Assembly (NCBI GenBank): GCA_001632435.1
Contig: KV424040.1
Coordinates: forward strand, 1 to 59,250
Source: Calocera cornea HHB12733
Taxonomy: Eukaryota > Basidiomycota > Dacrymycetes > Dacrymycetales > Dacrymycetaceae
Direction of reading: 5' to 3'
DNA length: 59,250 nt
Part shown: positions 1 to 59,250 of the stretch, in pieces
Position numbering within the stretch: position 1 is the stretch's first letter
Layout of the letters: every line of letters begins with the position of its first letter
The notes under the pieces: model-generated
The model's database searches: none
What the model was told of the DNA's origin: nothing
Seen by the model: the letters and a program-made list of their open reading frames with translations, nothing else
Translations under genes and position numbers: made by a program

Positions 1-299
1 AAGGGACTCTCTCAACTAACAGGACGCCTTTCCAGTTGTCCCGTTTGTAAATTGAGGACCATCCGATGAGAGAGAGTCTTTGCCCGTGAATCCGTCGGGT
101 GCGTTCCGTCGTATACGCCATTCCAAGAGGGTTCCGTGACCGGAACGGCCATAAGGAATAAACCCCTCCAACCCGGAATTGGCCGACGGACCGGAGGGCA
201 AACCAGGGCAAGTCCGAGAGGTGTCCGGACTTCCGGTGCCGTATCTCCGGAAGGCCGGAACGCAAAACATTGGGCCACAGTGACAAAGGGAACTGTACA
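1..299 (-). repeat. 3' LTR of the Gypsy element, truncated by window edge
   Basis: Matches 10900-11198 almost base for base and the right part of the solo LTR ending at 22226. On the minus strand it begins TGTACAGTTCCC immediately after a polypurine tract, which marks it as the 3' LTR of the element whose gag-pol lies to the right. Roughly 340 bp of it lie outside the window, so the left target duplication cannot be read. Confidence 0.9.
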
Positions 300-307
300 T
301 CCCCCCT
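300..307 (-). other. polypurine tract (plus-strand primer)
   Basis: The minus strand reads AGGGGGGA directly before the LTR start TGTACAG. This is the expected position and composition of the plus-strand primer of a retrotransposon. It shows that the region to its right, including the antisense genes, is internal element sequence and not flanking host DNA. Confidence 0.8.
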
Positions 308-444
308 GAACTTCTGATGCTGACTGCCCTCAGTCAGTTGCCCGGGTGGCGGTGCAAGGGATTCGTTGAAGGCTGTGCAAACTCCACTCGTGCCACGGTG
401 CGACCGGACGTGAAATCGACTTCGTCTCAACAAGCACCCGGAGT

Positions 445-1166
445 ATGGCCAGCGTTCCGAATTCGCAGGAGGTGAGCCATCTGCCTTTGCGAAAGGCTTT
501 CACTAACGGAGCTGGTAGAAACGCCAACGTTGGGAGACCGTGCAGAAGGCTGCCGCGACAACTCCGCACGCGGAGTGGAGAGTGATGGCCAGGAAGAACG
601 GCGTCGCGTGGGGGGTGAGAGTTTGGACTCAACAGCTGTATTCCGTGCTGACACCTTTGCAGAAGATGTTGGTAGAGCTCGTCCGGGACATGGACTATCA
701 TCCAACGAAGCTGCACCTGCGCTTGGAAAAAGTGATTCCACAGTCGTTCCGTATGGAAACCGCAACTCTGTTGGTCCGTCGATCGGAGGTGCACGCCGGC
801 TCCGTTGAGTCCGAGGAGGTCGACGTCAGTTCCGACGAGACGCCAGTCCGGAAGAGGAACATAATCTGCCAGGGAGGGTCCAGAACAAAAGCGTCGAAAT
901 CGGAGATAATCGAGATCGATTCCGACACGACCGAAATAATCGAGTTGAGCAGCGAGGACTCGGACACGGAGATGAAGACTGGGCCGCCCACAAGTACGTC
1001 GTTCCGTGCCGGGTGGTGCGTATCAGTTACTGACATCGGAGTGGAAGGGAAAAACGTGGTCGCCGTCTTGGACCGGACGTTGGCCGCTGCCAGGAAGGGG
1101 AAGCAAGCCATGGAGTTGCTTCATGAGCATGTGGTGTATTCCGGGATGCCGAATCGTTCGGAGTAG
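445..1166 (+). CDS. antisense gene A of the Gypsy element (SIM-like motifs)
   Basis: Gene on the strand opposite gag-pol, just inside the 3' LTR. Proposed structure: exon 1 at 445-471 from an ATG (MASVPNSQE), a 47-bp intron at 472-518 (GTGAGC donor, CACTAAC branch site, TAG acceptor) and exon 2 at 519-1166, giving 224 aa. The longest unspliced frame lacks an upstream ATG, and the intron supplies one in phase. No family is recognised. The middle third is acidic and serine-rich, with hydrophobic-acidic patches EEVDVSSDE, EIIEIDSD and EIIELSSEDSD at about residues 107-158. These resemble SUMO-interacting motifs, which is inference only. Gene B starts 79 bp downstream on the same strand, and both starts sit in a CGGAGTATGG context. 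Confidence 0.68.
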
Positions 1167-1244
1167 ACAAGCCGGTGATAGTAGGGTAGGGTTTAGAGAA
1201 AATAAAAAAAAAGTTGCAGCAAGGCCGAGCCGGAGTATGGAGAG

Positions 1245-3246
1245 ATGCCGCACAAGGAGCTGAAGGGCCTGTGGGCGTCGTTCGAGGAGGTGGAGGCGGG
1301 TTTGAACACCCTGGAGTGGACGGAGAAGACGAAGGAGTATGGGCCGGTGATCCGGGTAAGTCTGGACCAGCAGTCCGTACCCGACTCCGACTGATCTTTA
1401 TGCAGGACGTGTTTGTCGCGTTGCACCGGTTCGAGGATGTGCCTCCCGAAGGCATTCCGCCTTGTCTTGGTGCGATCCTCACCTTGGCGGACTCGATTCG
1501 CGCCGGAGTGGTGGCCGGGCAGCGCCGTCAGGCGGAACAGTCCGCCGCCGCACGGGCGGCGGCGGAAAAGAAGATCGCTGCAGAGGAGAAGTCGCAGGCA
1601 TTGTCCGCGAAGCTGCAGTCACTGCGGAGGAGAATGGGCAGGTTGTCGCCGGTGACTTCTCCGACGCCTGCGCGCGTGCTGGGGCCTGCTCCGTCGGGAA
1701 AGGTGTTGACGCTTGCCGCCGACATGCATTCCGACGTGGACAGCGAGGACAAGGCGGGGAAGTCCGTGCGCGGAGTAAGTTGACCTCTCTCCTCGGATAA
1801 CGTCGGCGGCTGACCCCGGAACAGGAGTCCTTAGATCCGGATCTCCAGCGGATCAAGGACGAGCGCGCCAAGAAGCGCGCCGCAGAGAAGGCGTTGGCCG
1901 CGTTGGCCGCCGAGGCTTTGGGCACTCCGGGCGCGGTTGACCTTACAGGGGACCCGTCCGATGCGGACACCGCGGGAAAGGTCGGCGGAGTGCCCGCCAC
2001 GGTGCCGGAGACCGACGACGTGAGTCGGGGAACACGGTTCCCCCCATTCCGTAACTGATTCATTGCATGTAGGAGGTCGAACACGTCGAGAAGGGCTCGG
2101 GCAACCCCGCTGACGTCGGCATCACCGCTTTGGGTCGGAGCACCCAGGAGAAAGCTCAGGAGGACGCGGCGGAGGACGTTGCGGAGGACGGGGAACGTGA
2201 GGGCAGCCTTGTGGTCGTCGTTCCGCCCCCCGGACTGGCCATCCTGACGGCCGGCCCCATCTCCGCGTTCTCGGAACATGTCGAAACCGCCCCTGGCTAC
2301 CTGCCAATCACCCCCGCCCATTCCGCCTCGTCGGAATTCAACAAGCTGACAGACGCCGGGAAGATCCACCAGCTCCAGGAGTACCTCAACGGATTGGACG
2401 AGGCCGGTTGTTATTGGATTAGCCGCTGGGTGATTGTAAGTCAGCCGGCTGCCGTTTTCCGAGTCGGAACTGAACGCGTAAACAGTGCCACCCGTGCTGG
2501 AAGAAAGCGCGGATCCTCGACGATGGGATGCTGTGGCATCCGTGCCCCGGTCCGCAGAAGACTCTGAGGAAGGGCTCGTGGGGTTGCGGACACTGCCGCG
2601 ACGTGACCAAAGGCCAGTGCTCGTTTGCTGGTAAGTCATTCCGCCTAAGATGAAGAAACACCCAAGCTAATCCGCTGCAGATGTCCTCCCAAAGGACTAC
2701 GACTTCATCCCGCCGACGCCCCGGAACAAGGCCGCGTCAAGTCTGGTCCCCGCCAAACCTGCTCCGCCTGCTATGGTCAGTGCCAAGCCGGAGAAGAAGG
2801 CCAATGCTGCTCCGGCTGGAGCGGAGAAGAACTCAGCGGGTCCCCCGGCTGTTGGTTCCGGCGGGAAGCGGACTCGCAAGTCCAACGGCGAGGAGGGGGC
2901 CAAGCCCCGGAAGCTCGTTCGGTACGGGGGTGGGATTGCCACCGGAAACACCGTCGCTTCTGGGTCCGGCAGCCAGAAGAGCAAGGGGAAGGAGGTGGCT
3001 TGGGGTCCAACTATCCCCGTGGCCAAGGGATACCGGATGGTGGAGACCGCCATTAGTCGCCGCCGGATCCCCGAGGAGGTGACCCGTAAGCCCCATTCCA
3101 CCTTCCAGAACTCGTGTTTGCAGTGCTGACTTTCTGCCATAGGTTCTTCTATCCTTCAATACGTGAAGGAAATCGAGATGGCCATGGTTGGGGTGTACGA
3201 GAACGTTGCTGTTCTCCGTGCCATGGCGGATTACCTCCCGGAGTAG
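1245..3246 (+). CDS. antisense gene B of the Gypsy element (7 exons, Cys-rich, basic C-terminus)
   Basis: Seven exons (1245-1355, 1406-1774, 1825-2019, 2073-2435, 2486-2630, 2681-3085, 3143-3246) join in phase to 563 codons. Each intron is about 50-57 bp with GTAAG or GTGAG donors and AG acceptors, and no stop appears in the join. Architecture: an N-terminal helical part; an Ala/Glu/Lys/Arg coiled coil around residues 75-105 and another near 165-185; a cysteine/histidine cluster about residues 270-330 (CYW, CHPC, HPC, CGHC, QCSF), probably zinc-binding; then a Lys/Pro/Ala/Ser-rich basic tail. I cannot assign a family. A nucleic-acid-binding, nucleocapsid-like or regulatory role is possible but inferred. 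The gene converges on the 3' end of gag-pol. Preserved splicing and frame argue for selection, in contrast to the broken gag-pol beside it. Confidence 0.78.
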
Positions 3247-3496
3247 CCGTTCTGTTTTCCCCCTTTGCTCGTTCCCTTTTTTCTCTTCTCTTCTTTTTTT
3301 CATCTCTTTGTTTCATTTCCCTCCAGGATGCCGCATCCCATCAAGTGACGCCCGTTCTGTCCATTTCCCGTAACGTAGGTAGAAAAGTCCGACCCGGAAC
3401 ACGTGTTCTGTAGCACGTTTGTTAATCAGAAAATGTGAAAACCCATTCCGCGTGTGCCCAAGTCCGCTGTTTGTACTCCGGAGTCCAAATGGCCAG

Positions 3497-3633
3497 GTTA
3501 TACTTTGATGTCTCTGGGTCCACCAAGATCCCCATAGTCGGGTTGTACTTGGATACTTCAGGATCCACAGGGATTTCTGTATTCCGGGTTGTACTTGGAT
3601 ACTTCACGATCCACGGAGACTTCCATATTCGGG
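3497..3633. repeat. three 45-46 bp tandem repeats
   Basis: Units at 3497-3541, 3542-3587 and 3588-3633 share GTTGTACTTGGATACTTC-like starts and GATCCAC cores. On the minus strand they read as diverged copies of a 15-residue peptide containing VDPEVSKYNP in at least two frames, so the array may derive from coding repeats downstream of integrase. Confidence 0.75.
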
Positions 3634-3782
3634 AGGGGCAATAGTGTTACATATAACCATTTGTCATTTCCGTGCTCTATTGAGGGTACCTCTGTGTGGG
3701 AAACAAAAGAAAAGGAAACAGGAGAGAGCTGTGGACGACTAGTGGCAAACTGGCAAAGTCGCGCCGTGACGCCCCTCGGCCT

Positions 3783-3902
3783 GTCGAGTTCTTGAAGAGG
3801 TACTCCGGAACGTTCCGCGGTTGGTCGGGGTCTTTCAGAGGAACTCCGGAACGTTCCTCGGTTTGTTGAGTTCTTGCAGAGGAACTCTGGAACATTCCCA
3901 AG
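3783..3902. repeat. three about 41 bp tandem repeats
   Basis: Units begin near 3783, 3824 and 3865 and share the core AGAGGAACTCCGGAACGTTC with a few changes. Sequence is diverged between copies. Function unknown. Confidence 0.7.
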
Positions 3903-4134
3903 AGGGGAGGACAAATCGGATAGCAAGCTGTGGGTTGTCAAGGGTAAAGGATAACTTTGTGGGTATATGTTGGCCAAGAAAACTGTCTTCAGCAGTCAAT
4001 AGTGTAACGGGTTGTGGTGTCCCCCGCTAAGTTGTTGCTGCGGAAGGGCGCTTTTGCCGCGTAGATTCAACTCAGGGTATGGGCATAACTCTTTTTGTTC
4101 TGTCGGATTTACGGGTGGGCTTGAAGGGAGAGCC

Positions 4135-6519
4135 CTAAGTGGACGGATTGTCCTCTGGAATGGGCTTGTTGGCGTCCAGGTCCTCCGGTGTGTACACGGT
4201 GTTGCTGGCAGTTCGGATGGCCTCTTGGAGGGTGTCCGTGTCCATGTGGAGGAGATTGTCGAGCTTGTAGGTAATGCCGTCTCTTGGGTAGTACGGGATC
4301 ACACGGAATTGAGCAACACGTGCCTTGAGGATTGCGCCGTTCAAGTCAGCCAACATGTAGGATCCGCCGGAGTTATGATGCACGACAATCAAGGGGCCCA
4401 GGTAGCACGGTTTGGCTTTCCAGTTGAGTTCCTTTTTGATCCTCGTGTTCCGGAGAAGAACCAACGTGCCGGGCTCATGGCGGAGAGTGGAAATGATGGC
4501 TACGTTGTCCCGGAGGAACCGTTTGGAGTTATAACGGCGGGCATCCAACACGGCCTGCACTACCCAATCAAGGTCCTCCAGACGGCGTTGGAGTTGACGG
4601 ATCCGGTACGTCAACATCTCTGAGTCGGACATGGGTAGATCCGGTGGGGGAACGAGAAAAGTAACCTGCTCCAAATCCATAGGCAGGGTGGGATGGGTTC
4701 CGTGCACCATGTAATATGCGGAGTACCCCATGGAATGTTGAATGGAGATTTGTTCACTCCAAAACGCCAGCGGAACATAGTCCAGCCAGTGGGACACATT
4801 TCCGTTGCATGACTTCATGATGGCTTGTCCCATGGTGAAGTGTTTGGATTCGACAGCGCCGTTGGCGCGGGAATTGTACGCGGAAATACGGATGTGTTGT
4901 ATTCCATAGCGTTGCGCAAGGTCTTCAATAGCAGCAACCCACGGAGCGCCGTTGTCCGAAACAATTTCTGCAATTGTGCCCCAACGGCAGAGGACATCCT
5001 GGAACAGGAACTCGGAGAGCGAGCGTCCGGTTTCTTTCCGGAGCAGAGCGTATTCCGGGTACAGCGTCAGGGAACATCGGACTTGAGCCAGGTATTGGTA
5101 ACCTCTTGCTTTCGGGAGATGCATAGAGTCGGCGTAGAGTTTATAGAACAGCGGGGCCGGTGTATCGACTTTGGGCGGGATAAGGATTTTCCGGATCGAG
5201 TAAACCTGGCAGGCGTGGCACGTCTTGAGGTACCATTTGACCGTTTCCTTCAGTTCCGGCCACCAGAAACGGTAGCTGAGGAGTCCATACACAGTATCAA
5301 ACCCTTTGTGCCCGATTTTGTCATGGCTCTGCATGAGGAGCGGATAGTGGAGGTCCGGACGAACATACTGGCGGGGCGTCGTTCCGCGTCGGCGTTGCCA
5401 GAGGTGGCCATTCCGGATGAAGAATCCCTTGGCCTGTGCGACAAGGGTTTGTTTCTGGGCTTCTGTGTACAATTCCGGGAGACGGAGTGTTTCCAAGAAC
5501 GTCGTAAGGTGATGGAGACGGGAGTCCTGGCTCTTAGCTTTCTCGGTCCGAGGGAGTTCAGGGTGGGCTACCTGGCTCCGGAGAAGCGGGGAACCATTTT
5601 CCGGAGCATCTTCCGAAATTCCGGAGTCTACCTGTTGACGTTCACGGAGTGCAAAGACAGGTGCCGACAAGTCCATGTTTTTATCTTCCTCCGGAACTGG
5701 CTGTTCCGGCTCGTTGTGTTCCGTATGTGGCCTTTGGGATAACCCATCGGGTCCCGTATGTTTCACCGCTGGCACATGGACCAGGTCGAAATCAAAAAGC
5801 ATGATGCCCACAATCCAACGGTTGATGCTGCCATGAGGTTGTAAGTCTGGATTGTCCAACATGCCTTTGATGGCCTGGGCATCAACTTCAACACAGAACT
5901 TCGGAAGGCCAATGAGCCATATCTGGAATGACCGGAGAGCTCTGAATAACCCGTATAGTTCCAACTTGGGTTGGGAATACCGTGCTTCCACGGGTGTCCA
6001 AGCGATGGAACTGTATCGGCAGGGTTTCCATTTCCCAGTCGTGTCATTTTGGTAGAGGACGAATCCAACTCCGAGGTATGACAAGTCCACTGCCAAGGTG
6101 ACAAGACGGCCGGACGTATAGCTCAGCGGAGCGAGGATTTCCTCCCGGGAGGCATCCCGTTTCAGCTGTTCGAACGCTTGCTGCTCCGTCGGGGTCCATT
6201 GGAATGGAATGTCTTTTCGCTTCAGACGTTCCAATGGTCGCGTCTTCATTGTGTAGTCCTTAATGAAGATCCGGAGTATTCCGAGAGTTCCAAGGAAAGC
6301 CCGTACTTCCGTGAGGGACTTGCAGGTCGGCCAGTCCCGGATTTTCGCTACTTTGGACGGTTCCGGATGGCGGCCCTCATAGGAACATAACTGTCCGAGG
6401 ATAATCACCTTGGGAACGAATACGACCATTTTTTGTACTTCCGTGAGGGACTTGCAGGCCGGCCAGTCCCGGATTTTCGCTACTTTGGACGGTTCCGGAT
6501 GGCGGCCCTCGTAGGACAT
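4135..6519 (-). pseudogene. pol: Gypsy pol 3' part: RNase H and integrase
   Basis: Open frame of 794 codons for the end of RT/connection, RNase H and integrase. RNase H lies at about residues 135-270 (AVDLS, an ELYGLFRALRSF block, HVPAVKHTGPDGLSQ). The integrase zinc finger is QSHDKIGHKGFDT...TCHACQ near residues 400-445. The catalytic core has D in YADSMH, D in IVSDNGAPW and E in NGAVESKHF, the expected D,D-35-E pattern. A GPLIVVHHNSGGSYMLADLNG stretch near the end resembles the C-terminal integrase fold. The frame is separated from RT by a tandem duplication plus a one-base deletion, and the first 45 or so residues are duplicated sequence, so this is the intact 3' portion of a broken pol. 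Confidence 0.92.
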
Positions 6520-6565
6520 AACTGTCCGAGGATAATCACCTTGGGAACGAATACGACCATTTTTG
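6303..6565 (-). repeat. 132-bp tandem duplication within pol
   Basis: 6303-6434 and 6435-6565 are near-identical copies of the RT/RNase H junction (both encode VAKIRDWP and KMVVFVPKVIILGQLC). The left copy reads GGAACATAAC where the right one reads GGACATAAC. The unit is 44 codons, so the duplication alone keeps frame, but the lost base shifts the RT frame off the downstream frame. Confidence 0.92.
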
Positions 6566-7280
6566 GACCGTTGAACGTTCCTCCGGAAAGCTCAACCCGC
6601 GTTAGAATCCGGTTGACAACTTCAGCGTGTTCCCAGACAAAATGTCTAATCCCAGAATTCCAAGGACAGACCTCATACGTCCCATTCGGCAGTTCGTACC
6701 GGGTAGCAGGTCCGCGGATGGGCACGTCGTCGACAAACGGAATCGTGTATTCCAGAATCTCGTCACGGAGCAGGAATGTGGTGTCTTCGTGCATGATTTG
6801 AACGCCGTTTGTTCCGCCCATCTGATTCCGTGTACTCCGGAGGGAGCCCTTCAGCGATTGGAAAGTGGTAAGATCATGGGAATCCGGATGGAGGATGTGT
6901 TGTTCGAAGCCGCGGAAGAAATCCAAGAGGGTATATATTGAGTGTCCTCCGAACGTCTCAATGAGGTGTACGGATATCGGTGGGAGCGCGGAGTCTCGTA
7001 TTGTTACCCCGTTCAGGGGTTGTAAGTCCAATACGGGTCGGAGGGAGCCGTCCTTCTTCAGGACACAGAACCAACGGGATCGGTATGACGATTGGGATGG
7101 TTCATAGATTCCTGCTTTGATCTTGTCCTGTAAGGCCTTCAGCACTTTGGGCAGTAATCCGGGTGGTACCGGAATGTTCTTGTGTTGCCAGGGGGTACCT
7201 TCAATAGTCGGAATAACGACCGGGTCGAAGTAATAAGTGTGGAATAGTCCCATCTCCGATTCCGTCCACGAAAACGCCAT
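6480..7280 (-). pseudogene. pol: Gypsy pol: reverse transcriptase
   Basis: The 266-codon frame covers the RT palm and fingers: YEPSQSSYRSRWFCVLKKDG near residues 55-75, a DLQPLN block, LLDFFRGFEQH where the family usually has the first catalytic Asp (DLFVGFDQ-like), and IPFVDDVPIRG with the catalytic DD near residue 190. The usual PMG-type motif reads NQMGGTNG here, suggesting decay. Upstream, an in-frame TAA at about 7319 replaces a codon where relatives have a glutamate-rich PEEVKL segment. Downstream, the frame is lost at the one-base deletion near 6518. Read as one pol gene with its neighbours, not a separate gene. Confidence 0.88.
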
Positions 7281-7319
7281 TTCATGAGTCCGGAGAATCC
7301 AGGAAAGGAGCTTGACTTC

Positions 7320-7766
7320 TTACGGAGTGAGGAAGTCGTGCTTATTAAGGTTCAACTCGTCATACCGTTCCTGGGTAAGACGAGAACCGGGAGAAAACGG
7401 GGGAGGCGTATGAGGCAAAACAGGTAGAAATTCAAGTGGATCGGAAGGAAAGCGTCTGCCTATCTTGGCACTTTCCGGAGTCGTTGTCGCAACGGGTTTG
7501 ACGCGTCGCTCCACAGGTTTGTATTTTCTGGTTGCATATACAGCAACGGTATTGTCGGGTATAAGGTCGCGGGTTTGGGAGGATTTCATGTTGTCCGGAG
7601 TAACGGGGGAACCGACGGGATTTACGGGGTGCGCCTTAGAAGTAGTGAAACTCAGCGGACCACGGAGTCCGAGGCGTGGTTGGGAAAACCCAACACGGGA
7701 AGCTTCTTCCGGGTCCATCGGCTGTCGTGCGTGTAGATCTGACGGGTCATGCTGGTGTTGGGACAA
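7320..7766 (-). pseudogene. pol: Gypsy pol: protease-RT linker
   Basis: Minus-strand frame of 148 codons; only the part below about 7730 is real. It encodes a Pro-rich linker (YKPVERRVKPVATTTPES, FPSDPLEFLPVLPHTPPPF, LTQERYDELNLNKHDFL) that in related elements joins protease to RT. It ends in a TAA directly followed, in the same frame, by EVKLLSWILRTHEMAFSWTE, which leads into the RT frame, so the stop looks like a nonsense mutation. A frameshift of one base relative to the protease frame lies near 7720. Confidence 0.75.
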
Positions 7767-9120
7767 GTCAACTCCACCATCTGTGATCCGTCCGCGAAAT
7801 CCGTGGTTTTGCAGCTGGATAAGACTTGGAATGGGCGGCCCAGAAGGACATCGAAGGGTGGGTTGTCCAGTACGTATGCCTGGACGTAGAAAACCATGTC
7901 GTCAATCGTTACCGGGAGATTGTGGATTACTCCAATAAGTTCGTCCACGGAACCGTTGGCTGACTCCATCCGGGCTTTCACGTGGGGATCCATTGCCGCT
8001 CCGATTTCTTCACACGTCGCCCGGCTGATGCTGACAATTCCGGAACCGCTGTCCAGTACACAGTGGAATGGGTGGAGCTTTTCCCCTATCTTAGCTTCGA
8101 TCTGACGGAGCGGAACAACTCCTCTTCCAACCAAAAGTTCTTCTCCGTCCGGGGCCAATCCAGCGATGTGAAGAACCTGGTTCTTCTCCGAATCCGTTAC
8201 GAGGGTAACCTTTGCCATCGTTTGTTCCATGGCCGGAATTGACTTCTTCGTAAGGAACTCTTTTATTCCGTTGCGGAGCAGCAGTGAAATTGCGTAAAGG
8301 GTTTGGAGAGGGACCTCTACGGTCTGGTCCAACATATCACGGAGGAGTTGGTTCACCAGGTTTGTGTCATCCGCTGGGGCTACCCGTTTGAACTTGGGTG
8401 GCTTCGGGGGTTCCGGTGACGTGGCAAGGTCAATGAGGTCCGGAAGCTCGTCCTCCGTCACCTGCAAGGGTGCTGCTTTGTGGGGTTCATGGGGTCCGAC
8501 ATTCGGAATCTGAGGGGCAGGAATGCGGGGTTCCGGACATACATTCCAGAGGGGAGAAGCGGGTGTAGGGGCCGGGTGAGGTTGTTTCTTCCCCGCCTCG
8601 AACTTGGGCCTGTTGGCTTGAGCCGCAGCTCTCTTGGAGTTTCTTTCCACTGCCACCTGCTGCTCGTTTCTCCTAGCATTCCGGAGCTTGCGCGCACGAT
8701 CCGCTTCTGCTATCAAGACGTCTACTTCCTCGTCGGAGTATTCGTAGCCCGCCGGAGTTGGGTTGTTAATGAGCACGTTAAGGAGCTCATTACAAACGTC
8801 CAACTCCATTCCGCGTTCCGGAATAGCATCTTCGTCCTCAACGACGACGTTGTGATACGCTACGACAGCCATAATACTGGCTTCTGGGTGCCTCTGGTTC
8901 GAGTCGGTAACCGGGGTGGTTGCTTGGGGCTCGAATGCAGAAGACTTGTTCTGGGCATGCCACAGGTCTACCTGTTCTTTGATATTGCGGCCCGGAAGCT
9001 CCTTGGTGATGTAATCTCTGTTGGGGAACAAGTGTCCGCCCCCTTCCCGACGCTTCATGAGTCCTTGCTCGACATAACGGTGCGCTCGGGGCAGTTCCGG
9101 ATAAGCTCCTGACAGCCTGT
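7652..9120 (-). pseudogene. pol: Gypsy gag-pol: protease region
   Basis: The open frame extends to 9586, but its N-terminal third overlaps Gag out of frame, and the real part begins near RAHRYVEQGL at about 9090. A long Glu/Lys/Ala-rich and Pro-rich linker precedes a retropepsin-like domain with the active-site triplet in VLDSGSGIVSIS, and further on YVLDNPPFDVLLGRPF, the conserved ILG-type segment. Protease acts as a dimer to process Gag-Pol. The shift from the Gag frame occurs within the remains of the zinc knuckle and may be mutational or a former programmed shift; I cannot tell which. Confidence 0.82.
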
Positions 9121-10176
9121 AGTTGCTCCGTTGAAGCGACACAGCGTTCCAGTAGGCCCGGACTGTTGTCCCTGCTGCTGCCCACCAGTTCGGCGAGGGG
9201 GCCCCTGAGTGTTCTGGTAACCAGAATATGCAGCTGATGGTTGGTATTGCTGGTTTACTCCCTGAGGGGGAAGGTACTGTGCCGGGGGTGGTCCGTACTG
9301 GGCCGGAGGTGGTCCGTACTGCGCCGGAGGCGGAATAAACCGTGGCGGCTGTTGGAACTGCTGTGGGGGGTACATCTGATGCTGCTGTTGTGCCTGGAAA
9401 AGGGAGAGCACCGTGGAAAACATTCCCTGCAGTTTCTCGTTTTCCGAAGCTAGCCTTTCGATCTTCTTCTCCAATTCCGGGTCCGCCTTTGGAAGAACCG
9501 TCGGAATAGCTGTTATAAGCTTCGTGGAGGGTACGGAAGCCGCTTGAGCCTCTGCAGTCATTGCTGAGGTTGCCCCGAGAGCCCATTCCGCCGCTTTCCG
9601 GTATTCGTCCATGGGCAAGATATCATCCACGGGTAGGTCCACGGACTTCACGCGGAGATAGTCTTCCATCTTGTCCCAGAGGTTGTTGGTACCTTTCGGA
9701 TGCCAGAAGACGTTCCGGAACATCCTGTTCTGGTCAATGACAGAGATCCGGTTCTGGTCGATGAGGAAGTTCGAGATTGCATAGAATTCCGGGTAGAACT
9801 GTCCGTAGTCCGCTCTAGTCTCGATCCGTCCTGTCCAGAGGTGGACTAGATCCTCCAAGTCACGTCTTCCGTACTTCCGGTCGTCCGCATCGGAACCGGG
9901 GTAATATGTCTTGATGGCTTTCTTGAAACTTTCGTAGTTGTTCGCCTCCGCCGGAGCCAGTTGGTCGCGGACTTCACACCAGAGGTTGTAACTGCTGTCA
10001 TCGACATAAAAGATGGCCCAGTCGATCTGGTCCTTGCCGTCTTCGATCACGGGGTCCGTCCCCTTGAACAGTCTTTCTAGCGTGTCGAAGTATTGGTTTA
10101 CGGAATGCGGGGTTGGAGCAAAACGAGGCGCGGATGCCATCTCCCGAGAGGTGGGCATAGATCTCCTGGTAGCCAT
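9055..10176 (-). pseudogene. gag: Gypsy Gag-like capsid protein
   Basis: From ATG at 10176 (MATRRSMPTSREMASAPRF) the frame codes about 373 aa. The capsid-like part spans residues 25-180 and is helical, with VNQYFDTLERLF and IDWAIFYVDDSSYNLW. A coiled coil ELEKKIERLASENEKLQG follows, then a Gln/Pro-rich tract with three GPPPAQY repeats. The C-terminus carries CRFNGATTGC...IRNCPE, a degraded zinc knuckle whose downstream partner is found one frame away. The open frame upstream of the ATG starts with a non-ATG codon, so 10176 is preferred. Gag would package element RNA in cytoplasmic particles. Confidence 0.82.
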
Positions 10177-10541
10177 AATGGTAATAGTAGAGAGTCCGGG
10201 ATCGGGTAAGGTGTCTTCCGGGGTCGCAAGACAAAGCAAGTCCGAGTCCGGAGAAGGGAGAAGGAGTTGGGATCCTTTCGAGATCCGAATCAGATTGACT
10301 GGATGTTAGAAGAGGATTGGAGGTCGTGTTTGCTGTTGAGGACGTTTCCGGAGGTGTTGACTCCATATTGACTTGCAGAAAATGGCCAGTTGGTATAGGT
10401 AAAGGAGGCGGAGAGGGGTACGCGTGGCGGCGCGTGGTTGGAGCTATCCTTTTGACGTGCAGGGAGAACGTGCGTTCCGCCCTGCTGGTGGAAGACTGGG
10501 AAATACGCCTTGGACCAATGACTTCTTGTCGGAATACCCTT

Positions 10542-10554
10542 GCGTTGGGCTCCA
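10542..10554 (-). other. candidate tRNA primer binding site
   Basis: The minus strand reads TGGAGCCCAACGC five bases after the LTR end. A TGG start complementary to a tRNA 3' CCA fits a primer site. I cannot identify the tRNA from memory. Confidence 0.45.
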
Positions 10555-10559
10555 AAATA

Positions 10560-11198
10560 TGTCTGCACCACTCAGTTTAGGACTGTGCAGAGTCCGTCTG
10601 AATGGGCAATCTGAGGGTGTCGTATTCTGTGAAGTCGTCACAGGTCCAGAAGGGTATTCCAGAGTCGGAATAGCAAACGGGATAGGTGTAATTAGTTAGG
10701 AAGGTCCGGAATAGAGTGTAAAGTGTAGGGAGCGGTAGGAGATCTGGGGAAGTAGAGGAGTATGGTAAAGAGAAGATGTCGGAAGCCGGCCCCCCCTTTC
10801 GGAGAAGGAGAATCCGGCTTTTATCTGCCTAACCCGATGTTTACCTTTTGGAATCCCATCTCACGGGGTATATCACCGGGGGCTGATTTCACCCAACCAA
10901 AGGGACTCTCTCAACTAACAGGACGCCTTTCCAGTTGTCCCGTTTGTAAATTGAGGACCATCCGATGAGAGAGAGTCTTTGCCCGTGAATCCGTTGGGTG
11001 CGTTCCGTCGTATACGCCATTCCAAGAGGGTTCCGTGACCAGAACGGCCATAAGGAATAAACCCCTCCAACCCGGAATTGGCCGACGGACCGGAGGGCAA
11101 ACCAGGGCAAGTCCAAAAGGTGTCCGGACTTCCGGTGCCGTATCTCCGGAAGGCCGGAACGCGAAAAATTGGGCCACAGTGACAAAGGGAACTGTACA
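10560..11198 (-). repeat. 5' LTR of the Gypsy element
   Basis: 639 bp, bounded by TGTCTG (plus-strand left) and CTGTACA (right), so TG...CA. Nearly identical over its length to the solo LTR at 21589-22226, and its right 299 bp match 1-299. Transcription of gag-pol would start here on the minus strand. The right flank begins ACGTC, and its duplicate would lie left of the window. Confidence 0.93.
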
Positions 11199-12698
11199 AC
11201 GTCACAGTCCTGAAGCGTCAGTTGAGTAAGCAAGGGAGGTGGGGATGACATTGGAGTGTTCAGAAATGGCAGGTCACCATCTTGGTCACTCACTACCATC
11301 TCCACCAGGCCGTACCATTGCTGTGTCTTTGCTTTTTTCCACAGATACACCAAAGCAATGTCAGATCCCGCGGTACCAAACTTGATCAGCTTGGCTCAAC
11401 TCAGATAATGGCACAGTTCTAGCTGAAGCTCTGCAATGTGGAAAGAATTCTGAACACAACAAGTCACTGACATTGTTCTAAGGCCAACCACTAACAGATG
11501 GAAGTGGACTCGACTAGCATGCGCCACAACGGGACGCATTGCCATGCGTCGTGCGGAAGCAATGACCTCAAGAAGCTCCGGAGAGGAGAAGGCCGCACCG
11601 CCAAGCCGCACAACCAGACACGTTGGTTAAGCGCAAGGTGGTTCTCTTCTTCAAACAATCAACTTTGGCTCTCACAGTGCCCTGACCAAACTTCATAATG
11701 CCTGAATACTACATACGACCAGAATGCATTACTGGTGAGAGTCCTGCTGCAAGATGGTCTGTGTTCCTCCCACCCATCTTGCGTCCAGATTTTGTGAAGA
11801 TACTCCGCTCGATCAAGGGTGTTGATGGGACAGCCGGAGTCACCGCTCATGCTGGAAATGTGAGTGACAGGAAAACAAGCCCCAATCACTTCACACTGAT
11901 GCCACATTCCAGCTAAGTATATCTGCTGTGAATGCTGCAAGCTCAGTCTATGCTCAATGCACTATGGGAGCTCCTTTCTCCAACCACAACTCGACAACTG
12001 CAAATAGCTCTTTGGACAATGCAGGGGGCATGCTGAAGGGCTGTTTGAGGCTTGAAGATCTTACAACTCAGTTGCTGGGACACAAGGTCAACCGAAGAAG
12101 GGGTGGTGTTGGTCTGCTCCTGCAGCCACCACACCACACCCCAGGACATTTTCCCTTCACTTGGGGCAAGTCCCAAGACACCTCCATGATGACCAGCATA
12201 TATAATGACCAAGGTGAGTGCGGCTGTCAGACCTGGATCCGTCAAGGAGCTCATCAATAACATAGGTGATCTTGAAATCAACGGCTTGGTACTGTCTAGC
12301 TGGCACCTGGCCAAGCCTGCACTGACCGTGCATACATCGTCTCACCCACGTATTTACATCCGCCCAACAGATGTCAAACATATATCGGCTGCAATGGGCA
12401 TAACACATCCTGGTGTTTGCAACATTCTCGAGAGGTCGAGTTTACTGCAGATATGACGCGCATCCATTATGAATTCTGTGCATTCATAAAAGTGGCACTG
12501 ACGTTGGAGTTTCTAAACCGCCGCATATAGCTGGCACTGCACGTCAAGCCACCCTTTGTATTCCACTACCTGCTCCCATGCCCATGCTGAAACATCAAGC
12601 CACCCGCTGTAATCTCCATGATCTCATTGTGAGCAGGAGCTTTGCCCTTGGATCTGAACTGAAAGTTATGCCAGATCCCTTTCCTCCATGCCTCCACC

Positions 12699-13667
12699 AT
12701 GCATAGCACCCTGAGCTTCTCTATTCCCCAAGACCCTCTTAAACCTTTTCAGGTTGAAGTGCTGCCCAGACCAGGCCACAACATCGCTTGGTTGGCCCAG
12801 TATACCATTGCACTGTATAACCAAACGCTGGAAGCCTACTTTATCAGACCCACACATATAGCTCAAGCAATAATGAGGCATCCTAGCTCACCTGGACGTC
12901 ATTCTGTGGATCCGACTGGCCCTGAGGCTCGTCCACGTCCTATCCACAACATATTGACTCCTGTCATGGAAGGGACGCGCTCAAGCCTCGGACAGAGTTC
13001 CTCGGGGTTATCCTTTCACAAGACTGGCCAGCCCGGTCCTTTGCTTCCAGCAATGGATGACGGCACACATCTTTCTGACAGTGTACTGAATACCACCCTG
13101 CAAAGTGGCCATAGCCAGCCTTTGGTAGGGGATGATGAAACTATTGAAGGCTGCTCCAGCTCAGCTCAGTCGACCCCAATTGCCGCCGTTACACCTCAAT
13201 TGTCGAGCTCATTTGGTCCCCATTGCAACATGCCCCATGTTGAGTCTGTGGATTGTTGCCGGCCTCTGTCTGCTCATGGGGCTATCAGTCAGAGTCTGGG
13301 AAGCCAGAGTATTCCCCCTCCCCACAACATTAGTGCTGCACATGCGTCTCCATCGGCACCACTGGTTGACCATTTTGGGCGACCTTCCCTCTTGACACTA
13401 ACCTGCATCAACAATACAAGTGCTCCCCCACGCCCACTGCATGTGAACAAAGTGGTTGAGACGGCCCTGTGCCCACGGACAGCTCCCAAGACACATGTTT
13501 CAAAGAACTTGAAGCATGTGCACTTGTCACCTCCTCCACGCGGTCGTGTGTACACCGATGTCCAGTTTTATGCGCTCCTAAGCCAGCTTCAACCCACGTG
13601 GGGCAATGGGATCTTAGGATCCCGGCCATCCTCCAGCGGACGTCAGACACACATTAGCCGCATTTAG
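12699..13667 (+). CDS. 322-codon open frame, unknown
   Basis: Longest plus-strand frame of the tract, from ATG (MHSTLSFSIPQDPLKPF) to TAG. The first 70 residues look structured (VEVLPRPGHNIAWLAQYTIALYN); the rest is Ser/Pro/His-rich and low in complexity. No motif is recognised. It may be an exon of an older element gene; coding status is uncertain. Confidence 0.3.
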   Translation: MHSTLSFSIPQDPLKPFQVEVLPRPGHNIAWLAQYTIALYNQTLEAYFIRPTHIAQAIMRHPSSPGRHSVDPTGPEARPRPIHNILTPVMEGTRSSLGQSSSGLSFHKTGQPGPLLPAMDDGTHLSDSVLNTTLQSGHSQPLVGDDETIEGCSSSAQSTPIAAVTPQLSSSFGPHCNMPHVESVDCCRPLSAHGAISQSLGSQSIPPPHNISAAHASPSAPLVDHFGRPSLLTLTCINNTSAPPRPLHVNKVVETALCPRTAPKTHVSKNLKHVHLSPPPRGRVYTDVQFYALLSQLQPTWGNGILGSRPSSSGRQTHISRI

Positions 13668-14422
13668 ATAGCCGGGGGCAACATTGATTGCTCATGTTGC
13701 CACCATTGGCATACCGCCCCTGCCCAACCTCCCGTTCAAACCCGTGCACAGCAGCTATGCCGTCTCCCCTTTTCATTTACCATTACTGGCACATTCACTT
13801 TCCCAATCCACACATTTCAGAACCCGCACCTTTGCTTTGCACATTCCTTCACACACCCACTCACTTTCCTTCCTGAATGCCATCTCCCATCATGACTGAG
13901 CGCTGACGCAGCCACTCTGGTCCTGTATACTTAGCCCAGCACTCGGCGGCAAGATATAAGATTTGTTTGTTGGTAATATAACTCTGCTCGCTGTTTGCAG
14001 CCTACACATGCGGACTTTGCCTGCCTTGTGTCCCCATGTGGACAGGTGTTGGGTTGCACACGGTGGGATGTGAGAAGTGCCCTGTATTGGCCTGCAGCAG
14101 CCACAACTGGAATGGCAAGGGCACGAGTATCGCATTCTCACTGTCCTGCAGGCTATAGAAGCTACTATTAGAACCAGCGCTTGGTGCTGAGGACCATCTA
14201 GAAGAAAGTACAGCAAGCAACCAAATCGGGAAGCTGCTTGTTGCGGCAAGCAAGTAGCAAACTCAACACAACCTTACAGTACTCCGGCTCCATGATTTTC
14301 TTGGCGTCCCAGTCACCCCCTTGATAGATAGAATGTGGGACTACACACATAATTTTAGTTTGAACCAGTGATCAAAGCAACGAACCACATACTGCTGCAA
14401 TAATTGCCGTTGTGTTGACAAC

Positions 14423-15112
14423 ATGGCTTATGTTTTGACTTCTTGCCCACCTGGTGACCGCCTTGACCATGATCAATCTCATCTTCATCCATTTCTCGCA
14501 GCACACATTCACCGCAGAGGGCATCACCCATGGATACCTGATGCATATCAAGGTGAGCGTATGGCAAGCAAACCACACTGGACTGCAAATGGAATACGCA
14601 CCGCTGATGCACAGGGAAGAATCGTCCTGGTCAGGTCTATAATGATGTTTCCTAGCTCGTGGATAGTGGGAATGTCTGGCAACAACAATATCTTAAAGGT
14701 TGGGGGTGGAGGATTCCATATGCCGTTGCGCGCATCTGCAGTGCCGTCCCAAACACGCCGCTCACTAGTTGGGCCGGTCGGGGTCAAGGGAGCATGGTCT
14801 TCACCATCCTCCCTGTTATCATGTCAGGGTAAAGGGCCAGGCTGGGTGCCCGTTGGATCACCCCCACCCTTGAGCGTGGACCTTGGGATGAACAAGCTTG
14901 TGGCCATGCGTGCCACAATGTCCACTTGCGCTGCAGCCACCGTGTGGGAAGGGACCTGGGTAGATTCAGTTGCAGGCAGTGGTAGGCCTGGTGTGGGACC
15001 CAAGGTATGTCAGACGTGTGTCGAAGCAGAGTGGCCCAAACAATCAGCATCCCGACCGTTTTCCGCCGAAGTCAGGTTGGGGGAGCAATGTCTCTCAATC
15101 CAGCTCTGGTAA
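14423..15112 (+). CDS. 229-codon open frame, unknown
   Basis: Open frame from ATG. No domain is seen, and composition is Gly/Ser/Val-rich. The frames on either side (to 15359) show similar composition. Possibly a chance open frame in a decayed region. Confidence 0.18.
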   Translation: MAYVLTSCPPGDRLDHDQSHLHPFLAAHIHRRGHHPWIPDAYQGERMASKPHWTANGIRTADAQGRIVLVRSIMMFPSSWIVGMSGNNNILKVGGGGFHMPLRASAVPSQTRRSLVGPVGVKGAWSSPSSLLSCQGKGPGWVPVGSPPPLSVDLGMNKLVAMRATMSTCAAATVWEGTWVDSVAGSGRPGVGPKVCQTCVEAEWPKQSASRPFSAEVRLGEQCLSIQLW

Positions 15113-15693
15113 GACTTGTGGAGGCAGACTCAGGGGTGCATTCACATCCAACAAGGGCAGGCCACCAGAGGCAGGCACTTGGACACCATGGTCCAGCGTG
15201 CTAGAAATGACATCTTCCCGAAGCATCTGGGGCACCAAGCCTGAGGTTCAAAGCAGTTCCGCAGCCGAATTGCGTCCCTCCCGCACCAGCATCCTCTCGG
15301 CCAAAAACCGCATGATTACCGGCACTCAACCCGGGTCCAACTGTATAGGGCATGCGTGATCCCTGGTGGCAGAGATGGTCCTTTTGAGGGCTACAAGGAC
15401 ATACGGTCGCAAATGAAATGGCATGTGGCAGAGTTCGGTTATCTGGTGACAAGTTAACAGCCAGCCCTGACAATGGCCGTGAACGCCAAAACAGCCAACC
15501 ACTTGCATTTGATGGAGAGAGCCCTTACCACCAAGTCCCAATGATGTCTCAGCCACAACATTGTCTCCACCCTGGATGGTGTCAATGACAGCAAAGGAGC
15601 CTTCTCAAACAGTCGCAACCATCCTTTCTCCATCATCGCATCCATGGGTGGGTGATGAGCATGGTCGGGCCCTAACCACCCATAGGGAAGCTG

Positions 15694-16752
15694 TCATATG
15701 TCGGGTTTGGCCCCAGCTGGTATGATGCAAATGGGCATAGGAAACAACACTTTGAAGTGCTGCATCCATTGGACAGCCTCGGTGATGAACTGCAACAAGA
15801 GAATGAGGTAAGATGAGCGAGGGGTGGTGTCGAGAGCGTAACCAGGAAACAGAAATTTGACCTGAAACCCAGGTGAGCAAGCAAACCAGGAGTACAAATC
15901 TATTGGACGAACCCAAAGATACCCTAAGAGATGCACAATCCATTGTGCTTGCTCTGCATGCTCTTCATGGTGTTCCGGTAGAAGATGCTTCCACTCCCCA
16001 ATGCGGCCTCCCCACACACTATCTTGCATGTAACAGGAAACTGTATTGCAGAAATTGACATCTTGATAATGGTTCAATGTGTCCGCGGACTGATATACCC
16101 ACCTGCCATGGGAAGACCACTGCATGGGTGTGCAACCCATGACTGCATCACAAACCACAGTGGGCAGTCGGTTGGTGTTCAGGCCAATCGGAATGGAGGC
16201 GACAATGTGCCAGTTGAGCATACAGCCATAGTCCTCCAACACCTCAAGCTGCATGAGTGCAGGAAGCTCCATGTTCAGCAAGGTCTAGCAATCAAAAATG
16301 CGGTTCTGGGATGTCACAATGAAGCAATCAGCCAGTTGTAGATGCAAGGCATCTCCGCTTACTCACCCAAAGCACGCTCAGTTGGGATAGTAGATCACGC
16401 GCGTGAGTCACAGTATCCATGTCGGATTGTGCCGTCTCCCCACTGCGGCAATGTTTTCCAGCCAAAACTCACAGACCAAAACTGTAGCCAGGGTATCTGA
16501 CCCAACAAGGACCACGGGTGATAGGAAGTCATCCTGGAGCCTGAGTTGCCATTGGGCATCCAGGGGGGCAAAGCGGCGCGCTTCCGCATTGGGCGGATCT
16601 GCGGGTTGTTCCAAGTCAAATTCGACCACAAAACGGGCCGGTATGTGCTCTTGTTGAATACCCAGGGGAAGTCGGGCTCCTCCAGCAGCCGTAACGCAAG
16701 AGAGCTGAGTGTGACAAAATACCAGATAGGTGTGCAGGCAATCATGTAACAT
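15694..16752 (-). pseudogene. decayed coding remnant, unknown family
   Basis: Two minus-strand stretches read like protein: 16752-16408 (FVVEFDLEQPADPPNAEARR and FLSPVVLVGSDTLATVLVCE) and 16281-15694 (VWGGRIGEWKHLLPEHHEEH and a YLWVRPIDLYSWF segment). Aromatic and hydrophobic patterning looks like a folded domain, but I recognise no family. A gap and frame change separate them. Probably exons or broken parts of one gene of the old element. Confidence 0.35.
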
Positions 16753-17734
16753 GCTGCTATTGTGCTCCCCAAACCGCCCGACTAACTGATATCCTGAGTT
16801 CTACCAGGATGTCACTCAGGTTTGGTACACCGGCATTTGTTCTACAAGCTTACCAGAATGACTGCCCAACACTGCAAATAGGAGCATACGGCACCATTGT
16901 GCACCAAGCAAGGTAGGGCACCCAATTGATTTAACAGAGTGTCTACATCATCCGCGACGCAGTTGACAAGTGCTGCGGCAATATCTAGCCTGTAGCCCAA
17001 TTGTCTCAATGGATAAAGATCTAGTGTGGCCATCTCTTTGAGGAACGACTAATGATGTGGAGGACAACGGACAGACATGGAGACCAAGATGGTTGGGCTA
17101 CCGCAGGACACGTCGCAGGGCCACGGGATGTGTTGCGCTGCACACGGGCAGTGCGTATGCATACAACGGGCATTGTCCATGGCCCATACCATTACTACAG
17201 ACAGAACACATATGAAGATGTTGAGACTGCCACATGCCCCACTGTCTCTCTTGGACGTGTCACATGCCGCCCTCACTGTTCATAGTCATCAATTGATTCC
17301 AGCTGCGTACCATACCGTGTTAGCCGGACACCATGCAATCTCAGAGGAAAGGGGGCTGACCACATATTCCAGGTAGTTGGCGTGCGAGGTGCCACACTCC
17401 CTTCCCTGATTTTGCATACCAGTGCCCGTCTGATTCTCAACATCCACTCCAGTATTGAAACATATCATAAATTGCATCTGAAGTATGTATTCTCTGCCTA
17501 TACGCAAGACCACCGCTTGGGAGATCTTGGCAGCTTCAAGGGCTGCAATGAAGCCGTCAAGCCCTCTGAAAGATACCTAGGCATACATATGTTAGTCTAC
17601 TTCTCGTTTTCCTGACCACCCAATACTCTCTGGAGTGGAGTGGAAAGAACGTATGTGAGAGAGAATGTCTCTTTGGTCCCAATTTCTAGGAGGGTCAGTC
17701 CTTTGGTCTTGCCATCAACCTGACGCACAGTTAT

Positions 17735-20624
17735 CTAAGGTGGGTACGGTGAGCTGTAAGAGGATGAGCAACAGAGAGGTTTACCAGCAACATACCTTTG
17801 TTTCTGATGATTCCAATGGTGAGCAAGTCTGAAAAGACAAGTGACCTTGGTGGTAGTAGTTATCAACGTCAGCATGAAGCAGGATCGGAACAACCGTGAT
17901 CTTGATGTGCTTTGACGGCTCGCGGGTTGCAAACAACTGGAAGAGGTTGACAAAGTGTTCTGGAGTCATCATGATGCGTAGGAAGCTAGTGTAGCCGCGG
18001 TCAATCAGGGATGGTCAATACAGGCATGCTGAAGTGCACGAACATCATCTGGTCCTCGTTCCAGTTGTGCTGGTGTAGTGTACAAGGAACCGGTTCATAT
18101 GTTTGAAGGAAGCTCTGCGTGGTCAGATTGGTATGGCCTGGAGCGGCTCTAAAGGCACAAAGATAATCAGTGTGCTGAATGGCCACGTACACTAAGGGTA
18201 TACTAACATGACAATGTTGAGACGGTGGCCAGGTCCTCTCCAGACAACATGCATGTGCAACAGCATCCCCCAGTCTCGCTCCTGTTTGGGTGCGCCTCCA
18301 TACACAAAAGGGTGGCGAGTAACAGTCCCAGGTTCATGTCCACCTCGGGCAAAGGCTTGTTGCCTTCCTCTGTGGGTGGTGGTGTCCAACAATCAAAGGT
18401 TTTGCTGTACACATAGGCTGAACCTAGATATATGCGCCTCAGACAACCCCAAATGTCATGTCCTAGAATGGCCGAACTCACACCGGTAGGTCAAAGCTCG
18501 CTGGAGCCGGAAGCGCAACCCTCTAGTCTGCACACCCATTGTGACAAACTGCGTAGGAGTGAGACAGATGTCTAGCAAAGCGAAGGACCAGGGCACTTAA
18601 CAGTTTTGATGGTGGATTTGCCGTTGAGCACATTCAGGATGATAGCCAGAGGCATGACATTGTGGCTTTCCACAATAAGCTGCCAGTTGCACCTTGAGTG
18701 AGATTGCATGACAACGTCTTGAGCATAAAGTAGAAAACTGACTGAAGGTTGGGCAGGCATTATGTGGTGGCGGTGAGCTCCAAGGTGAGTATGGCATGTA
18801 CAGGGTGCATGCACGCATCGGCAAGGGATGCCCCGGTACCCTGATGCACCGCGATGCACATACATTGCCTATGTCCAATGGTGAATGACTCAATATTGCA
18901 TGGAGACTGAGTGAGTTTGTTACATTGCACAATACATACAGTGATTACACAATGCCCACATCCACATCGACAGAGTCTCTGAGCAGAAGGAGGGGGCAAC
19001 TATCCAACATGGAAAGATCGGAGGAAGAAGGGGCCACAACAGGATGTGGCCGAGGTGCTGCCCACAGCAACCATGTTTCCATTTGATGTCAGGCAGAGGC
19101 CACTTGCGGCAACTGTAAGAGAAGAAATGCATCAAAGGCTGCTGAGTTACCCCATACTGCGGACAGAGTCCATTGGGCATAGTGCCAAGCACGCTCCAGG
19201 GTCCGTATCCAGGCAGGGAACCACCACATATGCTCCCAATCGGATTGAAGAAGTGCCGGTAAAGGACGTGGATTGAGGCAATCTTTGTCACAGACCATGC
19301 CAATTAGAGCGGCAAGATTGACCGCGTCAGAGGGTAAGAATTGGACTGGATCGGAAGTGTCAGTCACGGCTGCCATAGTGCCATAGTGCATGCACATACC
19401 ATAGCCCTCCCGCACGGCGCAAGGACAGGGCTTGACAACCCACCGTTCCAGATTATGGGCTTCTGGGTGGGCCTGTAACCAAACGGTTGTACGCAACATG
19501 AGGCTGCACAGTCAAAAGGGAACATGGCACCAATCTGGGTGAGGACTCATCTCCTCGGCTAGATAATGCTGATAGATTCTGCCCACAAACGTTTGGCTCA
19601 GAAGGGCAGGACAGATAAAGTAATGAATGCCCAGGTACGTGTGAACCGGGCTGTAGAGCATATCTGCCGTGTGAGGTTGGACTATACTGTGGTTGGCTGA
19701 AGGTGAGAGTGTGGTATGGAGGCTAGATGCAAGCATACCAAGTAGCCCCATAGGGCAAATAGACCCTGTATACGGGGACGCCGGCTGCCAAGGATGCCAC
19801 AACGGCTGTGTGAGCCCAATACTTGTGATCCAAGTGGGAGGTTAACGTTTGACCCAAACAAAAGAGGATGGCCCCCTTGTGCTGCCAAAGCTGTCCATCA
19901 GGAAACTTGACGGTGGCTCCACCCTTGATGGTGAAGGCTGAACATTGCCCAGCAGGGCTGAACATCAGTGGGCAGAGAAACCCGCCCAGCATCACTTGAG
20001 AGTAGTTGGCAATCGGTTGAATGGCATCTAGCCAAAACAAGGAGTTGTCGTCAGTCCCAGGGGTTGCAGCCGGAACGGATAAGTGACTATGATTGGAAGT
20101 CAGTCACTTCAAGCACTGTCGGGAGCGGGTAGTCAGGCAACATATGACATTGCCACCGGTGGAAGGAAGGGACAAGGGTGAGGCACCAAATGGTTGAATG
20201 TGATGAGAGGGTAATTGTGAGGAGCCATGAGTCTCTGGGACCATGCATCACAAAGAGAAATGGGAAGCCGATTAGTATCACTGGCAGCCAGGGAGGTGGA
20301 GTGCGCTGGCAAAGTGAATCAGTAGTGACCATGGGCAAAGCAATCAAAGCGGTGAACATATAGTCACCCAATTTATGTCTACGTTATACAGGTCGGACAA
20401 TGCTTCCAAGCTCCAATTGTGGGGAGGGTGGCTGGGAATCGACAATGACAAGATTGTGTCCGTGGGCAAGCTCGGATTGAATCTCCCAAGGCGCCAGAGA
20501 GTCCAAATGACTCTGCAGGAACCAGCTGACCGGTTTGTCTGACATTCAAAAAGGCATGGCAGGCCAATTGAAGACATTCTTCAAAGGGGAGGTTAGGATG
20601 ACAGCATGTTGGGACAAGCGACAA
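17735..20624 (-). pseudogene. scattered minus-strand coding remnants, unknown
   Basis: Coding-like pieces run right to left: 20624-20379 (LPFEECLQLACHAFLNVRQT), 20040-19723 (PDGQLWQHKGAILFCLGQTL and VASLAAGVPVYRVYLPYGA), 19499-19089 (LERWVVKPCPCAVREGYG and MWWFPAWIRTLERAWHYAQ), around 18720-18572 (WQLIVESHNVMPLAIILNVL), and 17972-17781 (MMTPEHFVNLFQLFATREP). They share an orientation and could be exons of one large gene that also includes the pieces at 24502-22364. No catalytic motif is identified. Confidence 0.35.
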
Positions 20625-20676
20625 AGGTCATCAATCGTGGAGTCCTGGCTGGACATCAAAGGTGTACACAAGTAGA

Positions 20677-21054
20677 TCAAGCAAGAGGGCCCATGATGTC
20701 AGGCCCAGTTCTGTGTGGCACGTAAAGGTTGCCGGGGCAGTTCAGCTCGCGCGTGCTAAAAGGGAAGGACGTCCATGAAACTGGTTTCAGAACCAGATCC
20801 CAATTTTGGGCCAAGGAAGACCCTCCATTCAGTTCCAACGGATCGGGGACAGATGGGTCGGCAACAGGCAGGGGATCGTCATCCTCCAAGGACTTGGATG
20901 GGACCTGCTGCAAAAGTTGCTGAACACAAGGAAATGCATGTGCGACCAACTTGTATGCTGCATTGCTATGGCCGGGATGTTGCAGGAGATAGCCAGCCTC
21001 TTCTGATACAAGGGTCCACCCCTTTGGTCTTAGAGGATGTGTGGAAAGCATCAA
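20677..21054 (-). pseudogene. 125-codon coding remnant, unknown
   Basis: Minus-strand frame with LRPKGWTLVSEEAGYLL and LVAHAFPCVQQLLQQVP segments and then an acidic Pro-rich part. Same orientation as the neighbouring remnants. Function not recognised. Confidence 0.3.
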
Positions 21055-21110
21055 TATAACCCAGTTCCTATCTGTATAGCTTTCTACCTTATTCCACCTG
21101 GTTATGCAAC

Positions 21111-21214
21111 TGTGGTCGCTGAGTGTGGTCGCTGAGCGTGGTTGCTGAGCGTGGTCGCTGAGCGTGGTCGCTGAGTGTGGTTGCTGAGTGTGGTTGCTGA
21201 GCGTGGTCGCTGAG
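21111..21214. repeat. 13-bp minisatellite, 8 units
   Basis: Eight units of YGTGGTYGCTGAG in direct tandem with only C/T variation at two sites. It ends 375 bp left of the solo LTR. Variation confined to C/T positions fits cytosine deamination after expansion. Confidence 0.92.
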
Positions 21215-21588
21215 CATGAGAGAAGATGAAGCAGTCAATGCTGCGGACCCTTGAGGCACTGCCACTGGGAGATAGTGGCCGCCTAGAGTGGTGAACGGGG
21301 AAATCTCGGAAAAGGTGGGACGACACCAGGACGCAGCCTAATGTTTCTCTATGGGCAGCAGGGCGTGAGGCGGCGTCTCATTGGCCGCTCGGAGAGCCGT
21401 TAGGGCTGAGCCATCGACCAGGGTGAGGTCACCTTGGCTGTTGTCAAGCCTTAGCGGTGTTACGCCCAACAAGGGGGTGTGAGGTAGCATAGAGGGTAGG
21501 CGGGTGGGGGAAGCACGGCAGGAGAAGGGTGGCCATGGAGAAGTCGTCCCTAGCAACGCCGGCAGAGTCGTCTCTGCGATGCTACCGT

Positions 21589-22226
21589 TGTCTGCACCAC
21601 TCAGTTTAGGACTGTACGGAGTCCGTCTGAATGGGCAATCCGAGGGCGTTGTATTCCGTGAAGTTGTCACAGGTCCGGAAGGGTATTCCGGAGTCGGAAT
21701 AGCAAACGGGATAGGTGTAATTAGTTAGGAAGGTCCGGAATAGAGTGTAAAGTGTAGGGAGCGGTAGGAGATATGGGGAAGTAGAGGCGTATGGTAAAGA
21801 GAAGACATTGGAAGCCGGCACCCCTTTTGGAGAGGGGGAATCCGCCTTTTATCTACCTAACCCAATGTTTACCTTTCGGAATCCCATCTCACGGGGTATA
21901 TCACCAGGGGCTGATTTCACCCAACCTAAGGGACTCTCTCAACTGACAGGACGCCTTTCCAGTTGTCCCGTTTGTAAATTGAGGATCATCCGATGAGAGA
22001 GAGTCTTCACCCGTGAATCCGTTGGGTGTGTTCCGTCGTATACGCCATTCCGAGAGGGTTCCGTGACCGGAACGGCCATACGGAATAAACCCCTCCAACC
22101 CGGAATTGGCCGACGGAACGGAGGATGAACCAGGGCAAGTCCGAAAGGTGTCCGGACTTCTGGTGCCGTTTCTCCGGAAGGCCGGAACGCGAAAAATTGG
22201 TCCACAGTGACAAAGGGAACTGTACA
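21589..22226 (-). mobile_element. solo LTR of the same Gypsy family
   Basis: 638 bp with the same TG...CA ends and high identity to 10560-11198, but without internal sequence. The flanks carry CCGT on both sides (21585-21588 and 22227-22230), or ACCGT if the LTR end is set one base inward, so a 4-5 bp target duplication is preserved. This is the product of LTR-LTR recombination, not a truncation. Confidence 0.93.
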
Positions 22227-22363
22227 CCGTGCGGCCGGGGTCTTGCAGCCTGGCGTCAACAGCTTGGGCGGGTTGGGGTTCAAGGGGTGATGTAATCAAC
22301 CATGTACAGCTGGTTTTGGGTCATCAAGCATTGGGAGCGGCAAACCACAGGGGAAAGGGTGTC

Positions 22364-24502
22364 TCATCCGAGTGAGCGTGACAAGCCTTGGAGAGGGGAG
22401 GTGCCAACGGCACCTGGGGTTTGGAGAGGGGTTGAAGTCGCACCCAAGGGCGAGCACGGCGTGCCAGGAGAGGAAGGCTGGGGCAAATGGAGAGCCAGGA
22501 AGGGGAGCTGGTAGGGAACTGAACTGCTGGCTGCGATGGATCCGGGGCTTGGAGTACTGGTGAATGGCGGAGGAGGGAAGGAATGGTGGTTAAAAGTGTC
22601 TGACAGGATAGGTAAGTCTTGGTCTTGGGGGCGTGGGTCATGCACCACATGGAGGGGGGAAGGTAGCGGTTTGGGTGGCGAGTGCACCAGAGGAGTGACG
22701 CTAGCAGGCAGAGTAGGCACGCTTGGGTCACACAGGTCAGCAGAAGAGGGGGAGGCATGACCAGAGTCCACGTGGGCCTGGCACTGTTGGACTGGTGGGC
22801 TTTGCAGAGGGACCAGGGCCACAAGCGGTGGGGTGACATTGAGAGACCATTGGGGATCCAGCATGGGCAGCGGGCCGCAACGAGGCAACTGAATTGGACT
22901 GCACTCAGTACCAATGTGGTATGAAGCTGTTGACTCTGATGTGGCATTGTCAGCAAGAGAGTCCCCGAGCGCCGGCGTGTCCACAGGGCACAAGAGGGGC
23001 TCTATGACAGACCATCTTGGGAAACGTGTTTGAAAAAGGTGATGCACAGCAACCCCGCCCGCTTGAATGACGCCATCAGAAAAGGCCAGTTCAAAGCATG
23101 TGTGCATAGTCAGTTTCTCCATATCTCAATAGAGAGGATTCTTGATGGTTTTGGGAGCACAGAATAGTGGCAATCCAGAATCAGAGGCGACCTTGGAGAA
23201 AGCAGGATAAAGCCACGTGTCCATGATAGCAATGGACATGGGAAGGGGAAGGCACCTACCTCAGCAGCCAGATGGAGGGACAGTCCCCTCCAATGTACCA
23301 CTGCTGACATGAACATACACATTGGGCTCATGAAGCCGAGCACTTCTAGAGGACGCCACAAGCTTGCTGGCGTGAAATTGCCGAAACGCTTGTCTGGGGG
23401 AACCTGGGGAATCCCGGCCTTGCTCAGGGTCAAATCCTGGTAAAAGGGATATCAGGGAGGCAACAATGTGCTAGGAGGAGGGACAAACATTCAAGAGCCT
23501 GATATTCATAGCCAATATACAGAGGTTGCCAAGGGGATACGCAACGGCACCCTGTGTGAATCCATTCAGACCGATGTTGAGCAGCTGAATGGTTGGTTCA
23601 GGCAACTTTCCAGATTTGGTGGGGGGGTTCGAATGCTCGAGGGCAGTCAAGAAAGATTGCAATTGGACCCCCCAGTGAATGAAAGTGTCGGTAAAGCATT
23701 TAGCGACATTGGTGGCACTAGTTGAGGGCACAACACTGGAATAAGTGATCCGTTTGGAACTCTCAAAGCACAATGACCGCGCAAATCAACCTGTCTTGAC
23801 CGGCAGAGTGTCGGGGTGTGGCAGGTTGGTCAGGATCTCATCCGGCAAGGAAACCGCCCAGACCAGTTTCATGGCGGCATGCAACAACGCTAGTGCATGT
23901 TGGAGCCGGCTGGGCAAATGGGCATTTGGATTCCTGCTGCCTATGTTGCGGTCGAAGAAGGCTTGAAGGATGGCCAATTGTGACGGGTTGCGCTGGATGG
24001 CGGAGAAGCGCAATGCAATGGTATGGCAGAGGCAATCAATGCACTGATAGAGTGGTCCGGCCCCAACACAATCTGACAGACTTTCGGGCCGATAGTGCGA
24101 AAGTTGATCCAGGAGATGCTCAAGTGTTTGAAACTTCTGTTTCGTAGCCATGGCATGCAAACAATGCAATGTCAAGGGCAAGAAGCCACGGATCAGCAAG
24201 GAATGGACAGGGGCGGGGTGACGTGTCATGCAGCCCAATGAAAACAATGGAGGCTGATGTGATTTGAGAATCAGTACAGGGTAGGATGACGTGCTGGGCG
24301 GGTTCACAGGCCGGCTTGGCCTAAACAGGGCATATGATTTGTGCATGGATGGGAGTGGCATCAGATAGACCGTGACCGCCTGGATGGCTGGGACACAACC
24401 TTTTGTTTCACACACACGATCTTCTACCATTGGGGCAATATGGGACCGGTGACATGCAGCATGTGCCTGGCCATGGCATCCAATGCAAATACTGGGCATC
24501 AC
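22364..24502 (-). pseudogene. decayed coding remnants, unknown family
   Basis: Minus-strand pieces at 24502-23786 (238 codons, including LLDQLSHYRPESLSDCVGAG and FSAIQRNPSQLAILQAFFD), 23773-23471, 23433-23110 and 23122-22364. The last is Pro/Ser-rich and likely a linker. Frames alternate as expected for exons or indels. The solo LTR to the left separates these from similar remnants at 15.7-21.0 kb. No conserved domain is recognised. Confidence 0.35.
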
Positions 24503-24505
24503 TCA

Positions 24506-26125
24506 ATGACCAATGAGTTGAGCAGTGGGGCCAGACGGCGGGAGGTTGATCCCAGCACGGACACGGAGGACGGCATGGCAGGAAACTGCACTGCAACCCC
24601 AACACCAAATACAACCCCACCGGCCCAGGAGCAGGCCCAAGAAGAAGCCAAAGAGCAGGGGGGTGCAGGACGGAGGTCAACCCGCCACGAGCAAGGGTTC
24701 AGCACGCCTGAGTCAGAAAGTGTTGAGAAGGTCTTGATGGGCAGCAGCATGTTGACACCAAGCAAACGAGGCGAGAACCAGACACCGGCCTTGCTAAGTG
24801 CATATATTCCATTTTAAACCAGATCACATCAATGACAGTGCATAGTGAGCCCAAGTGTAGTGGGAGCAACGGCGGCCGTGGAGGAACATGCAAGCAGGAT
24901 GGATATCACCGGGTGGGGGCAGGGTGTCAATGATATCGCACCTGTAGATGGGTTGGATGCACAGACGCACCTCAATTGTGACCACAATGAGGGGGGCGCT
25001 TTGGGAGGTGATGCTCTGGAACTCGAAGATAGATCAGACAAGGAGATGGGAAATGCCGAGGTGGTGGAGGATAATCACAATGATACCAAAATGCAGATGT
25101 TGGAGAATGTGCCAGGCATAGGGACTGGGGGCGTAGTGCAGAGAGGTGTGTGCTTGATAGAAAGTGCTTGGACTTAATGGATACTGATGACTACCACAGC
25201 AGATTACTGCAGTGTCTTCCTGTTACTGTTCGAGGGCATGGCAGCTCAAGCAACTGTGTACGGCCGAGGGCATGTGTTCAAAGGCAACCTACCGGATGCG
25301 CCCCCGGCAGTGGTATTCATGTGCCGCCTCTTTGGTGCCTCAATGGGCGCGGCGCCGTCCCACCAATTTGTCGAATTTGGGGGCAACAAAGACAAGGACT
25401 TCACTGCAGCAACAAGTACCGTACCAGTCACGCAGTGATTCAGGGCCACCCCATTTTGGAGAGCTCCGGGGTTCATGACCATTGGTATGATGGAAGAGGT
25501 TTTGGGGCAGAACCAGTCAAGTAATACGCCAATGATGCCCATGAACTGGAACGACCCCAGAACGGTGACCTTCATGGATGCTGTGCGGCGATCAATTCCA
25601 GCAGACAGTTTCTTTGGTACGGTCTATGTGCTGTATCTATTCAGTCTATGTGAAGGCAACTACAGTGCGGGCCACGACTCGAGCAAAACTATGATAGCTC
25701 GGACGATACTAGACAATGCTTGGTCATCACTTCAGTGGTCTCGTTCACCCGTCAGCCCAGACATCACCCTGAGAAACATGGGGACAGCAATAGGTCAAGA
25801 GGTGAATGACAATAGGCCTCCCCAACGCCAAAATTTGAACAATTGTGAGCGACCGGGCCGGAGGATTGCAGAAGAAATGCAAGAGTCAGAATTTCTCCTG
25901 CAATGCCGCTGTCTGGGCTCCCAGTTCCCACATATTGAGCAATGGCTGATGCAGCCCAACGAGTTCCGTGAACCATGTACAAGGGATGGAATTTTCCAAG
26001 GGCACATTGGCACCTCAGCGCTCAGAGATATTGCCAACAAAGTGAACGGCAAGGGCTTGCTGTGGTTCATTGAGCGCACTCAAAACTTTGGCAAGGTCCT
26101 TGCTGCCCTGGGCGTGACAAATTAG
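24506..26125 (+). pseudogene. spliced gene remnant, unknown
   Basis: Plus-strand coding pieces: 24506-24817 (acidic, low complexity from MTNELSSGARRREVD), 24845-about 25150 (acidic), then across a plausible intron (donor GTGTGT near 25146, acceptor CAG near 25196) to 25197-25438 (DYCSVFLLLFEGMAAQATVY and MCRLFGASMGAAPSHQF). Then 25475-26125 (MEEVLGQNQSSNTP, FFGTVYVLYLFSLCEGNYSA, LLWFIERTQNFGKVLAALG). The stop at 26126 is followed by further coding-like text to about 26230. Not recognised; possibly the second gene of an old DNA transposon. Confidence 0.4.
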
Positions 26126-27770
26126 AAGGAAAAGGAAGAAGTGACTGTGTCTCATGCGGGAGCTGATGGCACGGAGACAATCATTCATCTCAATGTGGAC
26201 TCTGTGGCTGCTTGGTTTGCCACAGCGCCCTTAGAGGTTGGGTTTAAAAAGAGAAGAGGACTGTTGACTTATGGGAACCATTGAGGAATGGTAGCGCAAT
26301 GGCAAAACTGTTGGGAAGAAGAAAAGGACCGTTATATGATTGAACGGTCTTGCCTACGGGGCAGCCTGGTGGGAACATCCGAGGAGAGAGAAGCAAACAT
26401 GGTCATTGGAGTTTTGGGCTACATCCTAGCACGCAGTGAATTGGAACGGGCAAAGGTCAAGGAGGGAACACCCGACGGCTATCTACGGTATTGAGCGAAC
26501 ACATGGATGCATAACAAGATGGAAAGAATGGTAGAGACCCACTTTCCCACATTCACCATGGAGAGATAGTGGAAGAAAGAGATCTAGTGGAGGGGAGTGG
26601 TCCACAAGGGCGGGACAAGCGAGCAAGACACATTATCCTAGGTCAATTTGTCACTTGAATGGTCAATCTCATCAATGAGTGTCACAGCCGTGCTTGGTGT
26701 TGGCAAGTAGGTGTCTAAGGACAGGTTTTGCACTGGCGCAGGCCAACAAGGGTAACGTGCTTAAGGACCACAGTATGGTTGGAAGAAAGAGGGGTGACTG
26801 GGCCCCAGAAAACAGACACAGGTGAGCCAAGGTGAGGCAGAGTGAGGCTACCATGTCTTCCACATGAGGCAATGAGAGAGGTAGGCTCTGAGGGAAGCCA
26901 GCTGCAGGGTGATTACGGAGGAGGCACGGCAAGGCATGAGGTGACCCACAGCGGAACATTAGGAATGAGGAATGTCTGCGGCAGAGTAGGCGGATACTCC
27001 AAGCAGGACGGTGTGAGGGCACACAGTCTAGCAAGGCTGCCGACTAAGCCCAACCGAGTCGAAGAGACCGAAGACGAGGGATTCGGGGGAGGTCGTGGCT
27101 GACAGTATCCAAGAACCAACCAATCGTACCCTTCGTAAGTCCAACTAGGGGAGATACGTGGGATGTCGAAGGTAGTTTGGATGAAGCAAGCAGAGTTCGG
27201 AGAGAGTTCGGATGTTCGGAGCGGGAGGACGGATGTGATGACCAGGCTTTCTCACAAGACTATGGAGATTCCTCAGAGATCAGATCTAAGGAGAAGCTAC
27301 CAAAGCTACCGAAGTTTATATACGAGTATACGATCACAGCCTCAGCTTCTCCCGAAACGCCGAGGTGAGACCCGACACTGCCCAGGACACAGCCGAGGCA
27401 TAGCCCGCACAGCCAAAGCATAGCCGAGTGGGCACTGCCTTACCTAAGCCTGTACCAAGTATCTGAAGGTTTATGCTGAAGGTATGACTTTGTAACCGAA
27501 GACCTGAATGCGGAGCCGAGTTCTGGGGAACTGTCAAAGGTGGTCAAAGGTGTCCGAGTGTTGCAAGATCGTGCCCGAGTTGGCCGAACTTGGTGTCCCC
27601 TGACAGACGGAGACATGTGCTCAATGACTGGGTCCGGTGACAAGGACAGCATTGGTGTGACGAGTTGGGGTGACCACAACGCGATTGGGAACGGTCAACA
27701 AAGAGTGGCAGACAAGGGTCTGCAGAATGGGGCATCAGGCCAGGATGGCCTGTGACACAACACAATTGGC
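26126..27770. other. gene-poor stretch
   Basis: Only short open frames of biased composition. A purine-rich, GGA/GAGG-rich plus strand runs through 26.8-27.4 kb. No LTR, terminal repeat or RNA gene is identified. Confidence 0.4.
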
Positions 27771-27828
27771 AACACCTGGAGCCCAGGCCTCACAATGCGA
27801 AGAGACAAGGAGCCGGTCAGGTGATGGT

Positions 27829-28090
27829 GCGCAGGGAAGCCTGCCCCTCACGCGCCAAGGAGAACGACTGCGTCAGGCAAGGGCGAGCTGCCATCAGGCA
27901 ACAAGGAGCTGTCGTCAGGCAACAAGGAGCTGGTCAGGCCACAGCGCGCCAGGAAGCCTGCCCCTCACGTGCCGAGGAGAACGACTGCGTCAGGTGACAA
28001 CAAGCTGCCATCAGGCAACGAGGAGCCGGTCAAGTGATGGCACACCAGGAAGCCTGCCCCTCACGCGCCGAGGAGAAGGACGACTGCGTT
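27829..28090. repeat. three imperfect repeats of about 100-120 bp
   Basis: The block GGAAGCCTGCCCCTCACG, followed by an AGGAGAACGACTGCGT-like segment, recurs near 27836, 27952 and 28050. Intervening shorter motifs CATCAGGCAACRAGGAGC and GTCAGGCAACAAGGAGCT are also repeated. Unit lengths are uneven, so it is a compound minisatellite. Confidence 0.75.
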
Positions 28091-29013
28091 AGGGGACAGC
28101 AAGTGTCAGGCAACAAGGACCTGGTGAGGTGACAACAGCTGAGGCCAGGCAGTGATGGGTGGGCTCAGGCAACGTCCGGCAAATAGGCGAGGTGCGTGAA
28201 GCCTGCACCTCAACTTATGAAGAGAAGGCTAGCTGAATGAGGTAAGGAAGAGCGACGTGGCAAGCTAGGATGAAATCAGTGTCAGGCTACAAAGCTGTCT
28301 GAGGGTGAACAAGGAAGGCTGCCCATCAGTGAGGAAGATAAGGTCATGTGGTTGAGGCAACCAGAAGGGACGGGTCTCGCACCGCCAAAGTGCCTGACGG
28401 AGTGCCATGAGCGCGAAGGCACTAGTGCGAGTGAGCAAATTTTGGAATGTAGACATGATTCAGGTGTGTTGGAGACGTGTTCAGACGGGGAAGAGCATGG
28501 TGTGGGAAGAGGAGGAATCAATCTGGTGGAGGGGCAGAGGAGGTGGACAGGGTCAGGTGGCATAGAATGTGTAACTCAGGCTACACGGATCTGTAGCTCC
28601 TGCTATCAAAGGGATATGTGAAACCACAAAGGGATCGTAGGGCGGGACCACTGAGCACAAAAGGGTTTTTGGGGTGTAACACGTAGAGAACGGGCTGAGT
28701 GGCCAGGTAAGACATAGCTGGATGACAAATATGGTGCTGGGCAAGGTTGGTTGGGAATATTGCAGCAATTGAAAGGGAATGGGGACGATAGTCTGGGTGA
28801 ATAATATGATGATCTGGAAGAGGGTATGGCGGAGAGAGGCGGGCGACGCAACAGGCATGGCTGGGTGACATGAATGAGGGAAAGAGATGAAATGACAATG
28901 GGTGTTGGAGATTGGTGGGTGGTAATGAAGAGACCAGGCGCACCACGGCATTCACATGGGACAGGAGGAGGAGAAGGAGGAGAGAAGACCAACATTGGAG
29001 AGGCGAGCAGTGT

Positions 29014-29326
29014 CTACAGATGAGAGACCCAGTAGCAATAAATGCCTTGAGCATTGTCTGTTTCCCAACCTTGGGTAAACCAAGCGATTATTGTGTAGTA
29101 GAAGTTGGTGTAGTTGAAGTTGGAATCCCTGCCGACCTCGAGCCTGGGGTCATTGAGAGACAGGACATCAGGACAAAATACGGCCAGGGCCGCAATGGAA
29201 GTGACGTCTTCAGGCCATTGCGGGCGGGCGAGCATGTAGCAAAGCTGGGACAGGTTGAGGGTATGGAGACAAGGGGAGAGGTGTGAGTGTTTGTGGACAG
29301 TGAGGTAGGCAATGGCTGGTATCAAG
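29014..29326 (-). pseudogene. 3' part of a gene interrupted by Tc1
   Basis: On the minus strand the frame runs from 55.3 kb, across the TA target of Tc1, into 29326: ...GEDDANLTY then IPAIAYLTVHKHSHLSPCLH, CYMLARPQWPEDVTSIAAL and FNYTNFYYTIIAWFTQGWE. Removing Tc1 rejoins the frame exactly, which shows Tc1 landed in a coding exon. The upstream part at 55260-56436 includes a MYND-like finger. The C-terminal domain itself is not recognised. Confidence 0.5.
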
Positions 29327-29625
29327 TACAGTGGCGCTCAAAACTTTTGCACATGGCCCACCCTGACCATGTCTAATGTAAGTCGTGGTTGCTTCTCACC
29401 GAATCTCGATAGTCTCTTAGTAGAAATTGTTATTTACCTGTCAAAGACCATGTGACTGAAATTTGAATACTGATTGTGAGAGAAAATCAGGAGGAAATGT
29501 GACTTTGAGTGCACAGACCCATGCCAGAACTGATTGCAAAGCCTGACCCTATCACTTGCCTGCTTACTCTGTCCATAAAGCCCTGCCTCTCTGCCCCAAT
29601 ACTGCTCTATCCACATCTTCCCCTC

Positions 29626-30381
29626 ATGCCTGAGGTTCCCCAGACTCCTCAGCGGGACCGCAAGCCCTACAGCAAGCTTACCCCAACCTGTCAAGCTCGA
29701 GTAATCACCTACCATGAAGCAGGCATGGACTTGGTTGAGATTGGCCTAAAGATTGACTGTCATTCTTCCACTGCACATCAAAACATTGTGAAATACAAAG
29801 ATGCTGAATCCTTCTATTGGACAATACCACGGCCTGGTCACCCTCATGCCATCCATGAGGATTGGTATCCAATCATGGAGGAGTACTTTGATACTGGCAA
29901 GGCACAGGGTGGTGAAGATCTTCGACGCCAGCTCTTCCAGGACGTCTCACCTGCAACAATGTGCCGGACCATCTGCCAAATTGGGCTCTTTGGTCAAATC
30001 TGCCATGAGAAGCCAAGGCTGTCTGAGAAGGCAGTTGATATCCGGCTGTCCTGGGGCACTGAGTATTCCAAGTGGACTCGGGGCTACTGGGACAACGTGA
30101 TCTTCTTGGATGAGTCAAAGTTCAACCTGTTTGGATCGGATGGATGCCTGTACTGCCGCCATTGACCTGGAGAAGAACTGCTTCCTCACAAGGTCATCAA
30201 GGTTGTCAAGCATGGTGGGGCCTCAGTAATGGTCTGGGGCTGCATCACACCCTGGGGTACTGGCCGTCTGCACAGAATCAAAGGACAAATCAGCTCGGTT
30301 GACTACATCAAAATTCTGAAAGGGGCATACTGTGACACCCTCCAAGACTACGGCGTGGACCACGTCTCTGTGTGGTTCCAG
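29626..30381 (+). pseudogene. Tc1 transposase, 5' part
   Basis: Likely start at ATG 29626 (MPEVPQTPQRDRKPYSKLTP). A paired HTH DNA-binding region follows (TPTCQARVITYHEAGMDLVE and the next 50 residues), then the DDE core with the first catalytic Asp in DNVIFLDESKFNLFG. A TGA at 30163-30165 interrupts the frame in the place of a likely CGA arginine codon (YCRH-stop-PGEELL), and after it the frame continues (VKHGGASVMVWGC) to the TTCCAG target duplication. The start at 29509 implied by the longest frame is not an ATG. The gene resumes at 54902. Confidence 0.93.
30376..30381. repeat. target site duplication, left copy (TTCCAG)
   Basis: TTCCAG precedes the left terminus and recurs at 54902-54907 after the right terminus. 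Collapsing the two copies restores the Tc1 frame VWFQ-QDNEP exactly, which fixes both element boundaries. Confidence 0.95.
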
Positions 30382-30405
30382 TATGGAAAGCGGGAGTGAA
30401 CAGCT
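30382..30405 (+). repeat. left terminal inverted repeat
   Basis: Begins TATGGAAAGCGGGAGTGAAC. Pairs with 54878-54901 in inverted orientation with one mismatch (C/G at position 11). Beyond it, GAGACCC..GGGTCCCGGA at 30438-30459 is shared with the right end. Confidence 0.92.
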
Positions 30406-30710
30406 CGTCAGCGCCCTATAACCCGCGTCTAGGAACCGAGACCCGCTCAGGGTCCCGGACGTATTTTCTTAGACCCATACCGCATTTTATACTCCGCCTT
30501 CCTCCATCCATACCGGTTATCTCGGCAAACACATTCCCTTATCGTACTCCATTCCAACACTTTACTTTCCGTTCAACTTTGACTTCTTCCATCCTCATAT
30601 TATGCGTATTATATCCCTCTATCATACACGATGTTTTTCTTAGTATTCGTGTCCACTCTTCCATTTTTCCAGCCGCCTCTTCACAAATGCCCGACTTTCT
30701 TTAACCGCCT

Positions 30711-32542
30711 CTAAATGCTCTTCCGCCCGTCTCCACACTCCATGTGTCTTCCCTGCAGTAGGAAAGTGCACGTAGGGGCCTGGCCAAGAGTCTCTTCACC
30801 TCCACTATGAAGTGCTCTTCTCCTCTTATCAACCTTCAGTCGCAGCAAGAATACTTTCGCTGGGTTTAGTGGTTCTGGCTGCTTCTTGATATCGAAGAAC
30901 GTCACGCAGGTCAGATCCACGCACTCTAGTTCGGGCAAGAGACAGAGCTTCATCATTTGTTGACTTTCCCTAAGACCGATGCCCCACCCTCTACGAATTG
31001 GGTACCCGTCCAGCCAAACTTCACTGCTAAGATGATCCACCCCACTAAACAATGCGTCAGTCCATCGCTCCCTTCGCCAGACCACCAACTAACCAACTCC
31101 GGCCCCGATCCATACGCGCCATCTCCACACAGTTCGGCAGGTGACGGCCGTACCTTCGTAGATGTTCCTGGCGACGTTTGAAAAGAAGAAATCTCCACGC
31201 ATCTCATCAGTGATTGCGTAATGCAATCGTCCGAGCCGACGACCCCGCAGGCTACGCATATAACGGCGACCAGCATACCCCAGTTGACGCCAAACTTCCT
31301 TGCCGCGGGCCGCACCCTGCTGTACCTCGATAGTGCCGATCCACTGTCTTAGGAGACCATTGCGAAGCCCGATCATATCTTGACGCAGATCGTACTCCTG
31401 CCAGTCTGCCGCCGACGCCGTTGGAGGTGGTGTGTGCTCCGGAGGTTCATTGAGAAGTGCGCGGGCCGGCCCAAGTTCCGCTGGTACATCATGGGGAGTG
31501 TACATAGTCTGCTCATACCATCAGCATAATTAGATGACCTCCGGCGACCCGCCCCCTATCAACTCCGTTAAGGCTGCGACAGCGAGAAAACGGAACTCAC
31601 ACCCAGACGTCCATCACGCACGGCCGCATCCACCGCCACCCCCATCCAACTGTCAATGTCATCTCCTTGCAACAGTGCTTCGGCAGCTGGTTGCCAGAAC
31701 TCGATGGCGTCCAGGTTGAAGCGCCTCATATGTGCTTCACGCTCATCGTTTGTATCTGGAGCAAGCGCGGCCGGCGGGTATGTCATCGCAGATGTTGCCA
31801 TTGGTTCGTCCTGTGCCAACATCAACGGCAGAAGATCGCGTCCCAGGACGTCTTCATCCAAGTGGTGCATCCGCATTGGCCGAGTCAAATCAGTCGCCAA
31901 CGGCTGGCGAGGTAGCACCTGTGCAGTATCTGAATCTGCCTTCTGCGACCCAGTCCGCAAAACTGCCTCTTTGTCATCCACGATCACCGCCGTTCTTTCA
32001 TTCTCCGTCGGTGCCATCGCAGAAGTCCGTTCGCGCGGATTGAATAGCAGAGTTGGGTTACGTAGATTTCGGTCATGAGCGCTCGGGTCCGTCAGCGCGC
32101 GTCGAGGAGGCTTGCGGTTATCGTTCGACCTGCGTATATCCATAGGCCAGTCCACGCGTTGCGCATCCTCTTTTGAGACCACCACCACCTCATTCCGACT
32201 GTCGGTGGCCGATAGTAGAGCATCCGCCGGCGCTCACCCCGTATCCGTCCGTGAGGCGGTCGCCATGTCTTCAAGGGGTATGAGCACTTCATCAGCCGAA
32301 CTGACGTCGATCAGGTCGTTGTCATCGTCGCCATTCGACAATGCCCAGCCGTGGTCGGTCGGATTGTTTGCATCGCCCCAGTCCTCGGCACTACCGATCT
32401 CCTCTCCAACTGCTTGCATGCGCAACCCCCCATCCTGCTCCCCTTCCGCCGCCTTGCTCGTGTTGGCGATCCGGGCACCACTGGCGGGTTCACCACCTTC
32501 TTCCTTCCCTTCATCTTCCCCCTCAAGCCTCCCTTCAACCAT
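30711..32542 (-). CDS. unknown acidic multi-exon gene of the giant element
   Basis: First minus-strand gene from the left terminus. It starts at ATG 32542 (MVEGRLEGEDEGKEEGGEPA). Exon 1 is acidic, with DDDNDLIDVSSADE. A donor near 32234 (GTGAGC) leads to 32188-31568 (HLDEDVLGRDLLPLMLAQDE, FNLDAIEFWQPAAEALLQGD), then 31505-31089 (ADWQEYDLRQDMIGLRNGLL, GYAGRRYMRSLRGRRLGRLH) and, after further introns I could not place exactly, 31088-30711 (LCLLPELECVDLTC, LNPAKVFLLRLKVDKRRRA). The segments have protein-like composition and consistent order. No family is recognised. Total would be roughly 450-500 aa. Confidence 0.5.
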
Positions 32543-33212
32543 CTACACACAGCTTGTGAGATACAGGCCGTATTGACTGGCCAGTGGTATCATGTATGCG
32601 TGTGGTGGTCGTAGTCGTGAACTGAGTGGCAGGCACGCGCATCAGCATCCGTCCTTGATTAAACGGGAATGACCACATACCTAAATCACAGTCCCTAGTC
32701 ATCGCATTTGGCGCCCTGTCCTTCTTAGTCGTAGATACTCCATCGCCAATGTTAGCTTACACTCACATTCTGAAGGGCCATGCAGTCATTGATACCCTCG
32801 TTCGAGGAAGCTGCTGTGCTGACGGTCGTAGTTTGTCAATACACTTCAGAGTACCCTTCCCGCCTCTCCTTCCAGAGTATTTGTCAGTAGCCTCAATTCC
32901 ATTTCAGTCAGTTGTTAGTACTTCGTCATTGTGAACACCTTTTCACATCGCTGTTGGACCGATGGGTGTGCGGACCTTGATCTACTCGACATTTCCTTAG
33001 CACCCTGGGTCAGCGCGTACGTCACATGACGTCTAATGGATGCTGAGCTGGCCTTCCACAGCGGCAACGGACTCAATCCCCTATCCCCCTCAACTCAGTA
33101 CTCAACCACCACCACATACGACGGTTCTCTTTAAACCTAGATTTCGACCTTAGCCCATAATCTAGTAAGCATTGTTCATCTATTGTTCTTTAAGCAACCT
33201 TCCTCATCCGCA

Positions 33213-34499
33213 ATGCAGACCCGCTCTTCAAACTCGAGACGGTGTTCTAATGCAAGTCAACACCACTGGGGGACAACAGTTGTTGAATACCGATGGACGT
33301 GCGTTTACCATCTTACCTTGTCGGACTACCATGTTCATTACATTCCAGGACCAGGGGGCGATTGTCTAGGCCAACTTCCCACTACCAACACTCCTGACAG
33401 TCTTACGTTCGTCAACCACAGTGCCATTGGCCCACTGGACCACTCGAACCACAATAACACGGGGACGGTGGCATCCACCGGCCATCTGGGTGCCCCCAAC
33501 CAGCCGCCCGCGCTTACCCCCCCCCATCGCCCTCTCCCACTCCATGGTGCCACCAAAGAGGCCTCGATCGGTCCTGTGGAGTTTCCCCAGCAGCCCTTCG
33601 ACGTTATGTCCCTGCATCGCCTTATTCTATCCAACGGCGACACCCACGAAACCTCCACCAGCCCAGCCGCTTCCGCCGAGCAGCCGCCCCTCCTTATCAT
33701 GACCAATCCACCCTGCTCGGCCAACAGCAAGGCAAACGTCGTCTCCGTTGACCCTGTTGAGACCGTTCTCCCGCGCCGCATCTCTCCCCAACAGCAGCAG
33801 GCAGGTGTACGTACTTCGGCTCCCCTCCGTGCAGCCGAAGAGACTCATCCAATGGCGCGACACTCTGACTGCACTCTCCACCATCAATACCCTCCTCCGA
33901 GTCACGCACGCTCCCTCAGTGATCCTCCCCGGCGATCCATCGAGAACTTGGCTACCTACCCTGGATTAGATGCTTTGAGGGCAGCTGCTCTCAGCGCCAA
34001 CCATTCGTTGTCGCTTGCCCACATCAACAACGCACCTCCAGGTTATTGTTACGAGGATGTCGAACAAGGTACCATCGAGAACGATCTTCGCCCTCCCCCA
34101 TATCAACTTCCTATGGCAGTTCAGGCCCGTGGGCCGGTCGATTACAAAGACAAGGCGAACTTTGACGTGTTCGACACTGATACCGCTCCCATCTTCATCC
34201 CTACCGCGTCGTCTACATTGACCGCTCCTTCGGACGCCTCGCGTCCGGATCGTCCCACTGTCATGCCTTTCGGTTTAATGACTCCGGACGAGTACGCGAA
34301 GATCAAGAGGGCTAAGGCCGACATCGCCGCGCGACGTCGTCACCGCTTTACCAGGCAAATAGAAGCCACCAAGGGCGGTTACCATTGGGTGCCACCAGAC
34401 GATTCGCAGGAATGGCATCAGGATAGAGCCGCTTATCAAGCGTCGTCTCCATGGAGTACGTGTTTGGGTTGGTTGACGTGTATGGGCGGCCGCCACTAG
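33213..34499 (+). CDS. 428-aa Pro/Ser/Thr-rich protein, unknown
   Basis: Open frame from ATG 33213 (MQTRSSNSRRC) to TAG at 34499; the longer frame has no ATG upstream. Residues 60-270 are Pro/Ser/His-rich and disordered. The last 130 residues are more structured (PYQLPMAVQARGPVDYKDKA, FGLMTPDEYAKIKRAKADIA and a basic ARRRHRFTRQIEATKGGYHW segment). An intron in the first 150 bp cannot be excluded. No signal peptide or transmembrane segment. Function unknown; cargo of the giant element. Confidence 0.5.
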   Translation: MQTRSSNSRRCSNASQHHWGTTVVEYRWTCVYHLTLSDYHVHYIPGPGGDCLGQLPTTNTPDSLTFVNHSAIGPLDHSNHNNTGTVASTGHLGAPNQPPALTPPHRPLPLHGATKEASIGPVEFPQQPFDVMSLHRLILSNGDTHETSTSPAASAEQPPLLIMTNPPCSANSKANVVSVDPVETVLPRRISPQQQQAGVRTSAPLRAAEETHPMARHSDCTLHHQYPPPSHARSLSDPPRRSIENLATYPGLDALRAAALSANHSLSLAHINNAPPGYCYEDVEQGTIENDLRPPPYQLPMAVQARGPVDYKDKANFDVFDTDTAPIFIPTASSTLTAPSDASRPDRPTVMPFGLMTPDEYAKIKRAKADIAARRRHRFTRQIEATKGGYHWVPPDDSQEWHQDRAAYQASSPWSTCLGWLTCMGGRH

Positions 34500-34919
34500 T
34501 GTACGTATTTAGGCAATAGCGACCCCATAAATGGTCCGGATCCACGTGCATTTGTAACTTGCTGTTGTAAGCCTTACACTACACTCATTTCAAGTCGCTC
34601 GTTCTGGTGTATACTGTCCCCGTCTAGCTGTCCGTTCTCCACATCGTCCAATAACCGGGTTAATACATTTCGACTCTTTCTTGCTCTCATTTTAGTTGCC
34701 CTTTGGGTTCTATGCTCGCGTCATCTGCAACTTTGCTCTTTCCCCCGTTACACACATTGGGGTTTGCCAATTCTCCTATATCTTACGCTCATGTCAGTAA
34801 CTCTTTTTGGGTCCAACTTATCCCTCCCTCCGGTCCTGCAGTTCCTTTTGGCCATGTTTGCACAATTCCCCTCTTACACATTTCCACGCTTCAACATTTC
34901 CACTTTACACATAACCAGG

Positions 34920-35205
34920 TTAACCGATTTCCAGGTTTCAACATTTCCAGGTTTCATCATTTCCAGGTTAACCGATTTCCAGGTTTCATCATTTCCAGAT
35001 TTCAACATTTCCATGTTTCATCATTTCCAGGTTAACCGATTTCCAGGTTTCATCATTTCCAGATTTCACCATTTCCATGTTTTATCATTTCCAGGTTTCA
35101 ACATTTCCAGGTTAACCGATTTTCAGGTTTCATCATTTCCAGATTTCAACATTTCCACGTTTCATCAATTCCAAGTTTCATCATTTCCAGCTTTCAACAT
35201 GTCCT
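34920..35205. repeat. 16-bp minisatellite, about 17 units
   Basis: Consecutive 16-mers of the form TTTCAWCATTTCCAGG, alternating with TTAACCGATTTCCAGG at intervals of three to six units, so there is higher-order structure. Looser copies continue to about 35400. The array lies about 4.5 kb from the left terminus. Confidence 0.93.
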
Positions 35206-35470
35206 CGTAATTACTACAACCATTCAGTCACACTTCCGGGGGATCTCTTGCCCGTATCCAGGTTTCCCTTTTCCAGGTTTCCGCGTTTCCACACCACTCG
35301 AGGTTCAGACATTTCCAGGTTCTAACATTTCTACTTTACACATTTCCAGGTTTAACCTACCGATTTCACCAGGTATCACATTTCCAGGTTTGCACATGTC
35401 CTCGTAATTTTTACAACAGTTCAGTCGCACTTCCGGGATATCTCGTATCCAGTGTGTGCCTTTCTTCCAA
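35202..35470. repeat. direct duplication of about 70 bp
   Basis: GTCCTCGTAATTACTACAAC at 35202 and GTCCTCGTAATTTTTACAAC at 35397 each lead into TTCAGTCRCACTTCCGGG, then ATCTC and CGTATCCAG. The two copies flank more TTTCCAGG-type repeats. A duplicated block next to the minisatellite. Confidence 0.75.
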
Positions 35471-35844
35471 GGTTCCGTTTTTCCAGGTTTTGCCTCTCCT
35501 ATATTATTCGTGTCGACTCGCAACTATACCAGCACCCACTTGACGGATGTTCAGCCGCGTCAACACCCCTTTACCATCTGTTAGAAGTGTGATGTTCTCT
35601 TCTGTCTCGCCTGCCACCCCGGGGCCCTTCCTTCACATCTACATCCGGAACTCTGGTTCAGCTGTGTGCATCAGGAAAAGGTATGGGGCTTCTTTCAACA
35701 AGTCAACAGGGTTCAATGTCATTGTTGTGCGTTCATAGTTATCATTCATTTCTGTTTCTTTGCCAAATCCATGATGATCGCATCCTGCAACCCAGTCTGA
35801 TCAACTACCACGTTCTACATATCCTCTCCCTCTTTTCCCTCGTG

Positions 35845-36207
35845 TCACGCTACAGCGGCTTTCCCACCTGTTCTTCTGGATCGGTTCTTATGAGACCCTG
35901 GGTTCTTCTCCAACCCGTCCCTCTTCCTATCTGCGGCGGCCTTCCTTGAACCTGACTTCCCGCTTGACTGCATGCTTGACTCGTTGACCTTGTTTGCTGC
36001 CTTCATTGCTGACTTCTTGATTCCAAAGACCTTACGGATGCGCTTCCAAATCGTCTTCTTATCTAGCCTAACGAGAGCCGTAGGCTGCACTCGTTTAGCT
36101 GCCGAGGACGCGCTTGAATACTCGGAAGAATGCGTCTCTTCTTCGCTCTCCCTTTCCTTGTCATCGTCTTCCTCTGCTGCTGCTGGTTTGATTTCAGGTA
36201 CCTTCAT
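35845..36207 (-). CDS. 120-aa charged protein, unknown
   Basis: Frame from ATG 36207 (MKVPEIKPAAAEEDDDKERE). Acidic start, then a central segment IWKRIRKVFGIKKSAMKAAN with amphipathic, basic character, then a Lys/Arg/Ser-rich end. It may be one exon of a longer gene. No family. Confidence 0.4.
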   Translation of the reverse strand: MKVPEIKPAAAEEDDDKERESEEETHSSEYSSASSAAKRVQPTALVRLDKKTIWKRIRKVFGIKKSAMKAANKVNESSMQSSGKSGSRKAAADRKRDGLEKNPGSHKNRSRRTGGKAAVA

Positions 36208-36349
36208 GTTGTTGTACTTTCGAATCGGGACTGTCCACCATATCAGCTCTGTCCATAGGCACCTTGCACTTATCTCTCACCTTGTTGCATCCGATCTGTA
36301 CGCATAACGCAACTAACCCCAGCGATCGAACAGTTGGTGCAGTACTCCA

Positions 36350-39300
36350 TCAATGCCGGTTGGACGCATACCTCCTTGACCCAGTTTTCCGGATTCGACA
36401 TGTCCATCGACCTTGCTTGCTTTTGTTGACAGTTTTGGCAACGATAGATACCATGCTTCCACTGTTCACAGTGTTGAATGTAATCCTCGATCCCACTGAA
36501 GACACGCTTACCACCGTCAACACCTCACCCGGATGCGTCACCAGCATACTCCCAATCCTTCTCAAATCTTCTGCCTTCAGCTCCGCATAGGCTATCTCCA
36601 CTGGAATCACCCGAGATCCGCAGTTAAGGTCGTCGGCCTCTGTCCAATGGCGCAGTTTGGTTCTACTCTTCACCGTACGCAATGCTGGCGTTGCCCGTTG
36701 CTTGAACGTCTTTCCGTTGTAGTATCCGTCCAACTCGGGTGCGTTCCGTTCCGGATACTCCAGTGGGTGGTAGTACGCCTGTCCTCCGTTTGCTTTCTTC
36801 GGTCCAGTTTCTTCATCTTCTGAAGAGGCTTGCGACTCGGGGTTCCTTGTTTCCCCCTCTCCGTCCATTGGATCATCGTCCTGTTCTTCGTCCGTTGAAT
36901 CGCCTTCCTTTTCCCGTTCTGGAGGTAGTTCCGATACGCGTTTGGCAGCTTCCTCTTCTCCCTCCATGGGCTGTTCATCCTCTTCCTCTTCCGACCCCTC
37001 GCTCGATCCATGCCGCTGTCGGATCCTTGGCACATTCAGCACTTCTTTGATCGAAGACCGTGTCGCGCCCCGCCGTCCGTTCCGCCCAGCTCGTTTCTGC
37101 TGTTGACCTCGTGCAGGAGGGCCGTCCTCAGTCTCATCCTTGTTGCCTAGCGTAAGATCCAGATCCGCCGTCAGGTCGACTTCCTCTACGTGCCGTGCCT
37201 TTCTATTTGCTTTCTTCTTTTCCGATTGTGTTTCCGGATGGTGACCTCTTCGCGGGGGACCTTTTGATGCTTCAGGAGCACCGGACTGATTCATATCCCC
37301 CAGCACTGGTCTTGATGATGATCCCGCCTCTGTCGACGGTAACTTAGCAACCTCTGCTCTCATCGGCATGTCCTCATTCGATGCAGTAGGCAAGTCGGAA
37401 TGATTATGTCCCGTTTTCTTGGGCAGGATCTCGAAACGTACTGTGTTCGGCGATGGCAGTGGCTCTTCATCGTCGATGTTCGATGCAGTAGGCAAGTCGG
37501 AATGATTATGTCCCGTTTTCTTGGGCAGGATCTCGAAACGTACTGTGTTCGGCGATGGCAGTGGCTCTTCATCGTCGACGTTCTCAGCGTCCAACAGCAA
37601 GGCCGCCGCAGCTTGCTCTCCAAGATCTGAACTTGCCAGGTGGGTGGTGGCCGGCTCGCCTCGCTGATCCTCCAACGCCGCATTCCCAGTCTGCCTCCCA
37701 CGCTCGTGTACTACAGGCGGGCCAGATTTCATCCGGGTCGGCATCGCGTTCCCGAGGGTTGGCTCGTTTGGTACCTCTCTGTGGGCGGTCGAGGATTGGC
37801 CGCTTGCCAATGGTGGAAGCCGTCTCCTGGTAGGTTCTCGGGTCTGATTATCGGATCCGGCAGACACACCTGGATTGATGCGTGTCGGGTTGGCGGTCGG
37901 GCGGGTTGGCTCGTTCGGTCCCTCTCTGTGGGCGGTGGAGGTTTGGCGGCTTTCCGATGGTGGCAGCCGTATCCATGTGGATTCTTTGGAGTGATTTCCC
38001 CCCTCGACTCCACCGGGCATGTCACGAGAAACATTCGTCCCCGCTTCTTGTCGCTGCTGATCATTCTTGTTCGACTCTACGTCATGTGTGACTTTGCGGA
38101 CATACTGGCGAGAAAGTGTTATAGGGCGATCAGGAGCACTCCCAAGCGCCTGGGCGTGACTGGCTCGAATGCGTCGCGGGATACGGCATGGATCTGGCAG
38201 CTCATCCTCCAAGTTTGATCCTCGTACTTCAGCCATGGCATACGCTTGCGATAGCAGCTTCAGAGCCTTTTCGCAGAACTTGTCCCCCGCCGATTCGGCC
38301 GTCATCATGTCAAAGGTAGTAAAAAAAATGCCCTTAACCAATCAGTCCTGTCCCAGAATCATTCACTACAACTCACCACCCAAAAAGCTGCTTTCACAAC
38401 GCGCTCAACGTCAGAGCAATCTGTCGCATTTATTGCAGCTCCTATTTTCCTCTCCCACAACCCTACGTCCAAGTAGGTTCTGTCCAGCGGTGCCAATACA
38501 GGATCCACGGCACAGCGCGACACTGTGTCGCTGGGGAGAGATTCCAGCAGGAGGAAGTCCGCTGAGATGGGATGCCACCGATCGCTACGACCTCCAATCA
38601 GCCCTCGCACCGTTTTCATGAGCGACATGAGATTCTGCTGCATCAAGTCGTTCGGCCACACATGATTCGCATAACCATACACAAGGTATTGGCATTGTTC
38701 GATAATCAGATTCGGTCAGCCGAGGTGCCTTATATGCTCTCACCCATCTGTTCGTGATGTGATCCACATACAAGTACCCGGATATAATGTGCTTGGGCTT
38801 GATCACAGTGACGTTCACGGGGACGTCTTCGAGCAGACCCTTGCCGTATCGGGCAGCCAGACAGCCCTGAATATACGCGTGTCTTGAATCTGAGCGTGCC
38901 GTCACCCAGCTTGCTGACTTTCCCTTCAAACGGACCGCCTCTGGGGCCCGTACCCATATCGAACTTGTTTGGCCTAGCGCAAACCTCTTGAAGTCGTCGG
39001 GCATGTAGCTTGCTCCCAGGAGCGTGTGCTCCTGACGCACATCGTAAAGCCATAACATGCGACTCGCCACCACCGCATGCTGAAGTAGCCGACCCAGCAA
39101 TACCCCAGGCCACTCAGGCATATACAAAGCTCTTGCACTGCGGTGGATGAGATTCTGTCCTCAATCAGGGCGGCGCAACTTCAGTCTCAACAGGCACGTA
39201 CCCAGATCTTGCCGTGGTACACCCGAAGCCACATGTGTTTGGCGCGTTCCGCGGGAGTGAAAGGCGGAATGTCTCCCGCTTGGTCCAGGGCTCTAATCCA

Positions 39301-39927
39301 GAATGCCCCGAACATAGTCTCCAGCCTTGCGGACCAACGCAGAACGGGACGGTTGATGCCTGCTCGAGACTTGATTAAAACCTGTAGTCTTCCATCTACC
39401 GTCAATACACGGTGTGGTGTTGGCGCGCTCCCCGGCCTGATGTCGTTGTAGCATTCAAACGGCTCGAAGTACTGGTTTGGGAGTTCTGCCACGTTCAGTC
39501 CCTTCCCTCTGCCGATCGGCGGCTCATAGCCTCGTTCGTACGTTGTGTTGCCGAGGCTCAATACTTCATTGATCTTCACACTGAGGCTTGGTGGATGGCT
39601 ACCAGACATTCCTATGTAGAAGTAGAAGCTGATAGCTGGATTCTAGCGTAGCCATCAGCACATTGAGCGTCTGACTCGGCGTTCACGATGCACCAGCAGC
39701 TCCCCTCGCATCGTTATATCCTCTCGCACCCGTAGCCAATGCAAGTCCGGGTCAGTCCCACTCAGTCCCTTCAGCTCGTACAACAGCTCCAGGTATTCCT
39801 TCATGATAGGGGCAAGTTCACGGGCGACTCGACGGTGGACGTCAGCTTCGGTAGCTTGCGCGAAAGTAAGTTCGATTAATTCTGCAGCGGCACGCTTCCT
39901 TTCATGCCCATCCGCATCTCCTTCCAT
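36350..39927 (-). CDS. large multi-exon gene of the giant element, unknown
   Basis: Coding pieces run right to left: 39927-39655 (start MEGDADGHERKRAAAELIEL, helical), 39609-39187 (PNQYFEPFECYNDIRPGSAP, HRVLTVDGRLQVLIKSRAGI), 39127-38585 (LLQHAVVASRMLWLYDVRQE, HIISGYLYVDHITNRWVRA), 38682-38359, and a long last exon from about 38300 to 36350. The last exon is a disordered, acidic region with a 34-residue duplication and ends in a compact segment (YYHPLEYPERNAPELDGYY, GSRVIPVEIAYAELKAEDL, VLTVVSVSSVGSRITFN). Precise splice sites were not all resolved. About 1,050 aa in total. No known domain; the conserved-looking second and third pieces suggest an enzyme or structural protein. Confidence 0.5.
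37381..37584 (-). repeat. 102-bp in-frame tandem duplication
   Basis: 37381-37482 and 37483-37584 are nearly identical and encode two copies of a 34-residue unit containing DDEEPLPSPNTVRFEILPKK. In frame, so the protein stays open. Near-identity of the copies points to a recent event. Confidence 0.95.
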
Positions 39928-40261
39928 CGTATGTCGAGATACTATCGTGGCGAATCTGTTATGGCAGCGTCGATCAACGATCAATCTATTAGCGACTCTG
40001 TCGTCGGGATGGTCATGTACAATATGAGTGCCGCAGTACTACTGGATCTGGAGGACTGGTTGATGATCGGGTGGCTGAGCACGGATGCAAAACTAGAGCC
40101 AGGTATATAGATCGGTGCGACCCGGTCAGCCAGCGGGGGAGCCAACCCCTGAAGCTTTCATTCCCCAACCCACTTGCAGGTGGCCGCCCACTATCAGCAC
40201 CATAAACCGCTCCAGGTTACCATGAAGCACAAGCAACCGCTGTCGTTTCGTCCAGCTTGAA

Positions 40262-42322
40262 CATCGATAGTCTCTGCCAACCGCGGCACTGCTGCGACGC
40301 GTTCTGTGTCTTTACTGGCCCTCTCACCTCGCACTGGTCCGCTTCCCGTTACCTCCACCGCTCTCCCCAAACGCAAGATCGACTCCCTCAAGTATGACGA
40401 AGAAGACAACCTCCCACTTTATACATGCCACAAGGTTCTGCCAGTCGTCGCCACGTCCCTCGCGCCGGAGCCAGTGTATCACTGCTACAGCGATGAAACG
40501 TGGTCCCTGTTCATCTCAGAGGGCGGTATAGTCGGCGGCACTTTTTACAACCATACATCTGGACAAACGCACACCATTCGACCGTATGGACCAAACAAAG
40601 ACCCGCTTCTATATCTCCCCGACAGCCCGCCACTCATATTGCGTCGATCGGGTTGCTTAGTGGAAGTTGTTATCGGGTACGAACTGGCACATAGGAAAAC
40701 GGATCGGGTTGAGCGCGCGCACGACAAATTTGCGACGTTCCTCATCAAGATTTCGCCCGAGATGGCCAGTGGCCGGTTGCTGTCTGATGTCTCAAGTCGT
40801 CCGATCGCATATAACGGCATGCTCGTCGTGTTTGGATCCAAACAAGGAGTCACGTATCCTCATATTTGGCACGAGGGTCGGCGTTGTGAAATAGCTCTGA
40901 AACTTCCTGTTATGGTAAGGGCCAGCTTACAACTCATTCACCTTTGACTCACCAGTGTGGTAGCAAGGATCCTTCACTGCTACCTTCGACCAGTCAAATC
41001 GCACTCTGGTCCTGGTCAGCGATGACAGCCACCTCTTCTATATCTTTTCAGTCGACGACATTGAGGAGGCTGCTTCTTTACCTTCACCCCAACCTGCTCG
41101 CCTCCCCAGATATACGGCAGCCACACAAACCGGGTTAATACCGCACTCCACCAAAGTATTCAACATAGCTGGTCTCACGACTGTTTTCGTCGTTCGTGAA
41201 GGACAAGAAATAGTTTTCTACCACGCACCGTCCCCCGACACCCTTACGCCGTACGCCTACGCGCACCTCAACCTTAACCACTACATCACGGACGTGGCCA
41301 TAGCCCCCAATGGGCGTTTCGCAATGATATTGGGACATGACAGTACCGGCAATAAACCATCATGGATATCTATAGGTGCATTGCCGTTACCGCCTCCACA
41401 CGCGTCCTCGTTCCTCGGCAAACTCGTATACCTTCGACCTATCTTGCAAGGAGACGCCGCTGAGGATGGGTTCCGCAACTTTGATTCCCTGATGATCGCC
41501 GCCTCGCCTAATACGCGAGGATTCAAGGTCACAGCCGGAATTCGACAGTCTTACGTCTGGCGTGACATTCACTTTCAGCCTGCCGATAGTAACTCACCCA
41601 CACCTGCTGTCACTCTCACGCTCTCTATTTCTATTCCGGCGGAGTTCTGCAAGGGGCGGCAGAATATTCGAGCCATCAAGGTATAGCCTGCTTCCTCGCC
41701 TCTTCTGCTAATTAAGTGACCCATTAAACAGCGTCTGGTTTACAGCCGAGATATTGCCTCACGCCCCCGTGTCGTTATACGGTTGCGCGGCGTGCAGTCA
41801 CTCCCGTCACTGCATAAGTGGGTGACTGGTAAGAAGCTAAAGATCGTTTCCAAAGAGATCTTCCATCGGAATATGGGACCCGCCGTCATACTGCGTACCG
41901 GATTCGGTGTCCATGGCAATCTCGAATTTCATGCAAGGCTCTCTTACGGCTTCACCGATTCCTATATTGTTTCTTCTGCCATCAGCAATGGATGCCGATA
42001 CTTCTTATTGAACATCAGCAAGGAGTACGAGGAAACTCTTGACGCACAGTTCACCTTGCGGCATATAGATATATGGGACAAGCCTTCAATCACGGTCGAT
42101 CAGAAGACGCCCAAGCTGCCTCCGACTCTTGATGCCGCAATCAAGCAATTGTTGCTTGACACAGCACCCGCAATGGCAGTCGTCAAACAGCCCAACCCGG
42201 ATCGGCTCGGGCAGTTAGAAGCTCTTCTAGCAGATGTCGCTGACCTGAAACGTCAAGATGCACTGAATAGGCTGGCCGCTGCCGCACAGCTTGGAGCTAC
42301 CCCCGCGGCAATGACCGATTAG
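40262..42322 (+). CDS. beta-propeller-like (WD40-type) protein
   Basis: Three main exons: up to 40914, 40964-41680 and 41732-42322. The introns at 40915-40963 (GTAAGG...GTAG) and 41681-41731 (GTATAG...ACAG) restore phase perfectly, giving about 640 residues. Repeated strands with propeller-like patterning include NRTLVLVSDDSHLFYIFSVD, HYITDVAIAPNGRFAMILGH and TWSLFISEGGIVGGTFYN. The C-terminal 40 residues form a helical segment (LEALLADVADLKRQDALNRL). No in-frame ATG lies upstream after the stop at 40258-40260, so a short first exon further upstream is likely. Assignment as a propeller is from pattern only. Propellers usually scaffold protein or DNA complexes. It neighbours the unknown gene at 42.5 kb tail to tail. 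Confidence 0.6.
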
Positions 42323-42478
42323 CCAGTTCACTGCGACTCACTCTGTACTATGTAGTGTATCAGTCTAATGCAAGCCAATGCTTCTGTACGACCCTTCACG
42401 CTTTGGACCTCATAACGGTATCACTATCTGTTGCACGGTATCACTATCTGTCGTATCTAGACTACATGTAAGTGGCCC

Positions 42479-44100
42479 TCAAACATCCGCTTCCCCCTCG
42501 GCGGCACCACCTCTGCCAGAGTCTCCCTCCTCTGCGGCATCCTCCGGCCATGCCAGATCATTGGCGGCCGCATGCTCTTTCAGCGTCATCTGATGCATCA
42601 GTTGCCATCCATTCGTTGTATAGATCTCAGCGGGAATGATCACGTTATGATTCGTAGTGCTGGTCTGGTTCGCCGCAGTCCACAGCTCGCAGTACTCGCA
42701 CAAAGGAACAACCATTCTTCTTGTCGCGACGCCATTGACAAAGTTCGCCATGCGAGACCTCATATCCGAAGCAGTCACTGTCGCAATATCGCATCGTACT
42801 ATGTCGAAAGATGATACTGCTTGCAAGCGTGCGAGGCATATGATCTTGATATCGCATGCGGCCAAGTGCTTGGCGCTAGCCTCATTCCTCAACTTAGTCG
42901 ATAACCTGGAACCACTGAGTGTGGCTGCCTTCATAGAGTTAGATCTTGTGACGCACCATTTGAGAAATAGGGTTTCTGCGCAATTACCCAAACGAGAGAT
43001 GCCCGGCTTTTCGGCGCTCGTCGCACTACGTTGTTTCATCGCTATCAACCTCTCTAGCGCTGTTAACTTGACGTATACACGCTCTTCCATCAGCTGTTGC
43101 AGCGCCTTCATGTGATGTTGCTGGCAAGCCTTCTTCTCCGATGCGTGTTTCCACCAGTTGCCCGGGGTTGTACAGCCCGTGAGATGCAGACGGTCCTTGT
43201 CTTTCAGCGACAGCCCTGTAGCGACCGACTGGAACCAGGCCGTGGAGTACACCATAGGCAAAGATGACTGGATGGAAGTCTGGGGCCACACTCTCGTGAC
43301 TATCCAATAGAAGATGAATCCCCGGTTGACGGCGCAGGCAGCGCTCTCTCCGGTGATTAAAGCAGCCACGAGGTGAGCTGTACGGCGATCAGCGAGCACC
43401 AAACCGATCCTCATGTTAACTTACCGATAACATTGCATGCATCGGAGATTAGATGTCGAATACCATCCACATCGATGGCAACGGAGTAGACAAACCGACC
43501 GGTTTCGTCTGGTACGGTCACTTCACCGGTATCGGCCATGCGGAAGAAGGGTATGGTAGGACTGGGCGGTTCTCTCGGCTGTCCACGGGATCCTCGACCC
43601 CGTCCTGTCGTGGCTGCCGTTTGTCTGAAGATCAACGGTTAGCCAAGATAGTCCTGACAGGTCGCAAGCTTACAAGACGGTGCTGGTTGGGTTTTGGGGA
43701 TGTGAAATGCACCATTCCAATATTTCCGTGAACGCCGTAATAGCCCATGGTCTATCCGCCAAGTGTGTTATGACGTCTGTTTTGAGTTGGGCGATAACGT
43801 CCTGAGGCCAACATAAGGTATAATCCTGGCTATCACACAGAAAGACACAAGACATTACCTCACGCTGGGTGAGTTTTAAGTATTGTATGGCGGAGGCAAA
43901 GGGTGCATCGAGGTTGGTTGCGCTCATGCTGACGACCGGATCAGGACATGTAGAGCGAATATATCTTTAGAACCCACGCTTAAGTCGAAGTCCACGAAGA
44001 TACAGTACTGCTTCGCTTCCCGTTGGTGGCGATGCGAGAGCCCTATGCCGGGGAGATCCTTTTCACCTGCTATGAGTTGTATTAAGTGTGAGTTATGAGG
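42479..44100 (-). CDS. multi-exon gene, unknown
   Basis: Coding pieces right to left: about 44100-43950 (HRHQREAKQYCIFVDFDLSV), 43880-43675 (FASAIQYLKLTQREVMSCVF, WAITAFTEILEWCISHP), an intron at about 43675-43631 (GTAAGC...TTCAG), 43630-43435 (GRGRGSRGQPREPPSPTIPF, FVYSVAIDVDGIRHLISDAC), an intron with donor GTAAGT, then 43390 downward (AHLVAALITGESAACAVNRG) and a helical basic region to 42479. YCIFVDFDLS looks like a beta strand with Asp residues, but I cannot match a nuclease or polymerase family. Upstream exons may exist to 44464. Sits between the propeller gene and PIF1. Confidence 0.5.
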
Positions 44101-44579
44101 CCAGGACTCACGCGGATGTTAGTGATAGCAGATCGCCACGCCAAATCGCTTGGATGTTGAAGCTAGTTGGTCTCTCGAAACTGCTCCAGATGGCCGCGCG
44201 CCTAGTCAATCCAGTCGATCCAGTCGATGTATAGTGAGGGTGTTGAAGAGACGCGCCGTTCCTGTAAGGCAAGGGACCCCTACACCGCCTCTGGATGAGT
44301 TCAAATATCATGTGAAATTGATCTTGCCACGAGGATGTCTGCTGGTTCCCATTAGCAAGCAGCCTCATTAGTGATGTGCGAGCCTTACGTTGTCGGAGAA
44401 TGCCACTTCTCCCCTTTGCATTGAAAAAGGTGCCGCCGCACGGGGAGCTGTATATTGGATTCATTTAGGAGGATGTCATAATACAGGGGAGGTATAACTC
44501 ATACGGATCAAATACTGGCACGGTTTGACTATGGCTGCGACTGTCTACCTCGTTCTTAGCGTACAGTGTTATTATCGAT

Positions 44580-46575
44580 TATGCTGGGCCCGGGGGAGGT
44601 ATGATCTGGAGAGTTAAGCTCCACACGCTCACCCGGGGGTGGACGGCAATCTGCTGACTATCAGAGAATGCCGATGACCCGAAGCAGGTACTCACATTAT
44701 CTGGATCCAAACCGTGCACTTCGAGACATGACGGATCCTCCGCCCGAGACAATGCCACATACACCTGCCCTGTGATGCATCAGCGATGACCTCCATCACC
44801 AATGGCTGCGACACACACCATACGCGAAAGCACCCTGGAGGTGAAGGATGAGTCGTTTGAGAGTAAGACCTTGTGCTTTGTGGATCGATAAAGCGTAGGC
44901 AACAAGCAAAGGGACCTGAACAACGATCAGTCTTCAGCACCAAGAACACTGGGTCGATCAACACACTTGAAGTCTGCTGCCCCAACCGCCCCAGATATTG
45001 CGGGTTGTGAACTCGACGGGCTCGATTTGGACTTGTTGAGTCACGGTTCCTTGGTGGGACTTGAACTCGACGATGGGTAGAAGGACGTCCTCGTGGTGCA
45101 GGTTGAAAGAAACCTGCTGAAATCCATCTTGATCGGCAAGCTCCAATGCAAGGCCGTAGTTGCCTTTGGCTCGGGCCCACTGAGCTCGCGTCAAGAAGCC
45201 AAGGACACGGCCCATGCTCCCGTTCACCAAACCAGTATCGTTACCCAAGGGTCTCAAAAGCATTACTTGGGCTTCCGGCTTGAGCACCAGGTCGGAACTG
45301 ACTTGCAGCAGAGTATCGAGACTATCGCTTAGCTCGCCCGACTCGTCGATGGAGCGGTACGTTGCCGTCATCCCAGATAACTGTTCGATTTTCTGGGCAT
45401 TGATGTTACGGGCTTGAAAGCGGTAACAGCATCTGATAGGATGTCAGTTGCGCTTGCGAGGTCGATGGCTCATGCTGCTTACAGTTCCATCGGGGAGATG
45501 CGATCGCCATAGCGCACTTGCCGCTTGAGTAGTCGAAGCCTTTCTTTAGTACGGGCTGACGGTTTCCTGATGCGTACTTGAGCCAGCATATCTACAAATC
45601 CTGCCCTAGCGTCAGGATAGAAACCGTCTTTACAAAGGTTGCATAGGCTCACTTTGATCCTTCTGCCTTTGGACGAGCGTCAAGGTAATCGACCGTTGGA
45701 TGCAGGTCTTCCACATTGTGCCCTCAAATGCCAACTTGGGCACATCTTCTGTGGATATCGGGGGCAATTGAAAGAAATCACCCGTGATGACGAGCTGGAA
45801 CATGCATGAGGAACTGGCACTTGCCAATCAAATGATATATGCACTGACTTGAATACCCCCAAAGGGCCGCTGGTCATTCCTCACGAATCTGGCAACGCGC
45901 TCGAGTTGGTCGATGAACCAACACTGCACCATTGAGACTGAATACATGAGATGCCAAGCCGATGAGCGTCAATTAAGCACGTACTCTCGTCGATGACAAG
46001 GACCACCGCATCTTGTATGCGCGATTGAGCTTTGGGGTTGTTTCGTATGGAACTGAGCCACTGGCGAGATCCGCCATAGCCGGCGCCCACTCCTGCCCAG
46101 GAATGGAGAGTCATGCCCTGTATCTGCTCAGCAGCCATGCCAGTGGGCGCTGTCACGCCGACAGCGTCGACGCCGTGTGCCTGGCAGAGTCTGCGGATGA
46201 TCTCTTTGAGGAGAGTGGTCTTGCCGGTTCCTACCGTCGCAATGAGCACAGGTGATACTTCCACGACGATGCTCACCCACCTGCGGATCCCGTGAAGAAT
46301 AGATTGACGCCCTGATCCACCAAGTCCGCAATCGCTTCTTGCTCATAGGTCAGCTCCAGGGGTGGGACGTCGATCGGTGCGTCGGTAGCCCCGCTGTCCT
46401 CCATTGGGATGTAGGGTGGAGGCCACAACTGGGCATGGCCTGGTGCCCACTTCGCCCCGATATCTCCATACCATTCCGAAGAAGCGGTGCGCGCTGGTTG
46501 TTTTTCTTTCAGAGTTTTAAGGAGGTGTTGCTGGACATTTTCAGAATGCAATGAAATGGGCGGCTTGGACACCAT
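44580..46575 (-). CDS. PIF1-family DNA helicase
   Basis: ATP-dependent 5'-3' superfamily 1B helicase. Start at ATG 46575 (MVSKPPISLHSENVQQ). After removing introns the core motifs appear in order: LTYEQEAIADLV and Walker A GSAGTGKTTLLKEI (split by an intron), APTGMAAEQIQGMTLHSWAG, Walker B VVLVIDEISM, QLVITGDFFQLPPI, LTLVQRQKDQ, the FVDMLAQVRIRKPS segment, ARNINAQKIEQLSG, ALSIHKAQGLTL, and GQVYVALSRA near 44770. All boundaries checked (for example GTAAAG before TTG-GCA at 45638, GTAAGC...ATCAG at 45490-45440) keep the frame. No Helitron Rep domain is fused. It probably assists element replication or repair during transposition. Intact, unlike the surrounding fossils. Confidence 0.92.
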
Positions 46576-46821
46576 CTCCGTTCAAGACAACAATGAACAT
46601 CGAGCAGGCGCGGTAGACCAGCTACTATCCGTCGATAGCAGGAGTATTTGCCTCCGGGCCGGGTGCAAATCACTCTCACGCACCCAATTGGACCTAACAA
46701 TGGGCGGAAGTGATCGTAGGGGTCGATTCTCTGCCCTGAAGGCCCTCAAGCCATGCTCGTAACGCCAAGCATCGTGGACACATAGTCGAAGTGAAAAGTG
46801 ACATTCCAGTTCAGCTAAAGC

Positions 46822-47088
46822 TCAGGGAACAAGTGGATTCCAAGCAGTGTCTGTGAGGTCCGGCCTAATTAAATCATCAACTTCTCGTATCATCAAACCT
46901 TCGGTATCGGGTGAAGACGTGTCAGTGAATGGCACTGCATCCATAATGGGTAACTCCGACTCCGAGTCTTGTACGTCCGCTTGAAGCTCCATGTGCTCCT
47001 GTTCAATGGAGAGCTCTATGGCGCTGTGCGATGCAAAGGTGTAAACAAGGCTCTCGTTTGCGGGGCCCGTAAGAATGAGTTGTTTCAT
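46822..47088 (-). CDS. 88-aa acidic protein, unknown
   Basis: Frame from ATG 47088 (MKQLILTGPANESLVYTFAS) to stop, between the integrase stop (47121) and the PIF1 start. Rich in Asp/Glu/Ser (QDSESELPIMDA, DTSSPDTEGLMIREVDD). Could be a small independent gene or a misassigned exon. Confidence 0.4.
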   Translation of the reverse strand: MKQLILTGPANESLVYTFASHSAIELSIEQEHMELQADVQDSESELPIMDAVPFTDTSSPDTEGLMIREVDDLIRPDLTDTAWNPLVP

Positions 47089-47120
47089 CGCTGAATAGAC
47101 CGGCCAAAAGTTAGACTTGG

Positions 47121-48607
47121 CTAGCTTGGGAGATCCCAGCTCTGGTTCCAGAATCTGAGCATGGCCGGATACGATGTTGAGAATACAGGCTTACGTCGAT
47201 ACACACGCTGATACTCGGTCTCGAAAGTCGGAGGGACCAGCTCGAATACGGGATGGTCACTTGGAGCGTATATATCTTCGACAGTGCAAAGTTCATCTTT
47301 GGAGACGTGGATCTTACGGCACGTATCAATAAGCTGAGTAACATGTGACACCAATCATACCTTGAAGTTTTTGGCACCGTACCTCGCCGGATGCTCGAGG
47401 ATGTCATTTGGAATGCCCACAGGGAGAACCTTATTCTTGTCCGCGCGAGGCCTGCTGGAGTTGTACATGTGGACATACTCATCTAGCTTCCTCTGGAGAA
47501 ACGGAACGGCGAGGCGCCGAAACAAGTATCTATAGGAAATGGTAAGCAAGGTGCTAACTGGGAGAGGGTAGGCGACGGACTTGTCCAAAGGGTCTTCTTG
47601 ATGACACAACCCAGCAGAAACCCCTTCCTGAAATAATCTCTCGTATCCCGGGCTGAATTCCCTACGCATTTGACTCCACTTTCCCTCAGGCTTGATATTG
47701 GTGTGTCCCGGCTTCCACTGATGCTGAAGCGTGCCAACGAGGGAGGGATCGAGAAGACGGTGTAGGAAGGAATGCCCGTTTGCGATGCCGTTATTCTCAG
47801 AACCCCAGTCACTCTGAGTAAGGAGGGGAATCCCTGAGCCTGAGTCAATAGAAAGAACAGGCTGCTATTGGAAGGCTTACCTCCATAGTTGCGAACGGCT
47901 TGAAGATAGTATCGAAAAATGAGCCTGGGATTACTGTTCGTAAACCAGACGTTGATATACAAAATGGCGCCAGAGAATGCTTCCACGCCAGTATGTAGCC
48001 AAAGACCGTATTTGTCACCCCACTTATCATGTTGATCGAAACAAAATACATCGAATACACCGGCCGTCCAGAAGTTCTTGCGCTTCAGTCGGTGGCCCTT
48101 GCGCTGTCGAACCTCTTCTTGATGGTAGAGCCGATTATATTCCGCTACAAGTTGTCTGCGAAACACGTCAGACGTGGACAACAAGCGGCAGTTGGTTGTG
48201 GACCCACCGAGGTACGCGCAAGTTGAGCGTAGAGCGCAACCAATCTTGTGTCCGCTTGACGCCCGGGGGTTTATCGTCCCTCTCGTAACGGATGGCCTTG
48301 ACATGTTGGGCGATCGTGTCAATCGTGTGGGATTGCTGACGAGTCCCAAGCAGGCCCCAAGATAACCGCCGCCGTCGAACGGTGTGTTTACTAGTTTAGA
48401 GGAGGTGAGCGATGACGCCCAATATTCGATCGACTTAGCGAAGGTGCATACTCACCCAAGAGTCCAGCCATTCTTTGCGGCATCGACATCCTCTAACACA
48501 CATTGTACGATTTGTACATCGCTGTAGCCGTACTGAAAATATTTTGTGACGAGAGGCTTGAGAACGTCGTCCGGCACTGCAAGGCGGACAGCGATGGGAT
48601 GAGCTGG
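47121..48607 (-). CDS. RVE-type integrase/transposase of the giant element
   Basis: Predicted recombinase. Exons right to left: about 48607-48456 (HTH-like, LVTKYFQYGYSDVQIVQCVL), 48390-48208 (TVRRRRLSWGLLG, TQDWLRSTLNLRVPR), 48155-about 47878 (LKRKNFWTAG, VFCFDQHDKWGDKYGLWLH), about 47835-47593, about 47530-47354 and 47354-47121. Introns are 40-66 bp, and checked joins keep the frame. Catalytic candidates: Asp in FCFDQHDKWG, Asp in LLTQSDWGSENNG, Glu in IKPEGKWSQMRREF. The fold and HTH order match the rva_4-like integrase family of Agaricomycetes. The N-terminal exon (possibly ATG 48716) is not settled. This is the best candidate for the enzyme that cuts and joins the TIR ends and makes 6-bp duplications. 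Confidence 0.88.
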
Positions 48608-48812
48608 CTGCAAGCGTCAAAGAGAAGGGGATCGCACCACTGGGGAGGTGTTGATTGGATCGACGCTTGACTGGGCCGGCCGAAGACCTGTGAGATAATA
48701 TTACACTGGATGCCATGGGGACAACAGGTGAGATGAGGGGATATGGATGGGGAACACGGGCAGGACAAGGCTGTAGACGGAGTCGATGCGGTGATCGGCT
48801 GGAAACGGTCTA

Positions 48813-49740
48813 ATGTTTGCCTCCGGCCGCAATGGTACCGTAAGATTGACGCGTCACGAGCAGGGAAGCTGTACCTTCCGGTCATCTTTGCCTGATGAAT
48901 CGGTGCAGGTTGCTCGACCGAATTTTCCCTTGGTGACAAATATTGACTGCGACGCAGAGGCCGGTGGCAATCTCTCGGTGATGGAGTGTACGGTATGTCA
49001 ATGTGCACACTGCGGGTTTCAGGAATTCGATGACCTTGCCCGATGCTCAGATCGCAGTGGGCAAGGAAGCTGCGTGGAAGGATTGATAGCGGGCGCTGCA
49101 GATTTTGCGGCTGAGATCTACGCCCCGCAGTTTGGAAGGACGTCTATAGGGATGGCAACGAGCGGCAGAAGGTGTACTTGACCAATGAACGGATGAGATT
49201 GTTGATCCCCAACAGATGAAGAATATTTAGGGAAGAAACGCCACAGCGGAAAGAAGTCCGGAAAGCTGTTCGCTCCGGCTTTCCTTCCGAAACAACCCAC
49301 ATACAGGTGAGCCCATCACTCAAAGAAAGTGCGAAACGCGGTGTATTTGACAGGAGACTACTGTAGACATTGGAAATGGGGCGGGACTGGCTGCCATGGA
49401 TGCTGCGGGAACTTCGGGTGGTGGTCAACGGATATTGGGACAAGGTTGCGCCACTTCATTGGCACCGGGCTTGATGCGGGTATCAGCGGTCGGTCTCCTC
49501 CGATGGGCGGGAATTCGACCGTCCTAGATAAGGAAAAGGCGTCCACGAAGGAAAAGAAGGGGAGGAGGGTTGAACGGAAGCATACAAGATGGTGCGTTGG
49601 AGACGAAACCGGCCAAAACGGACCTGAAGCTGCATCCTGCATCTTGGTGTCTATCAGAGATATAAAGCGAAAGTTGCTTAGCCTGGAAACTACGACCGGC
49701 GTCGCAACCTTTCATTCCTGGATAGGGGGGCATATTTGAA
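48813..49740 (+). CDS. uncertain multi-exon gene upstream of the alpha-kinase
   Basis: Plus-strand coding-like pieces: 48813-49181 (LTRHEQGSCTFRSS, EGLIAGAADFAAEIYAPQFG), 49206-49300 (EEYLGKKRHSGKKSGKLFAP, ending at a GTGAGC donor), 49329-49739 (ending FHSWIGGHI). Divergent from the integrase gene, with about 200 bp between starts. May be a separate small gene or 5' exons of the kinase gene. The second piece contains the internal copy of the right terminus. Confidence 0.35.
49256..49284 (+). repeat. internal copy of the right terminal repeat
   Basis: AAGCTGTTCGCTCCGGCTTT at 49263-49282 plus CC matches 54877-54898 at 21 of 22 bases, and the seven bases before it match at five. Same orientation as the right end of the element. 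Such a match by chance in 25 kb is very unlikely. It ends before the last three bases of the terminus (ATA), which differ. Confidence 0.85.
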
Positions 49741-49761
49741 GAGGTCGACCCATTGACACAG

Positions 49762-52296
49762 ATGGACCGTGCTCCCGGCAATGACACAGCGACCGGGCTC
49801 AACGGAATGCTATTGGCCCCTGCTGCCATTACGTATATTGCGAATCATCCGGTCTACTGTCGACGGGGTGGACAATGCCTGTCAGCCCCAGCGTTGAATG
49901 GATTGATCGAGCTAGGCGGACAGTATCAGCACATCACCGATGGCGCCAGCACGATTCCAGTTTGTCTACGTTGTTATGAGTACTACAAGGCCAAGGAAGG
50001 AACCACGATGCACTCGACTGCGATCAGGGCACCTGCTGAGCGAAGCTCGGTGGGTGTGAGTCGTGATGCGGTAGCCTCGCAACGATCCAGCGGAGGCTAC
50101 AAGCGGGGTGCGTGCCATGATGTGTGCTATACTTGGGAGATTTAGGAAAACTCACGATGTGATGATGCGTAGGTATGCGAATGCCAGTCACGAGTGTTGG
50201 AGATCTTAGCGGAGTGGGGTCACGTCGCAGTGGGGACAGTGGGAGACCCGCTAGGGGATACACTTCGGAACACCTGCATTATACCGAAGAATTCGCAAGA
50301 CGGTCCCGACAGGCGTATGCTCGGGTCCTACCGGAGACGATGTTTGTTTGAGCAGCTATCCACTATTATGAAGACGGCAGACCAGGGTCTCGTATCTACA
50401 AGGTGGGTGCAGGAGACAGTACGAATGGAACCGGATGCTGACGATTGAGATAGCCGAATCTGGAGGATAAGATTGAACTACCAGCCACGAGCACACTGAC
50501 GGAGATCAAATCGGCCATGATGTGCCTGTTTCAGCGCCGTTGGATGGAAGTCACGAGGGGCTTTCCGTTCACCGCAGATTGCTTCGAGCTGCGAGGGAAG
50601 GATGCTATGGACTTCGAACGCTTCCCGGACAATGAGCCACTGTTCTACCGACAATGCTTTGGGCCACCACGAGGGAAACCACGAGGGGCTGAGACCGTGT
50701 TTCTACGCAGTAAGAACTTTGACGTCCGCCTCGTTATGTCTTGGTCCACCTACTGCGAAGTCGAGGAGCATCGTGAGAAAACGAGCCGCCGAATAGGCGA
50801 CAACCACCATACGGCAGAGGCAACGTCACTCTCCGAACTATTCCGTGGCAGCGCTTACAGGGACGGGCGATTTGTTGAGCAGGAGCGTGGAATAGATGGA
50901 CAGGCCAGCCTGACTGTTTCGAAGAAACGGGCGGGGCGAAACCCAGTAGGTGACGACTATGAATGTATCTCGATGCGGCTAAGTGTCATGAAGGAGAGCG
51001 ACAATGAGACAGAATGTCCACCATCCAAGAGAACTGTATCAAGAGACCGAAGCCACGAGCGAGTGGAAGGGGGAGAGGTAGATGTTGGAGACATTCGCGT
51101 GGCGCTATTAGGGAGCGGCGCGTCCGTGAGCGAGCGGAAAGCCCCTACAGGTACGCTTGATGTCGAGGGGATGATGAGAAAATACTGACGACCGATAGGG
51201 GTGTTCCGAGATATGGGCCATTTCCTGCCTACCCCAAAGGTGGATTTCGGTTCACTTGTTAAAGATCGGTGGCGATTCGATGTGGATTGGATCCAAAATG
51301 GCTTGTTGGCTGAGATCCGCATGGACAAGAGGCTGGAAGAGATGTTGGGAGAACCAGGATCCATGAAGACGGTGCACCCCGGTACAATAGTTCTACATGA
51401 AGCCATCGATCACGTGGGTAGGAACTCTCCTTCCACATTCGCAACGGGCGTACGGACACGGGTAGCGTTGAAGCGGTGGTACATTTGCGAGGGCCCCAGC
51501 GCGACGTTCGACTTGGCAAGGGTTCTCCGAGTCAGTAAAGGAGAAGAAGAGTGACGCTTGGCTTGCGAGGTAACGAGCTTGATGTGGGCGGAGAGTATGC
51601 TTGACTTGGTGCGGCAAGAGATCAAGGCCTTCCGAGGACAAGGGACGACCAGCGGCATAGGTTGTACGATCGAGATACCGTCCGTTCGATTCGTGCAAAG
51701 TGGACTATTCAGAGTGACTCAGGCTGGAGGAACGAAAGACAAGAAGAAAACACGATCAGGATCAACTTATTTGGTCGAGGAGATGATTGAGGATGTCGCC
51801 AAAGGGGGATTCGTCAAGTATCTCCACAACTCAAGTGCCATTCCACGTATGCTGAGCGGAGAAGAGGGAAGAATATCGGCATTCTTGTCTTTCAGTCAAC
51901 ACGTTCAATTTGTCAGGACGGGGGGGCTCGCGTACATATCAGATTATCAAGGTGAGTGTTTCAAGATGGTGTTGCAATGGTCGTATTATTGATGTTGGTT
52001 AGGTGCAGGAGGTCTGTTGACAGACCCGCAGGTGATAACGAATCCGTACGTGGAATAAAGCTCAATGATTGATTTTTGGCACTAATGGCCTGCGACACAG
52101 TTGCCTACAAGTGGAATTGTTCGGCAGTGGGAACGTTGCAGCGGCTTTTGAAGCGTTTCCCCAAGAGCATCCATGTAACGATTTCTGCAAGGCATTTGGT
52201 ATGACATCCATGCGGCCGGCGCCAAGGACGTCACAAGAGCGGTCCGGGGGAGTGGGAACACTGCCTGATGATGAACCAGCAGAGCCATCTGCTTGA
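49762..52296 (+). CDS. alpha-kinase with N-terminal Cys cluster
   Basis: Start proposed at ATG 49762 (MDRAPGNDTATGLNGM). Residues 25-85 hold a likely zinc-binding cluster: VYCRRGGQCLSAPAL and IPVCLRCYEYYKAKEGT. A variable middle part follows (50194-51160). The kinase domain runs from about 51200: TGVRTRVALKRWYI (candidate ATP-binding Lys), GSTYLVEEMIEDV, VKYLHN, SFSQHVQF, YISDYQG, then across an intron (51951-52003) GGLLTDPQVITNP, and across a second intron (about 52047-52100) ELFGSGNVAAAFEAF and HPCNDFCKAFGM. The DYQG, LTDPQ, FGSGN and Cys-x3-Cys features are the alpha-kinase (MHCK/eEF2K) signature, including the zinc-binding end of the fold. Predicted Ser/Thr kinase; substrate unknown. Middle exon borders are approximate. 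Confidence 0.85.
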
Positions 52297-52850
52297 GGAG
52301 TTCCAGGGGAAATGACGGGTATGGGTTCTAGTTTGTGTTGAGAGCTCTTGCGTAGGTCCATCGGTCCTGTAGGGACCGCGGTATTTTACCTTTCCAGATA
52401 GCCGTAATAAAAAAATTCTTGTAAAAATATTTGGTACGGCGGGGAAATGGAAGGACAAGGGTAAGTATTGAGTCATTGAAAGTACTAGGTAGGTCGGGGA
52501 CAATGGTGAGTGGCGCAGCAAATATGGATGTACCACACGTCACTTATTAGGGAACTGATCACAGTTTCACCGCTTTAGGAATTTAGGCATCACAGTCGGA
52601 TGATGAGCAGGTTATCAGGTTATGAGGTATTGATGTTTAGACGTTTTAGCGAATCGATGTATTGGTGTGCAACGGAGGTGGGCCAACCAACTTGAACCCT
52701 GTGAAGGTGTTGAATGAAGTAATTGTGATCTCAACGGCTTCATGGCTTGACGATGTCACCATTCCACTGTTTCAGCTTTTAAGGATTGGGCAATGTCTTG
52801 GGACCACAAGGGGGTGTGGGCCAAGCAACGCTGGGAATAGGTTGAATAAA
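52297..52850. other. non-coding stretch
   Basis: Follows the kinase stop. AT-richer with short, low-complexity text. No gene seen; it likely contains the kinase 3' end. Confidence 0.4.
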
Positions 52851-52856
52851 TATGTT

Positions 52857-53290
52857 GAGATTTCGCGGTTTCCCGATTTCCTGATTTCCTGATTTCCCGA
52901 TTTCACGGTTTCCTGATTTCCCGATTTCACGGTTTGAACATTTAACGATTCGACGGTTCTAGGTATTGGGGCTACCCCGGGGGTGGGCTAACCAGCCCAG
53001 GGAATGGGTTTAATATAGTAATTGAGATGTCACGGTTTGACGGTTTTAAGAAATCATGATTTCACCAATTCATGATTTCACGAAATCATAATTTCACGAT
53101 TTCATGATTGGATGATTTCGCGATTTCATGATTTCATGATTTCATGATTTCATGATTTCATGATTTGATGATTTGATGATTTGATGATTTGATGATTTGA
53201 TGATTTGATGATTTGATGATTTCATGATTTCACGATTTGATGATTTGATGATTTGATGATTTCACGATTTAATGATTGGGTCATTTTATG
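52857..53290. repeat. 8-bp minisatellite near the right end
   Basis: Long run of 8-mers of the form GATTTCMY and TTTGATGA, interspersed with GGTTTCCT and TTTCATGA units. The cleanest block is at 53160-53220. It resembles the 34.9-35.2 kb array in T-rich strand, ATTTC core and a period that is a multiple of 8. Lies about 1.6-2.0 kb from the right terminus. Confidence 0.92.
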
Positions 53291-53401
53291 TACATTGGGG
53301 CTACGTCAGGGGTGGGGGGACCAAACGTGGGAATAGGTTTAATAACGCAGGGGAGATGTCACGGTTTCGCGGTTTTACAGTTTCACGGGTTCACGGTTGG
53401 A

Positions 53402-53683
53402 GATGAAGCTAGTTTATGGAAGCAGTTCAATGGCTTGCCGGCGCAGGAACATGATTGGAATGTGTCCTTCTCTCAGGCTGACTATGTGTCGACACTCAAG
53501 ACGTTGATGGGTGACAAGGCCAAGCTGAAAGCTTGGGGGACCCGGCACTTCACATCCAGCAGCGCGGTGGAAGGTGATTACGTAGAGGACGTCCGGAAAG
53601 GATGGATCTTTATTAGAGGGAAGCTGGGCGCGTGGATGATGGCTGTCTGCAGTGCCGGAGAATGTACACAAGGGGAATGCTAA
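53402..53683 (+). CDS. short coding remnant, unknown
   Basis: Plus-strand stretch ending at TAA 53683 with segments LPAQEHDWNVSFSQADYVST, LKAWGTRHFTSSSAVEGDYV and RKGWIFIRGKLGAWMMAV. Composition looks coding; no clear ATG because the frame runs back into the minisatellite. Possibly the last exon of a gene whose start was lost to repeat expansion. Confidence 0.4.
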   Translation, partial: DEASLWKQFNGLPAQEHDWNVSFSQADYVSTLKTLMGDKAKLKAWGTRHFTSSSAVEGDYVEDVRKGWIFIRGKLGAWMMAVCSAGECTQGEC

Positions 53684-53813
53684 TGATAATGTAATGGATG
53701 TTGGACGGCACGGAGAAAGAACTTTGTGCAGTAAAAGAGGTGAATTGGTAACAGAGGAGAACGGAGTCACGGTGGCAATGGTAAGTTTAAAAGCCACGTT
53801 ACCTGGTTTGAAA

Positions 53814-54331
53814 CTAACGCCGAAGAGGAGGATTAGGGAAAGCAGGGGCAGACAACGCCACAAGGGAGTGTAGTTGCATCTCAAGACTGTTAACATCGTT
53901 TTCCCAGAGTTGGAAAAGAGCAAGAAGTTCAGATTCGTGGAGAGCAAAAAGATCAGCCTGGGTGCGAAGTGCCTCAGGGAACGAGTGGAGTGAAGAGACA
54001 CGTAAAAGTTGATCGGCGTCGGCTTGAGCGAAGGAGTGCCGTGTGTGTAGCAGACAGAGCTCTTCATCCATGAGCTGAAGGAGTTGCGCAAACTCGGCAG
54101 CAAGGGGGGAATTATAGGGCGTGTATTGAAGGTGACCTGTAGAATAATGAGGTTGGAAGCTGTAGCACGGAACAAGTAATGGAAAGGGAACTTACTGAGA
54201 AGAGCGAGGGCTTCTATACAGCGCGAATGAGCTGGTTTGTGAAACAGATAGTGCCAAAACAAGCCATCCTGATTAGACAAAGTGAGAGACAGCACTGAAT
54301 ATAAAAAGGATAGAATTACGGAGTTGTCCAT
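53814..54331 (-). CDS. small helical protein near the right terminus, unknown
   Basis: Start at ATG 54331 (MDNSVILSFLYSVLSLTLSN), first exon to about 54198 (GLFWHYLFHKPAHSRCIEAL). The intron of about 60 bp (GTAAGT...CTACAG) restores phase into SPLAAEFAQLLQLMDEELCL, FAQADADQLLRVSSLHSFPE and LFALHESELLALFQLWENDV. About 150-160 aa, mostly helical, with leucine-rich heptad-like spacing. Frames further upstream may add exons. First gene inside the right terminus, pointing inward. Function unknown. Confidence 0.5.
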
Positions 54332-54877
54332 AACACGGAAGATGAGATGATATAGGTTTGGAGTTAGGATATGAAGGGGTATGGAGAACGACTTGCTGGG
54401 GCCTAAAGACGAGCGCGCAGATAGAACGTAGAGTGGCCGCCGTGGTGGGTGGGTTGATGCCCAGAGGTAGACGGTAAAGGAAGGAGAGATGTCTGTATGG
54501 TGTGGATGTAATGTACGAGTCTGCCCGATAGCAAAACAGGGTGGGCATATGAACAGATGAAGAAAAGAAAAGAATAGTCGAGAAACGCATCCGGTTGAAT
54601 AAGGGAAGAGCTTCATGAAACAGTCACAGGAAAAGAAGGGATGTGGTTCTGTAGGGGTTGCAGAAGGAAAGAGTAGCATGCATTGGGTAAGATGCTGGAC
54701 GCGGTGTAGTCCATGAAGGGCACGGCAGAGGAACTGCTGTTTGAGTTAGAGTCGAGTCGCGATGGGGCACGTGAGAAATGTGGAATGTCATATAGCCGGT
54801 GGTGAGCGGAGGTTAAAAAGGGAGCAAATGGCCTGAGAGGTCTGGTGAGACCCTGGGTCCCGGAGACGCGTCAGGCA

Positions 54878-54901
54878 AGCTGTTCACTCCGGCTTTCCAT
54901 A
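54878..54901 (-). repeat. right terminal inverted repeat
   Basis: Ends GTTCACTCCGGCTTTCCATA on the plus strand, the inverse of the left terminus with one mismatch in 24. Followed by the TTCCAG duplication at 54902-54907. Confidence 0.92.
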
Positions 54902-55201
54902 TTCCAGCAGGACAATGAACCCATCCACAAGTCAAAGGCCACCCTCCGCTACTTCCAGGAGGCTGGTATTGATGTCTTGCCATGGCCTTCATATTCACCA
55001 GACATGAACATCATCGAGAACGCCTGGCATGAACTTGACTGCCGTATCTGAGCTTGAAACCTACTCCCAACCAACAAAGACCAGCTTTGGGAAGTGCTGC
55101 AGGAGGAGTGGAAAGGACTGAGCATTAGTTATGTAGAAAGCTTGTACTAATCATTGCCTCAGAGGCTTGCAGCACTTGTAGAGGCAAAGGGGTCATACAT
55201 G
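54902..55201 (+). pseudogene. Tc1 transposase, 3' part
   Basis: Continues the frame broken at 30381. It carries the second catalytic Asp in QDNEPIHKSK and the Glu in IIENAWHELD, 34 residues apart, so DD34E as in Tc1. After ELDCRI the frame hits TGA, TGA and later TAA. Each sits where a C-to-T change of CGA or CAA would create it (around GA-NLLPTNKDQLWEVL and ESLY-stop-SLPQRLAAL). The tail to about 55210 still matches the usual Tc1 C-terminus. Confidence 0.9.
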
Positions 55202-55259
55202 AAGTACTAATGTCAGTCACGCATCAGTCCTGTGTGCAAAAGTTTTGAGTGCCACTGTA

Positions 55260-56436
55260 TGTGAGGTTGGCATCATCCTCACCTTGACCAGGGCAAGGCA
55301 CTCGGGGAGCCAAACAGTTTTGTACAAAAAGAGTGTGGTAGAGCTGGAATGGAACATGAAGGAGAGACAGTGGGAAATTAGTACATGAGACATGAGCAAT
55401 GGAAACAGTGATGACCTTGATCAATGGGGGACTGCAGAAAAACCCATGGGCTGGCAGAGTCATATTGCAGCCTTGTTTGGGGAATAGGAATGCAGGGAAT
55501 GGCGCAAGTGAGGATGGGAGACCGGGCAGCTCCAGAGGGCAGAGCAAAGCACTAGTCATGATGGGATGGCCGGTAGAGGCCTGAGAATTGTCCTGGAAGT
55601 AATCCAGAAGGGCAGGCAGGGCTGATTGTAGGACAAGATTGTCGCGGTCCATAACCCATGCCCGACCAAGTTTGACCTGACCCAACATGAGGTGTGGATA
55701 TCAGAGGACCTGGGATGTAACGGAGCGCACCTCCCATGTAACAGCATCCAATCCATTGCGCCACCGGAGAAGGGTGGCCAGGGTGGGGTCAACGCGGCAC
55801 ATGAGCTTGAAAAGGTTTTAAAATTCTTGCAGTTGGCTGAAAATGAAGCGAAGCGGATGAATACAATTATAAAAGGGCGACTGAAAGGGGGTCACATACA
55901 GAGAGACAAGTGCTTCAGTGTTATCAGGCAACAAGGAGTGAAGCAAGGTCCAGCACCTGGTAGGGATGTGAGGAGTGAACCAGGAGTGCACTGAGGTGAA
56001 AGGGGCATAGAACGGACTGGGGAATGGAAGGCCACATTTGGGACCAGGAGGTTGCAGCCAGTGCAAGCCGTAGAATAGTGCAAGCTGAATACAGAAAGGG
56101 ACCAAATTGGGAAAAAGCAGCGCCGGCACAGCGGCCAGGTGACCTGAAAAGTGTGCACTAGTTAAGAAGAAGCCTGAAGAGAAACAAGGGACGTTACAGC
56201 AATGCGGCAGAAAAAGCACAAGACAATGGGATATCACAGTGAAGCTGATGCCAAATAGCAGCGTAACGCATGGAACTATCAGCGAAACGCAACAACGCAA
56301 GGCAGGCGGATTGACATACTATTCTCTGATGAGAAGGACAACAATAGAAAGTGCCCTGGCAAGTTGGGCATGGAGATAGATTTTTGTGAGCACCACAAAG
56401 ATTGCATTCAACATTGTTTGAAGGTGGGGCAGACAT
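55260..56436 (-). pseudogene. 5' part of the gene hit by Tc1, MYND-like finger
   Basis: Minus-strand start at ATG 56436 (MSAPPSNNVECNLCGAHKNL). The first 35 residues show CNLCGAHKNLSPCPTCQGTF and YCC, matching the C-x2-C-x7-C-x2-C-x4-YC half of a MYND zinc finger; the second half would lie across an intron and is unclear. Further coding-like pieces follow: LFPNLVPFCIQLALFYGLHW near 56110-56050 and VKLGRAWVMDRDNLVLQSAL near 55670-55600. The last exon reads GEDDANLTY up to the TA target, continuing at 29326. MYND fingers bind proline-rich peptides. Several frame breaks suggest decay. Confidence 0.45.
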
Positions 56437-57333
56437 AGCTGGGCGATACTGGTCGTGAAGAAGGGAGGAGCAAACCTGAGAGGCACACCAATTGGATGGT
56501 GAAGGGGCATTATATGAGCAGAACCAAAGGAGGGGCAATGTCAGGGGTGCGGCGACCTGGTGGCAGGCAGGGTAACAGAAACGGAGAGGAGGGTTGGGCA
56601 TGGTTGCGGAACTGAATAGAAAGATAACAGGCGACACTGTGATTGGCAGGCATGGAAAGGGCAGAAATACAGTAGCCAAATTGGTCAAGGGTGTGAGTGT
56701 AGCAGAGGGACGCAGGAGGGAGACCCAAGGCGAAGGGAGACCCAATGAAACATAGAGGAAGAGGGGGCCAGGGACAAAGGCACTTTGAGGAAGCCCAAAG
56801 GAGCCCTAAGGAGCCCCAAGGAGCCTGAAGAGGCCTGAACAAGCCTGAAGGAGCCCGAATGGGCATGACTTAGCGCGGGTGGCAGAGGTAAAACAAGAGC
56901 CCGCAGGGGTCACCACGACTGTACAGGAGGGAGTACAGTGGCAGGATGAAGTGGTGATGGGCAAAAGGACAGATCCGTGGAATTGTGACTAGTTGGGGAG
57001 CAGCAGAACCAGTGAACTGCTGGGGGAAGAAGGGACAACTAGGTGAAATGGAAGAAAATGGGCATGGAGTAAGTAGAGAGATCACTGCTAGGATGCTTGG
57101 AGAGGCAAGGTTGATGGGGGGTCCCGGCAATGGTCTGAATTGCTGCCTAGTTGCGCAGGGCTTTATGTGTGGCTTAGGGACAGTCAGAAGGCATTTGCAA
57201 TGGATTGGGCATGTGTTGTTTGCAATGTGATTGGTAGTGAAGCCAAATGTGGGGTGACATGGCATCACGGCAGAATAAAAGCATAGCAAGGGAGCGGTTT
57301 GAGAAGCGACCGTCTGATAGAGAAGATGGGGTG
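56437..57333. other. non-coding or unresolved stretch
   Basis: Between the MYND remnant and the decayed integrase. Pro/Leu-rich minus-strand frames are present but alternate and lack motifs. A run AAGGAGCC(C/T)N recurs about seven times near 56790-56855. Confidence 0.4.
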
Positions 57334-58430
57334 TCAAACCGCCCTAAAACCATTACAAATGGCCAGCATGCAGTGCCAGCGTTCATGACGGGAAAGAGAG
57401 TTGGGCCGGAAGAGGAGGGGATGGGAGTGAAGAGACTGGTGGAGATGAGACACTTGGGCAGGAGTGTAGGGGTGAGGGGGAGGGTGACAATGAACAGCTT
57501 GTAGGATCGGAGGGGTTGGTTTGACGTTCAAGACCATTGCTGGGGATGAAGGGCAAAAGTGAGGCGGGTCCAGGGAAAGGGCTCTGGTGCAATGCTCCAA
57601 GCCGAAAGAGGCGGGGTTGTGATGCCACACAAGGTCATCATTGGGATTGATGACCAAATACAGGTTGATACTGCAAGCACCATATTGGAGGCAACCAAAA
57701 AGGAACAGATCTACCGGGCAATGGTCAGGGGTATCACAGCCCCAAATTGTGAGTGTGTGGTGGTTCCCCCTATGCTGGAAGGTCATGGCGTCCAGATTGA
57801 TGTCTTTGAGGAAAAGGTAGTGGAGCAGCCAAATGTGATGGTTGTTGAGAGGATCCAGTTGATCATGTATCTCCATGGTGTGAAAGAGCTCATACCACTT
57901 ATGGCCAAAGTTGGCGGTCACATTGACCCACATGCATTCGATTTGGGTGTTGTGAACCAAGCTGAGACGTTATGAACAGCAATTATATGAAAAAAGAAGA
58001 AAGACTGACCGACCCCAAATATAGGATCCTCTGTTGGGGCCTTGGTGGGATAGCATCCACTCTGCAACTTTGAGGTTTTCCCCACCATGGTCACCACAAA
58101 CGCAAGAGGGTGTCCCCAATCTTGACGGGCTTGCAAAAAAAGATCAAGAACAGTGAGAGCACAGTTATTGTCACTTGCCCAGATTGCAACTACACAACAA
58201 GAAAAGCTGTCAACAAAGGCGTGAATTACAATTTTCCAGCAGATGAGACCTAAGCAGGATATACGAATGGGGCAGGGAACTGCTGGGAAGGGGAGATGGG
58301 GACGCACCATGTTGGCCATCATGATACCAAAGGCTGTTTGGTCCAGCAACCTGGTAGGGCCGCCGGCAAAGAAGAACATGCCCAAATGGTCGTCGAACCA
58401 AATCAACTCTCTGAAGAACATTGGAGGCAT
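57334..58430 (-). pseudogene. degenerate rva_4-like integrase
   Basis: Two minus-strand frames joined by a frame change near 57950. The upstream one (from about 58300) reads KIVIHAFVDSFSCCVVAIWA and NNCALTVLDLFLQARQDWGH, which fits the D-containing IHG-x-DG-x-SR core and following helix of rva_4-like integrases. The downstream one reads VHNTQIECMWVNVTANFGHK, LDPLNNHHIWLLHYLFL and MTFQHRGNHHTL, matching the HN-x-RIERLW Glu motif and the last part of the family. The first Asp motif is poorly kept and the second is lost, so it is inactive. Relic of a different, older element than the 24.5-kb one. Confidence 0.65.
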
Positions 58431-58489
58431 GTTTCAGAGTGACGTAGCAGCCAAGGGAGACCAAAAACCCATTCAGCATTTGGAGAGAA

Positions 58490-59250
58490 ACATAGGGGAA
58501 CTGGATGTGCCATTGACAAATGACCGCTTCTAACTGGCTATCAGTGAGGGTCTCAATGGAAGGACATCAACCCGTGTAACAGCAGATGGTCTCGCCGTTC
58601 GCCAACTGATGGACGTCATAAAGGGGACAGCCAGGAGCTTGAACACCATGTTCATGCAGTTGCCTGCATAAAGTGCGGCTGGATATATTCAATGTGCAAG
58701 GGGTGGCAGACTTGCTGCGCATGAGGGAGGCCTGCTGATGGAAAGGTACCGGAATATGGAGAAGGGGACGGCCTCAGTGGCCATTGTAGCGAGGAATCGC
58801 AGCGGCAGGGTACTGGCAAGGAAGGTTGTCTAGAACTGCTTTTACAGCTGCTTTGAGATGTTGCTGCATGTGCAGAAAGTCTTCCTCAACCACATGGATC
58901 TCTTCGACCCAAAGGAAAGTATAGACCTGTGACAGATCCATTAACAAATATAGGAGGACGGGTACAGTGTGAGGGCAACAAACGGGATAGATTGGTGCAC
59001 AAAAAGAGGTGATCTCGCTAAGGGAGGCTTGCAGTCATTCTGGAGAGCCAGCATCTACATGTACACTGGTAGAGACACACTCTTTGAGGAGTTCAAAGTC
59101 GGCGGAGATTTGAGCAATAGTAGCGGTATGCAGGTCCATAGTGCTGACAGTAGAGGGGAGGCATTCCGGGGAAAAGCTTGGGACGGGTGGCCAGAAAACT
59201 CGAGCCAAAGACGGGAGGAGATGGCGGAAGACCGCGCCATTGGGCAGGGG
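58490..59250. other. unresolved tract with coding-like fragments
   Basis: A plus-strand piece near 58535-58670 reads GLNGRTSTRVTADGLAVRQL and then a stop; similar fragments follow to 58830. On the minus strand 59240-59055 reads LWLEFSGHPSQAFPRNASP. None can be assigned, and the window ends here. Confidence 0.35.

Follow-up and report, generated by a model that had tools for sequence, protein, structure and literature searches.

A giant PIF1-bearing DNA transposon with the marks of the IS3EU superfamily in the jelly fungus Calocera cornea

IS3EU is a small superfamily of 45 Repbase families in 2022, 17 of them autonomous, and the available portion of its description, given together with GingerRoot, lists TA..TA termini, usually 6-bp duplications and an integrase-like transposase (PMC10045372). 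The consulted part of a more recent account describes fungal members with 6-bp duplications, TAYGG..CCRTA ends and a transposase and alpha-kinase in opposite orientations, the last feature being given for TET-bearing families (Kojima 2025, PMC12730594). Families of rusts and Tuber bear TET/JBP genes, terminal inverted repeats (TIRs) above 30 bp are stated there for the TET-bearing rust families and not for the whole superfamily, and the term 'PIF1' is absent from the main text (PMC12730594). In the accessible part of a further source, DEAD/Helicase_C, PIF1 and Helitron_like_N domains are tied to AcademH, KolobokH or Helitron and not to IS3EU (PMC10799480); AcademH and KolobokH are likewise helicase-encoding DDE lineages, but of other superfamilies. 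No helicase-bearing IS3EU was found in the portions of the literature searched, including the consulted text on IS3EU/GingerRoot (PMC10045372).

The insertion and its boundaries

The window, the whole stretch of 59,250 nucleotides that was analyzed, comes from the 32.1-Mb assembly of the jelly fungus Calocera cornea HHB12733. An initial annotation proposed that a giant transposon of about 24.5 kb is nested here in a Tc1 gene, and this was borne out: an insert of 24,520 bp (30382-54901) lies inside a Tc1 transposase gene. Its features are listed below; spliced gene models derive from GT-AG sites and homology rather than from transcripts, and names of the form C2 or C10 denote other loci of the assembly, the window copy itself being C127.

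29800..55212 (about 29800-30375 and 54908-55212), plus strand: Tc1-type transposase gene, split by the insert
30376..30381, no strand: target site duplication TTCCAG, left copy, perfect match to the right copy
30382..30405, plus strand: left TIR TATGGAAAGCGGGAGTGAACAGCT, from repeat search and terminus pattern
33141..34496, plus strand: open frame of 452 aa without a match in Pfam, C2, C10, C5 or the C78 region
34861..35352, no strand: subterminal tandem arrays, period 15-16
36353..38341, minus strand: UnkD, open frame of 663 aa containing a 102-bp tandem duplication; its N-terminal portion has a match in the C62 block
38591..39642, minus strand: UnkA, at least 2 exons; close to PIF1 at the majority of the genome's PIF1 places
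40261..42319, plus strand: UnkB, open frames read as one multi-exon gene
42482..43420, minus strand: UnkC, open frame also matched in the C62 block
44579..46404, minus strand: PIF1 helicase, modeled with 8 exons and 490 aa
46828..48583, minus strand: transposase of the DDE integrase type, interrupted by short GT-AG introns; CALCODRAFT_404512 (P0001) covers about 47095-48574 and similarity to C2 extends to 46828
49264..49284, minus strand: internal terminus-like sequence between transposase and kinase, 20/21 bases, candidate transposase binding site
49753..52248, plus strand: alpha-kinase, divergent from the transposase, with a TGA at 51552-51554 in a conserved region
52859..53398, no strand: subterminal tandem arrays, period 8 and 24
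54878..54901, minus strand: right TIR, 23/24 identical to the left
54902..54907, no strand: target site duplication TTCCAG, right copy, perfect match to the left copy

The insert is bounded by inverted repeats of 24 bp and by the TTCCAG pair. When the insert and one TTCCAG copy are removed, the Tc1 DDE frame continues across the junction (...VWFQQDNEPIHKSKATLRYFQEAG...), as the annotation had stated; this Tc1 copy carries further in-frame stops more distant from the junction. The joined flank (214 nt) matches four Tc1 copies elsewhere in the assembly that are unbroken at the junction, one with 99% identity over positions 1-214 (C202) and three with 96% each over 2-214 (C252, C66 and C52). In line with the annotation's suggestion of possible activity, the element was probably mobile recently. 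A 20-bp pattern of its ends occurs exactly twice in the assembly, once per orientation. A search by termini for further copies thus found no second copy with exactly these ends, so that mobility of the insert's own subfamily rests on a single insertion, while it did reveal numerous relatives whose termini follow the same pattern.

The internal terminus-like sequence matches 20 of 21 bases, compared with at most 16 across 20 shuffled queries, and is possibly a transposase binding site. Queried with its own ends, the element contains no other good internal copy of them. No clear counterpart of the site was recognized in C2, C10 or C5, and we did not adopt self-regulation through it as an explanation.

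Transposase, alpha-kinase and class

Once spliced, the integrase gene is open, in agreement with its first description, and the public protein P0001 has a complete DD(40)E triad (D141, D201 and E242). P0001 scores 33.2 bits against the Pfam rva_4 integrase core (curated cut-off 26), while our first splice model reached 24.8 bits, slightly below the cut-off. Pfam searches of single open frames and of all six frames did not detect the integrase, which was found only in the spliced protein; the three forward frames of the C2, C10 and C5 transposase loci likewise gave no Pfam match. The AlphaFold model (pLDDT 89) has structural matches to TnsB, IstA, MuA and retroviral integrases. TnsB, IstA and MuA share the transposase-core fold at 11-15% identity, but are bacterial systems with other helper genes. 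Searches for a solved structure matching by sequence and for relatives in viral contigs found none.

The annotated alpha-kinase gene is present but does not appear intact. Its in-frame TGA lies inside a region conserved in three related copies (C2, C10 and C78), each of which has a residue there, so the gene looks broken and the kinase of this copy is probably non-functional.

The annotation had left the class of the element unclear and regarded it as a distinct family. On the first point our result differs: the 6-bp TTCCAG duplication, the TATGG..CCATA ends and the kinase opposite to the transposase are all marks of fungal IS3EU. Because ends, duplication length, integrase-type transposase and divergent alpha-kinase match these published marks, we assign the element with high confidence to IS3EU, as a giant DNA transposon judged by such marks rather than by a transposase tree. 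Its TIR of 24 bp is shorter than the >30 bp given for TET-bearing rust families. The consulted part of the fungal account (PMC12730594) describes alpha-kinase-bearing IS3EU with TET/JBP genes, whereas the window element has no TET/JBP match and carries PIF1 and unknown genes, the giants measuring 24.5-29.8 kb. On the second point, the class is not new either; what is apparently new is the giant PIF1-bearing form, with six bounded copies in one genome.

A Maverick/Polinton that kept its integrase and 6-bp duplications and lost its polymerase and virion genes would share the integrase core, the duplication length and a size above 20 kb with our element. The duplication is not decisive, as 6-bp duplications are common to IS3EU too. 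The annotation argued against a Maverick, and our searches concur: a six-frame Pfam search with an E-value limit of 0.1 gave no PolB, protease or capsid match and only helicase-type ATPase families, the TIR is only 24 bp, and a small relative (C5) consists of transposase and kinase. PolB (PF03175) had no match in the whole assembly, although the positive control for this search was weak (1 of 14 control genomes, below the cut-off). Divergent or finely split genes could escape six-frame Pfam, since the spliced-only transposase escaped it too. Overall, we consider a reduced Maverick very improbable. Helitron identity was rejected, as no HUH Rep domain was matched (no Helitron_like_N in six-frame Pfam of the element) while inverted ends and a duplication are present.

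Starships are giant elements of Pezizomycotina with changing gene content and a tyrosine recombinase captain gene. They resemble the window element in giant size and variable cargo; our element differs by having a transposase of the integrase type together with inverted ends and short duplications, and six-frame Pfam found no tyrosine recombinase family in it.

Relatives in the genome and the helicase block

Scanning the assembly with the terminus pattern gave 87 matches, compared with 0 forward and 1 reverse match in a reversed control. We read them as 28 pairs, of which six are giants (24.5-29.8 kb), five measure 12-14 kb, a single one 7.5 kb and the other 16 between 0.4 and 2.8 kb. Exact duplications flank each of the 14 pairs that were tested, 12 of 6 bp and two of 7 bp. 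Ten of these pairs were chosen by terminus pattern alone (eight with exact 6-bp and two with exact 7-bp duplications); for C127, C2, C10 and C5 the exact 6-bp duplications come from a search that itself demanded them to within one mismatch. The 7.5-kb relative C5 has matches to transposase and kinase only, and C72 is alone among the 12 larger pairs in having neither. The size of C2 is approximate because of two assembly gaps (1,538 N together); the C78 region has one gap (3,222 N).

The PIF1 helicase gene announced by the annotation was confirmed, as its 490-aa spliced model is open and contains helicase motifs (GSAGTGKT, VIDEISM, GDFFQLPP, SIHKAQGLTL and GQVYVALSRA). A PIF1 match lies inside six of six giants and an UnkA match inside five. 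In the five 12-14 kb copies neither was found among the matches listed, which is weak evidence of absence because the giants' own matches are as faint as E 0.0016 and 0.0048. UnkA, alone or joined to UnkD, had no match among 5.8 billion proteins, and AlphaFold without an alignment gave pLDDT 33 for its second exon. Among ten long frames from the giants C2 and C10, of which one is incomplete, there was a single sub-cut-off match, which we take as chance.

Could the giants be ordinary IS3EU elements of 7-13 kb, enlarged by accidental insertions, with the PIF1 block a nested passenger that forms no lineage? The window block preserves the gene order of the C62 block, and at 15 of the 27 PIF1 places no integrase was detected within 30 kb among the matches listed. 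The helicase block thus exists apart from IS3EU, and the concern that integrase and PIF1 genes might lie outside such boundaries proved partly justified. However, PIF1 is found in every giant, and the pairs C25/C65 and C10/C155 share matching ends and a similar PIF1-transposase distance at different sites with different duplications, which indicates that the giant form is carried along. The lack of good internal copies of the element's own ends besides 49264-49284 also speaks against such enlargement. A nested Helitron as PIF1 source was rejected, as Helitron_like_N is missing from the element; near the PIF1 places listed, no Helitron replicase match lies within 20 kb, the nearest being about 23 kb away (C28). 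We therefore regard accidental enlargement as unlikely.

Alternatively, the giants may constitute an element type of their own, characterized by the PIF1/UnkA block, that repeatedly adopts different transposases and for which IS3EU is only one vehicle. Among the matches listed, UnkA lies within 10 kb of PIF1 at 21 of 27 PIF1 places, and within 20 kb of PIF1 we find an IS3EU-type transposase at six places and a second integrase group with strong rva_4 matches at six, one of which is a mere neighbor in the window and should be discounted; these distances use rounded midpoints. Loci with strong rva_4 matches close to PIF1 or UnkA are C14, C52, C21, C2 (at 387 and 425 kb), C120 and C94. An UnkA tree of ten loci, five giants and five others out of 27 UnkA places (supports 42-100%), pairs the giant C2 with C14, a locus that is not IS3EU (76%); the five giants in it thus do not form one clade. 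On the other hand, node support is modest and the window copy groups with the giants C10, C155 and C25, apart from the C62 group (58%), which disfavors a C62-type window block. Furthermore, Pfam found no recombinase in 20 kb of C62 (six frames at 118.5-123.5 kb, two frames elsewhere). We hold this explanation to be possible but rather doubtful.

Part of the window's helicase block resembles loci lacking an IS3EU transposase, so helicase blocks may move between transposons, and independent capture of the block is at most suggested. The window transposase most closely resembles the one in the giant C2, and a part of UnkB (40964-41683) recurs at 12 PIF1/UnkA places and in none of the five other giants. 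We tentatively propose, at a level short of preference, a modular giant class in which a replication-type block (PIF1 and UnkA, in one form also UnkB-D) is swapped between integrase backbones, the window copy being a chimera of a C2-like transposase and a C62-like block, as judged by gene order and UnkB.

Proposed mobility and its meaning

For the giant IS3EU element as assigned above, we infer mobilization by its own DDE transposase, which most likely recognizes the TATGG..CCATA ends. The enzyme would free or copy the element and insert it at cuts staggered by 6 bp, or sometimes by 7 bp, whose repair would create the target site duplications. Transposase and divergent alpha-kinase would form the core, as in the 7.5-kb relative. 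To this core the giants would add the PIF1 block, which we take to be acquired cargo and which may assist in the replication or repair of an element of such length.

Bacterial IS3 relatives move by a copy-out route. The six bounded copies, each of 25-30 kb in a 32-Mb genome, show that large loads can be carried by DDE transposons of the integrase type in basidiomycetes; for this group, the portions of the literature searched hold no such giant element. As every giant has a PIF1 match, a helicase requirement of very long DDE transposons becomes open to testing, and likewise whether the giants move by cut-and-paste or by copy-out.

Insertion of a 24.5-kb element into a Tc1 gene

The insert (24,520 bp) ends in inverted repeats and is flanked on both sides by TTCCAG, as the initial annotation had described; the repeats are 24 bp long and match at 23 of 24 positions. 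When the insert and one TTCCAG are removed in silico, the Tc1 frame is continuous across the DDE motif region, and four uninterrupted Tc1 copies elsewhere in the assembly match the empty site (99% identity on contig C202, 96% on C252, C66 and C52), confirming the proposed frame restoration. Five additional Tc1 matches (72-76%) span only part of the query. Since the interrupted gene is, around the junction, 99% identical to another copy in this genome, the insertion is probably recent. The CpG observed/expected ratio is 0.94 in the element (little loss) and 0.70 and 0.40 in its depleted flanks; however, flanks around the related elements on C2, C10 and C5 are undepleted (0.92-1.03), which makes this contrast weak evidence of youth. 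The alpha-kinase gene of this copy contains a stop that is absent from three relatives, suggesting that either the insertion predates the stop or the kinase is dispensable in cis.

Features of the element and its right flank (window positions)
30382-54901: inserted element
34861-35352: tandem array
37377-37583: 102-bp tandem duplication, 99% matching, in the frame of the unassigned gene UnkD
49264-49284: end-like sequence (20/21), with the transposase and kinase genes diverging on either side
52859-53398: tandem array
57685-58247, - strand: second integrase, fragmented across at least two frames

The internal end-like sequence is a possible site of self-regulation. Subterminal tandem arrays with periods of 8, 16 or 17 and differing units occur in all three large elements read, this one, C10 (element positions 222-271, 3989-4072, 7997-8081 and 29530-29607) and C2 (29622-29668), and could be binding sites or iteron-like. 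The second integrase, right outside the element, is of a second integrase group with strong Pfam rva_4 hits and perhaps belongs to another element extending rightward.

Transposase and class assignment

Among proteins, the transposase is matched best by CALCODRAFT_404512 (P0001) from Calocera cornea HHB12733 itself. Of the 25 listed relatives, 24 carry a source name, in every case from a genus that we take to be Agaricomycotina. P0001 exceeds the rva_4 integrase cut-off and has the triad D141, D201 and E242, the second D and the E being separated by 40 residues. A pattern detected both motifs in 16 of the 25 proteins, P0001 included, and this second spacing is 40 or 41 in all 16; in one of them, P0019, N replaces the second D. 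An AlphaFold model (pLDDT 89) matched TnsB, IstA, MuA and retroviral integrases. Overall TM-scores were low, which is what a single domain common to the transposase and these structures would give.

Fungal IS3EU elements are described as having 6-bp duplications, TAYGG..CCRTA ends and oppositely oriented transposase and alpha-kinase genes (Kojima 2025, PMC12730594), and IS3EU in general as having TA..TA termini and duplications usually of 6 bp (PMC10045372). The element displays every one of these marks in its ends, duplication and opposed genes, and on these published descriptions we file it as IS3EU. This replaces the earlier reading of a distinct family of unclear class, for which Mavericks had served as comparison. 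No polymerase was detected: PolB (PF03175) had no match across the whole assembly, in a search with a weak positive control, and six-frame Pfam analysis of the element found PIF1-type helicase and alpha-kinase families and nothing else, which makes a Maverick very unlikely.

Related copies in the assembly

The transposase exon gave 38 genome matches at 22 places apart from the window. The terminus pattern TAYGGANNNNNNNNNNGRACAGST gave 87 exact hits (42 forward, 45 reverse), where the reversed control gave 0 and 1. As read from the hit table, 56 of these form 28 inward-facing pairs on the same contig, leaving 31 ends unpaired; contig C78 has a single end and no pair, and its second end may be hidden by an assembly gap.

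End pairs by size
Giants: C2, 29.8 kb (includes 1,538 N); C10, 29.8 kb; C25, 26.4 kb; C65, 26.3 kb; C155, 25.4 kb; C127 (window element), 24.5 kb
Mid-size: C8, C26, C72, C142, C260, 12.3-13.7 kb
Small: C5, 7.5 kb
Short (16 pairs, 0.4-2.8 kb, no transposase hit; probably non-autonomous IS3EU): C7, C16, C42, C50, C57, C68 (two), C89, C97, C106, C113, C119, C121, C124, C172, C184

Duplications were checked in 14 of the 28 pairs, and all were exact. Four (C127, C2, C10, C5) have 6 bp, near-identity having been a search condition; of ten selected on end pattern alone, eight have 6 bp and two 7 bp (C8 9514-22278 and C16 24883-27073). Two short pairs, C16 (7 bp) and C42 (6 bp), were among those tested. 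The family and its boundaries are therefore real, and bounded relatives with the same end pattern exist, in line with the search proposed by the initial annotation.

Transposase and kinase hits lie inside 11 of the 12 larger pairs (C72 has neither). The helicase gene PIF1 was hit in all six giants and the unassigned gene UnkA in five, C65 excepted; neither turned up within the five copies of 12-14 kb, where the threshold applied was close to the level of some of the hits in giants. The complete, gap-free C5 copy has transposase and kinase matches and no others. C25 and C65 share their ends, as do C10 and C155, at separate sites with unlike duplications; identity is 74% for the first pair and 75% for the second over the regions aligned (2.6 kb surrounding the transposase; 427 nt of UnkA). 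Hence the giant form itself has moved from site to site, although for these pairs not in recent times.

The helicase block and transposition

The PIF1 gene model of this copy has 8 exons, encodes 490 aa and contains the helicase motifs. Genome-wide, UnkA lies within 10 kb at 21 of the 27 PIF1 places listed, the lists being lower bounds. An IS3EU-type transposase lies within 20 kb of six, and the second group, with strong rva_4 hits, within 20 kb of six, one of which, C127 beside the integrase at 57.7-58.2 kb, is to be discounted; 15 have neither type within 30 kb. The refuting case named in the initial annotation, integrase and PIF1 genes outside such boundaries, is thus partly borne out by those 15 places; in all six giants PIF1 lies inside them.

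The order UnkD-UnkA-UnkB-UnkC-PIF1 is retained at C62, a locus without IS3EU transposase, where PIF1 and UnkA are co-oriented as in C127; they are on opposite strands in C2, C10, C25 and C155, and likewise at several non-IS3EU loci. With UnkA exon 2 of C127, 15 loci outside the giants score above every other giant, and with exon 1 the sole other giant found, C25, is at the bottom of the match list. Outside the giants, UnkB has matches at 12 PIF1/UnkA places and at C12 (E 0.007, without PIF1/UnkA); no other giant was matched in the genome search, nor C2 or C10 by tblastn. Against this evidence counts a ten-locus UnkA tree, in which C127, C10, C155 and C25 split from the C62 group (support 58%). 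The same tree pairs giant C2 with the non-IS3EU locus C14 (76%), so the giants do not form a single clade in it. Exchange of helicase blocks between transposons, whichever blocks moved, appears possible but rather unlikely.

Adjoining the C62 block is a frame with an F-box match (C62 120383-120901, equal to L044 1884-2402), with a similar-looking frame nearby; it had no counterpart in the giants compared.

In the open-licence PMC literature we found no account of giant or PIF1-bearing IS3EU. Two studies give no more than counts of IS3EU, for Ganoderma and Phlebopus, and another deals with deubiquitinases. Helicases of fungal transposons are linked to AcademH, KolobokH and Helitron (PMC10799480); the present element, filed as IS3EU, carries PIF1.

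Boundaries, a staggered-joining signature, an empty site, relatives at new sites and a full transposase triad are directly seen. The transposase would act on its own ends, with movement either by cut-and-paste or by copy-out, and PIF1 may aid the copying or repair of so long an element.
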